Assembly: GCA_025765595.1 (NCBI GenBank) | Contig: JAIVFH010000026.1 | Coordinates: 186,001 to 250,000, forward strand | Reading direction: 5' to 3' | Length of the DNA: 64,000 nt | DNA from: Obelidium mucronatum | Taxonomy: Eukaryota > Chytridiomycota > Chytridiomycetes > Chytridiales > Chytriomycetaceae | Part shown: positions 1-64,000 of the stretch, piece by piece | How positions within the stretch are numbered: the first letter of the stretch is position 1 | Layout: every line of letters starts with the position of its first letter | The notes under the pieces: model-generated | What the model was told of the DNA's origin: nothing | The model's input: only the letters and a program-made list of their open reading frames with translations | The model's database searches: none | Program-made: the position numbers and the translations under genes

Positions 1-511
1 GCTTCTGAGGCTGATTTTGCGGATGCTGTGAATGTGGTTCAAGCTGGGAGAAAGTTGGAGTGTTGACCGGTGTTGAAGATGTGCTTTGGCTGCGGAACAG
101 TGCCTCAGCTGACAATGGGTTAAAACTTCCAAAACCCGTCGAAGTTTCAAGAAGGAATTTGTAAACATCCATTTGGTCTTGTGGAATCATGATTCCGTTT
201 GGAGCGGAAGCCATCATTGGTGTGGAACTTTGAATAGATTCTAGTGACCTCTTCAGCGGCAGTGGGGATGGAATGGGTGTGACCATAGGTGTTTGGAAGG
301 TACTGTTGGTAAGAGATTGAGTGCCTTGTCCCGGCCACTGTGTCTCAGACATTATTAACTGCAAGATGTCCTCGCTTTGATCCATTGCGGTGTATTCGGG
401 CTCGTATGGCTTGCTGATACTAGCAACAGGAAACTGAACAAAGTCCGAAAGCAGATAAGTGTGTGCAGAGTTGCTGGCATTGGTGGTGTGGGGGTCCGCA
501 GATGTTGACAT
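1..511 (-). CDS. Disordered Ser/Thr/Pro/Gln-rich protein, N-terminal part (runs off left edge)
   Basis: An open frame runs from an ATG at 509-511 to the window edge without a stop (170 codons). The residues are Ser, Thr, Pro and Gln rich with no membrane segment or signal peptide, the composition usual for the regulatory N-terminus of a fungal transcription factor. The DNA-binding or other folded domain would lie outside the window, so this function is only a guess. It is transcribed away from the next gene, which starts at 866, so the two share a divergent upstream region. Confidence 0.6.
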   Translation of the reverse strand, partial: MSTSADPHTTNASNSAHTYLLSDFVQFPVASISKPYEPEYTAMDQSEDILQLIMSETQWPGQGTQSLTNSTFQTPMVTPIPSPLPLKRSLESIQSSTPMMASAPNGIMIPQDQMDVYKFLLETSTGFGSFNPLSAEALFRSQSTSSTPVNTPTFSQLEPHSQHPQNQPQK

Positions 512-865
512 CGGGATTCAGCCAGAGAGAGAGACAGACAGACACAAGAAACTGCAGACTGGCCGTTTCTGGGCAAATAAGATTTCAAACAAATTATAAT
601 GACATTTATTGTTAACGTACACAAAGCTGATTCAATGAAATTTCTGTGGGGTGTTTTTTTTCAGTTTTCGGGGATTGCACGAGCCGCTTGTCGCATCTCC
701 ATGTTTCACTCGCCTCTGTTACGACCATCCGGCTTGAAGGTTATTATAACTTTCATTTTCGGCCAGTTATTCGTGCAAATAAAGCCACATGGACTGTAAA
801 CCCATTAACACTGCACTAAACAAACGCGAGCATGTATTTATCGTATTTTGAGAACAACGCTAAAA
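512..865. other. Divergent intergenic region
   Basis: This 354-bp gap separates two divergently transcribed genes and presumably holds both promoters. It contains a purine-rich GAGAGAGAGACAGACAGACA tract near 525-544 next to the left gene. I see no convincing gene, repeat or RNA here; the short open frames are not protein-like. Confidence 0.4.
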
Positions 866-1591
866 ATGGCATTGTCAACAATTGAGTTTCCGTGGCTCCA
901 CTCACAGTCACCGCCTCGACTTACGACGCTTTCAATCTTTAATCGCATTCTTGTCTCGAGAACTCCTGCAACTGTTGACAAGCGTGTTGGATCCCTGTTG
1001 CCACAAAAAGTTGTTCTCTCTTCTTCCGTGACTTCATTTGTTGCTGCATCTCTACCGGCCCTTCTCAATACAATCAACGGATTGGATAAATCAAACAACG
1101 TATTCATCCATAAGGCGATTTCGGAGCGGTTTCGAGATGGACGGAATGTGTTGGTGGAAAGGAAACTGGTTCCAACTGTCAAACTTGTCTCAAGGGACTT
1201 CAAACCCAAAGTATCTTCGATGCATGTTACATATGGATCTATTAAAGCCTTCGAGGATGCATCTCAAGGCTATTTAACCCAGCGATGGAGCAGGGCTGTT
1301 TCTCTTCGAATACCTCAAGAAGACTCGGTGTTTGAATCAACAGACCAGCAGAAAAAAGTCTTGAAATCTGCATTGAAAGATGGATGTGTTTTATCTGTCG
1401 GTGTTTCTGTTGCAGGGGACTTTGAATACATTGTTGAGAACCAGATAAGTGGGGAGGTTTTGGAGTGTGACAAAAGAGGAGAAATTAGTCTGGTTCTAAC
1501 GTCAAATCATTCAACTGAATGGAGCGAGTCAAATTTGCAGTGGAGAATAGATGATGTTGATGGATTGCTGGGACGGACAGTGTGTCAATAA
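866..1591 (+). CDS. Unrecognised 241-residue protein
   Basis: This is a single-exon frame from ATG 866 to TAA. The N-terminus (MALSTIEFPWLHSQ...) is basic and Ser-rich and could be an organelle presequence; no membrane segment is evident. I do not recognise a family. A faint resemblance in overall shape to the predicted mitochondrial protein at 17866-18793 (a helical middle, then a beta-rich tail with 'VTYG' against 'VQYG') is too weak to claim homology. The stop lies only 12 bp before the ATG of the NUS1-like gene on the same strand, so the two transcripts must overlap or share regulatory DNA. Confidence 0.6.
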   Translation: MALSTIEFPWLHSQSPPRLTTLSIFNRILVSRTPATVDKRVGSLLPQKVVLSSSVTSFVAASLPALLNTINGLDKSNNVFIHKAISERFRDGRNVLVERKLVPTVKLVSRDFKPKVSSMHVTYGSIKAFEDASQGYLTQRWSRAVSLRIPQEDSVFESTDQQKKVLKSALKDGCVLSVGVSVAGDFEYIVENQISGEVLECDKRGEISLVLTSNHSTEWSESNLQWRIDDVDGLLGRTVCQ

Positions 1592-1603
1592 AGATCACCG
1601 AAA

Positions 1604-2698
1604 ATGACAGCAAGCGTCTTTTCCTTCTTGCTGAGCCAACTGCTCACATTTGTCTCTTTCATTCATCAGTCGGTTTCTCAAGTCTTGAAGCTATTCCAAT
1701 GGAAGCTCCAGCAAACCAGTCCATCGTCACTAGCTGATATCAAAGAGCTCCTTCTGCATACGTCAACCACAAAGCCGTTTCCATCTCACATATCTCTTTC
1801 ACTATCAAACGACCACAACCATTCACATCTGGCTCAATGGACTCTATGGGCGTGCGCTGCTGGGTCAACCCATGTGTCCATACATTGCCCACACCTCCAA
1901 ATCCACAGGGATTCATTCATGTCCGAGTTTGAAACAAGGGCTGCGTCTTTATCAATCAATGTTGTTTCTCGAAATGACTCTGGCCATGGATGTATCATCA
2001 AATTGGAGCTTTCAAAACCAAGAGAATTCCGCAACGATGATGATACCAACGACGAAGAAGAAGAAGCCGGAGATGAACAAAGTATTGATTCCGGTTTCGG
2101 AGGAACTCTTTCCAACGAAGGTTCCGAGATTGACCACCAACAACAACCGCTTTTGTCGCACGAAGCAGCTGAAACGGAACAAATCCAAGGGCAGCATGAG
2201 TTGAGCGAGAATGCTGCCGAAATATTCACTGTTACGATTCGCTTTATTGATGCGCGGTGGGACGGAAAATCTGATCTTGTCAGAGTCGCAAAATTGTTGG
2301 CAGAAAAGGCCCTTGATTTTAAGAGGAATAGCAGTGACGACAAAGCGAGATTCAGTGACTCGATTGATGTAAAGATGATTGACTCATTGCTGCTGTCGAC
2401 CGGTAAGTCTTTTTTGAGTGATGAGAATGAATAATAATTGGGTTGAATTGCAGATTTCCCAGAACCTGAACTCATGTATGTATTTGGCGGAAAGCTAGAT
2501 GCGTTAACACTGGATTCTTATCCTCCTTGGGAAACTCGGCTGGTTGAAATATGGTAAGCCTGTTGTGAGTTGACTATTGAAGCTGAGCACTTTTTTAATA
2601 GCCACGTGAAAGAGAAGCTATATCATACGCCAGACTACAAAGATTTTGCGGATGGAGTTTTTATGTATTCTAAATGTGAGAAACGAGTTGGAAAATAA
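1604..2698 (+). CDS. NUS1: NUS1/NgBR-like subunit of cis-prenyltransferase (dehydrodolichyl diphosphate synthase complex)
   Basis: NUS1 pairs with the catalytic cis-prenyltransferase to make dehydrodolichyl diphosphate at the ER for protein glycosylation. Three exons (1604-2402, 2454-2553, 2602-2698) give 331 residues. The N-terminus has one hydrophobic membrane anchor (SVFSFLLSQLLTFVSFI). The middle is acidic and disordered. The C-terminal exons carry the family signature: an E-LMYVFGG strand, then LDSYPPWETRLVEI, and the terminal FADGVFMYSKCEKRVGK with the RxG tail (RVG) that completes the shared active site. As expected for NUS1, no catalytic DGNxR motif is seen. It ends 16 bp from the convergent hydrolase gene. 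Confidence 0.85.
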
Positions 2699-2714
2699 AA
2701 CCACTCTCTCCAAA

Positions 2715-3970
2715 TCATTGCAGTGAACCAGATACTATATCTAGAACGACTTTTTTTACGATTCCAAAGTGCCCTAAAGAGGGATCAGGATATGCAGTCA
2801 AGGCGTCGGTTTCTTTCAATCCCAGCAATTCAACAAGCTCCTCGGAAGCGAAGATTGGAGTAATGACATCATGATTCCCATGATAAAAATGGACTGGGAT
2901 ATTTTCGTGGTCCTTCAATAGGGTTTTCACGTTAAACCCCCAACCACTGGGAGCGTCTTTTCCAAAGAATTCGAGGACATTTGAAACAAACGCCCGAGTT
3001 CCTTGTTTCATTGTCTCTCGAGTTGTAAGTTTCTATTTTTTTCAGGTTTAGTTGAGAAGAGCTTACGGTGGCAGCCGTGAATATATACCCAGACAAGAAT
3101 ATCCAGGTCAGTCATTCCGTCGCGATCTGCTTTACCAGAGCCCGCAATCATTGCATCAATATAACCATCTCCAGAAGCTATGAAAGAACCAAAGACTGCC
3201 CAGCCCCATTTGAGAACATTCGGAGCATATCGAACCATCCAGTGTGACACTCTGTCCATTAAAAAGAAATCAGGGCAACTTAAAGAGAAACCTAAAAAAG
3301 AAACCTATTCGGAAGAACCACGCCCGCCAAAGACCCAGTGGAGGATGTAAATCCAACTGGAGCAATAATATGAACACTTGACACACGTTGACTATCCGGA
3401 GGAACCACTTGCAGAAGCCCCAAAGCCAACGGCGCGCCTAAACTGTATCCTACAACCATTACACGAACGAATCTTGCAGCTTCGACATCCAGCTTGTGGA
3501 ATAGCTCAGTCGAGAATTTGTTGAACTCAGAAACGTTGTTTGATTCTTCAGATCCAAATCTCTTCGAGTCACCGAATCCAATGCGGTCAGGTGATATCAA
3601 GAGGACAGATTTTTCCCTAGATGTGTTCAGGTGGTTGTTGGTTCTCTGGCGGGTTGAATTGACTTGAAATACTCAACAGACACAAAGTGTTTAATCCTGG
3701 AATTGGAACAAGTCGCGATCCTGGCACTCCATGAAGATACAAAATGACAGATTTCGCTGAAGTTACTGGTGGTCCGTATTCGTAGCAGGTGTATTTGGCA
3801 GATGGAGTCTCAATGGTTCTGGTCCGAGATGGCTCAAAGAATGCAAGAGCAGAGGCAGTTACTTCCTTCTTCGTCTTCTGGCTTTTTTTTGCTGATCCTC
3901 TTGCATAGGCAAAAGCGGCTGTTAGTGCTGCTGCGATTGCGATGCCAGTCCAAAGCTCTCTTTTTGGCAT
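2715..3970 (-). CDS. Membrane-anchored alpha/beta hydrolase
   Basis: Exons complement(3684-3970, 3305-3616, 3067-3251, 2715-3016) encode 361 residues. The first 25 residues form a hydrophobic anchor (WTGIAIAAALTAAFAYA) followed by basic residues. The fold markers appear in order: HGVPGSR (oxyanion-hole strand), SPDRIGFGDS, the nucleophile elbow GYSLG, then HGNHD supplying the acid and LGHFG supplying the histidine. This is the Ser-Asp-His set of the alpha/beta hydrolase fold; the substrate (ester, lipid or epoxide) cannot be told from sequence. Splice sites were chosen because they keep the frame through all four motifs; the first donor is GTGTCT and the third intron ends CTCGAG. Confidence 0.8.
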
Positions 3971-4100
3971 CAGATAAATAATACGCCAACAAATGGCTAT
4001 TAACTAATGGCTTAGATAGAAGTTCTCATCTAATTCCTTATGTTCTCATCTAATTCCTTTAAAAAACAAACTTTAAAAAAGATCGCCAAGGCGGCTCGAA

Positions 4101-5476
4101 ATGGGACCCCAGATCCTTCCCATCGTTGCTGTCATTCCAGCATGGCTCTTGGTTGTACGTCTAGGCCACCCTTCGAACATAAAAAAGTCTTCTAACATAT
4201 CTTAGCTGGCTGTTGTAGTTATCATTCCTCAAGTGCACTTCCAGTTTCTGAGATCAACTTTGCCCAACAGCGCAGTCACGGCCATCGGAGTTACGCTGCT
4301 GATCCTCACTCCAATGCTTTTCCCCTGTGATCACGTCTTTTATAACTACGGAATGAGGGGTGTTTCCCTTATCTTCTTTCTGATGCGGTTTCTCGAAGTC
4401 GCAACTTTCCCGAGGTGAGTTCCATCGCTTGCTCTACCCAACCAAACATTAACTCGGAGGTATAAAAAAAGATCATTTACTTCAAAGTGGACTATGCGCG
4501 AATACTACGAATTCATTGGCGTTTCTGACAACGAACCGATTCGCAGATTCACTTCCAAAAACCATCAAGACAAACTCAGCAACACGAATCCGTGGATGCC
4601 AAAAGTCGCTCAAGCTAGAGATAGAATGCTTGGTTACTATTTGCGCCAGGCGGCTCGTCTTTTGGTCATGCTTTTGATCATGACGTTTACCACTGCCTAT
4701 CTCGAAAAATACCCATTTGGCGAAAATTCCAGGAAGATGCAGCTTTTGAATCTTCTGGATTTGAAAAGTGTTCTTGTTAATATCATGTTTGGGGCTCAAT
4801 TATTCTCATCAATGGATTTGATGTATACAACTGGAACCTTGATGATTGTGGATTTGTTGGGAGCCCCATATACTCCCATTTTCGACAAGCCGTATTTTTC
4901 GACGTCTTTGCGGGATTTTTGGTCAAATCGGTATGTATGGTTCTCTTTTGCTGTATCTTTTAGCTTATTCGTCACTTTTCAAAGCTGGAACCAGCCCATC
5001 AAAATCACGATTCACAGAATATGCTTTGCTCCAACTCTTGCTTTAATGCGAAAGCTTGACCCAACGAAGGATGCGCGGCAAACCCATTTGATGATAGCCA
5101 CATTGGTTTCATTTGCAGGAAGCGCCCTTTTGCATGAATATGCTTGCATAATGCTGATTCCTCACGAATGGATTCCTGGAGAAATGTCAATCTTTTTCAT
5201 GTCTCATGGAATAGCATGTGTCTTGTGGGAACGACTGAATTTGCTTTCGTCATTATCGATTTCCTGGAAACGTTTCGTTGGATGGATAAGTACGCTTGAA
5301 AACAAGCCTTTTCTTTTTAAGATTTGTTATTTTAACACTCTGATTTGCTGTCAGTGACGTTATTCTTCTTGTTGCTTACAAGTCCATTTTTCAATGGGCC
5401 GTTTGCGAGATCAGAACAATTCCTGGAATTTCCTGTTCCCCAATCGATGAAGGTGTATTTCAAGAAACTGATTTGA
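4101..5476 (+). CDS. Wax-synthase-like acyltransferase (MBOAT_2 type), copy A
   Basis: Exons 4101-4154, 4206-4414, 4472-5289 and 5355-5476 give a 400-residue polytopic protein. The wax synthase domain signature SLRDFWSNR is followed by hydrophobic helices and the putative active-site histidine in LLHEYACIM. Preceding it is PYTPIFDKPYF, shared word for word with copy B at 6869-8118. Family members esterify a long-chain alcohol or a sterol/diacylglycerol with acyl-CoA in the ER membrane; the acceptor here is unknown. The introns after FPR (phase 2) and GWI (phase 1) sit at the same places in copy B, so the genes are duplicates. The start is the first ATG and the 18-residue first exon is hydrophobic. 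Confidence 0.8.
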
Positions 5477-5599
5477 AAGTTGTGGTTTTGTTTTGACATT
5501 GTCAAGCCATAAAAAATTGCGTGACGTCATAAAGAGTGCCACCGACTTTTTGTTTTTTGAACATCTTATCGCTCAGATATCCAGCTTTTCCTGGTAAAA

Positions 5600-6808
5600 A
5601 TGTGTGCACTTCAGACCAGCGTCCCGACAGAAGTTGTGCAGATAATCTTCAGCTACATCCATCCATCTGAATCCCTCAAGTTTCGAAGAGCCTGTAAACA
5701 TATTCATAGCAGCTTGAGCGACAAGTACTTTGCGTCCATGAATCTGTCTAGCTTTCTTCAAAATACGCAACAAGCTGAGACTTGCACTATGCAGCCAGAT
5801 GCTTTGGATCGCCTTTGGTTCAGTTTCCCAGAAATCTACCAGAATGTGTATGCCAGAATGAAGCTCAAGTCAGTCTCCAGTTTAAGTTGGTGGAATATAA
5901 AGAATGGATCGATCCCAAAAGCGATTGGAACATTAACTGAGCTGGTTACTCTCGACCTGTTTCGAAGCGACTTGGAGGGTCCAATTCCGGTTGAAATTGG
6001 AAAGCTTGTCAACTTGGCATCACTCACAATCTGTTTGACCAAAGTGACTGGATCGCTTCCAGCGGAGATTGGAAATCTTATCCAGCTTGAGCGACTCTCG
6101 ATTTGCTCTTGCTCACTCACTGGCGAGATTCCAAAAACATTTGGACAACTGGTGAACCTCAAGTTGCTCAACCTCTGCTCCAACGGGCTCTCTGGTTCAA
6201 TTCCCAAAGAAATCGGAAATTTAGAGAACCTCGCGGACCTGAATCTTGCAAGCAATTCTCTCTCGGGGATGCTTCCGTCCTCCATCGGCAAACTGGTCAG
6301 CATTAGACACATTAACCTCAACGATAACATGCTGGACTCTGAAATCCCGGCTCAACTTGGCCAACTGGAAAACCTTCACAATCTTCAAATGCAACGAAAC
6401 AAGTTTTCTGGTCCTATTCCAAAAGAGCTTGGAAATTTGAGGAACTTGTATGAGCTGAATCTGGCAAGCAATGATTTGCAAGGGCCATTACCAAGAGAAA
6501 TATGCGCGCTTTCGAATCTCCATTTCTTCTCAGTGAGTGGGAATCAACTCACTGGCGAGATTCCAGCTGAGATTGGGCAGTTAAATGTGGTTCACTTGCA
6601 TCTTGCACACAACAAGTTTCAAGGAGGAATTCCAAAGGAGATGTTGGGTGGATTGAGAAATGTAAGGTTTATGAGCATTCTTCCAAATAGAGGAGTAGAT
6701 ATAATGGGATCGCTACCAGATGGAGCAAGAGAGGGGGGAAACGGTTCGCACGGACATGTTTGGAATCTGTTGTTGGGGGATGTCAGGAGACATTCTTATT
6801 TTGAATAA
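5600..6808 (+). CDS. F-box protein with plant-type leucine-rich repeats
   Basis: This is a single intronless frame of 402 residues. Residues about 8-45 (VPTEVVQIIFSYIHPSESLKFRRACKHIHS) look like an F-box, which would recruit Skp1 in an SCF ubiquitin ligase. From about residue 105 to 370 there are some eleven repeats of the form L..L..L.L..N.L.G.IP..IG.L.N, the GxIP class typical of plant receptor kinases. There is no signal peptide or membrane helix, so unlike plant LRR receptors it is intracellular. The likely role is substrate recognition for ubiquitylation. It lies between the two wax-synthase-like paralogues. Confidence 0.8.
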   Translation: MCALQTSVPTEVVQIIFSYIHPSESLKFRRACKHIHSSLSDKYFASMNLSSFLQNTQQAETCTMQPDALDRLWFSFPEIYQNVYARMKLKSVSSLSWWNIKNGSIPKAIGTLTELVTLDLFRSDLEGPIPVEIGKLVNLASLTICLTKVTGSLPAEIGNLIQLERLSICSCSLTGEIPKTFGQLVNLKLLNLCSNGLSGSIPKEIGNLENLADLNLASNSLSGMLPSSIGKLVSIRHINLNDNMLDSEIPAQLGQLENLHNLQMQRNKFSGPIPKELGNLRNLYELNLASNDLQGPLPREICALSNLHFFSVSGNQLTGEIPAEIGQLNVVHLHLAHNKFQGGIPKEMLGGLRNVRFMSILPNRGVDIMGSLPDGAREGGNGSHGHVWNLLLGDVRRHSYFE

Positions 6809-6868
6809 TATATAATTTTTATTTTTATTTTTTGACACGAATAGAGTTATTGTGTTCTCCTTTTCTGT

Positions 6869-8118
6869 TCAAACAATTGTCTTAAAGAAATCAAGCACTA
6901 TCGGCGACACTGGGAACTGCATCATAACACCACTTCTGGCATATTGACCAACGAACAAAGGGCAAGTTATTAGCAATGTAATCATAGTCGCTGATTCCAT
7001 AAAAAAAGATACGTAAGCAACTGACCAAAAAACCAAAGGACTCACCAATCCAACCGAGAACTGCCCATCCAGGACCAACACCCCAAGAAATCCCATAGCC
7101 AGTAATGCGCTGCATCGACACTTGAAAGACACACAAAACACCATGCAACATAAAAAACAGCGTATTGAGTCCCAAAGGTTCGCGCGGCATCAGTAACACC
7201 ATGATATATTCGTGGAACAAGGAGGAAAACAAAAACGAAGCCAATGTGGCAATCGCGAGTTGAAGTTCGGAATGGCGTTTCGAGAATCGTTGATTTTTAG
7301 TCTTTGAACTTGAATTGTATTGATCCATGATGTTGAGCAAAGGAGTGAAAACAATTCGATGGAATGTCAATTTGATGGGGTAGCTCCATCGATGCGACCA
7401 CTGGAGAAATCGTTTCAGTTTCATGAAGGTCAATGAGAAATCAAGAATGCCTTACAAAGTCGCGTAATGACGTCGCAAAATATGGCTTGTCAAAAATAGG
7501 AGTATATGGTGCACCGAGAAACAAAACCAACCCCAAGGTACCAAAAACATACGCTTGAAATAAACAACAATGAGAACGATATCAGTCAAAAAGAGAAGGA
7601 AGGAAACGTACACATCTGGATGTCACAATAAAAAAGAACCGCGAACACGACATGATCCATCACTTGTCGGAAATCAAAGATTGGCAGAATCCAAGTCTCA
7701 GTGTGGTATTTGTACTTTTGGCAATACGCCAAGGCGAATGTGTAGCACAGCCAATGCACTACCAGACTCATCCCCATCGACAGAAACCATTTAAAGTTTC
7801 GATCTTTAGCATGCACGATTCGAGGGATCCATTTTCTTTCTTTTCGTGCGACTCCATAGTCTTTGGATGCTTGCTTGCCCTTCCTTTCCTCCATGGCACG
7901 GACAGGCTTATTGCTCGAAGTGGCAAGGAACTCTCCATAATCAACGAAAGACCATTTATAATTCATGGATCTTATATCCGGTTGTTAATATCATACACGT
8001 CAAAGAGATTGTACAAATACCTTGGAAAAGTTGCAACCTGAGCGGCTTTCAAGGCGAGGTATTGTTCAAAGAGCCAAACAGCGCTGATAGCCGTTTGGGT
8101 AGCACTAAATATTAGCAT
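6869..8118 (-). CDS. Wax-synthase-like acyltransferase (MBOAT_2 type), copy B
   Basis: Exons complement(8021-8118, 7612-7970, 7456-7553, 7046-7400, 6869-6990) give about 343 residues. Splicing restores PYTPIFDKPYFATSLRDF joined to WSHRW across the third intron, then the histidine segment LFHEYIMVLLMP and a C-terminal exon (TMITLLITCPLFVGQ...) matching copy A. It has two introns that copy A lacks (one before YVFGT and one within SLRDFW); the FPR and GWI introns are shared. The start is uncertain: I used ATG 8118, but copy A has a longer N-terminus, and an open minus frame upstream (to about 8356) could hold another exon. The likely enzyme activity is transfer of an acyl group to an alcohol in the ER membrane. 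Confidence 0.7.
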
Positions 8119-8515
8119 TGTTGCAATTTCTTGGGTTGAGTTTGCAGAGTGATTGATTGGATTACTCGGTGATTCCAACAAATAAGTAATCTATGGATAT
8201 ACGCACACGAGCCTTCCAGTAATCATACGAATAACTGTCAGTGGCATCAATAAGGAATTGAGTTATGTCATGCGGAACTGCAAGAGTGCTCAAGTCCATG
8301 CAATAATGAGTTTCGGTCGAAAAAACATCAATGAACACAGATGCTATCATATACACTTCAACTTTTCAAAGACAATGATTACATTACTCATGAGAAATAT
8401 TCTTATCATCTCAAAATGGTGTCTCTGCAATACTGTTGATGTTATACAAGCAGTACGTGCTTGCCACAGAAATGAGTATTTCCAAAGTTAGATTTTTAAA
8501 CCTCAACACACCCAA
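8119..8515. other. Divergent intergenic region
   Basis: This 397-bp AT-rich stretch lies between the start of wax-synthase-like copy B and the first exon of TIR-like/TPR copy 1. It carries an open minus-strand frame (about 8162-8356) whose translation does not resemble the N-terminus of copy A, so I did not annotate it. Both promoters are expected here. Confidence 0.35.
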
Positions 8516-11367
8516 ATGACATCAGGCAGTCTGGATTTTCGCAATGATTGTCTGGCGCTTCTTGCCTTGATTCCACCGGAGGAACTCTGCAGCATGGCGC
8601 CTGATCAACTCGAAGTAGTCGCCAGTGTTTGCGGGCCGCAGCTTGTAAGCCGCATTGCGGACGCCGTGCGCGCCAGCTGCCAGTCGAGTCCAAAGCCGAA
8701 GCGCGACAGCGGCGCCGACGGCAGCGCGCAGACGGCGCTGATTGCCGGCGTTGCGTGCGGCGTCGTTGTGCTCGCAGCCGTCGGCGCCCTCTTTGCGTGG
8801 CTGCGCCTGGCGCGCCGCACGCCGCAGCGCAGCGACGACGGGTTTGTGTAACCTTCTTTTTTTCTTTCTTTTTGTTTTCTCAAGCCGCATTCAGACACCC
8901 TGCGCCGCAACGCCGCGCCGACGCCGCATCGCCCGTTGTTTCGCCGCCGCTGTCGCCGCTGTCGTCGGGTGTTCCACGGACGCGCCAGCTGCTAAGCATC
9001 GCCCAGAAGCCGTCCGTGTCGTCCTTTGCAACAAGCATGGGCTCGTTTTCTCCGCCTAAACGAAACTTAACCCAAAAGGCCTCCATGGAGAGCGGGTGTG
9101 TGTCCTTCTTCGACTCTTCTTTATCTCTTAAACATTTTTTATCAGACTGTACAGTCAGTTCTCCAAAGCCACATCTTTTCGTTCGCGCGCCAACTCTCTC
9201 GTATCCAACCAACCTTCGCATATCCGTAACCTTCGCGCTGATTTATCCGTTTCTGTAAATTCCGATCCTGTCAATGTGAGTTCAAGCAACATATTATGTG
9301 GTCCCTAATCCAGTTCTATTAGAATGTATCTATCGATGGTCTTCGCTTCACATATGTTTTAGCTCTTATTGAAGAATGGGGAGGTCGTGCCGCATTGGAA
9401 GGGAAAACAACGTCTCAAGTAGGACAAGACCATATTATCGGTGTAACCTCACATTTGAGGACATCCTTCTGCGAACACCTCCAACAAGTTCCCAGATTTA
9501 TCGTTAAATGTCAGAGAAGCCAACTGGTTTGTCTCCCATGTCTGGGAGTACAAGTTCTTGGACGTTATTGATACTCTCGAGAGATTCTTTATGGCGAAAC
9601 AAATCCCACTCCACGAGGCTGTCATCTGGATTGACTTGTTCTCAATCTCCCAGAACGAATCAGATACAGAGCATAAATTTGAGTGGTGGAACAATGCGAT
9701 CCTTTCTGCTTTCAAACGCATCAAGAATGTCGTGCTGGTGTTGGAAAACTGGTTTGACCCAGTTCCTCTGAAACGGTCTTGGTGCACATATGAAATATTC
9801 TGCTCAACGATGGCTCGATCAAACTTCAACATTGCCCTCAGTGAATCGAACGAAACAGCTCTGATAAATAGTTTATACAGCGACCCGTCGATATTATACA
9901 AGAGCTTGTCCACTTTTAAATCCGAAGCTATCGAAAGCAATCGAAACTCCGCGACCAGCAAATGATCTTTAAAGTCTTGAGACATTACATTGGCTTCGTT
10001 AAATTAAATGACCTCGTTTTCACTGTATTCCGCCACTGGATCTTTGAGTTTGTTCAAGCTTCAAATCGACGATGGCCAAATGTCTTTCAATACTGAGAGT
10101 TACTTGCGGCAAGCCCAATGGCATCAAGTTAAAAGTGAATTGGTACATATCTTATAAGCTTCATTATTCTTATTTGTCATTTTGATTAACCCTGGTAATT
10201 ACTTGCCAACAGTACGAACTCCGCGAAATGTTACCAAAAGCAAAAGCCTGCTTTATCAGATTGCCTGACCCTCCGAGAAGACCACCTCGGCCTCGAGCAC
10301 CCACTGACTCTCAAAACCAAAAGCCAATTCGCTCACATCTCCTCCCAACTCGGCAAAATCGACTACGCCGAATCCACTCTCGCAGCATGCCTCTCATCAC
10401 AACGCCAAGTCATCGGCTCTTCTCACAGAGACACACTCACAACAATGTCTCGACTGGCTTTCGTTTACGGAGAACAAGATCTCATTGAGGAATCAGAAAG
10501 CCTTTACAAAGAGTGCATCCTTACTGCCTCTCAAACCTACGGAGAGGACGACCTCTTCGCCGTTTCTACAAGCCAGGACCTCGCCAACCTCTACGTCTCA
10601 TGCGATCGGTTGACTGACGCCCTTCCACTATACACCGAAACCTACACCAAACTCACCAACCTCAAAGGCCCTACAGACATCAACACCCTCTTTAGCGCAA
10701 TTGGAATCGCCGAAGTCCAATACAGTCTCGAAGAATACACTGAATCCGAAAAAGTCTACTCTGAAATCTCTGAAACAGTCGAATCAACATTCGGAGAGTC
10801 CAGCTTCCAATACGCCAAACTAAGAACCGGGTTAGCTCGCGTTTACAGAAAAACCAAGCGCTTTGATGAAGCCGTTTCTATCCTCACAGCTCCTCTCCGA
10901 ACACCAGCAGAAATCGCTCGGTCCAAACCATATTCTGACTGTCGAAACAAACGTGGCACTCGCCTCCGCGTATTGGGACCAAGGATCTGTAGACAAGGCG
11001 GAATCCCTGCTCGCCACAAGCCTCGAAAAGCAACGTTCTATTCTGGGTACCGAGGACGCAACGACTCTTGAAACCGCTTTACTTCTTAGCAGAGCTGTAC
11101 AGGAAGGGGAACCGGTTCGAGCCAGCAGAAAGCTTGACGCTTGAAGTATACAAGATACAAGGCCGGGTTTTGGGGACGGAGCATGTGGATACACTGACTA
11201 CTCAGTTGGGTCTCGCCATGTTTTACTTTGAATCCAATCGAGTTGCCTATGCACATGAACTCTTGACCGACTGTCTGACCAAGATGAAGGATGTGTTGGG
11301 GGAAACCCATAAGCTTACGATAAGGGCTGTAGAGAATTTGGCAACGGTGGAACGCGCGATGGGATGA
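8516..11367 (+). pseudogene. TIR-like/TPR membrane receptor, copy 1 (multiply frameshifted)
   Basis: Exon 1 (8516 to about 8844) encodes about 75 residues ending in DSGADGSAQT, a single membrane helix (ALIAGVACGVVVLAAVGALFAW) and a basic stop-transfer LRLARR. A Ser/Pro-rich exon follows (about 8900-9092), then one at about 9153-9276. The exon from about 9324 starts VSIDGLRFTYVLALIEEWGGR and leads into the TIR-like domain: WFVSHVWEYKFLDVIDTLERFF, AVIWIDLFSISQ, NVVLVLENWFDPVPLKRSWCTYE (Glu codon 9792-9794). Kinesin-light-chain-type TPRs fill 10130-11360. The frame is broken near 9494, 9950, 10240, 10895 and 11085, and a stop near 10095 precedes ESYLRQAQW. It is either a decayed paralogue or a victim of consensus errors; copies 2 and 3 show what the intact order would be. 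Confidence 0.6.
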
Positions 11368-11509
11368 ATTTTTTGAAAAACTCATACTCTGAGGACGGGT
11401 CTTGCATCCAAGACTTTTTTTTTCCATTTATCTTGTTTCGGATCACCCTCCACTTTTCTTAGACAATAGAGATTGACAGATATTATCATTAGCGGAAATC
11501 TCAAAAAAA

Positions 11510-13842
11510 ATGGCTACTGTTGTGCTGTTGGCACTGCTCCCACTTATCCGAGCTGATTCTTGTTCAACATACACCAGCGGATACTGCACCCCGTTCGTCA
11601 ATTATCCGATATTTGTTGCTACGGGGGGTTCCATCGCTGCCCAAGAGGCAAAGCTAAAAGCTGGAGGAATGGACCTTCTTCTCACACTGAACGCCTCTAA
11701 TCCAGCCAATCGACCATGCGTTTCCGCGTTCCTCGAGTGGGCCTGTTACACATCATACCCAAGCTGCGCCAACGGTGAGTGGCTGAACAACAACTTTTTT
11801 TTTCTGGGGGAAAAGACGCGACTCAAAATCTCTTATTGTATTTAATAGACGCCCTTCAAAATGTTCCTTGCAAATCCGTATGCGCAAACTCTGTCTCACA
11901 ATGCAAAACGCTGTTTGGCATGTTTGGAAAGACAAACTCTCTTCCAAATTGTGAGGATTCAGTTCAGGGGTTGACTGTGCCTTATGGGACAACGCCATCT
12001 TGTTTAGGATATTCTGCCAGTATGATTCCTCTTTTTTTATTCTGGACTTTTTTTTTAATAATTCTTTTTTCAAAGCACCGACGTCAAGTGATGTTGCGAA
12101 ACCAACTGGACAACCCCCGGCACCTGCTTCCTGCCCTTCGTTCTTGATTCGAAACCCCGATTATAATACAAGTAACCCCAGTCAGTCACTCACTCCAGTC
12201 TTGGGAAGGCAGTGTAATGGTCCATGGTACAGCATATGTCTTCTTTTTTTAACTGATTGACTAATATCACTCAAGTTGTGTCCCATGTCCACATGTTCAT
12301 CAGTTTTACGATCCCAATAATTTCCAGTCTCTTAATATCGCGAATCAAGTGCTTGTCGTTTTATCGTTTTGTGGATCGAGTTTCATAGTCCTATCATACC
12401 TTGTATTCCCGTCGAAAAGAGAGCATCCAGGTTTGAAAAAATCAGCAGCAGATCATACAACTTCAAATATACTTAAAAAAAAACCCGGAACTAAAATAGG
12501 CGCAATAATGTGGTTCTTCTCATTAGGCATATTCTTATACCACCTATTCCAACTCTCCATCATCGGCAGCGACGGCTACCGCGTCAGCTGCGTCGACGAA
12601 ATCACAGAATCAAAACAACAAAACAACACCCTCTGCGCAGTCCAGGCATTCATCCAGACATTCGCCGCCTTATACCTCATTTTCTGGATAAACATGTTTA
12701 TCCTAAACCTCCACCTCACAGTCGTCTGGAGAAAAGACTGGTTCACCGATAAATACGTATACTACCGCATCTTCTCCTTGATCTACGCTTTTATACCCGC
12801 CATCGGAGTCCTCGCGACGGGAAGCGGCGCCAGCATCGGATATTCATGCCTAGCAGACGTTCGGAACGTCAAAGGATTCATTTTATACCCCTATGGCCGT
12901 TTTAGGATGGCCCGGCGTCGCACTGACAATCTTTACAGTGCTTTACTTGATTCGCCTTTTATTAAGCGCTCCTGATTCCGGGAAAGCGAATTCAGCTGGG
13001 GTCAGCGTTGCTCCCGGAAGGAGTGTCCCGCCTCTGCCTCTTACTAATTTGAATTCTGGAGACAATCCAGATGGATCTACCAACAAAGTCGAAAACAACT
13101 CACTGGCACCCAAAGTCCCAGAAAATCGTAAATCAGGAACTTTTGTTATGGAGAGAGCGCCGTCAGCGAATGGTTTGGAAAAGACTGGTGGATCGTTCCA
13201 TAATATTCTGGAACGCCAAAAGTCCATCATTTCGGAAAAGGGTATCCCCATAAGTACTGGTTAGTATTTTTTTTTGGAAAGTAAGTACATCGATCCATCA
13301 GGTTAATAAATGTCTGGTTATTTTTTTTAGGTGAAAAGAGGAAACAATCAATGGCCACCTCAATCAAAACAACACAAATCGAAGAATCAGCGTCGAATAT
13401 GGCCAAAAAACTGAAACAGCACAAGGAAAAAATTTGGGCCGTTTTAATCAAGACTTGGAGATCTTTACTTCTCAGCGTTTCCATTGTTCTCATATTTGGC
13501 TCATTTTGGGTTAAGAAACTTTTTTGATTGAGTGAACGCATCGCCTTCGCCTTTCTGACTTTGACTCTTTTTATGGCCTAGACTTTTAACTTGATAGTGG
13601 CGAATACATTTATCGAGGTTGGCCCCTCAACTCCTTGGTTAGGGTCTTGGTATACTTGTGCGTTGTCGGGAAAATCTAGAGCCGAATGCGCTCAAGTAGC
13701 AGCCCCGAATATACCCCCATTTTCAAATATTGCGCTATCGAATGTGGTTTCATCTACAGGACTTTGCACATTTCTTATATTTGGAACGGGATTCATTGGT
13801 GACTGGAAGAAATTGTACCAAGAAAAAGTAATCAAAAAATAG
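11510..13842 (+). CDS. Frizzled/Smoothened-like seven-helix receptor with cysteine-rich ectodomain
   Basis: Exons 11510-11774, 11849-12019, 12076-12226, 12276-13259, 13331-13509 and 13582-13842 give about 650 residues. A signal peptide (MATVVLLALLPLIRADS) precedes a Fz-like cysteine-rich domain whose core reads CVSAFLEWACYTSYPSC...VPCKSVCANSVSQC. A second cysteine cluster (CNGPCCVPCPHVHQFYDPNNF) leads into the helices (VLVVLSFCGSSFIVLSYLVFP, IGAIMWFFSLGIFLYHLF, FAALYLIFWINMFILNLHLTVVW, YYRIFSLIYAFIPAIGVLATG, GVALTIFTVLYLIRLLL, LLLSVSIVLIFGSFW, VVSSTGLCTFLIFG). This is the class F layout known from animals and Dictyostelium. A one-base insertion near 12888-12894 breaks the frame between 'GFILYP' and 'AVLGWPG'. 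A long Ser/Pro/Asn-rich cytoplasmic loop separates helices 5 and 6. Confidence 0.78.
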
Positions 13843-13974
13843 CTTGGATCACTTAAGCTTGTTCTCTGTTTTCTTTGCACTTTTTTTCTCCTCTATATTG
13901 TCATTATGCCTTTTTGAATTAAATAAATAGACGAATGCATTTGGCTTGTGTCACGGATAAAAATCATACTGGAA

Positions 13975-15606
13975 ATGAGTCCATCATCTGACGACGTAAC
14001 CAGCTGGCACAAGGCGATGGCCAAACTGGCAACTGCAGCACCGCTGGGCAGTGGGGCACGGGGATCTGTTCCAGTCAGCCAAATGCTTGACGAAGCTGCC
14101 TTTGTGAAGATCGACAGCCACGCCATCAACACTCCCTCCAAGTGCACTGCGACTCTTGCTGCTCTTGCCCACCACTTGACTGCCCCGTTTCCCGATGAAT
14201 TGCATAAAATTAGAGCAATATTTTGCTGGGTTGCGTCTCACATTGCGTACGATTATAAAGGAGTTGAGTTTTTGAACTTACTAAAGCTACTTACGCCACA
14301 ACAACTGATCCCCCATGTCCCCATTCAGTACCTTTCTGGAGTACGAGGCCCTCAAACAGCCGAAGCTGTTTTGCGAACCCGAGTTTCTGTCTGTGAAGGA
14401 TACGCCAACCTGTTTCTCGCTCTTTGTGAACAGGCAAATTGTGGACTGAAGGCCTTCAAGATTGCTGGAGCCGCTATGGGCGTTGGTTTGGAAGCTGGAG
14501 ATCCATGCAGTTAATCTGGATGCTCACGCTTGGAATGCTGTGCTCGTTCATGGCTGAATACAGGTACTGAAAGACAAGCCCACAAACTTGTGTCTCGATC
14601 CAAGCGCTGACTGGCTTTTTTTTTCCAGGTTTATTGAAACTACGTGGGCTGCAGGGAATCTAGCAGCCGGAAAGGATTCGTGAAGCACTACTAATCCAGA
14701 GCCGTATTTCTTGGTGTCGCCAACACAATTCATTTACTCACATATTCCAAAACACGACCCAGCAAACCAGTTCCTTTCAGTTCCGCTGACTCACAAGGAA
14801 TGGATTGAGTTGCCGCATTTGGGTCCCTCTTTTCGCATCAATGGAATGCGTTTGGTTTCGGCGACAGGCCATCAGAAGTCCAACAATATGTGTTTGCTGT
14901 CGTACCTTCATATCAACAACGATTACCTTGAAATCGTTGTTGAAGTCAGTACGGCAAAGTTTGCAGCTACTGGGGGTTTGATGATGGGTCAAATCACGTA
15001 TGGAAATCTGGGTCCGATTTCGACAGTTGGTGAGCTCTGGTTACTCATCACGGTATCCTCGTCATACATGGCGCTTACAAGCTTCTTGTTCTTTTAGGAA
15101 AGTCGTTGGTCTGGGTTGATAATCCTCCCCACAAAGACTCGCTCCACGACCGAGGAGGACAAGCCATGACCATGATTGTGCATTCAACAAAATCACCAGT
15201 ACAAGGTAGAACATACTATCACTTACGTGCATATGTTCCACATGGCGAGTTGGTCGTGCGCGTAATGGCATCCATCTCACCAAGCCTCACATCATGCTAC
15301 CCGGCCCTCACATTCCGCGTCAACAACTGTGGCCCCGGAAAAGTACCACCAGCGCCAGTCATATACGCAGGATCAGTGAAACTCGTTGAACCAATCACAG
15401 GTCAACTCAAAGTTGGTGAAAAGGTGCATTTCAAGGTTCAAGGACCGCAGGAAGGTATCATCATGACTCCATGCAAGAAAATCTTAAAGTTTGTACGTGA
15501 AGGGGACTTTCAAGTTCTGGATGTGCTTATTGATTCTCACGGAGAATGGCGCGTTGGTCATGTCAATGGTCGTCAGTATTCGTTTGCTGGGTTATACAAG
15601 GCATAA
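13975..15606 (+). CDS. KY (kyphoscoliosis peptidase)/transglutaminase-like protein, frameshifted
   Basis: The N-terminal half reads through to the catalytic-cysteine motif VLRTRVSVCEGYANLF of the transglutaminase-like superfamily. The histidine motif DAHAWNAV (about 14520-14545) and RFIETTWAAGN (after the intron at 14564-14628) follow; the usual Asp of the last motif is Glu here. A beta-rich C-terminal half continues from PEPYFLVSPTQFIYSHIP through a second intron (15030-15097) to GRQYSFAGLYKA. Four single-base shifts (near 14505, 14553, 14686 and 14700) disrupt the segment around the His and Asp/Glu motifs, while about 1.4 kb on either side is clean. Family members act in cytoskeleton or cytokinesis contexts and several lack activity. 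Start ATG 13975 is the first in frame. Confidence 0.7.
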
Positions 15607-15764
15607 TTTTGTCATTTCGAGGTTAATTACAGGTCCTCTATGACACTGGGACGGGTGGAACGACAGGAACTAAGCGCATCATTTAATATAATAAAGCGAT
15701 ATGGATGTTATTCAATGTCTCTGAAACGAATGATAGTTAAGCTAAAAAGACTGCGTTGTGATCA

Positions 15765-16163
15765 TCATCGAACCCAGCGACGCTTCACATCATACTTCTT
15801 GCTTCCCACACCGCTTCTCGGTCCTTTTACTTCCGCCTCCCAGATTGCTCCATCGCTCAACTTCTTCTTGGAGGAAACTGGGAACTGGACCATTCCTTTC
15901 ATTGCACGTCCAACATTTCCAAAGGAATCCTTCACAAACAACTTGAGGCTGATTTCGCCAAGGGAATGAGTTGATTCTATCGATTCTTCAGATTGCTGTC
16001 GAGTAGCCACTGGCTGGGTATTGTGTTCGGCTTCTTCACCGCTGTTGTTGCTGTCATCCAGGCTTGCTTGTCTGCTGAGACTTTCGGTCTGGCTTTCAGA
16101 CTCAGACAAGAAAGGGTTTGAATACTCCTTATCAAGAGTTGAATAAGCGCTGGATGAGAACAT
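15765..16163 (-). CDS. Unrecognised Ser-rich protein
   Basis: A 132-residue frame starts at ATG 16161-16163 (MFSSSAYSTLDKEY). The first 75 residues are polar and disordered (Ser, Gln, Glu); the rest is short strands and a very basic C-terminus (SKKYDVKRRWVR). There is no known domain, membrane helix or signal peptide. It converges on the KY-like gene with a 158-bp gap and is divergent from the MCT-type transporter. Being short and compositionally biased, it is only moderately supported. Confidence 0.45.
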   Translation of the reverse strand: MFSSSAYSTLDKEYSNPFLSESESQTESLSRQASLDDSNNSGEEAEHNTQPVATRQQSEESIESTHSLGEISLKLFVKDSFGNVGRAMKGMVQFPVSSKKKLSDGAIWEAEVKGPRSGVGSKKYDVKRRWVR

Positions 16164-16445
16164 TGTATCGGTGTGGCTCCAAAAAATAGTGAAACTTCCA
16201 AACAAGAGAGTTTATGAAATTTGTGATGTCAGAGAGTAATGAAACGATTGCCGCAAGTTCAAAAACGATACCACCGGGTTATTTCTATTTGAGGTTTTTG
16301 TGATTCAGCGTGGTGTAATCATAGCTTGATTGCCATGAGGATTCCGCCATTTCATTCTGGTCGAGTCATGATTTCAAATCTGACAGTCAAAGCAGAAGAT
16401 CTGGGCCTCTAGCCTCTGTAATCTGTAACTGTAAACCGGGTCCCA

Positions 16446-17809
16446 ATGAAAGCCATCGCATCTGAGATTGACACCGTAGCAGAGCCAGAAGAGGCTGACC
16501 TCTCGCACACCAAAAAAGCGAAACTAGCACAACTGAACATTATCGAAGAAGATGTTCCGGAAGAAGCGCCGCCTCCAGACGGCGGCTGGGACGCTATCGG
16601 CGTAGTCGCAGCCAGCTTTGCTGTCCACTTTCTTTGCATCGGAGTTCTCTACTGCTTTGGCATCTTCTCAGTACTCTATGTTTCTACCGGCTTGGATCGC
16701 CTTAGTGTTGTATCCTTTATTGGATCTATTGGAACAACTTGTCTTGTTGGTTTTGGGTTTTCTCTCTGGTCGTTTCGCAGAGAGATTTGGGTTCCGAGTG
16801 ATGATTGGCGTCGGAGCTTGTTTTATGGCGGCAGGACTTCTTCTTGCTTCTTTCGCGACACAAAGTTGGCAGTACATGATCACACAGGGCTTTATGTTCG
16901 GGTTTGGAGCTTGTTTATGCTATTTTCCCAGTGTTGCGTCGATTTCACAGTGGTGGGACAAGAAAAGGAGTATCGCGACTGGTGTGGCTGCTTCTGGCTC
17001 TGGTATTGGAGGTCTGATTCTCAGCTTGGTGTTTCAGAAACTGTTGACTAGCGTGGGGCTTCAATGGACATTGAGAATCAGCGCCATTGCCATATTTGTC
17101 GTTATAATTGGAACATTACCGCTGGTGAAGCAACGCGTTCCTTCAAATGGCGCCAAAATGGAGTGGGGGATCCTACGCGAGAAAAGATTTATTCTACTTC
17201 TCGGATGCATCTTCTTTTCAATGTTTCCGAACTTCATCCCAGCCTACTTTATTCCTCAATTCGCAAAGGATGTGGCTGGACTTACTGCCGATGACGGAGC
17301 CGTGTTGGTCTCCTTGTACAATGGTGCGTCAGCCTTTGGTCGCATCATGGTCGGGGTTTTGGCCGACAAAGTATTAGGGCGTATCAACGCGTTCATAGTC
17401 TGTACTTTCTTAAGTGCTATGTCCATGTTGTTCCTTTGGCCGTTCGCCAACACTTTCCCCTTTTTAGCTGTATTTTCTATTTTCAATGGGGTAAGGTGTT
17501 GATTCAAAGTAAACTGAACCTGGTGTCTGACCTGTATTGTTTAGATGGTCTCTGGAGGCTACTTTGTTCTGATTCCGGTTATAGTCGGTCAGGTTTTTGG
17601 TGTAGCACAACTTGCATCTCTTGTTGGAATGAGCATGTCACTCTCATCGATAGGATATCTGGCTGGACCTCCATTGGCAGCAGCCATACGAGAATCTTTG
17701 GGTTATAATGGAGTCTGTATTTTTGCAGGCACTGCTGACATTTATTTCGGCCGTATTTTGTTTGGCATTGAGATTCACTCTCGAACCCAACTTTCGCGCA
17801 ATAGTCTGA
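16446..17809 (+). CDS. Monocarboxylate-transporter-type MFS permease (SLC16-like), frameshifted
   Basis: An acidic N-terminal tail precedes PPPDGGWDAIGVVAASFAVHF, the DGGW signature opening helix 1 of the SLC16/fungal MCH family. Further helices include FIGSIGTTCLV, GFLSGRFAERFGFRVMIGVG (the loop motif between helices 2 and 3), CYFPSVASISQWWDKKRSIATGVAASGSGIGGLI and the second half starting ILREKRFILLLGCIFFSMFPNF. An intron spans 17491-17544. Two one-base shifts break the frame, near 16745 and near 17733; after the second, the C-terminus reads LTFISAVFCLALRFTLEPNFRAIV with a stop at 17807-17809. The function is transport of monocarboxylates or a related solute across a membrane; the substrate is unknown. 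Confidence 0.72.
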
Positions 17810-17865
17810 TATTTATAATAACTTAAATATATTTGCATTCATCAAAGACTTCTTATATACACGAG

Positions 17866-18793
17866 TCAATGTTCGAAATTCTCCATTGTACTATATTTTC
17901 CGCCTGCCCGTTTAATGAATCTTGAATTACCGATCACGTCACTCTGGAAGCACAATTTGATACCTCTCCGACAGAGCTCATCGACAATAACCTTTTTTCC
18001 GTTGTACTGAAAATGAATATCTGCATTCACAGTCGATTCCACTCCAATGGAGAATCCGCGTGTCATAGCCTTGGTACTTTCCCTTTCAAACGTTGAGTCA
18101 CTTACTTCCAAACAATCTCTAATAACAGCCTTTCTTGGCAACACCCATCTTAAATTATTCCATTCGTAGATAAAATCGCCTTCCTTGAATGCAGAATCTC
18201 CAACCTTCAACACAAGCAATCGAGATCCATCTTCAAATTCTTTCTTGACTTGAATTGATTGAACTGGATGCGAGATTTCGCCGTATTGAACCCACACGCT
18301 TGTTACTTTTGTTGAATTGACTTTCGCGTTAATTTTTGCGGCTTCTCCGGCCAAAGCCATGCTTTCCAGTCCCTTGAGAAATTTTTCTCGGAGAGGTCCC
18401 GTCATCAATTGCCCGGCTCGATGGAATCTGATTTCACGGTCTTTGGATTGACTTGGGGCAAACGAAATTGCTTCACAGAATAACGGAAAAACTTGAGAAG
18501 CGCCCATAACAAAATCATGGGCCATATAATCCGGACCCAGAGCATTGTTTACAATTGTTTGAGCTACAACCTTGCTCGATTGTTTCTTAATCGGATTTAG
18601 AATATATTTTGCTAGAGCCGGAATACTGGCAGGACAATTAGAAGCAGGTAAAAAAGTAACCGAATATGATGTTGGACGCCAAGGAAATTTGATGAGAGCA
18701 TTCGTCAAAGTCTAAATTATAATTGTGAGTTGACAAGGGGTTGACCCAATGCAAGACGCCCATACTTACTGCGATTGAGCGTTGTCTTTGCAT
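17866..18793 (-). CDS. Predicted mitochondrial protein, Tim44-like/MAIP1-like shape
   Basis: Exon 1 (complement 18770-18793) encodes MQRQRSIA; a 58-bp intron joins it to exon 2 (17866-18711). The N-terminus is basic, hydroxylated and free of acidic residues for 35 positions, as in a mitochondrial presequence. The C-terminal half alternates strands and helices (VTSVWVQYGEISHP, LLVLKVGDSAFKEGDFIYEWNNLRW), reminiscent of the Tim44/MBA1 fold found in inner-membrane import and ribosome-docking proteins. That is shape-based inference with no diagnostic motif. It ends 56 bp from the transporter gene. Confidence 0.55.
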
Positions 18794-19003
18794 TATACGT
18801 CAGAATATATTCTATTTTTGGATCACCTTTTTGCTTGTTACTGCTGATAATCTGAAACAATTGGGGGCTTTACTTCGAAGACACTTGACTCTGCCACCCA
18901 GAACAAAGTCGACCCTGGTCATTCATTCCACTCATTCATTCATTACAAATTAACATAAAAAACTTGAACGCTGCATAATTCAAAACTGAAACCTCTGCCT
19001 CAA

Positions 19004-20585
19004 ATGTCCATCCCACAGCCACATATCAATTCAATCCCGACAGAAGTTCAACTCAAAGTATTTGCTCTCCTCTGTCGCAGCAATCCGATCCCTGTTCTGA
19101 GAAACCTATCAATGGTTTGTCGACACTGGAAGTCCCTCGCTGAAACAGCCGTGTTGGTTCCAGTCATATCGAATGACATGTGTTCGAAAAGTCAGCGATG
19201 TGATGAGGTTGGCCAAGCAATCGAAAGGAGCATTAAGAATATTGGATCTAGGGTAACTTTTGCTTCATTATCCAATATATATATGGCGGCTAACTCTAAA
19301 CTGCCTCACTGTAGTGAAAGCCCCAAACTTCCACTCACAACTCATGCTCTCAAACACGTCGCACTTTCTTGCCCAAACGTGACTCATTTGAACTTATCTT
19401 CTTGGTCACGGCTTTCTTCAGCTCAGCTTGTCTATATTCTCCACAAAATGCCCAGTTTACAACATGTGAACTTTTCGAGCCTACAGGCCGTAACAGACAT
19501 ATCTCTCCAGATTCTGGCTCGCCAATCCGGAAGAATACTGGAAGCATTGAATATATCTTCTTGTTCACGTGTCACGGAAAAGGGTCTGCAAGCCATTTTA
19601 TCGGACTGCACAAACATCAAAACTCTGAAAGCAAGGAGCTTAAACAACGCATTTACAAGCGCACTGGTTCCAGTTGATTTCCAAGTGCCATCACCTCAGG
19701 ACATTGGATATATTTGGAAACCAGGATATTGTCTCTCGCGTTCTTCAACAAGCTTTTTTTGGGCCAAACAGACACCAGCTTTTATACAACTCTGGTACCA
19801 CCCATCATCGATTACGTTCGTCCGCAAGATTATAATTTACCCACTCCTCCTATCGAGCTCACGCCTGCACTCATTTATATCAAAAACCTCAACTTTGGCG
19901 GATGTGTTTCGTCAGTTTCTGATGACCTCCTCACTATTCTTGGCTGGACTACTCCGAATTTAGGTCAACATCAATCTTCAAAACTGTTCGCTTATCACGG
20001 ATGTCGGAGTGTCCCGCCTCGCTGAAGGGATGTTCATCTTTTCTGTCATCCATCAACATCTCGGGATGCTCTGATGTCGGTGACATAGCCCTTAATGCGC
20101 TTGGAATGTGCTGCGGGCGTACCCTCGAAACAGTTTTCTGTTCTCAATGCCCTGAAATTACCGACGACGGAGTTCAAGATTTAGTCGGGCAATGCTCCAA
20201 ACTTCATATGCTATGTGTCAACGACAATCCCTTGTTGACAGATTCACTTTTGTCATACCTCCAAAAGGACCCAACACCCAGCCTTACCGTTCTGGAAATT
20301 GATGGCTGTCCTCTCGTATCAGCTCGGTGTGTTTCATTGCTGCTGGAGCGCATCAATAGTCTACCACAATTCAGAAGACATCGGAGAATTTCTATTGAGA
20401 GCATTGGATCTTTGTGGAGTGGATTTTCGGGTTCAAGTTCTGGAGAGAGAATAATGCCTGCGAGCCGACGTTTTGCCGAGCTTTCTGTTTGGAACGCAAA
20501 TTCTAGTAACACACTTTTCGGGGACTCTAACCCGAGAGTAAGAGCAAATAGCTCTGACATTTATGAGATCGACTCTTTTGTCTAG
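19004..20585 (+). CDS. F-box protein with AMN1/FBXL-type leucine-rich repeats, frameshifted
   Basis: Residues 10-50 (INSIPTEVQLKVFALLCRSNPIPVLRNLSMVCRHWKSLAE) form a good F-box. Cysteine-containing LRRs follow: VTHLNLSSWSRLSS, LEALNISSCSRVTEKGLQAI, INISGCSDVGDIALNAL, LETVFCSQCPEITDDGVQDL, LTVLEIDGCPLVSARC. This is the FBXL arrangement of SCF ubiquitin ligases, distinct from the GxIP repeats of the F-box gene at 5600. The frame changes near 19735 and again at 19965-20045, so the middle LRRs are split over three frames; each segment is protein-like. The C-terminal tail is Ser-rich. It diverges from the predicted mitochondrial gene with a 210-bp gap. Confidence 0.7.
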
Positions 20586-21105
20586 CAATTTTATGTACTA
20601 TCATCATCTGCATCATTATACCCTTTTTTGGAATCCTCCTTGAGTCCTTATTAAAAGAACTTCTGCATGATTCGTTTTCGTTTTCTGTGTCGTTTTGATG
20701 AACTGGGTGTTTCGCTCGTGTTTTATCGAAACTTTGTCGAAACTCCCGAAACCACGTTTTACAAGATATCTTTGGCGGGCATGCCCCTTCTTTGAAATTG
20801 AAGCCGGTTGAGAGTTGAAGTCGAGAAATTCAATTGATGCCACCTGTTGATTAAATTTGTACATGGCACATGACCACACGTCAACAGACACCCACAAGTC
20901 GTTCGTTGTACGGTCATCACGCTTTCTTGATGAATTAACAGGCTTTATTTGGGAAGTTTAAAACGGGGATTGACTTGGCTCTCGTTTTTGTTGTTTCAGA
21001 ATCTACGGCGTACCCTTGTTGAAAATTCCATTTGGAGATGTTCAGCTCAAAAGAGAGCACGGATTGAATTTTTCCCAATCAGCTTTGAATTGATCCAAGA
21101 AAAGC
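20586..21105. other. Intergenic region upstream of the chitinase
   Basis: This 520-bp stretch lies between two same-strand genes and should contain the 3' end of the F-box gene and the chitinase promoter. The frames inside are short and not protein-like. I see no repeat, TIR or RNA structure. Confidence 0.4.
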
Positions 21106-24100
21106 ATGCTGTTGTCTGCTCTATCAGCTGCCCTCGTTGGCGCTCTCTCCGTAGTGCAGGCCACTCCTTCTCCAAGAGCCGCTGGCGGCAACAAAATCAT
21201 TGGATATCATGGTATGACAAAGCTCAACTTTCTGTGGATTGAAATCCATACATTGCAGATGTGCTTATGATGAACTTTGTTTGCTAGAATCTTGGTACTG
21301 GTACGACAGCGCAGGCAACCAGCCAATGCAGTGTAAGATATCTCGAATACATCACTTATCGTACATTACTTGACTCATTCGTAATAGTCACTGCGGATCT
21401 GACCAGCCGTTACACTCACATCAACTATGCCTTTGCTACTATTCATTACCACCCTGCTACCAAGCAGGTAATTTGATCATTGTCGTCATAGATTGTTCTC
21501 ATCTTGTTTTCAAGTTCTATGTTGGATTTACCGATGCTTGGGCTGACTACCAGTCTTCACCTGGAATCAGTGCACCATCCGAGTGCTTCGCTGTCCCAGC
21601 CTCTAAGCAATGTACTGGAGGAGGAGTTTCTCTTGTGCCATACATTGGTGCCAACGGAACTTGCCCCGACTCTGCCTGCTACAACCCATCTGGTGCTCCA
21701 GGATCTCCTCGTAAGCCACAGTGTGAGGCTGTATTGGATCCACAAGGTCTTCAATATGACTGGACTACAACGCCAGCATCTCCATACATTTGTGGACACT
21801 ACGCATACGTTATGAACAAAGTCAAGAAGGCAAACCCACAATTGAAATACCTTCATATCTATTGGTGGTTGGTACGACTCTAACTTGTTCTCTGCCGCTA
21901 CTGAACCCGAATACATTGACAAATTTGTAACGTCGATCGTTGAATTTGTCAAGTTTTTTGGTTTTGATGGTGTTGACTTCGACTGGGAATACCCTGGATG
22001 GGAACATGGGGGACAGCCAGCCTTCAGTGGTGGTGCTGCCGGCTCTGGAGACGCCGAGTCCATGAAGGACTGTATTAAGAACTCTTGTGCTTATCCAGGA
22101 CGTTCAAACGATAAGGCTAAATTTAATGCAATGGTCACCAAGGTCCGCGCTGGTTTGAAGGCCACTGGAAAGACATCATCTGGAAGCGATTACTTGATTT
22201 CCATGGCCGCGCCTGCCGGTTTCGATAAAATGGACAAACTCGACATCAAGACCATTTGTCAACAACTTGACTACATCAGTAAGTTGATAAGCTTCTTTTA
22301 TTGTATGTGTGCATAATTATAACTGTATATTGAACAGATATCATGACATACGATATTCACGGCGAATGGGACCCCATCACAAACCACCAAGCGGCGTTGT
22401 ACGACGATACTCCAAAAGAATACCAAGACCCAGTAGTCCCGCCGACTTCCGTCGATGCAGCTGTCAGCTACTGGATTGATAACGGATGCCCTGCGAAGCA
22501 AGTCGTTGTGGGAGTACCATTCTACGGTCATGCTTGGGGTGGTGTTGCGGAAGGCGGAAACCATGGTCTCTTCCAAAAAGGAGGTGCCCCACCATCGACT
22601 GTCACCAAGTTTAACTACGCTGATATCTCTTCTGACTCTTCTGTTGTTTCCTACTGGGATGAAAAGGCTCAGGCTAGTTATGGGTTTTCAGCTTCCAAAG
22701 GTGTCTTCTGGTCATATGACACAGCTCAAGCTATTTCTGCAAAAGTTGGATATGGCGCGCAGAAGGGGCTTGGAGGATTTATGGTCTGGCCAATTGATGG
22801 TGATGATTCCAACGGAACTTTGTTGAAGGCTTTGACAGGCGCTGGAACTCCTCCACCTCCACCACCCGCTTCATCAAAAACGACCACTACTACCACTACT
22901 ACTGTACCAACAACGACAACCACAACGACCACTACTGTGCCCACCACCACGACGACCACCACCACCACTACTGTGCCAACCACGACAACCACCACTACTA
23001 CTACTGTGCCAACCACGACCACCACCACTACCACTACTGTGCCAACCACAACCACATCTACCAGCTCAAGTACCACAACTTCAACTACCACAACAACTAA
23101 CGCTCCAACTACGACCACTTCCAGCTCTACAAAAACCACACAACCAACTCCAACTCCAACTCTCGCCGCCACCACCACCGAGGCGTCTACTCCGTGTGCT
23201 GCTGCGTTCGATTCAAAAACTATTTACGCCGATGGTGCCTTGGTCAGCTACAAGGGCCACAACTTCAAACGTTGGGTAAACCTGAACCCTGCTCCAGGTG
23301 ACACCAAGGGAGCGGGTGGATGGATTGACTTGGGTTCTTGTGCTGGTGGCGCTATTTCCACTGTTGCCGCTGCCACAACTGCTGTGGTTGCATCTACTTC
23401 TACTGATGTTGTGCTGACAACCCCAGCTGCCACCTCCACCGTTGCTGCTGCTACGACTGTGGCTGTCACTGATGCTGCTTCTTCCACGGATTCTGGGATT
23501 CTCACCACTCCCGCTGCTTCTTTGACTGCAACTGTTGCTATTGTTTCTACCACTCAAGATTCCAACGTTATCACCACTCCAGGTGCGACTTCAACCATCT
23601 TCACCGCCGTTGCTACATCTGCTCTTCCAACTGCGACCGCGACTTTTGCAACTACAGCGGTTACTGTAGTTCCATGTGCTGAGCCATTCAACGGAGCTGT
23701 GGCATACAAGGATGGAGACGTTATCAGTCGTAACGGAATTAACTACAAGAGATGGAAAAACCCCAAAGCTCTCCCAGGTGCCCCAACCGGTGGTTGGACT
23801 GCCTTGGGTCCATGTGGATTCACTACTACTGTTGTTGAGGCCACAACCGCCGCAGTTATCACAACACCAGCAATTCAAACTACATTCGTCGCTACCACTA
23901 CTGCTGCCGCTACAACTACTCAAACTACCACCACTGTAACTACTGCAGCCACTACTACTACCGTGCCAACAACGACGACCACGACTACTACAGTACCAAC
24001 CACAACCACCACAACCACGACTACGACCGTTGCACCAACCACCACAACAACGACTACTACTGCTTCCAACCACTACTACCACGACAAGCTACCACGAAGA

Positions 24101-25531
24101 GCACCACGACAACTACTACAACGCAAGCTCCAATGACGACCACTGTCTCTGGACCTGGCTCTGGCTTGCCAGCGTGTTACTCTTTGTGGTCCGCCACTCA
24201 ACCTTACCCTGTCAACTCTAAGGTTACTGTTAACAAAGTTAACTACAACGCTGCCTGGTATCAAGCTGTCGGATCCAGTCCTGTTGACAACAAAGATGGT
24301 GGATGGAAGTCTCTTGGAGCCTGTGACGAAAGCTTGCCAACAGCTGTCGACCCCAACGGCCCACCACCTGTCCCATCTACTTTGGCGCAGCACCGTGCTT
24401 ATGCTGCGTCAAAGTCAACTGACCCTGTCTTGGTCAGACTCAGAAACTCTGTCCGCACAAACACCAAAGTCGACAACATCTACCCAGGAAACCCAGAGAA
24501 CCCAGAAAACGTGAAGCGTGTTGAAAGAATTGTCACTCCATACAAGTGGAATGTCACTTACTTTTCCATGGCTGACCCTGCCTACACTTACCCCAACTTC
24601 CTTAAGTCTGTTGGTTGGTTTGCCGGTTTCTGTGATACCTACCCAGGAAAGGATTCCGATGTTATCTGCAAGAAGTTGTTGGCCACTATGTTTGCCCACT
24701 TTGCTCAAGAGACTGGTGGTCACAGCAAATTGGTTCCAATTGCTGAATGGCAACAGTCCCTTGTCTACTTGCGTGAAATGACTTGTGAAGAGACCAACAC
24801 TATCTCTGGATGCGCGTACAACAACGACTGTACCAACCCAGCTTTCAACAAGGTCTTCCCATGTGCTCCAGGAAACAACAACGGTTTCAAGTCATACTTT
24901 GGACGTGGTGCCCACCAACTTTCATGTAAGTAGCTTACCCTTCCACATCAACAAAATGGCATCCTAATTATTATCCTATTTTTTAGACTCTTTCAACTAC
25001 GGTCCATTTTCTCAAGCTATCTACGGAACCCCACTTACCTTGCTCAACAACCCAGAGTTGGTTGCCGACACCTGGTTGAACTTGGCCTCCGCCATCTTCT
25101 TCTTCATCTACCCACAACCACCCAAGCCATCCATGCTCTGGGTTATGGACGGATCTTTCGAGCCAAACGCTGCTGATGTCGCTGCTGGTCGTGGAAACGA
25201 CTTCGCTGCTACCATCCAAATCATCAATGGAGAATGCGGTGGTTCTTCCCTCTCCAATGCCGCCAGCAACCGTATCAACTTCTACAAGGCGTTCATGAAC
25301 GACATGGGTTTGGAAACATCACCAGCTGACGCCAAGTGTACCGGAATGACTCCATTCGACAGTGCTGGTACTGCTGCCGCCACCAACATGTACTGGACTG
25401 CTTCCTACAACGGAACTCCAGTCTGCCAGTTGGTTAACTACCAAACCAACTTCAACGCGTTGTTGGATGGACCAAACTACGACCAGTACACCAAGTGTGT
25501 TGAGTTCTCATTCAACACAAAGCTGGCTTAA
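21106..25531 (+). CDS. Secreted GH18 - CBM5/12 (x3) - GH19 fused chitinase
   Basis: Exons 21106-21211, 21288-21332, 21388-21467, 21515-22279, 22338-24925 and 24987-25531 give about 1,380 residues. In order: a signal peptide (MLLSALSAALVGALSVVQA); a GH18 domain with the SxGG strand and the catalytic FDGVDFDWEYPG (DxxDxDxE); a Thr-rich linker; a CBM5/12-like chitin-binding module (YADGALVSYKGHNFKRW...GGWIDLGSC); a second (YKDGDVISRNGINYKRW...GGWTALGPC); another Thr linker; a third (VNSKVTVNKVNYNAAWY...GGWKSLGAC); then a GH19 domain with AHFAQETGG (catalytic Glu) and SYFGRGAHQLSYSFNYGPFSQ. GH18 retains and GH19 inverts the anomeric carbon; both cut chitin. One-base shifts near 21852-21856 and in the linker near 24070-24105 break the frame. 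Role inferred: wall remodelling or digestion of chitinous substrates. Confidence 0.85.
22872..23130 (+). repeat. ACN-trinucleotide tract coding the first Thr-rich linker
   Basis: Imperfect ACC/ACG/ACA/ACT repeats encode runs of Thr interrupted by regularly spaced VPTT blocks, between the GH18 domain and the first chitin-binding module. Such linkers are usually O-glycosylated. The antisense strand is also open, giving Val-rich frames that are an artefact of the repeat. Confidence 0.8.
23920..24125 (+). repeat. ACN-trinucleotide tract coding the Thr-rich linker before the third CBM
   Basis: This is the same kind of Thr-coding repeat, with two VPTTTTTTT blocks, in front of the third chitin-binding module. 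The reading frame slips here twice (near 24070-24105), as expected for either replication slippage or sequencing error in a low-complexity tract. Confidence 0.75.
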
Positions 25532-25800
25532 AATGTTCCGATGCGCTTTCTCTTTATTCTTTTCCCTGTGCCCTTCTATCTAAAACAAAGCAACACTCAC
25601 AATCTCTCACTCTATAAAAGATTATCAGTTGAATTGTGTTTATTGCCTAGAATAAAGCTGTTTTTTGAATTTATTTCACAACGACAAAGCTATAGATCAC
25701 AAAGATTGACGAAATCACATAATTCAAACGCGATCTAGACAAAGTTTTTTGAAAGTTTCGGTTGGCGCTCGTCCAGATAATAAAAGAATCTGTTGCCAAA

Positions 25801-28355
25801 TTAATGGGCACCAGTAAATACACACGAATAGCAAATAATAACCTGCATAATCAACTCTTTTGTCTGACTTGCGAGAGGATGATAATTGCTCATTTGCCAT
25901 CCAAGGACCCCCTCTATAGCATGAACCACTTTTTCAGTGTCCAGAACTCGCTTAATAGAAGCAATGTCATTTATCGGAAACTGAGTGTCGGGAATGAGAG
26001 GGCTATTAGGACAAACCATAAAAACAATTCGTTTCAACTTAACTTGTGAGTAAAAACAGACTACAGCAGCTCCCAAAGAGTCAGCATTCAGATATCCCAC
26101 CAAACACGCAACCAACTGAGAATTCCGCGGCGAGCGTATCATATGCATTCCTGAATTTTGTAATTACTTATGAACAAGCTTTGAGATGGCCCCCCTAACA
26201 TACCTAAGACAGGCGAGTTTTTCATCACAGCCGCCGCCAGACCAGACATACAGTTCAACACTTCCTCTGCAACACCGTTTTCGGCACCGATTTTCAAGAG
26301 ATCCCATACGACGTTACTCAAAACATACCAACTTTCCAACACAGTTCGATTCCACTCATTTACATTCCGGGGTTCTCTGCATGCTTGCGCGGAAATACAA
26401 TTTACGATTCTACTCAAAACATGGATATGCTCGATGGAAACGTCACCATCAATGCACCTTCCATCACTATTCAAAATCGACCACAGCGTTGCTGGCTCCA
26501 ACATTTCCGAAAGCATAGTACACGCCACAAATGGTTGACGCGGGGAATTAACAGATTCAATTACCCCACAAAGAAATAAAGTTCCAGCCAGTCGCAACTC
26601 ATGTGATATTTTAATCACTTGAGAAGTTATGAATTTGTAAAATAGCTCGAGAAATATGGTGTTTGTGAGTGTTTGTTGTCGAATTCCATCTGTCGCGTCT
26701 GATATTAATTATCCAACAAACAAAACACCCGTAAATCCATACCAAAGCCAAGAGCCATGCTCAACACATTGACAGACGCCAGTCTTTTTGTATCATCCCA
26801 CTCTGATAATTGATATTGACTATCGAATGTACTGAATGAGGTAAAGTGTCAATTATAATTATTACTGAATCTAAAATCCTTGGGCACGAACCTCAAAATG
26901 TAATCCATTACTGAAGATATACAGCTTGCTTGAATAAAACCGTCGAACTTGCACACGGACGCCAACTTGACAATAATTCGCCCCAAGACATCACAGTGTT
27001 CTCCATTTGTAACCGAAATGCATCTCGTAAACAGATTCAGAAGCTTTTCCAACAACGTTACTTGCGTCGAACTGGCTATCTCAGCAACAAGTCCGAAATC
27101 AAAATTCTCAAGCGCAAACATGAATCGGGTATGTAACATGACGCAATCAATCGAAGCAGTTATTGCAGAAAATTCATCTAAAAGCGTCTACTCATAGCGA
27201 TTAGACACATCTTGGCAAATTTCAATGAAAAAATTACCATGAAAATCGGAGTTGCTAGGTTATTCATCAAAACAGTCTGTAATACGCGAGATGCGGCAAA
27301 CCCATCACTATTTCCAAACACTCGATTCATCCAGGTCACAGTCTGAGCCAACAACATGTTAGTTTCGATAATAAATCTCCCATAAATAATTGCAAATGTT
27401 TTAAAAACCAGGTTCTTGGTCACAGATTTCCAGCTCCAACTTGTTTTTTCCAACTCCCAAAGCCAAATTAAAATCACTTCGTCATGCTCCCAGGCGCTCG
27501 AAAAATATTCTGATCCAGTTTTTAATGCCGATACATACAGTTCCAAGGCTTTCAAGATTTTTGATTGAATTAAAAAGGACTCTGGCGCAGTGTCCATACT
27601 CAGCTGTTTCAAGAATCTTTAAAACGCGAAACAGATATAAAGATCTCAGAAACTCAACGAGAAGAAGGTACACAGCTTTCAACATGAACGCGAAATCGGT
27701 CAGGAACAGCGGATGATTTAGAATTATGCAACGTAAATGCTCTCGCCATGCCTTAGAACAAATAATGCTGGCACTTTTTGGAAATAAAAACTTAAGGCCA
27801 CATACAATCAACAATGCAAAAAACCTTGGCTCTTTCGTCACCGCAAGCATGAATATAAGCGCAAGCCATAAGCGTGAGCTTTCGCTATCGTAAGGATCGG
27901 AATGGCTGTCGATATGGCTCAATTTAGTCAGCAGGGCGAAACAATTATATCCGCTGGCGCCAGCCATGGCGAAAAAGTAATCGAGCGGAACTGAATCATC
28001 GTTAAAAAGTCCTAAAGCCAACATAGTCTCTTTGACAAATGCATCACAGACTGTGAATATAATTTCGGTTTTCATCCCGTCCATAGCGATTTCTCGCAGT
28101 CTCTCCATCCGACAGAATACATGAGAATCCGCTAATAAAGCAATAGATAATCAGCGATCGTAATGCAGGGGTTCAAACATTTGCCTAGTTTCTGAGCAAA
28201 GCAAACTACGGCCGAACTATCATCAGAAATCTCACAACGCGTTCTAAAGTCCTCCAAAAAGGAGGATATTGCATGTAGAGCACACAGTAGTTTTGCATGG
28301 TCAAGAGTGGAAACCATCTTTGTGAAAGTGTCAATTGGGTATCAATTAAGAAATT

Positions 28356-28399
<44 letters not shown>

Positions 28400-28923
28400 G
28401 ACTTACAGGAATCGTAACGGAATCCAGCAATACGAGCCGCGTTTTAGCAGAACATAATCCGAATTGCTTCATTAAATCGATTAACTTCACGGACACATCA
28501 AACAAGAAGGAAGCTGTGGACAATGATGTCTGGCCGCTCGAAGCCGAGACCTCCAATACCGACAAAGCCAAATCATCAAGAAGCTTCATTGGATATTCCT
28601 TCAGAAATCTGTAGAGTCGACTTCGCTTAGCTTGGTTTTGCGATACAATTCCCACCTCGAGTCGATGACTGCAAACAACTCGGCCACAAACAGACTCCGG
28701 TCTCCACTAAAGTTCCAGTCGCTTTCCGTTTGAATCAACTCTGGCTGTTGTTCAGCTTATGTCTGGAAACAAAAAACCACCTGTGAATAAACGAACGAGA
28801 GCCACTTGGCCTGTCAAACGCGCTACAGATTAGGCGCATTCGATCAAAATCTAACGTACCATATGCATCTTCTTGGTCGCGTTTGATTTGTTCGAGTTTG
28901 AAGCGAAGCACAATCTCATCCAT
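25801..28923 (-). CDS. Long all-helical protein, ARM/HEAT-like, family unknown
   Basis: Several exons run from ATG 28921-28923 (MDEIVLRFKLEQIKRDQEDAY) to the stop at 25801. Segments include LKEYPMKLLDDLALSVLEVSA, VSTLDHAKLLCALHAISSFLEDF, MERLREIAMDGMKTEIIFTV, ILKALELYVSALKTGSEYFSSAW, and SHELRLAGTLFLCGVIESVN. All are amphipathic helices with no transmembrane signal, as in nuclear transport receptors or other solenoid proteins; that assignment is inference. Recognisable introns include complement(26158-26206), whose donor follows 'SPVL', and the one containing the 41-base homopolymer. The frame shifts near 28610, 28140 and 27600. Its start lies 31 bp from the stop of the next gene upstream. 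Confidence 0.5.
28358..28398. repeat. A/T homopolymer of 41 bp inside an intron
   Basis: An uninterrupted run of 41 A (T on the coding minus strand) begins a few bases downstream of the GTAAGTCG donor in an intron of the helical-protein gene. It is the longest homopolymer in the window and lies about 37 bp from the acceptor CACAAAG. Confidence 0.85.
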
Positions 28924-28954
28924 TTTCAACAATAATAAAAAAGGGTTCTTGGGT

Positions 28955-30061
28955 TTATTCAGAGAATCTTTGGGCAGAATTCCTTCTCTTCAGAAACGAC
29001 AAACTCCGCGTCAATGTCGCCATTCCGAATCCCTTCCTTGTTTTCCCGTCTTCTTCTTCCGCTGAATTTGAATGTCCCCCTTTGATTCCTCCTTCAGAAC
29101 TGCTCCCGCTATTAATGCTGCGCCGATCCAGAGAGATGCTCGAAGGCTCTTCCAGATTTCGCTTTCCTTCTGCGAAAAATGCCGCTGAATCGCGGGGAGT
29201 TGTAACCTTCCCTCCTCCCGCTTGCTGGGACCATTTCATTGGTGTTGCTGACAACGGCCTCTGCGGTATAAATCGAGCAGTTTGTGTGTTGGATGCTCCA
29301 GTTGAATTCGACTTTGTAGTCTGGAAATCTGCCATGCTTCCTTCACTCAAAGGCTCAGTTGAAGACAAAGCAACGGCGGTACTTGGTGTATTTGTACCAA
29401 TTGTTCTTGACTTGACAAAGGATAGCTTTCTGACAAGGATATTCTCTTTCCGTTGATGCCCTCTCTCATCCGCTTGTCCAGAATCCACCCGCCTCATTGG
29501 TTTGCTCATACTCGATCGCCGCCTTAATTCGTGTTTTGTGAGCTGAAGTCCATCCTTATCGAATTCGGGGGTTTCGATGTCGCCATCAGCGATATTTAGT
29601 TTTGCTGTGTCTGAAACAAGTGTGGGAGTGATGGACGCCGTGTCAGAAACCGGCTGCTTCTATGATGCAGCAAAAGAACATAAGCCAACAAATACCAGTT
29701 CAAAAATAAACTTCGAATGATCTCTAGTTACCTCTTTCACCTGATCCTCCAAATCCAAGGTATGGCAAGCACCAACTTCGAACGTTTCAAGTTCCGCAAA
29801 CAGACTGTCGAACTTGGTGCTGCCGCTGCCACTCTTGCTAAGCACACTTCCCGTTCCGATTCTTCGAGGTAATGTTGATGCTTCGTCCTTGATGAGTTCA
29901 TGGACAGGTTGTGGTGAGGTATCTGATTTGGAATGGTCTTCAAACGATAACGCCGCAGAAGCCCGGCTGATAACTATGGCAGCAGCTTTCTCGGTAGGTG
30001 GTATGCTTTCTTGAATGACTGATTCCTCCATATCGTCCACTGACATTGCCGAGTCGCGCAT
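28955..30061 (-). CDS. Ser-rich disordered protein with basic C-terminal motif
   Basis: Exons complement(29732-30061, 28955-29659) encode 344 residues. Nearly all are Ser, Thr, Glu, Lys and Arg in short phosphorylation-like clusters (RRRSSMSK, RKLSFVKSRT). Two small conserved-looking elements stand out: TKFDSLFAELETFEVG near residue 90 and TLTRSLSFLKRRNS at the C-terminus. The gene at 30865-31803 has a comparable pair, QLDSLFSQIKDFNDD and LKLSLSNLFRKSSS, so the two are probably diverged duplicates. There are no enzymatic or membrane features; a regulatory or scaffold role is a guess. Confidence 0.6.
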
Positions 30062-30252
30062 TTGGGTGGAGTTGTGATTTGTAAAAATGAAACTGGTCGG
30101 AGATTTAAAGTTACTCAACAATGGACACGATTTCAATGTAATCAATCGATTCTCATTCTTCTATTTTATATAAGGTTTTACCCACATTTGAATCGTTACA
30201 TCCAACCCCACCTTGGTTTCTTGAATCCAAAAATCCAGCCCCTTTTCTTTTC

Positions 30253-30708
30253 TCAAGAAACAATATTATTCTCATTTGGTGATTTGTTTGGATATGACTG
30301 TGGCAACCTCAATGACTCGGACCGTCTGCCCAGTGACCTCGAATGAATACCTGGAGCTACTGTACTTGTTGTCATTACTCTACCCAAACTCATGAAGCCA
30401 GTAGTTGCAGCCAATTGCACTGGTGGCATGGTTTTACGTAATTTGGGTGATGTGATTCCGTCATCATCCTCAAAACCGACTTGAGATTCAGAACCTTCTC
30501 CAGAGTCCCAGTTGTTGGAATCATTCCATTGAATTACATGATCGAATCTTGAATCCACAGTTCTTGTCCTTGAATTCCGAGAGTTTGTCGAAGAGCAAAC
30601 GGGTGATGAAGATAGCTCATCGTTCGACGATAAGGAATATGCCTGCACTGATTTTCTGCTTTCTCGGTTACTTATCTCACGGGCGCGGTTGGGAAGTGGG
30701 ATGTTCAT
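30253..30708 (-). CDS. Short Ser-rich disordered protein
   Basis: A 151-residue single-exon frame from ATG 30706-30708 (MNIPLPNRAREISNRE). It is Ser, Asn and Arg rich with the motif SRSLGRRSESLRLPQSYP near the C-terminus. It lies between two longer Ser-rich genes on the same strand and may belong to the same local family or be an additional exon of one of them. No domain was recognised. Confidence 0.45.
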   Translation of the reverse strand: MNIPLPNRAREISNRESRKSVQAYSLSSNDELSSSPVCSSTNSRNSRTRTVDSRFDHVIQWNDSNNWDSGEGSESQVGFEDDDGITSPKLRKTMPPVQLAATTGFMSLGRVMTTSTVAPGIHSRSLGRRSESLRLPQSYPNKSPNENNIVS

Positions 30709-30864
30709 GATTGAGAAAATGCAATTTCGCAACAATTTCAAAGTGCCCCCGACTTTTTATTCCACCAAGGCATGCCACCAAGAGTGATGAAACCAATGAA
30801 ACATTCTCATTAGATTTAATTTATTCCGTCCGCATTTTATTGAGCAAGTTTAAGCACGCTTTAA

Positions 30865-31803
30865 TTAGGAATTTGATTTGTGCTTTCCGCTGGCTTTGTT
30901 GATTCCACCCCCAAACAATGACCGACGCTTGGATTTATCCTTTTCAACAAGACTCGGCGATATTTCCATCATATCAACAGGCGAGCTACCGGATACATTC
31001 AATAAATCCGTCGACGACGATTTGCGAAACAGATTGGATAAAGACAATTTCAACGACTTTCCACTCGATTCCATCACAACTTTAGCATTCTTCCTATCTC
31101 CTTCAAGTGCCACCAGAGAATCCCTAGTCATGATCTCTTCAACATGCCGCTTAAGCACCGCCACTACCGGACTCATCTTTTCTTTTTTACCCACAAATCC
31201 AAAACCCGATGATGACGAGTTGGTCGTCTTGGAATACAACTCATCAATCTCCTCTTGTGTCAATTTTCTACATGGCCGACTGCCAACGCGTGAATCAACG
31301 ACCATTCGACTATTTCGAGTAGTTTCCTCTTGTAAATCAACAGCCAGAGATCGCGAAAGACTCGTATTTTCACAAACAGACAATGACGTGGTGGGTGTTT
31401 TTGTCCCGCCCGGCACGAGTCCTGGGACTTGAAGAAGAAGATGAGAGGTGGCAGTAGACTGTAATGAAGCTGGCGATATTTCAGAATACTCTTCCTCTGC
31501 CATCATTCTGGTGGCCTCCAAGTCGTCAGTGTCATCGTCGTTGAAGTCTTTGATTTGCGAAAAAAGAGAATCCAGCTGATTGATGCTGCTGCTGTGCCGT
31601 TTTGAGTTTAAAGCTTCTGTTTTGATGGTGCTATTCGGAATGCAGTCCATGGGGCTGTCTGCCAGTGCCAGGGAGGCTACCGAGTCGATGGTGTAGATGC
31701 TGTCAGATGACGTGTGTTGACGCGTAAGACGGGAGTATGTTTGCTGCTTCATGGAGTAATTCATGCCTGGGATGGAAGGCGAAGAGGCTGGCTCGGGGTT
31801 CAT
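30865..31803 (-). CDS. Ser-rich disordered protein, relative of 28955-30061
   Basis: A 312-residue single exon from ATG 31801-31803 (MNPEPASSPSIPG). It contains NQLDSLFSQIKDFNDDDTDDLEA near residue 80, a helical stretch RKLTQEEIDELYSKT, and the basic C-terminus KRRSLFGGGINKASGKHKS. The DSLF...F element and the C-terminal SLSNLF match the gene at 28955. There is no membrane helix. The cluster of three such genes on one strand suggests tandem duplication of a phospho-regulated adaptor; function unknown. Confidence 0.55.
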   Translation of the reverse strand: MNPEPASSPSIPGMNYSMKQQTYSRLTRQHTSSDSIYTIDSVASLALADSPMDCIPNSTIKTEALNSKRHSSSINQLDSLFSQIKDFNDDDTDDLEATRMMAEEEYSEISPASLQSTATSHLLLQVPGLVPGGTKTPTTSLSVCENTSLSRSLAVDLQEETTRNSRMVVDSRVGSRPCRKLTQEEIDELYSKTTNSSSSGFGFVGKKEKMSPVVAVLKRHVEEIMTRDSLVALEGDRKNAKVVMESSGKSLKLSLSNLFRKSSSTDLLNVSGSSPVDMMEISPSLVEKDKSKRRSLFGGGINKASGKHKSNS

Positions 31804-31920
31804 TGGGTGGAGGGGAATAGGCTTTGCGACAAGGCCCAAACGTGTGTCTTCGATAATTAAAATGACAAATACACCATCATTCTTCTGCTTTATTGCAAAG
31901 ACGCGAATCCTAAAACCGAC

Positions 31921-31974
31921 TCAAAGCTGCTTCATCATATCCCGCCATTGTTTTTTGCGCAGTATTCTCACATT
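31921..31974 (-). pseudogene. Severed 3' end of the host coding exon interrupted by the Harbinger element
   Basis: Read on the minus strand, these bases hold one target-site copy (AAT, 31972-31974) and then 17 codons ending in TGA at 31921-31923 (VRILRKKQWRDMMKQL). They are in frame with the small gene on the other side of the transposon (35033-35404) once the element and one target-site copy are disregarded. They no longer have a start of their own. Confidence 0.65.
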
Positions 31975-31998
31975 AGGGGTGGTCAAAGTTGGGAATTT
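31975..31998 (+). repeat. Left terminal inverted repeat of the Harbinger element
   Basis: A 24-bp repeat identical to the reverse complement of 35009-35032. A similar but imperfect AT-rich subterminal region containing 'AAAAGC.TTTTTGGGGAT' continues inward on both sides. Confidence 0.93.
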
Positions 31999-32138
31999 TC
32001 TTGTTTTTCAAAATTTCGAAAAGCGTTTTTGGGGATGTCCAAAAACAGCTTTTCAATTTGAAAAGCGAGACAGAAGTCGCTTTTCGTTTTTTGTTTTTCA
32101 ACTTTGCACGAAAAACGCTTTTCGAAGCAGCTTCACCT

Positions 32139-33532
32139 ATGGCTCGCACCAAAGCAGATCTTCCTCGCAGCAATCCAAAAGAAACAACAAATGAAACGGA
32201 GCCAAGCCCTGTCATGAAGCCTCCCAGTCCTCTGCGTAGACGAAAGCTTCCAAGTCCCAGTCCTTTGAAGCGGAAGCGAGCTATTCAAAAGAAGGATGCT
32301 TCCTCTCGATCCTACACAACCCCTCAAGAATTCGCTGCGATGATTTCATGGCTAGAAGTTCCGAAGAACTTTGCTTTAATCACTGGGGGTGCTGGAAAAG
32401 GAGCGAAAATGAAGTCTGGACAATCGTTAAAGCGCACTGATGCGTACAAACAGCTGGCAGAGTTTGTATGTCAGCAATGCAAGTGCAACTGGGATGCTAA
32501 GATTCTGAAGAATCGATTTAATGCATGGATAACAAGGTACTTTCATAAAATAGATTCTGTTTGGGGTTTCTTATGTTTGTATTTTATCACAGATACAAGA
32601 AAGCCAGGAGTGACGCGGATCAGACTGGTTTTGGTGTGACAGAGACTGATGTCAACAGGGGTATCGAAACAATCGAGGAAAAGCTGGAGCACATGTGCCC
32701 TCAGTACAGTCGTTTGGACAAGCTATACGGCGAGCGTGTGAATATTAATCCTGTTGCTGTTGCTGAGTGTGGAGTAGGGGAAAGTGATGACGATGATAAT
32801 CAAAGTGTCGAGAATGACAAAGATGATGATTCAGACAGTGCTGGATCACAAGATGAAATTGGAGTCGATGAAGCCAGTGATGGGGATATCGGGAATTCGG
32901 GTGGGGATAATGAAGAGATGGATGATGAAGTGGAAGTTTTACGTCAACCAACATGGCAGCCTGTCTTCAATCTGTATGAGTGAGTCAATGATTCAACCCT
33001 GATGCAAGACATGAAAATTATTGATCTTTATTCTAGTGATGATCCGTCAGAAGATCTAGTTCCATTTCCCGATGAAACTGATATTTCGGAGGTTGCTGCT
33101 TCGGCCACAACAAAAACAACAAGACCACAGGGCAAAGGAAAGCAAGCTTCCTCCAAAAAGAAGCCATCAACGAAATCTTCGCGAAATGATGCTGACATCA
33201 AAGCAGAGATGGAAATCGAAGCTGGCCGACCATCAAAACGAATGGATTTTCCAACTCAGTACCGACAAACCCAACTTGAACGAAATGAGATACTAGTCCA
33301 AATGGAGAATGCAAAACAGGAAACAAGAAAAGAGAAGTTACAGTTGGAGAGAATGAAGTGGGAGGCTGAGAGGTTGGATAAGCGGGAAGAACTGAAACAG
33401 CGGACAGAGATGCAACAGAGGGAATTGGACTTGAAAGGAAAGAAACAGAAAATGGAGATGATCTTGCAAATGTCAAAAGAGCTTGGCGTCTCGTTTGCCG
33501 AGGCTGCAGACATGTATTCACTTATTCAATAA
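32139..33532 (+). CDS. Harbinger accessory protein (Myb/SANT-like DNA-binding, coiled-coil)
   Basis: Exons 32139-32536, 32593-32979 and 33037-33532 encode 426 residues. After a basic tail, residues about 55-140 (PQEFAAMISWLEVPKNFALITGG...AYKQLAEFVCQQCKCNWDAKILKNRFNAWITRYKKA) look like the trihelix/Myb-SANT-like domain of such partners, which bind DNA and help nuclear entry of the nuclease. A long acidic region follows, then a basic nuclear-localisation-like stretch (KGKQASSKKKPSTKSS) and a charged coiled coil of about 90 residues at the C-terminus (LERNEILVQMENAKQETRKEKLQLERMKWEAERLDKREEL...). It ends inside the 3' end of the transposase gene. Confidence 0.8.
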
Positions 33533-34908
33533 AGTGCCTTCTCATCATTCCTCGTTTCAACTTTTCCCTCTTTGCTCTTCCATCCAGCAAACTCAGTCCA
33601 ATTAACTCTGCCTGATGACAGCTTTCGGAGCCGACAGCTGTGGCTTCTCTATCTTCATACCAACCATCTGTTGAAGTCCATTCATCTTCAAGCAGAAAAT
33701 TATGCAATATGATGCAAGCCGTTATCCACAGATTAATAAACTTCATTTTTTCTTTGTTTGCTGTCGAAAGTCGTAGTCCTTGCAGAGAACCCCATCTCCC
33801 CTTCAAGATTCCATTGACGTGCTCAATTCTTACTCGGGCTTGAGAAAATCGCTCATTAAATTGCTCATTTCGCCGAATTAATTGCTGTCCGCGACTATAG
33901 GGGGTTATCATGTGGCTGGATAGGGTGTACCCGGAATCACCCAACAAATACTGGCCAACGCCAAAAAATTTGTGTGGTTTGCGGAACAATCGACTTTTGG
34001 AATAAACATTTGAGTCATACATGGAAGCTGGATATCCTGTGGTAAACCAAAGGATACGCCTGGAGTCGTCACACACCATCTAAACAATGTTAAAAGATGA
34101 CAGCAAGTCTCAAAATAACTACCTGCAAATTGAGCCCGTAAAACTTTTTATAACACCAATACACTTCGCCTTGATTTGAGGGCTTTTGATTGAAGATAAC
34201 ATGAGTACCGTCAATCGATCCAATGCACCCCGGTAGAGCATACTTCCGCTGCATTTTTCGACTAATCTTGGATCGTTGCACAGCAGATGGCCATTTGATT
34301 ACTTTGTGTTGCAAAGAAACAATTGCTGTTGTGACACGCTGAGTGAACAACACCACCGATCCCTTAGCAATGCCCATGTTTTGCGCTGTTGATTCAAGCT
34401 TTGATCCATTACCGAATGTTCCGTATCGCTCAAGAGTCACCAATAACTGGATCCAAACTGGGTGTTGCTTGTTCCGAGAATTGTTCTTGAATACAGAATG
34501 GTTCTCGATAGATTCCAACAGTTTGGCGAAAGACTGTTTATTCATTCGTGCACGACTTCGGAAGTTGTCATCCCGATATTGCACGATTAACAAACGAAGA
34601 GCCTTGCTCTTTGGAATTGATCGCCGCTCGTTGAGATACCGTTTTTTTTTGACATCAAAATACAGATCCAAAAGATCCTCAAACTCTGCACTTTCTGTTC
34701 GTGAAAGGAATGGATTGTCTTGGGAGCTGATTGACGACTCGGAATCTGATGTGCTGTTTGAATCAGGCAACGATGACATTGAATCGCTATCACTGTCAGA
34801 AGACATCATATGGTGCAAGAAAGCTGCCTCCTCGTCCTCGGTGTATGAATGCCGAATCAGGCGTTCCAGAGACTGTAGCAAGTCCTGCCGCTCACTGAGA
34901 ACTGGCAT
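33522..34908 (-). CDS. Harbinger transposase (HARBI1-like, DDE_Tnp_4 nuclease)
   Basis: Exons complement(34123-34908, 33522-34079) give 447 residues. The N-terminal third is acidic and Ser-rich, followed by a helical DNA-binding part (RARMNKQSFAKLLESIENHSVF...TLERYGTFGNGSKLESTAQNMGIAKGSVVLFTQRV). The RNase H-like core has the three acids in order: D in GCIGSIDGTHV, D in YLLGDSGYTL, E in RARVRIEHVNGILKGRW. The 43-bp intron after FYGLNLQ is spliced in frame. The start is ATG 34906-34908; upstream in-frame codons lie in the subterminal repeat and lack ATG. It catalyses excision and reinsertion at TWA-like trinucleotides. Confidence 0.92.
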
Positions 34909-34975
34909 GTATGGACGTGAACTTTGACCGGCCTTTTTGCGAAAAACGATTTTCGTGATCCCCAAAAACTGCTTT

Positions 34976-35404
34976 TCATTTCAACCAAAATCGATTTTCA
35001 AAATCTTCAAATTCCCAACTTTGACCACCCCTATTGTGGCTTTTGAAGAAAACGAGTCTTTTGATCCTCTCCCACCACTTCCTGCCCTTTTCTCTGCCAT
35101 TTTCTTTTCCCCCCTTCTCTGTAGTTTGTCTAGTAAAAACCAGCGTCTCGTCCGAGTCCGAGTCATGGCTTTGCTTTCGTTGATGTGGGATTTCGCAAAC
35201 GGTTTGCAGCAAAGTTGGTTTCCGCCCGAGTTCTTTCAGTACCGACACTCTGCTGCATTCGATGCTTTCTCGTCGTGCTTCGCTTGTGTGTAGTTTGGCA
35301 ACTTCAGAGGGAGAGAGGCGATGACAGGCAGTGGATGTTTTGATTGAAACGCTGCGTGTTCGGAGCACTCCCGTGTGTGCAGTAATTGGAGGTATTTGGT
35401 TCAT
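34976..35404 (-). CDS. Small basic host protein truncated by the Harbinger insertion
   Basis: A frame from ATG 35402-35404 (MNQIPPITAHTGVLRTRS) runs 124 codons to the target site, then continues 18 codons into the transposon end (RGGQSWEFEDFENRFWLK) before a stop at 34976. The native part is polar and ends in a Lys/Arg-rich helix (KGGKENGREKGRKWWERIKRLVFFKSHN). Bases 31921-31971 on the far side of the element continue the same frame to a natural stop. The C-terminal 16 residues have therefore been exchanged for transposon-encoded ones. No family recognised. Confidence 0.6.
   Translation of the reverse strand: MNQIPPITAHTGVLRTRSVSIKTSTACHRLSPSEVAKLHTSEARRESIECSRVSVLKELGRKPTLLQTVCEIPHQRKQSHDSDSDETLVFTRQTTEKGGKENGREKGRKWWERIKRLVFFKSHNRGGQSWEFEDFENRFWLK
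35009..35032 (-). repeat. Right terminal inverted repeat of the Harbinger element
   Basis: A perfect inverted copy of 31975-31998, followed directly by the ATT target duplication. Confidence 0.93.
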
Positions 35405-35616
35405 GCTCTTGTTGAGGAAGTGTAATGTCTATGGTATGATCTTTTTTTTCGTTTTGGTTCAAGCAACAAGTTGAACTCAAAGAAGTTCATCGAGAATTTA
35501 CCTGATCGCAATACACGACAAGATGAAAAAACTACTAGAGCGATTGATTGTGATTCGGCAACAATAATACATTGATGCTTTCTTTTTTATTGGCAACCTT
35601 TCTGATGGATTGTTAA

Positions 35617-36939
35617 TTACAAAGGTGTATATGCAGGATTTCCAACCTGTGGTTTCCGACTCACATGTGCCTCTGAAACCCTCAACGTCACCTCTGCATC
35701 CTCCTCATCCAATTTGTTTGCATCAAACTTCAACCGAAGTATATCGATTGCATTCAATCCTTCATCCGGAACTTGACGATATCTTAACGTCAAGGCAAGA
35801 GATACCAACACCATGACTGCACAACTACCATTCATAACGACCACATAAATCATAAATCCACCCTTATTTTTAATCCACCTGGTTTTCCGAACCGTACAAT
35901 TGACACAGGTTTGATTCATTGTATAGTTGGCGTTTGTGAACTGCGACACAAGCACGCGTTTATACATTCGCTCCACAGCAAACCTCATTTCCTGCTCATA
36001 TACATCCAACAGGCTTTCGTTTTTCCCTGCCGAGTTGAGGTTATTGAGAATGTTACTCATGTACGTGAACTCTTGTGCTGCACCGGACATGAACGTTCCA
36101 TTCATGTTGCGAAACAATTGGTTTTGAAGGAGCTTTAACGCGCAAATTGGAGACGCAAGAAACGCACAGCCATCAGATGGGTAAAACGGAATAGGAGGCG
36201 GGGGCTTTTGAACAATGTTGGCTTGGTGACATGGCGAGTCCTCCTTCAAGCTGCATGTCTGGAAGTCCGGCCGATTAAACTTGTCGTACCGGTCCCGCGT
36301 TGTTTTATTAATTGTTCCGGAGATAGAGCTTTCACGTCGCGTTGTACTGGCGGCATAAATGGTGCAAGCAATAGTCATTTCGTTTTCGCCTTGGTGAAGT
36401 TCAACAATCGTCCAAGTAATGATTGGAATAGAATGATAAACAGCAGTAAAATTCAGCTCCCACATATCGAAGCTGCTCGCAGTTGAGACAATTTTTTTGA
36501 TTTGATAATGTCCAAATTCAGTCACTTTGCTGGATGTGTTGCGTTGTCGTGTGCATTCCATATCATAGTCCGCATATATGGCAACGTCTGTGATACATTC
36601 CAATTCATTGGCGTTGCATCGGACCAAGTTGGCTTGAGACTTTACAGAGTTTCCCCAAACCCCATTCACATCCCTTGCTTCAAAAGTGTCTGCAAGACCC
36701 ATTGAGAGTGCCTTTTGACCAAGAGGAGCAGGAACAGGAATGCGATAATTCCCTGAATTCGGAATCATAATCAGTTTTGGGAGGATTTCCGTCGTATTGG
36801 GTACTAGGACTTGAGTTTCAAAAGGGAAGGTAGCATTGCCATCAACGACAAATGGTTGTAAGACCAAAGGACCAGCCTGTCCAACCAGAGCGCTGAGTCC
36901 CAATATGAAAACGACAACCCATATATCTTTTTCCGTCAT
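35617..36939 (-). CDS. Type I membrane glycoprotein, family unknown
   Basis: A single exon of 440 residues. It has a signal peptide (DIWVVVFILGLSALVGQAG), an extracellular part of about 360 residues with many N-glycosylation sequons (NAT, NTT, NTS, NFT, NKT, NGT, NES, NYT, NQT) and scattered cysteines, one membrane helix (GGFMIYVVVMNGSCAVMVLVSLALTL) and a 55-residue acidic cytoplasmic tail. The ectodomain contains paired cysteines in FQTCSLKEDSPC and NQTCVNC. I recognise no ligand-binding domain. The architecture suggests a surface receptor or adhesin; the frame is intact. Confidence 0.72.
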   Translation of the reverse strand: MTEKDIWVVVFILGLSALVGQAGPLVLQPFVVDGNATFPFETQVLVPNTTEILPKLIMIPNSGNYRIPVPAPLGQKALSMGLADTFEARDVNGVWGNSVKSQANLVRCNANELECITDVAIYADYDMECTRQRNTSSKVTEFGHYQIKKIVSTASSFDMWELNFTAVYHSIPIITWTIVELHQGENEMTIACTIYAASTTRRESSISGTINKTTRDRYDKFNRPDFQTCSLKEDSPCHQANIVQKPPPPIPFYPSDGCAFLASPICALKLLQNQLFRNMNGTFMSGAAQEFTYMSNILNNLNSAGKNESLLDVYEQEMRFAVERMYKRVLVSQFTNANYTMNQTCVNCTVRKTRWIKNKGGFMIYVVVMNGSCAVMVLVSLALTLRYRQVPDEGLNAIDILRLKFDANKLDEEDAEVTLRVSEAHVSRKPQVGNPAYTPL

Positions 36940-37486
36940 TTTTTGACTGTGAATTCTCCGCCCGGTATGTCACTTTGGCGCCCCCTTGCATACGGTTTCT
37001 TTGAAGCTTGTTGCGCTCGTTCGGCGCCAAGATGCCACTTGTTGCTTGCATCCGCAGTTTCACAGCCAGAGAACCGCAACGGCACACTGCGGCTTCTCTT
37101 GCTTTTAATGAGTTTCGACTCGATCGAGTTTCTGTCGCCAATTGATTGACTGTCATTGGGCGGCTTGCGGGTTTGAGGCTTCGATTGCGCAATCCGTCGG
37201 CAAGGAACGCTATGCTGCCTTGTAACAAGCGGAGGATATAGGCTATTGTTTTTGGTGTCGGGAGTTCTTCCAGCAATCGACATTGGTGTTGGCTGTGATT
37301 AAAAAATAGAGCCTTATGATTCTGTGTAGACAGAAAAACTCTGCCTGTTCTGAAAACAAGTATTATAAAATATAACAAATTTGTAACTTTGATCCAATAA
37401 TTGCTACATTTATTATTCAGCAATAGAAACATACAATAATTATAGAAATGCAAAAAGAGAGGCAACAGCACCACCCCTACATCAAA
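36940..37486. other. Intergenic region between two minus-strand genes
   Basis: This 547-bp stretch contains the promoter of the type I membrane protein gene and the 3' end of the OPT gene. The right-hand 200 bp are strongly AT-rich. Frames inside are not protein-like and I see no repeat or RNA. Confidence 0.4.
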
Positions 37487-39965
37487 TTAAACACAAGAAA
37501 CACCAAGGGCAGTCTCGTTGTCTCCTCGGTTCAAGTAGTATGAACAGTCATAGTCATTGTACGAAGCTCCAGGGTAACAGTAGTAGTCAAATGGAACATT
37601 GTCAGTGTTTGGGTTCAAGGCCCAGAACGTGGTGAACGAGATTCCAGCCACAGACAAGAAGGAGATGATCAAAGACACGATACCAGCACTTCCATCAAAG
37701 GCGGCTCCCAAAACGTACAAGTACTTTTGGTAGAATTCTCTGTTCTTGAGGAACAAGTATTGGGTGGTGAATGTCAAAATGAGTGGCATGATGATAACGA
37801 CTTGGTAGGCTCCGGCGTTACCACAGGTGAAGATGATGGCAAAGTTGATGTAGTGCCAGTACTTTGACTTGACAATGAACTTGTTGGCCAACCATGGAAG
37901 CAATGGAGCGGTAGCACCAATCAGGAAGCACCAGAGGAGACCTTCGTAGAGAGATCCGATACCAAAGAATCTTTGTGGTCCAATAGCTCCCCAGATACCT
38001 CCAGCAGAGTAGAAGGTTTGGTGACCATTGTATCTCCATTCTGGCTTTTGCAAGAGGTCATTGGTGTTGTACACCATGTAGAAAGTAGCAGCGGTAGAAA
38101 TGATGGCATTTAGGAAAGTTCCATAAAACTGGCAGAAAACCATGGCGTATGGTGGAATGTGCAAGTATTGACCGAGCTTCAAGTCTTGGGTCAAAGTCAA
38201 AGCTTGAGACAAGGAGTTGGTACCCCAAGACTTGAAGGCCATGACAGCAACAGTTTGTCCTGGAATCATCAACCCAATGACGAATTCAGTCAAAACGTTC
38301 AAGTAGAGGTAGAAACCACTGATGGCTGGAACGATTCCGAATGGCAAGATGAAGATCAAACAGATAAACAAATTGAAGAAGATAGCCCACCATGGCATGT
38401 TGAATGGAGTAACGAGGGAGACAATGATGGCACCAGCAGAAGCGACAGCCAAGAAGGCGAGGTAAGCCCAGTCAGGAACATCTGGGTAGGCTTCCATCAT
38501 CTTGACGTGCTTGTCCAAACCATCTACTTCATCTCTAACTTGTCTGAAAGCGTTCATGGATTGACGGTAAATGTCTTTTCCATACCAAAGAGCAACGTGG
38601 GAGAGGGCGGCGGTAATGGTAGCGAAAGAAGCACCGTAGACCAAAGCAAAGTGGGCAGTAAGACGGACTGGGGCGACATCGTTGTAAGCAGTCAAGTTAA
38701 GATCATAGTTGGCAGACTTGTTGTAAAAGTAGTTTGGCTTAACACGGGATCCGTACTTCTTGGTACCGTTCTTGTTACCGACAAACAATCCTGGAGAGTT
38801 GGCAGTTGGGTTACCGAGCGCATCCTTTCCAATGACCAAGTTGTCTCCCCAGACATCGTTTGACCAGAGAATTGGAGTAATCAAGTACTGGAAGAAGGCG
38901 GTTCCACCGAGGAACATGAGCATGGCCCAGAATGGAGATGTGAAGACGTAAGAACCCAAGAAAGTCCAATCAAAAGTCAAACCGAGGAAACCCATTCCCT
39001 TGACGGCTGAACCAGCAATAACGTTGAAGTGGCTCAAGACTCCTGATTTACCGTTTCCGCGTCCAGCAATCAAACAACCCAAAGAAATGGTTTGGAGAAC
39101 TGGGGCAAAGTATTCTGGAATCCACATGTAAACGAACATGGCAATGAAAGCAACCCAGAAAAAGCGGTATCGCGTCATGGTGTATTTCTGGACTCCTTCG
39201 AATTCAGTGAGATCCGTCTTGTGGAAAGATGTGAACAAGGCAATGGTGGAGAGGGTAGATGGCCACCACATGGCGGTTGGGCGAACCAAGAAACGACGAG
39301 TCAAACCAGAGAGACCGTAACCCAAGAATTGCGTTACAATAACGAATCCAAGGGCTTGGAAGTACGTAATATCGGTGTTTCCCATCAAGTCTGGCATCAT
39401 CTGAGAGACAACGTTCTCGATACCGTATGGTTGACCACCACAGGAAGCAACAATGTAGATGAGAACGTGCTCCTTAAGAGAAAATGGTCCTGGGTTAAGG
39501 ATTCCAGCCGGTAGAGCAGCTGCCATAAGAAGACCCAATGGGTAGGTCAAAATAAGGGCGACACTGGCACCAACGGAGAAAGCGTTGGTACGGAATGACA
39601 ATGCAGTGTTGGCAAATGAGAGGAGAACGACCTGTGTAGATTATTTTTAGAATCGGTGACCCAAAAACTTGTACGCCCAAGCAACATACCCAGAAGGTTC
39701 CCAAGAACACGGATCTGAAAGTAAATGCTGGAGTGTTTGGGTCATCGGATTGAGGCACAATGAAGTCACTGATTTCAAAAATGAGTGGTTGAGTCAGTTC
39801 CAAAAACAAGCCAAAGCACCGCCAAACGCAACCATCCACTCACATCCGCTCCATCACATCTCGGATATCTTCGACTTCGGTGTCTTCTTCAAGCTCAGGG
39901 TGGGCGGCCACCAAGTCCTGGACTTCCTTCTCCTTGTCCGCAATGTCTCGCTCGACTGTGGTCAT
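37487..39965 (-). CDS. Oligopeptide transporter (OPT family)
   Basis: Exons complement(39844-39965, 39690-39768, 37487-39631) encode 781 residues. A short acidic cytoplasmic N-terminus (MTTVERDIADKEKEVQDL) precedes SDDPNTPAFTFRSVFLGTFW, the OPT opening. Hallmarks follow: NPGPFSLKEH, the helix run SGLTRRFLVRPTAMWWPSTL, HFNVIAG, GQYLHIPPYAMVFCQFYGT (the IPP motif) and IWGAIGPQRFFG. About 14-16 hydrophobic helices are visible, the usual number. The family moves tetra- to pentapeptides or metal chelates into the cell with protons. The frame is intact, so this gene is a useful reference for consensus quality. Confidence 0.92.
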
Positions 39966-40496
39966 TTTGAGAAGTGTTTTGGCATTTGAAACACAGGCGA
40001 TGCGTTCTATTTATACCTTTCCTGGAGGCGCTCGGGTGGCGACAAATTTTCGCATTTCTTCATTTTGCAATTTCATTTGTCAGGGTGGCAAAGTGGTGGT
40101 GGCGGTTTGGGCGTCGCCAAGCCGCATCAATATATCTGTGGGCTTGGGCTGGGCTGAAGTGGCAGTGGGGAAAGAGCACGGCGAAAGAATGTATCGATAG
40201 CGAGTTTTGGGAGCATTGTTCCATTGCGCTGCAACGCATAATCTCCATCAGCCACCAAAAAATCTGGTGATTGTGGTAACTTGTTCGTAATGAATTTTAA
40301 GGATCTGAAACACTGGAAGATCCTCAATAGCTCTATGAAAATGCCCCCGTTTCGGAACTCAAATAAACTCACCGAAACTGCAAAAGACCCAGGAGTCTCC
40401 ACTTTATGTTTCAATCACTACCATCTACAATGACCTTTATTTTAATATTAAACGGCCCTAATAATGAAAACTAAAGAAAACACAAGCTAATTGCAC
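39966..40496. other. Intergenic region upstream of the OPT gene
   Basis: This 531-bp gap lies between two minus-strand genes. It should contain the OPT promoter and the 3' end of the MFS-like gene. A pyrimidine-rich segment and 'TATTTATACC' (40010-40019, TATAAATA on the minus strand, about 45 bp before the OPT ATG) could be the TATA element. Nothing else was recognised. Confidence 0.4.
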
Positions 40497-42169
40497 TCAA
40501 TTTTGTGTCGGGACTTGAACAATTTCAACTTCAGCCAAGTATTCCTTTTCAGCCTTCTCATGATCAAGAATAGGAGAGTCGATTTCGCTCAAAGTCGGAT
40601 TTATGGCCATAGATCCCTTTGGAATAAATGTACCAGCCATAATCACAACACAGCCAATAGAGAACATGACACCTGCAATGATGTAGAATGGCTCAATGCC
40701 AGTGCTATAGGCCAAATTCTTGTCGTTTTTGATTGCCTTGACTTTGTTGGCAAACCCGTCCAAGTACCTGCCGAGCCCAAAGTTTATGCAAAAGTATATG
40801 AGAATATACGAAGAGTAGAGGAAGGCCATGACGGCACCCAACGGAGAAACTTCTTCGCTGTTTTCCTCCTCTTCTTCTTGGTGTTCTAGTTGCGATTGGA
40901 TATAAGCTGCAAGCGAGACATCACCAGCCGCCCAACCCATGGAAATAAACATGTAGAGGGCAGCAACAATCCAAGCATACTGATATGGACTGACTCCAGT
41001 CGTCAGCAAGCCATAGGCAAGACCAGGCACAAGCCAGACCAAATTCAAAACAATCGCATCCCAACGAACCCACGGAATCGGTGTGTGGATTTGAGTGTTG
41101 AATATAAACACAATGAAGGCACCACATAGTTCCCCAAAGTTGGAACCCCCGACCATGATTTGAGACATGGAAGCATCACCAAGAACAATTTTTGAAAAGT
41201 TGGGAGCGATACCGTTCTCCAGGTATCTGTGAAAAACGAGCCCAACAGTGTACCCAGGAATTAACCAAGAGAACTTGCGTGAACTAAAGATTATCCGTGC
41301 TCCAACGACAATAGATGAGAAGTAAACGGCAGTATAGTGTGCAACAGCCCCCAGCACAGTTCGATTGGGGGCATTAACCACCCGAATATTCCGGTCAGGG
41401 GACGAAACCTGCAACCACGAAGCGGCTGCAAGAATAAACAACGGCGGACTAACAATCAACGCGTAGACGTGTCCAAGTTTCTGGATCATGAAGGCCGAAA
41501 AGAATGCACCACCAGTTCCAGCAACTTCATACCAAATATGAACAGTCGCATCCATCTTTTTCAGTTTGGCGACATCCCCACCCACAATGTCGCGAGGAAT
41601 CACGCGCCGAATTAGCTCAACGATACCATATGCAATTCCGATTGCAAGAAAGAGTGGAAAGATGAGGTAAGGAGTCCAGTTTCCATATGTCGATGGATCG
41701 GGGCTTTCTTTTCCGTTGACAGTGAGGTAAGTCACAATTCTTCCACCTGTCGCCGGCTCAATAATTAGGAATACCAGTGTCAAAGCCGCAAAGAAAAGAA
41801 TGGCAGAGCCAAGAACACGGGGCGTCTTGAAACGGAAAATGAGTGGAGCAACAGCAATAGACCCAAGGGATTGACAGAGTTGGTTCAGTCCTTCCAACAG
41901 ACCAATGATGGCAAAGGCGTTTGGGCTGGTTTCTGGGTTGGAGTTAAACCGCTCTGTCATCTAATGGAAACAGTTACATAATGCATGCCGCACGAATTGG
42001 CTGGGTCTGGTGTGCGAGTAGCCAAAATTTACGTTACCATTGTCTTAACTGCCCCTAATGCCGACTCAAGGCCAAGCTTATAGCACATGATACCGATAGT
42101 GTAGAACAGCAAGTTCCGCTTCTGCTCAGAAGTGAATCCAGGAAACAGCTTCTCTATTGTAGATGCCAT
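40497..42169 (-). CDS. Twelve-helix MFS-like transporter
   Basis: Exons complement(42038-42169, 40497-41960) encode 531 residues. Exon 1 ends at ALGAVKTM and joins MTERFNSNPE through a 77-bp intron. About twelve hydrophobic helices are visible in two halves. Motif-like parts are GLNQLCQSLGSIAVAPLIFRFKTPRVLGSAILFF, where the short FKTPR loop takes the place of the MFS helix 2-3 motif, and DATVHIWYEVAGTGGAFFSAFMIQKLGH at helix 5. An acidic loop (HQEEEEENSEE) divides late helices. Fungi have a broad uncharacterised MFS clade with this layout; substrate unknown. The frame is intact. Confidence 0.72.
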
Positions 42170-42278
42170 GATGATGATTGTCTGAAAATGCAAAACGTGT
42201 TTTTTTTTCTTGGCCATGCACTGAACCCAGCGTCAACTCCAACTCGTTTATAGAATGGACCTCAGATTTTCAAGTTAA

Positions 42279-43348
42279 TCAATAATCTCTTCGACTCCAT
42301 ATGCATGCCACTCGGTGACTTTCCCCGTGAGGCCATTCATCATGCATTTCCATAACTTCGTGATCTAGCATATCCACCAACACATGTGTCATACTATCGA
42401 ACCCATAATAATCATCCAAATCGCACCACCCATAATCACCTTCCATAAATTCCACACTCCCAAATTTGCCGCCAATAGTTTTCCTGGGCGTGACATTCAT
42501 GTAAAGACTGGAGTTGGCGTCAAACCCAATATCCCACCCCACTTTGAGATAAATCTCTTGATCTTTTCCATTTATAATACCGATAAAGCCCCCAGGATTC
42601 GGCTCCGGCTCATCGACAGACACTGTTGCCAATTGAAACTCATCCGTTGAATCCAATCCGAGGCGACATTCCGACAAACTCTCACTACTCTTGAAGAAAG
42701 TGGCCAAGCCTTGACGATTCATGATGGGCAACAACCATCGGGAAAGCAGCGCGAAATCGAGAGGAAGAAGGATGATATGAGAATTCTCACATAATGTATT
42801 CAACTTCTCGATTCGAGCTGCTACAGAGTCAAACTCCTTTGATGCTTCAGACAAGAACAAGTTCCAAGGAACAAGACCAGCATCTGTCAAAGTGCTGGCT
42901 AAATCTCTGTCTAAATATCAATTCAATGATTAATCAGTTTTGGAAAGCGTTGAAGGAAGGACTCACTCCACAAACAAAACCTCCGGTAAACCACAAAGTG
43001 TTGGTTCAATATTCTTGTTATTAAAGATCCAGCTTTCCATTCGAGGCTGAGTGACGCATCAAACTGATCCCACTGCGCCTTGAGCCCCCTCGTTAGTGTC
43101 CTTTGAACATCCTGTACCCCATTAGGCAAATGCGACAAAAGCAGCTTGAACATCAGCTTAAAGCCAAAAGCACGAACGATTGAGCATGATTGAAAGAAGC
43201 TCAATGCAGTCATGATGTCCCTCTTTCGGGGATCCAACAAAAGCAATAATCAGATGGGAGCCTGACAAGTGAGTAACTAACCTACCTTGAACACAGTTTC
43301 AACAAGCTCATAGATTACAGGCGGTGGTAATGTTTGAATGCAAACCAT
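42279..43348 (-). CDS. F-box-like protein, function unknown
   Basis: The start at ATG 43346-43348 gives MVCIQTLPPPVIYELVETVFK, which looks like the first helix of an F-box. The middle exon (about 42967-43240) continues LDPRKRDIMTALSFFQSCSIVRAFGFKLMFKLL, and the last exon (42279-42910, joined as LWNRDLASTLTDAGLVPWNLF) is a globular acidic domain. The first acceptor is not clear: no AG gives an uninterrupted frame, so either a base is missing near 43260 or my exon limit is wrong. The start codon lies 19 bp past the stop of the PPR-like gene on the same strand. Confidence 0.5.
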
Positions 43349-43367
43349 TATTTGAATGTTTTTTTTT

Positions 43368-45368
43368 TTATTTGATTGCATTCTTTACAATGCTCCTCAA
43401 CTCAATCAACACATGCTCCAACTCCTCCTCGCTTCCCTCTGCATCCAACCATTCCATGGCAAATTCTTTGTAACAAGAATCAAAAACGCTTTGATCTGCG
43501 CCTTCATCCTGTGAATGATCCGTTTCCAGCGTTCCATAAAAATCAATCACTCTCCTAGTCCCCATATTCTGCTTGAAGAAGGAAAACATGGCCTCTTTAT
43601 CCCTTGCAGCACCATACGCTGCACAGGCTGCTTCTAAAACAGGACGCGCGAAAACCAACCCGCCCTCAGTCTCATTGAAACCAAACAGTGCCCCCCGCTT
43701 CCAAACAGGAACCACATCCTTTACAAACCCTTCGATTCCCTTTCGAACCATATCAAAACTTTTGATATCAGAAAGACTCGAAATCAAGGCATCGAAAGTC
43801 GCTGGACCCAATGCCTTGGCTGCAGTAGGTGACGCCAGGGAACCCATGATTTCCGGGAACAGAGTGTCTGTCATGAGTGCGTGATGTTCAGGTAGTGCAA
43901 TTATGGAATGCAGAACTGCCGCGTAAGTCGTATATGTTGGAGGAGTATCCATGGGTTGTATCGTCTTGTACAGCTCCAATACTCGTTCCGGGTTTCCACT
44001 TAATGAATAAAACTTTAATAGAGAGTCGGTGAGTGATCTAGGCACGTATGGGGAAGTTTCGTTAGTTGTTTGGTTCAAGCCTCTCAGAAAAATAAAGAAA
44101 TAGGAAAAAAAGAAACCTTGTCATGACAATCTTCTTTGAATGCAAAATTCTCATAAGTTTTACAACTTCTTCTTCCGATCCAATTTCAGCAATTGCTTCC
44201 ATAACAGCTTCAAAAGCACCAACAGACCACAGTTTAGAGCCCTTGTTCCCGACAATCAGTTTGGAACGCGCCTTTCGAATTGCTTTGAAATCAAGGGGCC
44301 GAACACTAAGCATGGACCGGAGGAGTAGCTCATGCGTAGCGAGTGTGGGTTCGAGCTTCATTTTCTTCATGTGGGTGTATACTTGCCATATCATGGACGT
44401 GGATGGCTTTACGGTAGGTTGTTCTTGGGTAGACATTTGGTCTCGCTTCCTATTTTTTAAATATGGTTTTAGTTACTTTAAATTGATTCCCAAGAATCAA
44501 AAAACTTACCAAAACGAAACGACTCTATTTGGATTTAACGCCTCATCAAACATCAAAACCCCATCCCTGAAAGGCCTCGAATACTCAAATATCAATATAT
44601 TGTATGCCCAAGGTTGCAGATAAACATGTTTATAAACGGGATCTTTGTCGACGAGAGCTGAATCTGATACTGATGCCGTCTTCTTTAAATTTGAATAATG
44701 CGACTTTTGAAATTCTCGCTTCAAATGAGGATCCAAGTATGCAAGCCATAAAGAATGTAGTTTTTGAAAGCCGTCTAATTTGTGAACTAGAATTTCGAGG
44801 GAGAGAGTCCATCCATCAGGTTGTATATCAAGAGATTGCATTTGAGAAAGTATTCGGTTTGCAAGATCAATCACTGGTTGAGGTATCGCATCGAGTACTT
44901 TCGAAGTGCGAGATGGTTTGGGGTTCTTGACGGGTTGGTACGGAATCTGGACAGCTTTGATGACAAAAAAAAACCCCGCGATATAAGAAGATCGATATCG
45001 GATGTAAACCTAAAATTACCATCAATATAGTCCTTGAGCAAATGTGTCAAAAGGAGGTTGAAGTGTTGAGCCGAAAGGGCAAACTGGTTCCTCCTTCCCA
45101 GCATCAGCTCCAGTAGCTTTTCTGAGTCCGCCACCGGCAGAGCCAGTTTTGTTAGATTCGGATGGGCCAGCACAAACAGCAAAGCATCCGTTGCGGTGGT
45201 TTCGGAGAGACTTTCGAGAGTGTTTCTGAAGCGACTCAGCGATGAAGTTGGAGTTTGGCCCAGTGGAGCTGCTGAAGGAAGAAGCGGCTTTCGAGGCAAA
45301 GAAAGAATTCTTGCGGCGGGCGAAGGCAAAGCGGAAGTTGAAAGCTGCCTGCAGAAAAGTCTCAGCAT
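43368..45368 (-). CDS. Mitochondrial PPR-like helical repeat protein
   Basis: Exons complement(45020-45368, 44510-44954, 44117-44449, 43368-44082) encode 613 residues, all frames continuous. The N-terminus (MLRLFCRQLSTSALPSPAARILSLPRKPLL) is a textbook mitochondrial presequence. The rest is paired helices with pentatricopeptide-type phrasing (IWQVYTHMKKMKLEPTLATHELLLRSML; VLELYKTIQPMDTPPTYTTYAAVLHSII; SLEILVHKLDGFQKLHSLW). PPR proteins bind organelle RNA for processing or translation; the target is unknown. The start is only 46 bp from the divergent gene at 45415. Confidence 0.72.
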
Positions 45369-45414
45369 TTTGCGACAAAAGAAAGAAGAAAGAAAGAAAG
45401 AATAACACAGACAA
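45369..45414. promoter_or_regulatory. 46-bp bidirectional start-to-start gap
   Basis: Only 46 bp separate the ATGs of the PPR-like gene (minus) and the unknown gene at 45415 (plus). The gap is a purine tract (GAAAGAAGAAAGAAAGAAAGAA). Unless an upstream exon exists, the transcription start of each gene must lie inside the other gene's 5' region. Confidence 0.5.
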
Positions 45415-46086
45415 ATGGACAACAAACACACTCTTCCACTGCAGCACTCTCAAACTCCGATTGAAGCGTGTTTCGTGTCCTCGCTTTGTCTTCTTGTTGT
45501 CGATGCGGAAACGCAAACTGTTCTCTCGCTGACAAATTCAGCAAGAAGCCTTTTGCTCTCTCCACTCTCTCTGCCGGATTCAGATGAAGGCTTCAAGGGT
45601 CTTTTGGTGGAGAAGCTCGTGAAGCCGCTTGATTCTTTGCACTTTGGCCCTGAAAACCTGAAGCTTGGCTTGGGTCCAGGCCTTGCCACTCTCCACCCTT
45701 CGCGTCGAACTGTTCTCGCTTGCAGGCATTCTCTCAGCAATGACGATTCGAAAGTTTTTCTGGATGAGTCTGTCATTGGCACTGGGGTTGGAGTGGCAGT
45801 TGATGTATGGGTCTTTCAGGATGTCAGCTGTACTTTTCTAGTGGCAAAATCAGTCGAAACAGCAGAATCTTGGACTTCACAGCGAGTTTGGGATAGTCTC
45901 GTTTTGGTTTCAAAGGATTGCAATTTTGAGGGAAAAAGGCAGAGAACTCAGTCTGAACCACCACAGTCACGAAAAGCACTGCCCAACAATCAATCAAAAA
46001 CATCTTTCAGCCAAAAATTCTCCTCGCCTCTAGACACATTTATCGTTTCAGCTGAAAGGACTCTTGTTTCAGCCGCGGGTATTTAA
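45415..46086 (+). CDS. Unrecognised 223-residue protein
   Basis: A single intronless frame (MDNKHTLPLQHSQTPIEACFV). The first two thirds look folded (CLLVVDAETQTVLSLTNSARSL, VFLDESVIGTGVGVAVDVWVFQDVSCTFLVAKS), the end is polar and basic. There is no membrane helix or known domain. It is divergent from the PPR-like gene across 46 bp, which hints at co-regulation with a mitochondrial function, but this is speculation. Confidence 0.55.
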   Translation: MDNKHTLPLQHSQTPIEACFVSSLCLLVVDAETQTVLSLTNSARSLLLSPLSLPDSDEGFKGLLVEKLVKPLDSLHFGPENLKLGLGPGLATLHPSRRTVLACRHSLSNDDSKVFLDESVIGTGVGVAVDVWVFQDVSCTFLVAKSVETAESWTSQRVWDSLVLVSKDCNFEGKRQRTQSEPPQSRKALPNNQSKTSFSQKFSSPLDTFIVSAERTLVSAAGI

Positions 46087-46193
46087 TTGTTACAATTCAC
46101 TGCATTTTATCCAACCTATCGAAAATTCCATCAGGCATCATTGGCCTTTCTTCAGTTCCGAAATGGCTCTTTTCCCAGCTACGAGACCGTGCA

Positions 46194-47249
46194 TTGATTC
46201 CAAATCCGCTGGCGACGCGACTCCCATTCTCCTCAAAACGCACCACTACCCTTCCCAAAAACACCCTTCCAGAACCACGTCCTCCTACTCTTGTGATAAA
46301 AATCACCGCATTTGGGAGTATCCGGCAAGCATGTGCGCTGAACTCATCCGCCACGACCACCAATACACTATTCCTCGGTGAAAATCCGTATACGCTCCTC
46401 AATCGATACATTATGCGTTGCGTCTATGTAAAAGATGTTGCTCGACTTTGCAGTGGTCTCGCCAAAGGAGTTCGTGAAGATCGTGGCGCCGAGGTTCATG
46501 TACGATGGGACTGGCGCAGCAAATGTGAAACCAGCGATCCTATGCCCGATGATTCCGAGAATGAAGACAACGACGCTTATGACTCTCAAAACGGTAGCGA
46601 ATACGAGGAATCAGAAGAAAGTCGGGATGACAATCGAGACTCGGACGGAAAATTAACCATGCCAAGGATGAAATGGGGCGCCCGAGACTGCGATGATGGA
46701 GGCTTAAGTGCGAGCACTTTGGAAGAAGAAGATCGATGCATGAGCGAATATCAGAGTCAGCAACCGACGAGAAGACCTAGCCTCGTCGAGCCCAGACGAA
46801 TGCCACCCAACACGTCTATCCCCACCATCTCTTCAAATCCTGGCGACACGTCATCAGACAGCCCAGCACAATCAGAAGAGCCTCGATTGATATGGGTCCG
46901 TATCTTGATCATAAAGTCGTCACTGCTGGCTTGTACAGAACGAGAACTTGTTGGCCATGATGATGACGATGATGATGATGAACGCGATGGATCTCTTGTC
47001 TGCATAGTCACAGCGATACCTGATATCCAATCCAAAAATTGGCCAAAAGACTCAGATATATCAGACTCAACGCGTGGAAGAGTATCTCTAGACCATGAAT
47101 CCGGTCCTTGGGTTTCTTGTTTTGAAGATTTCAGAGAGGCAGGAAGCCGAGCGAACAAAACGACCGGAGGCAGGCTTTTTAGAAAAAACAACCATCAGAA
47201 TCTTGGGATCTGTTTTTCGATATGCATTGGCTTTTCAGCAAAACTTTAG
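46194..47249 (+). CDS. Possible acidic disordered protein (strand and start uncertain)
   Basis: A 351-codon plus-strand frame stays open. It includes a plausibly folded start (LVIKITAFGSIRQACALNSSATTTNTLFLGENPYTLLNRYIM) and long acidic, Ser-rich stretches (DDSENEDNDAYDSQNGSEYEESEESRDD; GHDDDDDDDERDG). No ATG opens the frame at its left end; the ATG at 46164 is in another frame, so an upstream exon or a missing base is needed. The minus strand also has long open frames here (46097-46411, 46757-47191). I favour the plus strand for length and codon pattern. Confidence 0.4.
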   Translation: MIPNPLATRLPFSSKRTTTLPKNTLPEPRPPTLVIKITAFGSIRQACALNSSATTTNTLFLGENPYTLLNRYIMRCVYVKDVARLCSGLAKGVREDRGAEVHVRWDWRSKCETSDPMPDDSENEDNDAYDSQNGSEYEESEESRDDNRDSDGKLTMPRMKWGARDCDDGGLSASTLEEEDRCMSEYQSQQPTRRPSLVEPRRMPPNTSIPTISSNPGDTSSDSPAQSEEPRLIWVRILIIKSSLLACTERELVGHDDDDDDDERDGSLVCIVTAIPDIQSKNWPKDSDISDSTRGRVSLDHESGPWVSCFEDFREAGSRANKTTGGRLFRKNNHQNLGICFSICIGFSAKL

Positions 47250-47438
47250 TTCTGGGGGACATATTAAAAAAGTTGAATAAGATTTAATTTTAATGTATAT
47301 TTCAGTTATAGGCATAAATAAAGGCGTGCTCTAAATAGAGACCACACAGAGTTTTTTTTTTTCTTATTCATTCATGTAAATCCCCATTAAACACTTAAAA
47401 AAATGTATACATCAAGCGTAAGAAATTAAAAAAGTCAA

Positions 47439-48368
47439 CTATACTTTGCCATGCTGCACAAGATTCACCACCGTTAACCTTGCATTCAACCTTTCCACCT
47501 TTTCCCTATGCAACGCGACCTTCATTTTGAAAAGCACCAAAAACGTGGCCGTCGAAGTCAAAATCAACAAACAATCCCAAATCTCTTCCTCCAACAACGA
47601 ATACACCAAAACAAACGCCAAAACCGCCAAGAATATACACGCTGACGCGACTCCGTGTGTAGCAATGATATGGAACTGCTTATCAGGCTCCTCATACGCA
47701 GATCCCTTTGTCCGTTGTAGGTACCTTACAAACGCATACAAGCACGCAAGATCCACAACTAATACGGAAACCCCATTGACTATATACATGTTTACAGACG
47801 CGCGGCTTAATGACAGTGATACTTCAGTATCAGTAAAGGCGATCCCGCAACTGACAAAACGCGTGATTACATTCGCAAGAAACAGATACTTGCAGTGTTT
47901 GGTATAAAACGATATATATGGATTGATTTTCGGGAGGATGTCATCTAAGATATGCTCTGCGCGCAGATAGCTGTATTGGACATATGTGTATTCAAACAGA
48001 ACTGCTCCCATCACCCGGAAAGAAAGCGCGATCGATGCGTTCCACATTGGATTCTGAATCAAAGGTAGCAGATATCCAACTTCAGACCAGCTCATCAGGT
48101 TCTGAGAGACTCCCATCATTAATAGATTCGAGTTGAAGGGTGTGAAGACGTTTTCAATTGTCACAGACTTGTTTAGCTGGACAAGCTGTATTCTGAATAT
48201 GAAGTAGAGGAGTGCTGAAAGGACGCAGGATGTGCAGATTCCGATCGTGACGGCAATAGTGGCTTCTCCAGGGATTGGGAGCATTTTCCCCGACGAGGTT
48301 GAAGGCAAGGTTCGAACGAAAACTGTGTAAATCTTAGCATCCGCTGGTCGCCACTCGTTTTTTTGCAT
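47439..48368 (-). CDS. Seven-helix membrane protein, copy A (intact)
   Basis: A single exon of 309 residues. Seven hydrophobic segments can be counted: TIAVTIGICTSCVLSALLYFIF, LLMMGVSQNLMSWSEVGYLLPLI, ALSFRVMGAVLFEYTYVQYSYL, YLFLANVITRFVSCGIAF, YIVNGVSVLVVDLACLYAFV, VASACIFLAVLAFVLVYSLL and IWDCLLILTSTATFLVLFKM. The tail is short and basic (LHREKVERLNARLTVVNL). The helix count and size fit a receptor-like protein, but no known GPCR class motif is seen, and there is no retinal-lysine signature. A tandem paralogue lies immediately upstream (48485-49441). Start ATG 48366-48368 is used; the internal Met in GKMLPIPG is an alternative. Confidence 0.7.
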   Translation of the reverse strand: MQKNEWRPADAKIYTVFVRTLPSTSSGKMLPIPGEATIAVTIGICTSCVLSALLYFIFRIQLVQLNKSVTIENVFTPFNSNLLMMGVSQNLMSWSEVGYLLPLIQNPMWNASIALSFRVMGAVLFEYTYVQYSYLRAEHILDDILPKINPYISFYTKHCKYLFLANVITRFVSCGIAFTDTEVSLSLSRASVNMYIVNGVSVLVVDLACLYAFVRYLQRTKGSAYEEPDKQFHIIATHGVASACIFLAVLAFVLVYSLLEEEIWDCLLILTSTATFLVLFKMKVALHREKVERLNARLTVVNLVQHGKV

Positions 48369-48484
48369 ACATCAAAACGCAGTAAAGCATTCAGCATTCA
48401 GCATTATTAAACTTGTCTTGGGTTAAGAGTATGCCACTTTGGCATTTCACAGGGGTCTTCCCAGTCAGAAATATATTTTTTTAA

Positions 48485-49441
48485 TCAAACGTGATCTTTT
48501 GGACGATGAAGATTCACAACCGTCAACCTCGCATTCATTCTTTCCATTTTTTCTCTATGCAGCTCCACCTTCATTTTGAATAGCACCAAGAATGTTGCCG
48601 TTGAACACATGATACACAAACAATCCCAAAACTCATCTACCAAAAGTGAGTAAACAAGTCCGAAAGTAAGTGCCGCCAACAGAGTAATAGAAGAAGGTAA
48701 TTCCATAGATTGAAATGATGCGAAACTGTTTATCTGTTTCATCGTCATCGGATTCCTTGGTTTGCCGCAAGAAGGTCACAAACGCGTACAAACACACAAG
48801 ATCTACTCCCAAAACCAAGACTCCATTGAAAATAGAAATGTAGATGGACGCTTTGTTCAAGTGGAAGGCAACGTCTGGGACTGTTGCAGGCCAATCCGGA
48901 ACCAATGAACCGAGTCAAGACATTGACAATGAATAAATACTTGACGTGTTTTAAAAAGAAGGAAATGTAAGGGTTTGTGTTGGGAATTATGTCATCCAAG
49001 ATATGTTCAGCTCTTAGGTAACTGTATTGGACGTACGAATATTCAAACACCACACCGCCAGTTACCCGAAATCCCAAACGCGACTGAAGTGTTGAGCACT
49101 TGGTCTGAGATGCGTGGCATAAGCAGGCCGACTTCGGCCCATGTTAACAATAACTGAGAACACGCCATCATGGTGAGGTATTTGTTGAATGGCGTAAACA
49201 CGTTCTTGATTGTAACTTTCTTGTTGAGCTGAATCAGCTGCACTTTGAAGATGAAGTAAATCAAGGCAATCAGCGCTATGCTTGCGCCAACACCCAGGGC
49301 AGTGGCCACGTAGACTTCGTATGGGATGGATTCCATATATTCCCCCACTTCACTTTTTTCCTTTCGTGACAATTCCAGAAAATCGAAAATCTCGGCACCG
49401 CGCAAAAAACACAACCTCTTTTTGGCCGACTGATGTTCCAC
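48485..49441 (-). pseudogene. Seven-helix membrane protein, copy B (frameshifted)
   Basis: This is a tandem duplicate of copy A with closely matching segments: VTIKNVFTPFNKYLTMMACSQLLLTWAEVG, EYSYVQYSYLRAEHILDDIIPNTNPYISFF, VLVLGVDLVCLYAFVTFLRQTKESDDDETDKQF and CSTATFLVLFKMKVELHREKMERMNARLTVVNL. The frame changes near 49065, 48900 and 48690, so no single product is encoded as read. It may be a true pseudogene beside its intact parent or an intact gene with consensus errors; the flanking intact copy A shows that the region is not uniformly poor. Confidence 0.6.
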
Positions 49442-49695
49442 AGTTTAAACCCGCCAAGCCTCCTTGGCACAAAAACATATTCTTGAAAAAAAGAAAAAGA
49501 AAATTATTTGAAAGGACCACTTGAGGAAATCACACCAACTACGGACCCATGATAACTGCAATGCGATCAAGATTGTCTGTGAATTTAGACTCCAGACAGG
49601 ATATTGAAGTATTAAGCGACCGCAAGCTGAGACGGAACTCTTCGTTCTTCTCTTCGCTGAGTGATCCAACAAACAAGCAGCTATCATTTAAGGCA

Positions 49696-51894
49696 ATGGC
49701 ACCTAAACTGTAAGTACCTCATATCCTTCTTGTCGCCCTTATCGCCGTATCAGTCTCTAACAGTAACAATCACTCTGAACACTACAGCAGAGCTCGATCA
49801 TCCTCTTCTTCTGGCGGCTCAATGCTTGGCCCCCGTCAAGCTTCACGCCCTGCATTGACCAATCTAAACTCAAATAGTCATTTCAGGCTTCGATCAGTTG
49901 AAGAAGAAGTAGAGCCGCTGAACGATGGCATCCGCTTTACAGCCGTAATTTCCCTAATTCAAGACTGGGGCGGTCGCGATGTTCTTTTCGGAAAGACAAC
50001 CGCTGAAGTGTGTCACACTTACATTCTGCCAATGACCACTGAAACTTCGTCATCAGTCTGTGATGTGCTTCGCGCTTCTCCTGCCACTTCACAGAATGTG
50101 CGACTGCCAAACTGGTACGTCTCTCACGTATGGTCTTACAACTTTATTGATGTTGTGGATACGCTGGAGAGATTCTTTACTGCCAACCACATTCCGTTGC
50201 ATGAAGCTGTTATTTGGTTCGATGTCTTTTGCATTCCTCAAGTTGCCACTGTGGCTGGTGCCTCGCAAGATAACGAAGTCCGATCAATCAAGGTGGATTT
50301 ATGGAAGCAAACCATATCATCCGTGAAAAAGTGTAAAAACATGGTTCTTATCGTGGACTCGTGGTCCGACCCTACTCCTTTGAAGCGCATTTGGTGCATT
50401 CTGGAAATGTTTTGTGCCTCCTCCAGTCACGCGAATTTCCAAATTGCAATTCTTGGAAATGAAGAAGCACCCTTTACTCAAAGTCTGTTGGCAGACTCTT
50501 CAGACGCCTACAGCCATTTGTCCTACTTCCGAGCTGAATATGGTGTCGCCACCAATGCTCGCGACCATCAACTGATTAACAAGGCTCTTCAGCATCGGCT
50601 CGAATTCTCCAAACTCAGTGCTGTTATCGTGAAATTGTTCCGAAACTGGCTACTGGATTTCGTGGAACAGCAATTAGTCAAGTCATCAGTAATACCCTCC
50701 GTTGAAGACAATATACAAGAGGCGCAATGGCACTTTACAAAGAGCCAACTACTAGATCTGAACGAAATGCCCGCTGCGTCAAGAGAAGCTATCTCTGAGT
50801 GCTTGAATCTTCGAGAAATGTGCCTTGGGCAAGATCATCCAGAGACTCTGAAGGCCAGGAGCCAGTTCGCCTATGCTTCCAGCCAGATTGGCGACAACCA
50901 ATTCGCAGACTTGATTCTCCAGTCGTGCTTTCAATCACAGCTAGAAATTCTTGGACAAACGCATATCGACACTTTGACTTCAATGAGCCGTTTAGCCTTT
51001 GTTCATGGGCAGCAATATCTATTCGAACGCGCCGAAGAATTGTATAAAGAGTGCATCTCTTTTGCTAGCGAAGCCTTTGCGGAATCCGACAAGTTTCTTC
51101 TCACGACACGTCAACAACTAGCAAACCTCTACCTCGCCAACCATCGATACCAACAAGCCCTCGACCTCTACTCCCAAACACACAAAACGGCAGTGGCCAG
51201 TTTAGGAGGACTCTCAAAGCCAACACTCTTAAGCGCCATTGGAATCGCCGAAACCCAATGCCTCCTCTCCCGCTACATTGAATCCGAAACTGGCTACCTC
51301 GAGTTAACCGAATCAACACAAGACATTTTCGGAGAGCACAGCGCTCAGTACTGGAAAACTCAAACCGGCTTGGCCTTGATTTACAAGGAAACAAACCGAC
51401 TGTTTGAAGCATGCGAGATTCTTTCAACCCTTGTACACACCCAACAACGAACAATCGGACCAAATCATCCCGTTTCTCTTGAAACCAATGTTCTTCTTGC
51501 TCTTGTTTATTTGGCGCAAGGTAACGGAAAGGGGGAACCGTTGCTCTTGTCGTCGCTCTCGTGACAACGGGGGATTCTTGGGAACGAAAATCCATCCACA
51601 TTATTTTCAATGAAAAGTTTAGCGGAGCTTTATTTAAAAGAGGGGCGCTATGAGGAAGCCAAGTTGTTGTTGACAGAGTGTTTTCAGATCCAGGTGCGGA
51701 ATATGGGGAAAGATCATGTGGAAACACTGGTGACAGGTATGAAGCTCGCGGAAGTATATTCCCAGATGGGTGATGTAGAATATGGTAAAGATGTATGGAA
51801 TGAGTGTCGAGAAAAATTGACAGGAAGTTTTGGGGGAGAATCATCCGTTGTTGATGGAACGATTTGTGATGATTGGGGATACCCCCTCTTTTAA
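49696..51894 (+). pseudogene. TIR-like/TPR protein, copy 2 (soluble form; stop plus late frameshift)
   Basis: A 14-nt first exon (49696-49709, MAPKL) splices to 49788 and gives MAPKLRARSSSSSGGSMLGPRQ, so this copy lacks the membrane exon of copies 1 and 3. The linker NDGIRFTAVISLIQDWGGRDVLFGKTTAEVCHTYILP precedes the TIR-like domain: WYVSHVWSYNFIDVVDTLERFF, AVIWFDVFCIPQ, NMVLIVDSWSDPTPLKRIWCILE (Glu codon 50404-50406). TPRs of the kinesin-light-chain type follow (ISECLNLREMCLGQDHPETLKARSQFAYA...). An in-frame TGA at 51562-51564 replaces the residues seen as GK or EK in the other copies; the same frame continues QRGILGNENPSTLF. A one-base insertion in a G run near 51835 then shifts the last codons. 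Confidence 0.7.
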
Positions 51895-52235
51895 GTTCTT
51901 GATAATAAACACCTTCAGTTTTGTATATTCACAACAACGGTCTAAATCTGTGTGCGGCCAAATGTCACCGTATGACGCCAGCCCCATTTATTGCCCAGGG
52001 TCGGGGTTCAGAACACCATTCACCGAATTCACAACAACACCCTCCAGATATTTTTCCAACTTATTACTGGAACAAGTGTCAAAGAAATAGTACCGACCGC
52101 TTTCCGGGTGTTTCATTATTTACTAAGGTATTGACCCCCTTTCTTTAAGAATCGTTGAAACACTCCACAATGTTCTTTTTTGACGTTGAAAAATTCAATT
52201 GGGCTTGACGGTCAAGTTGAAAATTGCTCTAAAAA
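51895..52235. other. Intergenic region between TIR-like/TPR copies 2 and 3
   Basis: This 341-bp gap holds the 3' flank of copy 2 and the promoter of copy 3. No gene, repeat boundary or RNA was recognised. Confidence 0.4.
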
Positions 52236-55200
52236 ATGACACCAATACCCATAGCACCCCGCCTGAACGCATCAATGGCCACAGCTATCGAATACTTGAC
52301 TAAGCTAACAGGCAAAGAAGCCGCCAATCTATGCGCTCCGAATGCAATGGCTGCTCTTGAGCAAGCGACTCTCGCGCTGCCTGACGATACGCAAAGAGCC
52401 CAACTGCTTAACCTTCTAGCCCAAGTTATCAGCTACTGTCACTCTGCGGATGTTACCACCTCGCAAGACAGCTCCATCAAGCTCCAGCGACGGAATGTTA
52501 ACTGGAACTCAACGTGGCTTGCCCCATCAGAACCACCACCGCTACCAGCGCATGCAACAATCACAGCGCAACTTGCGCTCGGTGCTGCAATATTCATCGC
52601 AGTAATAGGGGTCGTAAAGTGGTTTACGTCAAAGCGAAAGGTTCCAACAAGGTCAGTTCAAGAGCAACCCGGAACCCAAAATGCCCAGAAAAATTCTTAC
52701 TCATATGATTTTTGATATTGAAACACCCTTCCCCCGTCTCCATCCAACAGCACTAGTGAAGCTTCTAGTTCTTCCACATCTGTGTCAGTTAGGACAAGTA
52801 CAACGTTGCGACCGTCCTCCACCGCTCAGAGGGATCATGAGGCTCCAACTTCTCCAAACCTGTTACAGTCTTTGCTAACTAGGTCCGCCAGTATGAAACC
52901 AAAGAGTAACAGGTACTTTTAAGTCACATAACTCGAAAAATCCCAACACGAACCGCCTCACTCAAATTTTTTTGTTTAGAACCAACTCTCCATCTCTCAC
53001 ACTCAGAGCATCAACGAAACCGCCCTCTCTCGCCAGCAGAGGAACCTCAAAATCCGAATCCCCTCTTCCAAAAAACTCTCCACATTTAAAACCACTCAAG
53101 AAGAGCGATGGGATCCGCTTCACATATATCTAGGCCCTTCCCCGGTTCGGGCTGAACCGTCGGTTTAAACCGAACCGTTTGACTTACTTAATAAACCGTG
53201 GGTTTGGTTCTGATAACGGTTTGAGCCGCAAACCGAACCGAACCGAACTGTTCCAAACCGGTTTATAGAACGGTTCACAATTACCCGAAGAAATGACCCG
53301 ATCACAGAAAAAATAACTATAAATAGGGACAAAAATATCTAAACAGTTACAAAAAAGTTCTCCAAAAAGAGAACTCATGAGATCTGACCTTTAATACACA
53401 AGTAATCTACTTTTTTTTGTAAGTCACTTGTTACCATTTGCCTTAAGTTCTTACTCTATATTCTCAGATACTAGGTAAATGCACAAGTAATTCGGCCTGT
53501 CAATTAATTATTCCCGAAGACATGTTTATGTATCAATTACTGTTTTATTATTTTAATAAACATAAACTGTTACTGAACCGCGACTCCAACCGCGGGTTCA
53601 GACTCTTAAGCGGTTCCAAACCGCGGGTTCAATTTTTAAACGGTTTGAACCGTAAACCGACCCGAACCGAACCGGGGAAGCCCCTACATATATCCTCTCC
53701 CTCATTCAAGAATGGGGCGGTCGCTCTGCACTCGCTGGGAAAACCACGACTCAAGTCTGTGAAGATTTTATCTTGCCAATGACACTCGCCACCAAAATTT
53801 CCGTTTGCGATTCGTTGCTGCTTTGTCAGGATCCAGAATCTCAGAACAACGTCAAAGACCCAAGTTGGTTTATATCGCATGTCTGGGAAGAATACATGTT
53901 TCTCGATGTGATTGACACGTTGGAAAGGTTTTTTATGGACCGGCAGATTCCATTACATGAAGCTGTGGTTTGGTTTGATGTGTTTTCGGTTTCTCAGCAC
54001 CATCGACATGAGGAACAGGATTTCCGCGACTTTGGGTGGTGGAATAATCATGTCCTGGAATCGGTCAAGCAATGCAAAAATTTCGTGCTTGTTGTGAAAG
54101 ACTGGGAGGATCCAGTTCCACTGAAACGCTCCTGGTGCACGATGGAATTGTTCTATGCGTCCAAGAGTCGCCTGAATATTCACGTTGCAATGAATCAACA
54201 AGATGAATCGGTTTTAATTCAACAGTTGTGGACAGACTCCTCAAAAGTCTTGGCCAAGTTTTCTGGATTCAATTTTAAAAATTGTGTAGCAACACACCAA
54301 AAGGATCAACAAATGATTTCAAAGATCTTGTCCCACCGAATTGAGACTGCGAAACTCAACAATTTGATTTCAAACTTGCTCAAGAACTGGTTACGTGTCT
54401 TTGTTGACCAACAGATCTCCAGAGTGCCGATTATGGCCAAGGAAGCTGACCTGGAGCGCCTTTCCAAGTGGTACGAGGTGCTGAGCCAGCTATTCGAACA
54501 TGTCGATTCTTCTTCGTCCTTAAAGAATAGTATCGACGCGCTCTCCGAGTGTCTCGAGATTCGCGAGGACAGTTTCGGACACAACCATCCCGACACGTTG
54601 CGAACACGGAGCCATTTGGCATTTCTCTCAATCGAATACGAAGATATTCAGTTCGCGGGTTCCACGCTCTCATCGTGCCTGGAATTGCAGAGACAAGTGT
54701 TGGGGACACATCACGCCGATACCTTATTGACAATGGCTCGATTGGCGCATGTATATTCAAGCAATCGCATGTTTCAGGAATCCGAAGTTCTGTATTTGGA
54801 GTGCATTGGGGCTAGCTCCTCACCAGAAGGATTTGCTGTCGCAGATTTCAATGTCGGTTTACTTCTTGAACTCGCTCATCTATACCTTTCCCATCGGCAA
54901 TACAACAGCGCTTTGGACCGATTCACTCAAGCTCTCGGAATATGCATGGAGCGATTCGGCGACTATCACGAGACTACCTTAGAAGCCTCGTTGGGGCTTG
55001 CAGAAACATTCTTCAAGTTGAACCAAGTTTCCGACGCCAAAGATATTTATACGGCAATCTCTGAAACGGTTCGGCAAGTATTCGGAGAACCGAGTCGCCA
55101 CTACGCACAGACCCGGATCGGTCTCGCCACCATCTTGATACAACAAGGCTGCCTACGTCAATCAGAAGCCATCTTGACGCATCTTTTGACTGTCCAACAG

Positions 55201-55521
55201 CAAAGCTTAGGACCCAACCACAGATTGACTTTGAAAACAAATGCGCATCTCGCATCGATTTTTATGGAGAAGGGTGAAGACGAAGCAGCAAGGGCTGAGA
55301 TGATTCTCGCCACAACTTTGGGTAAACAACGCGCGCTGTTTGGCCATTCCCATCAAGATACGCTTGAAACATTGTATTCCCTCGCAATTCTGTTGGATAG
55401 GAAGGACCGAACAGCGGAAGCAAAGTTGTTGTACGAAGAGTTGTATCGGCACCGCGTGGATGAGTTTGGTGTTGATCATCCAGATACGATATCGATTTTG
55501 AACGTTCTAGAGAGACGGTAG
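52236..55521 (+). pseudogene. TIR-like/TPR membrane receptor, copy 3 (split by a MITE; otherwise intact)
   Basis: Exons 52236-52651, 52751-52912 and 52980-55521. Exon 1 encodes about 105 residues with four cysteine/Ala-rich helices, then a membrane helix (LALGAAIFIAVIGVVKWF) and basic SKRK. Exon 2 is a Ser-rich juxtamembrane linker. Exon 3 begins RTNSPSLTLRAST and reaches SDGIRFTYI, where a 556-bp element interrupts it with an immediate TAG. Beyond the element the frame resumes LSLIQEWGGRSALAGKTT, the TIR-like domain (WFISHVWEEYMFLDVIDTLERFF, AVVWFDVFSVSQ, NFVLVVKDWEDPVPLKRSWCTME; Glu codon 54145-54147) and about nine TPRs to LERR-stop. Without the element the frame would be continuous for about 850 codons. 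The downstream part could still be translated from the ATG at 53779. Confidence 0.78.
53131..53686. mobile_element. Non-autonomous hAT-like MITE (556 bp)
   Basis: The element is flanked by a perfect 8-bp target duplication CATATATC (53123-53130 and 53687-53694). Its ends are near-perfect inverted repeats, TAGGSSCTTCCCCGGTTCGG (19 of 21 positions match). Both subterminal regions are filled with repeated AACCG/CGGTT units, including the palindrome CGGTTTAAACCG at 53161-53172, as expected for transposase-binding arrays. The centre is AT-rich and non-coding. The 8-bp duplication and TA/CAGG-type end indicate the hAT superfamily; there is no transposase, so it moves in trans. Confidence 0.9.
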
Positions 55522-55615
55522 ACATAGAGCCTCATGGAGTACAGTGTCACAGAGTAGATGTGTTATTTTTGAAAATACTTAGAAAACGCCAATAATACTA
55601 ATAAAAGAATATAAA

Positions 55616-56190
55616 CTATTGCGGCTTATATTCCGGCAGTGGTTCTTCCTGGTTGGACACTACTGCAGACACAATCTGCTGTTCGCGTTGCTGTTGATGA
55701 GACTGAGCCACTTGGCCAGAAAACAAGGAAGCTGAAGAAGGATGTTCCCACTGACTGGCGCCAGTGGCACTGCTGATAAAATAGTATTTCGAGTATTCAG
55801 GAGACCATTCGGCAGTCCATCCCGAGGGTGTCTTTGGCAGTGGCTGGGATCTTTTCACAACAAGCTTTTGGTTAGGTTGCTCAAATCACTCATTCCAACA
55901 CTGTCGAGCACCTGCTGAGTCTGTGAGTATCCTGGTGGCTGCTGGCTGGAATGTCGATGGTGAGGATCCCGTCACTGCATTAGTTAAGCCAGTTGAGCAT
56001 TTGGATTGTCTTTTTCTTATTACATACAACTACAATCACGCTTTGTTTTTATCATAAAGACAAACACAGGGAATATCTACGTAACTAACCGTCAGCTGGA
56101 GCAGAGAATGCGACCCTGTCCGCACTAGTTCCTAGATATGGTTCTTCAGTCACAGAGTCAAGAGAAGAAACTAAACTGGAGCTGCTGATG
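55616..56190 (-). CDS. WW-domain protein (small, frame broken)
   Basis: The clearest part is a WW domain, LPKTPSGWTAEWSPEYSKYYFISSATGASQWEHP, with both tryptophans and the central tyrosines; it would bind Pro-rich peptides. A Gln-rich tail ends NQEEPLPEYKPQ, whose PLPEY resembles a WW ligand. Upstream minus-strand segments (VSSLDSVTEEPYLGTSADRVAFSAPAD; HRHSSQQPPGYSQTQQVLDSVGMSDLSNLTKSLL) are protein-like but in other frames, joined by an intron near 55980-56095 and a shift near 55860. The start codon is not resolved. It is divergent from the first WW-metacaspase gene. Confidence 0.55.
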
Positions 56191-56312
56191 ACATTTATGG
56201 ACTCTTTTTTTTCGTTTTATGCGTAGATAACCTGTTTTTGACACGTATGCGCTAGTATAAATAGAGTAAATAGCACTATATAAGGATTTGTAAAAAAAAA
56301 ACGATCCCAAAA

Positions 56313-58225
56313 ATGAGTTTCTTTGACAAATTGATCAACAAGGTGCAAGACGAATTCCTCGAGGATGAAGAAGCAGAAGAGGAGGTAGAAGAGTACGAAG
56401 AAGGAGAAGAGGAGGAGGAGGAGGAGTATGAAGAGGGTGAAGAAGAAGAAGAAGAAGAAGGTAAGCAATTCTCTGCTTTCCTTGGCCCTTCTTGTATCGA
56501 AACTCACTTTTCACTGTTTTTCCACAGCCGAAGAAGGCGAAGAATACGAGGAAGAAGAAGAAGCGGAAGAAGAAGAAGAAGAAGGAGGAGGTTTGTTGTT
56601 CCTGTTTGTTTTGATCAAAGTGGATTCGAACCCTTTTCGCACTTAGATGAAGAAGACGAAGAAGAATACGAAGTCGACGAAGAAGTCTTTGAGGATGAAG
56701 AAGACGCTGAAGAAGATGAAGAAATCGAGGTTTGTTTTTCCGCTTGTTGGGCTTGTGCCCTGCCACGCCGGGTGGCTGCAAATTTATACTTTTTTTATTC
56801 AGCTTCCCGAAGGCTGGGTCCAACAGTACAGCAACGAATACAACTGCCCCTTCTTCTGTGAGTGCCTCCGCTTTGTTCCGTTTCTTATTTACTACGAAGC
56901 GTCTAATTCCCTCCTAACCGGATATCCTCTTCTTGAACCAAAGACAATATCTCATCCGGTGAAACACAGGTGAATTTTACTTTGTTTTTTGGTGATGTGA
57001 TTATCAGCGAAATAACCCCATCTTGTTCTTCCTTGTTAGTGGCACGCGCCAGGAACAGCACCCCCAGCAACCAAAAGTGCCGGCGTCGGAGGAATGGCTG
57101 GAGCCACTCGAGACCCATTCCACATTCAACACAGTTTCCGCGGTACCGGAAACAAGAAGGCTCTTTTAATTGGAATCAACTATGCTGGCACCGACAGCGA
57201 ATTGTCTGGTACTGTATTTAACACATCGCAACATTTTCAAAACTCAAACATTCTCACAACTCAATCAATCACAGGATGCATCAACGACGCTCTCAACCTC
57301 AAAGACTTTATCGTCCAAAACTACGGCTACAACCCATCCCCCGAAACAATGCTCATGCTCACCGACGACAACCCCAACCCACAATTCCAACCAACCTACA
57401 AAAACCTAGTCTCTGCCTTCGCATGGCTCGTTTCAAACACCAAGCCCGGTGATGAACTCTTTTTGAGTTATTCTGGACACGGTGGACAAATCGAAGACAA
57501 TGACGGTGACCGTGAATCAGGCTTGGATAACACGCTTTGTCCCATGGATTACGAAGAGGCAGGACAGATGCGAAGTGATGATGTCCACAAGTACCTTGTT
57601 GCTGCGCTTCCAGAAGGTGTCAAGTTGACTGCGATTATGGATTGTTGTCACTCTGGAACAATGATGGAGCTTCCATACACGTACCGACCTGACGCGAATG
57701 GTAAAATGAGTCCTGTGGATATGGTCAAGAAGGGAATGGCGATCGCGATGGGTGCGCAGAGGTTGTTGCAGGGCGGGTTTTCGATGGAGAAGGTATGCTT
57801 ATCTGTTTTTGTTGGTAAATCAAACTGGTACAACTCAACGCGCGTCTATATTAATTCAGGTCAGTGAAGCCAAAAGACTATTTGCCGAAGCCCAAGGCCT
57901 CGCCGCCGCCCTCAAAGGAGACGAATCAGGCAACGAAAGCGGTGGATACAAACAAGAAACCTTCAACGAAAACACAGGAGGCCCCAAACAAGTATTCTGT
58001 CTCTCCGGATGCAAAGACGAACAAACAAGTGCCGATGCAAGCTTCAACGGAAAAGCCAATGGAGCACTTACGTATGCGATTCTTAAATCCCTGAACGAAA
58101 ACCGTCAATTGTCGTTTGAAGAACTGTTGTTGCAGTTGCGTGGATTCATGCAGGGCGAGTATTCGCAAATTCCACAGTTGTCTTGTGGAATCGCTGTTGA
58201 TCCAAAGTCGCCATTTTCGTTTTAA
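56313..58225 (+). CDS. Type I metacaspase with acidic N-terminus and WW domain, copy 1
   Basis: Exons 56313-56460, 56528-56590, 56647-56729, 56803-56857, 56944-56969, 57040-57208, 57275-57792 and 57860-58225 encode 475 residues. About 95 residues of Glu/Asp-rich prodomain lead into a WW domain assembled from three exons (LPEGWVQQYSNEYNCPFFYNISSGETQWHAPG). The caspase-like fold follows: KKALLIGINY, LTDDN, the histidine in LSYSGHGGQ (codon 57478-57480) and the catalytic second cysteine of DCCHSGT (codon 57646-57648), ending VDPKSPFSF. Metacaspases are Ca2+-dependent, Arg/Lys-specific proteases in stress and protein quality control. The WW domain implies docking to Pro-rich partners. Confidence 0.9.
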
Positions 58226-58359
58226 TTCGGTGGAATGAAAATAGAAAATAAAATAAAAAAATTGGACAATTACTTAAGTGTGGCTGGTTGTGGCTGTGCA
58301 GCCGGACTTTGAAGCAGCGACAACAAAATTGATTTACAGCAAAAAGTTCCCACCAAACG

Positions 58360-60030
58360 ATGGCCGGCAAACGCGCGCAAAAGAAGCGAGAAGAGGAAGA
58401 AGACGTTGAAGTGTCCGAGGCTGAGGAGGAGCAATCTGAAGAGGACTGTGAGGACCAAGAGGTCGAGGAAAGTGAGCAGGAAAGCGGAGAAGAAAACGAA
58501 GGCGAAGTTGAAGAAGAAGATGAAGAAGAAAATGAAGACGAAGAAGAAGTGGAAGATGAAGGTAAGACCAATCGATCAAATGAATGCAAATGTTTTGACT
58601 TTCAACCTTCAACACTTAACTTTAGAAAATGAAAGTGCGAATGAAGACGAAGAGGAGCAGGAGGAAGAGGAAGAGGAGCAAGATGAAGCCGACGAGGAGG
58701 AGGACGAAGAGGAAGAGGAGCTCGAGGTATGCAACCGACTGTCCGTTCTTTTACCACTCTACAATGCTCATCCATCCATGTTGCTAACATATTATATCCA
58801 CAGCTTCCTGACGGTTGGGTGCAACAATACAGCCACGAATACCAATGCTACTTTTATTGCAACACTGAAACCGGCGAAACCCAAGTAATTAATATCTGAA
58901 AGTAAAAACGTGAGGAACTTACCGCAATATCGCGTCGTTACAGTGGCACGCACCTGGCACAATTCCAGCTGAAGATGAAGATGAAACTCGCGACCCATAC
59001 CAAATGCATCACGATTTCACACCCAGCGGCCGCAAGAAGGCCCTCTTTGTCGGAATCAACTATGAAGGAACCGATAACCAACTCGGAGGCTGTATCAACG
59101 ACGCCAACAACTTGAAGGACTTTATGATTGAAAACTACGGCTTGGAAGACTCCAAAAAAACTATTCTCTTACTCACGGACGATAATGAGAACCAGAAAAA
59201 GAGGCCCACATACAAAAATATCTTGGCTGGTTTTGTATGGCTTCTTGCTGGTGCTCAAGCGGGTGATGAGCTCGTGTTTACTTATTCTGGCCACGGAGGA
59301 CGCGATTACGTAAAAGGCGGGGATCACGACAATGACATGGAGAACTGCTTGATTCCAGAAGATTACGAGACTGGTGGCGATATTATCCGATGTGATGATG
59401 TGCATGAATACCTTGTCGCTGCTTTGCCACCTGGAGTCAAGCTCACTGCAATCTTGGATTGCTGTCACTCAGGTACCATGATGGAGCTTCCATACTCGTA
59501 CAAACCAGACCCAAACAGTGGAAAAATGAGCCCCAAGAAGATGGCCAAGACTGGAAAAAAGATTGTAAAGAAGGCGCAGCAATTGTTGAGTGGGCCATTT
59601 ACTGAGCAAAAGGTAGTTAAGACTTTTATTTTTAATATTCTTAGTCATATTCCGATAGATTGAAGACGCCAAAAAGCTGTTTGGAGATGTCAAGAATCTG
59701 GCAGCAGCATTTCTTGGTGACGATGGTCTGGATGACCAAGGGTACAAGAAGGAAAACTACGACAACGACACGTCCGACATTCCAAAACTTGTCTTTTGCT
59801 TCTCTGGGTGCAGAGATATTGAAACAAGTCAAGACGTTGACTTTGGAGACCAAGCCAACGGTGCCTTGACGCGTGCAATCATGTCTGAGTTGACCGACAA
59901 TGACATGACTTTATCGTACCAAGAGCTGCTGATGAAAGTCCGAGGAGTAATGAAGAAGACTGGAATGGACCAGTTTCCACAGCTGTGTTGTGGCATTCCT
60001 GTTGATCCAAACTCTGCCTTTTCGTTTTGA
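58360..60030 (+). CDS. Type I metacaspase with acidic N-terminus and WW domain, copy 2
   Basis: Exons 58360-58561, 58626-58726, 58804-58884, 58944-59612 and 59659-60030 encode 474 residues. It has a short basic start (MAGKRAQKKRE), about 95 acidic residues, then LPDGWVQQYSHEYQCYFYCNTETGETQWHAPG (WW), then the protease: KKALFVGINYEGTDNQLGGCIND, FTYSGHGGRD, AILDCCHSGT. It lacks the intron that copies 1 and 3 have between the SG and CIND codons, and its active-site loops are the most diverged of the three (GGRDYVKGGDHDND). It is 134 bp downstream of copy 1. Confidence 0.9.
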
Positions 60031-60081
60031 ATAAATCCACTTGTGGACATTTTTTGAAAAAACACTTTCGTAAACAATAAA

Positions 60082-61345
60082 ATGGAGGGTTTGTTTGGCA
60101 AGATCATCTCGGAAGTTGTTCCTGGCCTCGTGCAGCCACAGCAACAGCAGCAATCGCTGGAACAGCGTTATGGCAGTCAGCAGCAACAGCAGCAGCATAG
60201 TCAGGGCCAAGGGGGCCAGTACCAGAACCAGCAGAGCTTCCAGGCATCCGGCAGAAAGAAGGCTCTTTTGATTGGAATTAACTACACTGGCACTGCCAAT
60301 GCCCTCTCTGGTAAGCGATCGGTGGTGCTTTGTAGCGGTAGTGACACCACTTGGTTTTACTAAAGACACCTCCAACAACGTGTCTTTTTGAAAAAAAAAA
60401 CAGGTTGCATTAACGATGCCCACAACCTGAAGCAATTCATCTCGCAGCACTACGGCTACAACCCCTCCCCCCAAACAATGCTGATGCTCACCGACGACAG
60501 CACGAACCCAAACCAAATCCCCAACCTCAAAAACATGCTCGGAGGCTTCCAATGGCTCATTTCAAACACCCGCGCTGGAGACGAACTGTTTTTGAGTTAC
60601 TCTGGGCATGGAGGACAAATCAAGGACGACGATGGAGACAGACGATCAGGCTTGGACTGCACTCTTTGCCCCTTGGATTTCGCCACTGCCGGACAGATCA
60701 GGAGTGACGATGTGCACAAGTACCTGGTGGGTGCTCTTCCACAGGGCGTTAAGCTGACTGTCGTGATGGACTGTTGTCACTCTGGAACTATGCTTGAACT
60801 GCCATACACTTACCGTCCCGACTCGAATGGTAAAATGAGTCCAATTGACTTGGCAAAGGAAGGCCTCAAGCTTGCTGTCGAAGCAAAGGGACTTTTGCAA
60901 GGTGGCTTTTCCATGAACAAGGTTCAGTTGATTTTTTTTTCAAGACGGGCGGCTTGATGACAAATATTTTTTTTAAAAGGTGAACGATGCCAAACGTCTT
61001 TTTGCTGAAGCGCAAGGTCTCGCCGCTGCATTCACTGGTGTTGGCGATGCCAACGGCGGCGAAGAATACAAGAAGGAATCCTTCAACGAAAACTCTGGAG
61101 CCCCCAAGCAAGTCTTTTGTCTCTCTGGATGCCTCGATGAGCAAACCAGTGCCGATACAAGCTTCAACGGTCAAGCCAGTGGTGCGCTTACGTATGCAAT
61201 CTTGAGTGCATTGAAGGAAAACAGACACGTTTCGTTTGAGCAATTGTTGGCTCAATTGAGAGGATTCATGAAGGGGAAGTTTTCACAGATTCCACAGCTT
61301 TCGTGTGGTGTTGAAGTTGACCCGGACTCTCAGTTTTCTTTCTAA
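60082..61345 (+). CDS. Type I metacaspase with Gln-rich prodomain, copy 3
   Basis: Exons 60082-60310, 60404-60921 and 60980-61345 encode 370 residues. The acidic/WW region is replaced by MEGLFGKIISEVVPGLV and a Gln-rich stretch, closer to the classic yeast Mca1 prodomain. The protease core is nearly the same as copy 1 (NYGYNPS or HYGYNPS, LSYSGHGGQI, VMDCCHSGTM, RPDSNGKMSP), with both introns of the core at identical positions. So copies 1 and 3 share the more recent core ancestry while copies 1 and 2 share the N-terminal domains. It lies 51 bp after copy 2. Confidence 0.92.
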
Positions 61346-61738
61346 AAAAAATAAGGGACTAGCTCCTTTTTGGATTAAAATGAAACATGTTTGTCTCTTC
61401 TTTGTGCGTTCCGGTGTTTGTTTGGAAAACGCACCGCCAGAAATAGGATATGAATTCTGAATGAAGCAAACGAATGAATTTCGATATCATCGACAGCCAA
61501 CAAAGACAAAATTTTCTTGGGCTCAACACCTTTTTGCCAATCGTAAGGGATGAATTCTTAACTTTCTGCTTCATTTAAAAGTCAAGGAATTCAGCAGATA
61601 TGAACTTGACTAAAGCGTTCTAATAGAATAGTCAGCGTAGCGATATGCCTTAGCCACAGTTTGGGCTTCCCAAAAAAAATTGTGGCTGAAAGAAGCCATA
61701 TAAAAGCAGTGAAAGCGACTTCCAAAAATAAGCAGAAC
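61346..61738. other. Intergenic region upstream of the secreted lectin-like gene
   Basis: This 393-bp gap lies between two plus-strand genes. It contains the TATA-type element described separately. No open frame or repeat is convincing. Confidence 0.4.
61699..61706 (+). promoter_or_regulatory. TATA box (TATAAAAG)
   Basis: TATAAAAG lies 32 bp before the ATG of the secreted lectin-like gene. The short distance implies a very short 5' untranslated leader. Confidence 0.55.
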
Positions 61739-64000
61739 ATGTTCGTATTTGTGCTTTCTTCTCTTCTGGCTTCGACGGCAGCGTCTCTCGCATTGCAAGA
61801 CACCGTTGCCAAGGCCTCTGCTGAAGTTGACAACCTTCCCCTTTGCACGCGCCCATGCATACCAAGTACTTCCACCTTTGCTGCCTTCGCCCAAGCTCCT
61901 TCATTGAACACCCTTAGCGCTGTCTGCAAGAGTACTGACTTGGTTGCGTTCAAGACTTGTGCCGCTGGGGCTTCAGCTGGCTGCTCTTCGTTGGATCAAA
62001 GCAAGGCTATCATTGTGTCGTCAAACATCCAGCGCCTCTGTGATACTCCTGCATCTGCCGCGTCCAACTTAAGCCCCAAGGTACTCGCTGCCGCCTCCCC
62101 ATCTTCGGGATTTATCCAGTTTTCAGGATCAAACTACTGCTGGACCGTTGATGGATACGGCGACTTGGTTTCTACCGCTTGCTCGGGTGCCGCTAACCAG
62201 AAGTTTACATTCGTTTGGGAATCATCGACCGTTCTTCGCATTAAACAAGGAAACCTTTGTGCAAATGTGGATGGCGCGAGTAAAAATGCCGGAGCTGGGT
62301 TGCTCGTAAGTTCAAGGTTTTGATTTTCACATTTGTTAAATTTTCATTTTCGAAGATGTATGAGTGTGACACGGCCAAGACCGTGAGCAACGAGTTGTTT
62401 AATGCTGTCGATGGACAATCAACTCAACTCAAGTACACTCTCAACACAAAGTTGTGCGTTGGATTGGATGGATCTTCCATCAAGACACTGTTGAGTGATG
62501 ATATTCCCATACCTCATAATTATCATGTTGAACAGTAACCTTATATAAAATAGTAACTGTCCAGCCTCGGCTGCTACCGTGAGCATAGCAGGATTTCAGT
62601 TTGATCTCGTAGCTTCTGTACCAACTGTGCCAGCCGTTGTAACCTCAGGTTTTGTTCAGGTCGAGGGATCAAACAACTGCTGGACTGTTTCTTCTGGAAG
62701 TTTGACCCAATCTCTCTGTGACACCAAAAACGCGAATCAGAAATTTAACTTTGACTGGCAACCCAACGGCTTGTTGCGCATCCGCCAGGGTAAGAATTGC
62801 GCCAACGTGGCCGGAGGAAGCACAACGGCTGGAGCCTCTCTAATTGTTAAGTATTCTCATGAATCAAATTGGCTTAAAAAATTGACTTTTCAAGTATGTA
62901 GATGTATGCTTGTAATGCGGGTGTTCTCTCTTCAAACGACTTGTTTTCCGCCAAAGGGTCTGCTCTGGCCCAATTTAAGTATAGCATGAATACCAACTTG
63001 TGTGTCGGTGAATCTGGTACAGCGTATACCACTCAGTAAGTATTCCCTTGTTTCTTGACTTTGTGCTAAACATAAACACGACCCAAACAGGAATTGCCCA
63101 GCATCCGTAAACCAAAAGGGTTTCACCTTCAATATGGTTTCTATACCAAAATTGACCTACGAGACAAAGTCTGGATTTATTCAAGTGGATGGTACAAACT
63201 CTTGCTGGACAGGCGATGCAGACGGATACTTGACCTATTCGCGTTGTGACTCTTCGAACAGCTTCCAGAAATTTAATTTCCTAACACCAGGAGCTGGACA
63301 AATTCGAATCCAGCAAGGTAAATATTGTGCCAATGTTGCCGGGGCTGGAACCACCGTTGGTTCAGACGTGATTGTGAGTGGTCAAAAAGTGCGGCATATT
63401 CAAGTACTCAACAAAAGAATCTTAGCTTTATCCGTGTGACATTTCCACGATCGCCAAGAATGAAATATTTCTGACTAGCGGAAATACTGGAACTCTTTTG
63501 AAGTACAACTTAAACTCTAATTTGTGTTTGGGGCTCACAGCTTCAGGATCACTATCAACACAGTTAAGATATTTTTTCCTTTCTCATGAGATGTACTTTT
63601 TTTGTTAAATTTTCGGTTTTTTCTCAGGGACTGCCCGCAAGCCCCAACCAGCTTCGCAGGATTCGCGTTTAGTTTTGTTGAGACGCCTACAACTGTTCCA
63701 AATCCCCCAGCAACCGGGTTCCTAATGCTTAGCGGAACCTTAAACTGTTTAGCTGCGTATATTGACGCTGAAGGGACCGGTCTGGTTTCCAGGCTGTGCG
63801 ATGAAAACGATGCATACCAAAAGTTTAATTTGGAATGGCAATACAACGGCCTTGTACGAATCAAATCCCAGTTCAAGGGAGCTAAAAATTGCCTCAACTG
63901 CAACAGTGACAGCGCCACTCTAATTGTAAGGAAAGATAAAGCCTTTTTTTTTGATTTTTACTAAATACATTTTTTTTCCACAGCGATATGAGTGTCATCC
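61739..64000 (+). CDS. Secreted CFEM-like protein with tandem beta-trefoil/lectin-like modules (runs off right edge)
   Basis: Exons 61739-62305, 62356-62489, 62554-62845, 62902-63035, 63090-63373, 63426-63562, 63628-63925 and 63984 onward. A signal peptide (MFVFVLSSLLASTAASLA) is followed by a six-cysteine, CFEM-like domain (LPLCTRPC...VCKSTDLVAFKTCAAGASAGCSSLDQ...LC). Four modules of about 145 residues then begin GFIQFSGSNYCWTVD, GFVQVEGSNNCWTVS, GFIQVDGTNSCWTGD and GFLMLSGTLNCLAAY. Each contains NQKF.F.W...LRI.QG..CANV and a second exon with LKYNLNSNLCLGL-type text, reminiscent of ricin-B-type carbohydrate-binding trefoils. A one-base insertion in a T run near 63121 breaks module 2-3. The likely role is binding glycans at the cell surface or on a host or substrate. 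Confidence 0.75.

Follow-up and report, generated by a model that had tools for sequence, protein, structure and literature searches.

The genome of the chytrid Obelidium mucronatum (Chytridiomycota, Chytriomycetaceae) encodes a family of proteins in which a domain with a predicted TIR-like fold is followed by an array of TPRs, and three copies of this family lie within the 64,000-nucleotide stretch analysed here (C26:186001-250000, hereafter the window). The explanation that we favour, and to which we give about an even chance as a whole, is that the family represents an uncatalogued eukaryotic branch of the TIR superfamily that lacks an NLR core and would act as a clustering-activated, glutamate-dependent NAD-type enzyme under the control of its TPRs.

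Three copies in the window share one order of parts

Copies 1, 2 and 3 are built to a common plan, in which a Ser-rich linker leads into a domain of about 260 aa, opening with DG.RFT and then WGGR...GKTT, and this in turn into TPRs of 42 residues. Copies 1 and 3 have, in addition, a membrane segment 5' of the domain. A previous sequence-only reading had placed copies with these parts in this order at 8516, 49696 and 52236; reading frames, Pfam and tblastn recovered all three, and the assignment to a chytrid host was also correct. Compared by tblastn with Siphonaria proteins, copy 2 is 44% identical to P0002 across 49912-51795, copy 3 is 44% identical to its relatives across 53662-55494, and copy 1 matches in frame-shifted pieces at 39-68% identity. 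These matches are far beyond chance. The features of the three copies are as follows:

8516..11367, + strand: copy 1; the public model P0007 (BDR26DRAFT_894726) extends over its first part
8738..8804, + strand: copy 1, transmembrane segment (Kyte-Doolittle 2.63 over 19 residues)
9337..10070, + strand: copy 1, fragmented TIR-like domain with an approximate end; the W-x3-E glutamate is encoded at 9792-9794
10214..11367, + strand: copy 1, TPR region, running from frame 3 to 1 to 2 (Pfam, tblastn)
49696..51894, + strand: copy 2; the public model P0050 (BDR26DRAFT_819699, 596 aa) stops at the in-frame TGA at 51562-51564
49924..50730, + strand: copy 2, TIR-like domain with an approximate end; the glutamate is encoded at 50404-50406
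50731..51894, + strand: copy 2, TPR array, broken by the TGA at 51562-51564, with Pfam TPR_12 on either side of the stop
52236..55521, + strand: copy 3; the public model P0001 (BDR26DRAFT_283640, 665 aa) lacks the membrane exon
52236..52651, + strand: copy 3, candidate exon for the N terminus, with a single transmembrane segment at about 52560-52628 (Kyte-Doolittle 2.37)
53107..53130, + strand: copy 3, first domain motif DGIRFTYI, ahead of the insertion
53131..53686, + strand: copy 3, 556-bp hAT-like non-autonomous element whose terminal inverted repeats, TAGG..CTTCCCCGGTTCGG, are imperfect
53687..54468, + strand: copy 3, TIR-like domain, its fold supported by the structure model; the glutamate is encoded at 54145-54147
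54541..55518, + strand: copy 3, array of eight TPRs, each about 42 residues long (Pfam, repeat spacing)

Each copy in the window carries a lesion

That copies 1-3 are undamaged genes was considered and rejected, as each has a disabling or shortening lesion in the form of frame changes, a stop or an insertion. Copy 1 shows at least four frame changes when aligned by tblastn with its relatives (about 9481-9501, 9926-9941, 10900 and 11090) and reads as a decayed pseudogene; its public model P0007 (400 aa) spans the first of these changes and stops just past the second. Beyond the TGA of copy 2, the unchanged frame still matches relatives as far as about 51852 and stays open until 51894.

The insertion in copy 3 is flanked by an 8-bp duplication, CATATATC, at 53123-53130 and 53687-53694; hAT elements typically have TAGG termini and 8-bp duplications. 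All 556 bases recur at 99% identity at C50:126539-127095, and both ends of the element also border stretches of about 3 kb on contigs C8 and C394. The colinear haplotig C398, which is 94-96% identical to the window over the 9.9 kb compared, lacks the element, and the insertion therefore appears to lie on one haplotype. At the copy 3 locus C398 has an uninterrupted frame of 688 residues, and its own membrane exon shifts frame. The public model P0001 reads as though the element were missing, and our guess is that transcripts of the other haplotype may have served to build it. Birth-and-death evolution of the family is visible in the window, where copy 1 has decayed, copy 2 is truncated and a transposable element splits copy 3 on one haplotype.

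The domain is predicted to have a TIR-like fold with an invariant glutamate

AlphaFold modelled the domain of copy 3 (53689-54468) with a pLDDT of 91.1 and a pTM of 0.88, and the predicted structure has the TIR/nucleoside-deoxyribosyltransferase fold. When it was compared with the PDB using Foldseek, the best 40 matches were all TIR proteins, with SARM1 first (E 1.6e-3) and RPP1, RPS4, SNC1 and others following, none of them at E 0.001 or better. Among the 50 rows that VIA-align realigned and displayed, 49 were TIR or nucleoside deoxyribosyltransferase and one was an unnamed conserved protein; the 49 include ThsB and two SPARTA rows, whose titles lack the word TIR and which we take to be TIR proteins. 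The top match in BFVD was an algal-virus TIR/WD40 protein (E 5.9e-4). The sequence-only reading had proposed a TIR-like fold and had itself named structure prediction as the test that could refute it, and the prediction bears the fold out. For the five strands that it expected the picture is mixed: the core model of copy 3 has four strands, and the full-length relative P0002 has five strand segments, of which the extra one is N-terminal and not the C-terminal fifth strand of the canonical sheet.

In Pfam, the copy 3 domain had no match and no curated TIR profile scored above its cut-off for the family. The Pfam family that most members matched weakly was TIR_2 (4/15, best E 0.01), with 15.3 and 13.5 bits in two members against a cut-off of 28. 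The family profile matched best, among PDB entries, the Paracoccus TIR (PdTIR) 3h16 over FISHAW...W-D-F, at an E of 0.37 that is not significant, and profile-profile comparison with a local TIR_2 set gave a probability of 1.5% (P-value 0.033) from an alignment that is too shallow. Single-sequence searches of the PDB gave nothing meaningful, one of them matching designed TPR proteins (E 0.18), and PADLOC returned one AbiEi match (E 0.017) on 15 members. Pfam matched the domain neither to DUF4062 (PF13271), in the window copies and members scanned, nor to HET (PF06985) at E up to 10, with filters that drop most weak matches; an NB-ARC or NACHT core was absent from the window copies, the C272 frame described below and P0002.

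Across 143 aligned domain copies from 137 proteins, a set biased toward relatives of the queries, four columns stand out: a glutamate (140/140), a tryptophan (139/141), an arginine (142/142) and a glutamine (142/142). The glutamate, which ends a W-x3-E motif, lies in helix 148-159 of the copy 3 model, after the third core strand, and the same W-x3-E occurs in the solved TIRs of Roq1 (WCLEEL) and PdTIR (WPQKEL). From its motif and helix position, we assign this invariant glutamate to the TIR catalytic position in the predicted structure.

TPR array and membrane anchor

The TPRs are of the 42-residue kinesin-light-chain/TPR_12 type by both Pfam and spacing. TPR_12 matches the TPR pieces of copies 1, 2 and 3 at E values of 6.8e-25, 1.6e-18 and 2.6e-31, respectively, and the successive repeats of copy 3 are 42, 45, 40, 42, 42, 44 and 42 residues apart. 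The nephrocystin-3 TPR model scores 67 bits in copy 3 and 72 bits in P0002, below its cut-off of 100.

Siphonaria P0002 holds N-terminal helices, a membrane segment, a linker, the domain and TPRs in a single public model, and the transmembrane-TIR-TPR order first proposed from sequence is therefore genuine and not a gene-joining artefact here; the structure model of P0002 shows the domain with high confidence, and likewise nine helix pairs that resemble TPRs. The proposal had also anchored at least two copies in the membrane. This holds for copy 1, where P0007 is a single protein with both the membrane segment and the domain. The candidate N-terminal exon of copy 3 resembles residues 12-127 of P0002 (tblastn, E 7e-6), several in-phase GT-AG pairs could form its junction, and P0001 begins downstream; we infer that this exon belongs to the same gene as the domain. 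Basic residues come after the hydrophobic segment of copies 1 and 3, and under the positive-inside rule the domain and TPRs would then be cytosolic. A membrane segment above threshold lies upstream of the domain in 6 of the 137 proteins (P0002, P0007 and four unnamed), by a scan that leaves out models missing the upstream exon, such as P0001.

The family in the Obelidium genome and beyond

With the copy 3 domain as query, the whole-genome search found 22 matching stretches at 16 loci, which reduce to 10 groups once near-identical loci (94-98% in the stretches compared) are merged: copy 1; copy 2; copy 3 with C398; C272/C50; C77/C186; C9/C227; C97/C235/C290; and three on C105. The earlier description of several variable copies thus extends to the genome. 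C272 has an exon encoding a membrane segment upstream, then a possible GT-AG intron of 93 bases and an open frame that runs for 829 codons over domain and TPRs; no lesion was seen in the exon or the frame. W-x3-E is kept at all 16 loci; the invariant R is lost at all three C105 loci, part of SH.W in one C105 locus and C77, and Q in C97. Omega between copy 3 and C398 is 0.07 for the domain and 0.12 for the TPRs, and between C272 and C50 it is 0 for the domain, from merely 4 synonymous changes, and 0.12 for the TPRs. These values indicate that the domain is under purifying selection between haplotypes and the TPRs slightly less so. The domain tree joins copy 1 to P0003/P0004 of Siphonaria (support 0.95) and places copies 2, 3 and C272 with P0002/P0005 (support 0.96), so that two lineages look older than the split between the genera. 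Midpoint rooting of this tree gives no useful root, the ancestor of the 12 chytrid tips holding 137 of 138 tips.

A query with the domain of the unnamed metagenome protein P0054 matched 407 proteins at E up to 1e-3. Among the 120 of these that were listed, those with names come from a chrysophyte and from the diatoms Chaetoceros and Seminavis (P0160 belongs to the pennate species Seminavis robusta); the others are unnamed. Many of the proteins carry TPRs according to precomputed domains. Two other searches yielded chytrid members from Siphonaria, Chytriomyces and Rhizophlyctis. Confinement of the family to chytrids is rejected given the diatom and chrysophyte members. What had been read as an architecture in a fungus is indeed present in one, and the domain with TPRs also occurs outside this fungus, with the membrane segment in few members.

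Some relatives carry the public name 'Kinesin light chain 3', and the Rhizophlyctis member is named as an inositol 5-phosphatase fusion. Fusion proteins (P0058, P0126, P0087 and P0163) include this inositol 5-phosphatase and, in unnamed proteins, a ubiquitin-conjugating enzyme, thioredoxin and PH; the PH fusion was confirmed by Pfam, and the thioredoxin and ubiquitin-conjugating enzyme come from precomputed domains. One divergent member, P0036, has LSYTWG...WICCLCVNQ and looks intermediate between the family and HET. Close prokaryotic or viral relatives were sought by two-pattern scans, which distant relatives can escape, and none was confirmed among 29 pattern matches on viral contigs and 21 on prokaryotic contigs.

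Proposed function and alternative explanations

Judging from the modelled fold and the glutamate, the domain probably has an NAD-type enzyme activity that is activated by clustering and controlled by the TPRs. SARM1 and the examined prokaryotic TIRs depend on a catalytic glutamate, and self-association raises TIR activity (PMC7282519). In the mechanism that we propose, the TPR array would bind a ligand or partner, while in some Obelidium and Siphonaria members the membrane anchor and long linker should keep the TIR-like and TPR parts cytosolic. Anchored molecules would then cluster and bring their domains together, the clustered domains would cleave NAD+ or a related nucleotide via the W-x3-E glutamate, and cleavage would lead to a death or stress signal.

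The alternative that survives best is that the domain is a divergent HET domain and the family the chytrid and algal part of HET, which we regard as possible although somewhat unlikely. The local HET blocks SHVWG, LWVDFFSIDQ and RIWTLQE resemble SHVWE, WFDVFSVSQ and RSWCTME of the family, and PdTIR, the first match of the family profile, is also in the two best HET hits of Dyrka et al. 2014, who report relatives in stramenopiles, haptophytes and others (PMC4986451). The family may be part of these HET relatives, and its novelty would therefore be lower. Against this explanation, no scanned member has a Pfam HET match while true HETs exist at 9 places in the genome, and profile-profile comparison with local HETs, from a shallow alignment of 8 loci, aligned merely 12 columns (probability 3%, P-value 0.015). 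That the family constitutes an unnamed, NLR-less receptor class of the TIR superfamily in chytrids and stramenopiles, bridging TIR and HET, with some chytrid members membrane-anchored and signalling cell death, possibly with the metacaspase cluster described below, is a broader proposal that we hold to be rather doubtful.

MyD88 chains are among the VIA-align rows and TRIF among the Foldseek rows. Both are animal TIRs that act as adaptors, and the family might likewise have kept the TIR fold for homotypic assembly and partner recruitment as a non-enzymatic adaptor, with its TPRs as scaffold. An adaptor would not need the glutamate, which is kept in 140 of 140 copies and in paralogs that have lost other signature residues, and we consider this role unlikely.

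We find it similarly improbable that these are housekeeping proteins, perhaps ciliary or for transport, of nephrocystin-3- or kinesin-light-chain-like design and unconnected with immunity. NPHP3 carries the TIR-like DUF4062 according to a 2026 preprint (PMC13174449). The sub-threshold nephrocystin-3 matches of the TPRs and the 'Kinesin light chain 3' names fit such a design. Chytrids also have flagellated zoospores, which we count in its favour. Against it, the family has no DUF4062 match, its copies vary and decay within the genome in a manner that would be unlike ciliary core genes, and P0160 belongs to a pennate diatom, a group not known to have flagella. That the domain is an enzyme of the nucleoside deoxyribosyltransferase kind, with nucleosides or nucleotides as substrates, and not an NADase, is very unlikely, given that the first 40 Foldseek matches are all TIR and that FISHAW and W-x3-E are TIR-like.

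Relation to known systems

Read as a glutamate-dependent branch of the TIR superfamily, the family resembles the TIR NADases (SARM1, plant TNL TIRs and PdTIR) in its predicted fold, W-x3-E glutamate and FISHAW-like first strand. Unlike them, it scores below the Pfam TIR cut-offs, has an additional helical segment at the N terminus, in which GG and TT are conserved, as well as an N-terminal strand and an invariant Q and R, and no NLR or SAM core was found. HET (PF06985) shares three similar motif blocks, a fungal setting and a relationship to TIR, whereas the family has no HET profile match and true HETs are separate in the Obelidium genome. The DUF4062 NADases (TEP1, NPHP3 and bacterial Swarozyc) similarly combine a distant TIR-like domain, with a conserved glutamate, with other modules (PMC13174449), but the family has no DUF4062 match and NACHT was not found in it. 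Related TPR arrays occur in FxSxx-COOH/NB-ARC-TPR and fungal NLR proteins, some of them with TIR_2; in contrast, neither NB-ARC nor NACHT was found in the family. Kinesin light chain has the same 42-residue TPR type and is the source of some public names, but in the family a TIR-like domain precedes the TPRs.

Mollusc TIR-TPR proteins also have TIR and TPRs in one protein, the domains being compared by name alone. No published description of the TIR-like/TPR family came up in searches of open-licence texts, where the mollusc proteins appear as a term; in oyster and Aplysia papers it stands in the legend to a figure and among the listed abbreviations (PMC4346834, PMC9334734). The 2014 survey reports no NLRs in the chytrids that it examined (PMC4986451), and a TIR-like domain wired straight to TPRs in chytrids and diatoms is a testable candidate for immune-type signalling in early fungi. 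The family might also connect TIR with the HET domain of fungi, whose row in the table of a 2025 review reads 'ND, ND' (PMC12881547). There is a precedent in the 2026 preprint, in which a fold and a conserved Glu, followed by assays, established DUF4062 as a TIR-like NADase family (PMC13174449).

Neighbouring genes

Caspase-domain (Peptidase_C14) matches start at 57256, 59031 and 60394 in the window, the first of them 1.7 kb downstream of copy 3. Genome-wide, 8 of 18 such matches are on C26 and 5 of 18 on the haplotig C398, and none was found on the ten other contigs with family loci; the adjacency thus amounts to one locus and may be chance. The tandem cluster is of metacaspase type (57256-61340 in the window; C26:243256-254844 and 274838 on the contig), with a WW-like stretch ahead of the caspase part that was read by eye.

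The HET (PF06985) frames at the 9 places in the Obelidium genome were found at E up to 2.3e-4, and some are near-identical. With E allowed up to 10, TIR_2 gave 37 matches in the same genome, of which 23 individually exceed the cut-off. The window also contains a GH18 chitinase with CBM5/12 (22343-24133), an LRR protein with a weak F-box match and an OPT oligopeptide transporter (the latter two at 5600-6805 and 37490-39601 (minus)).
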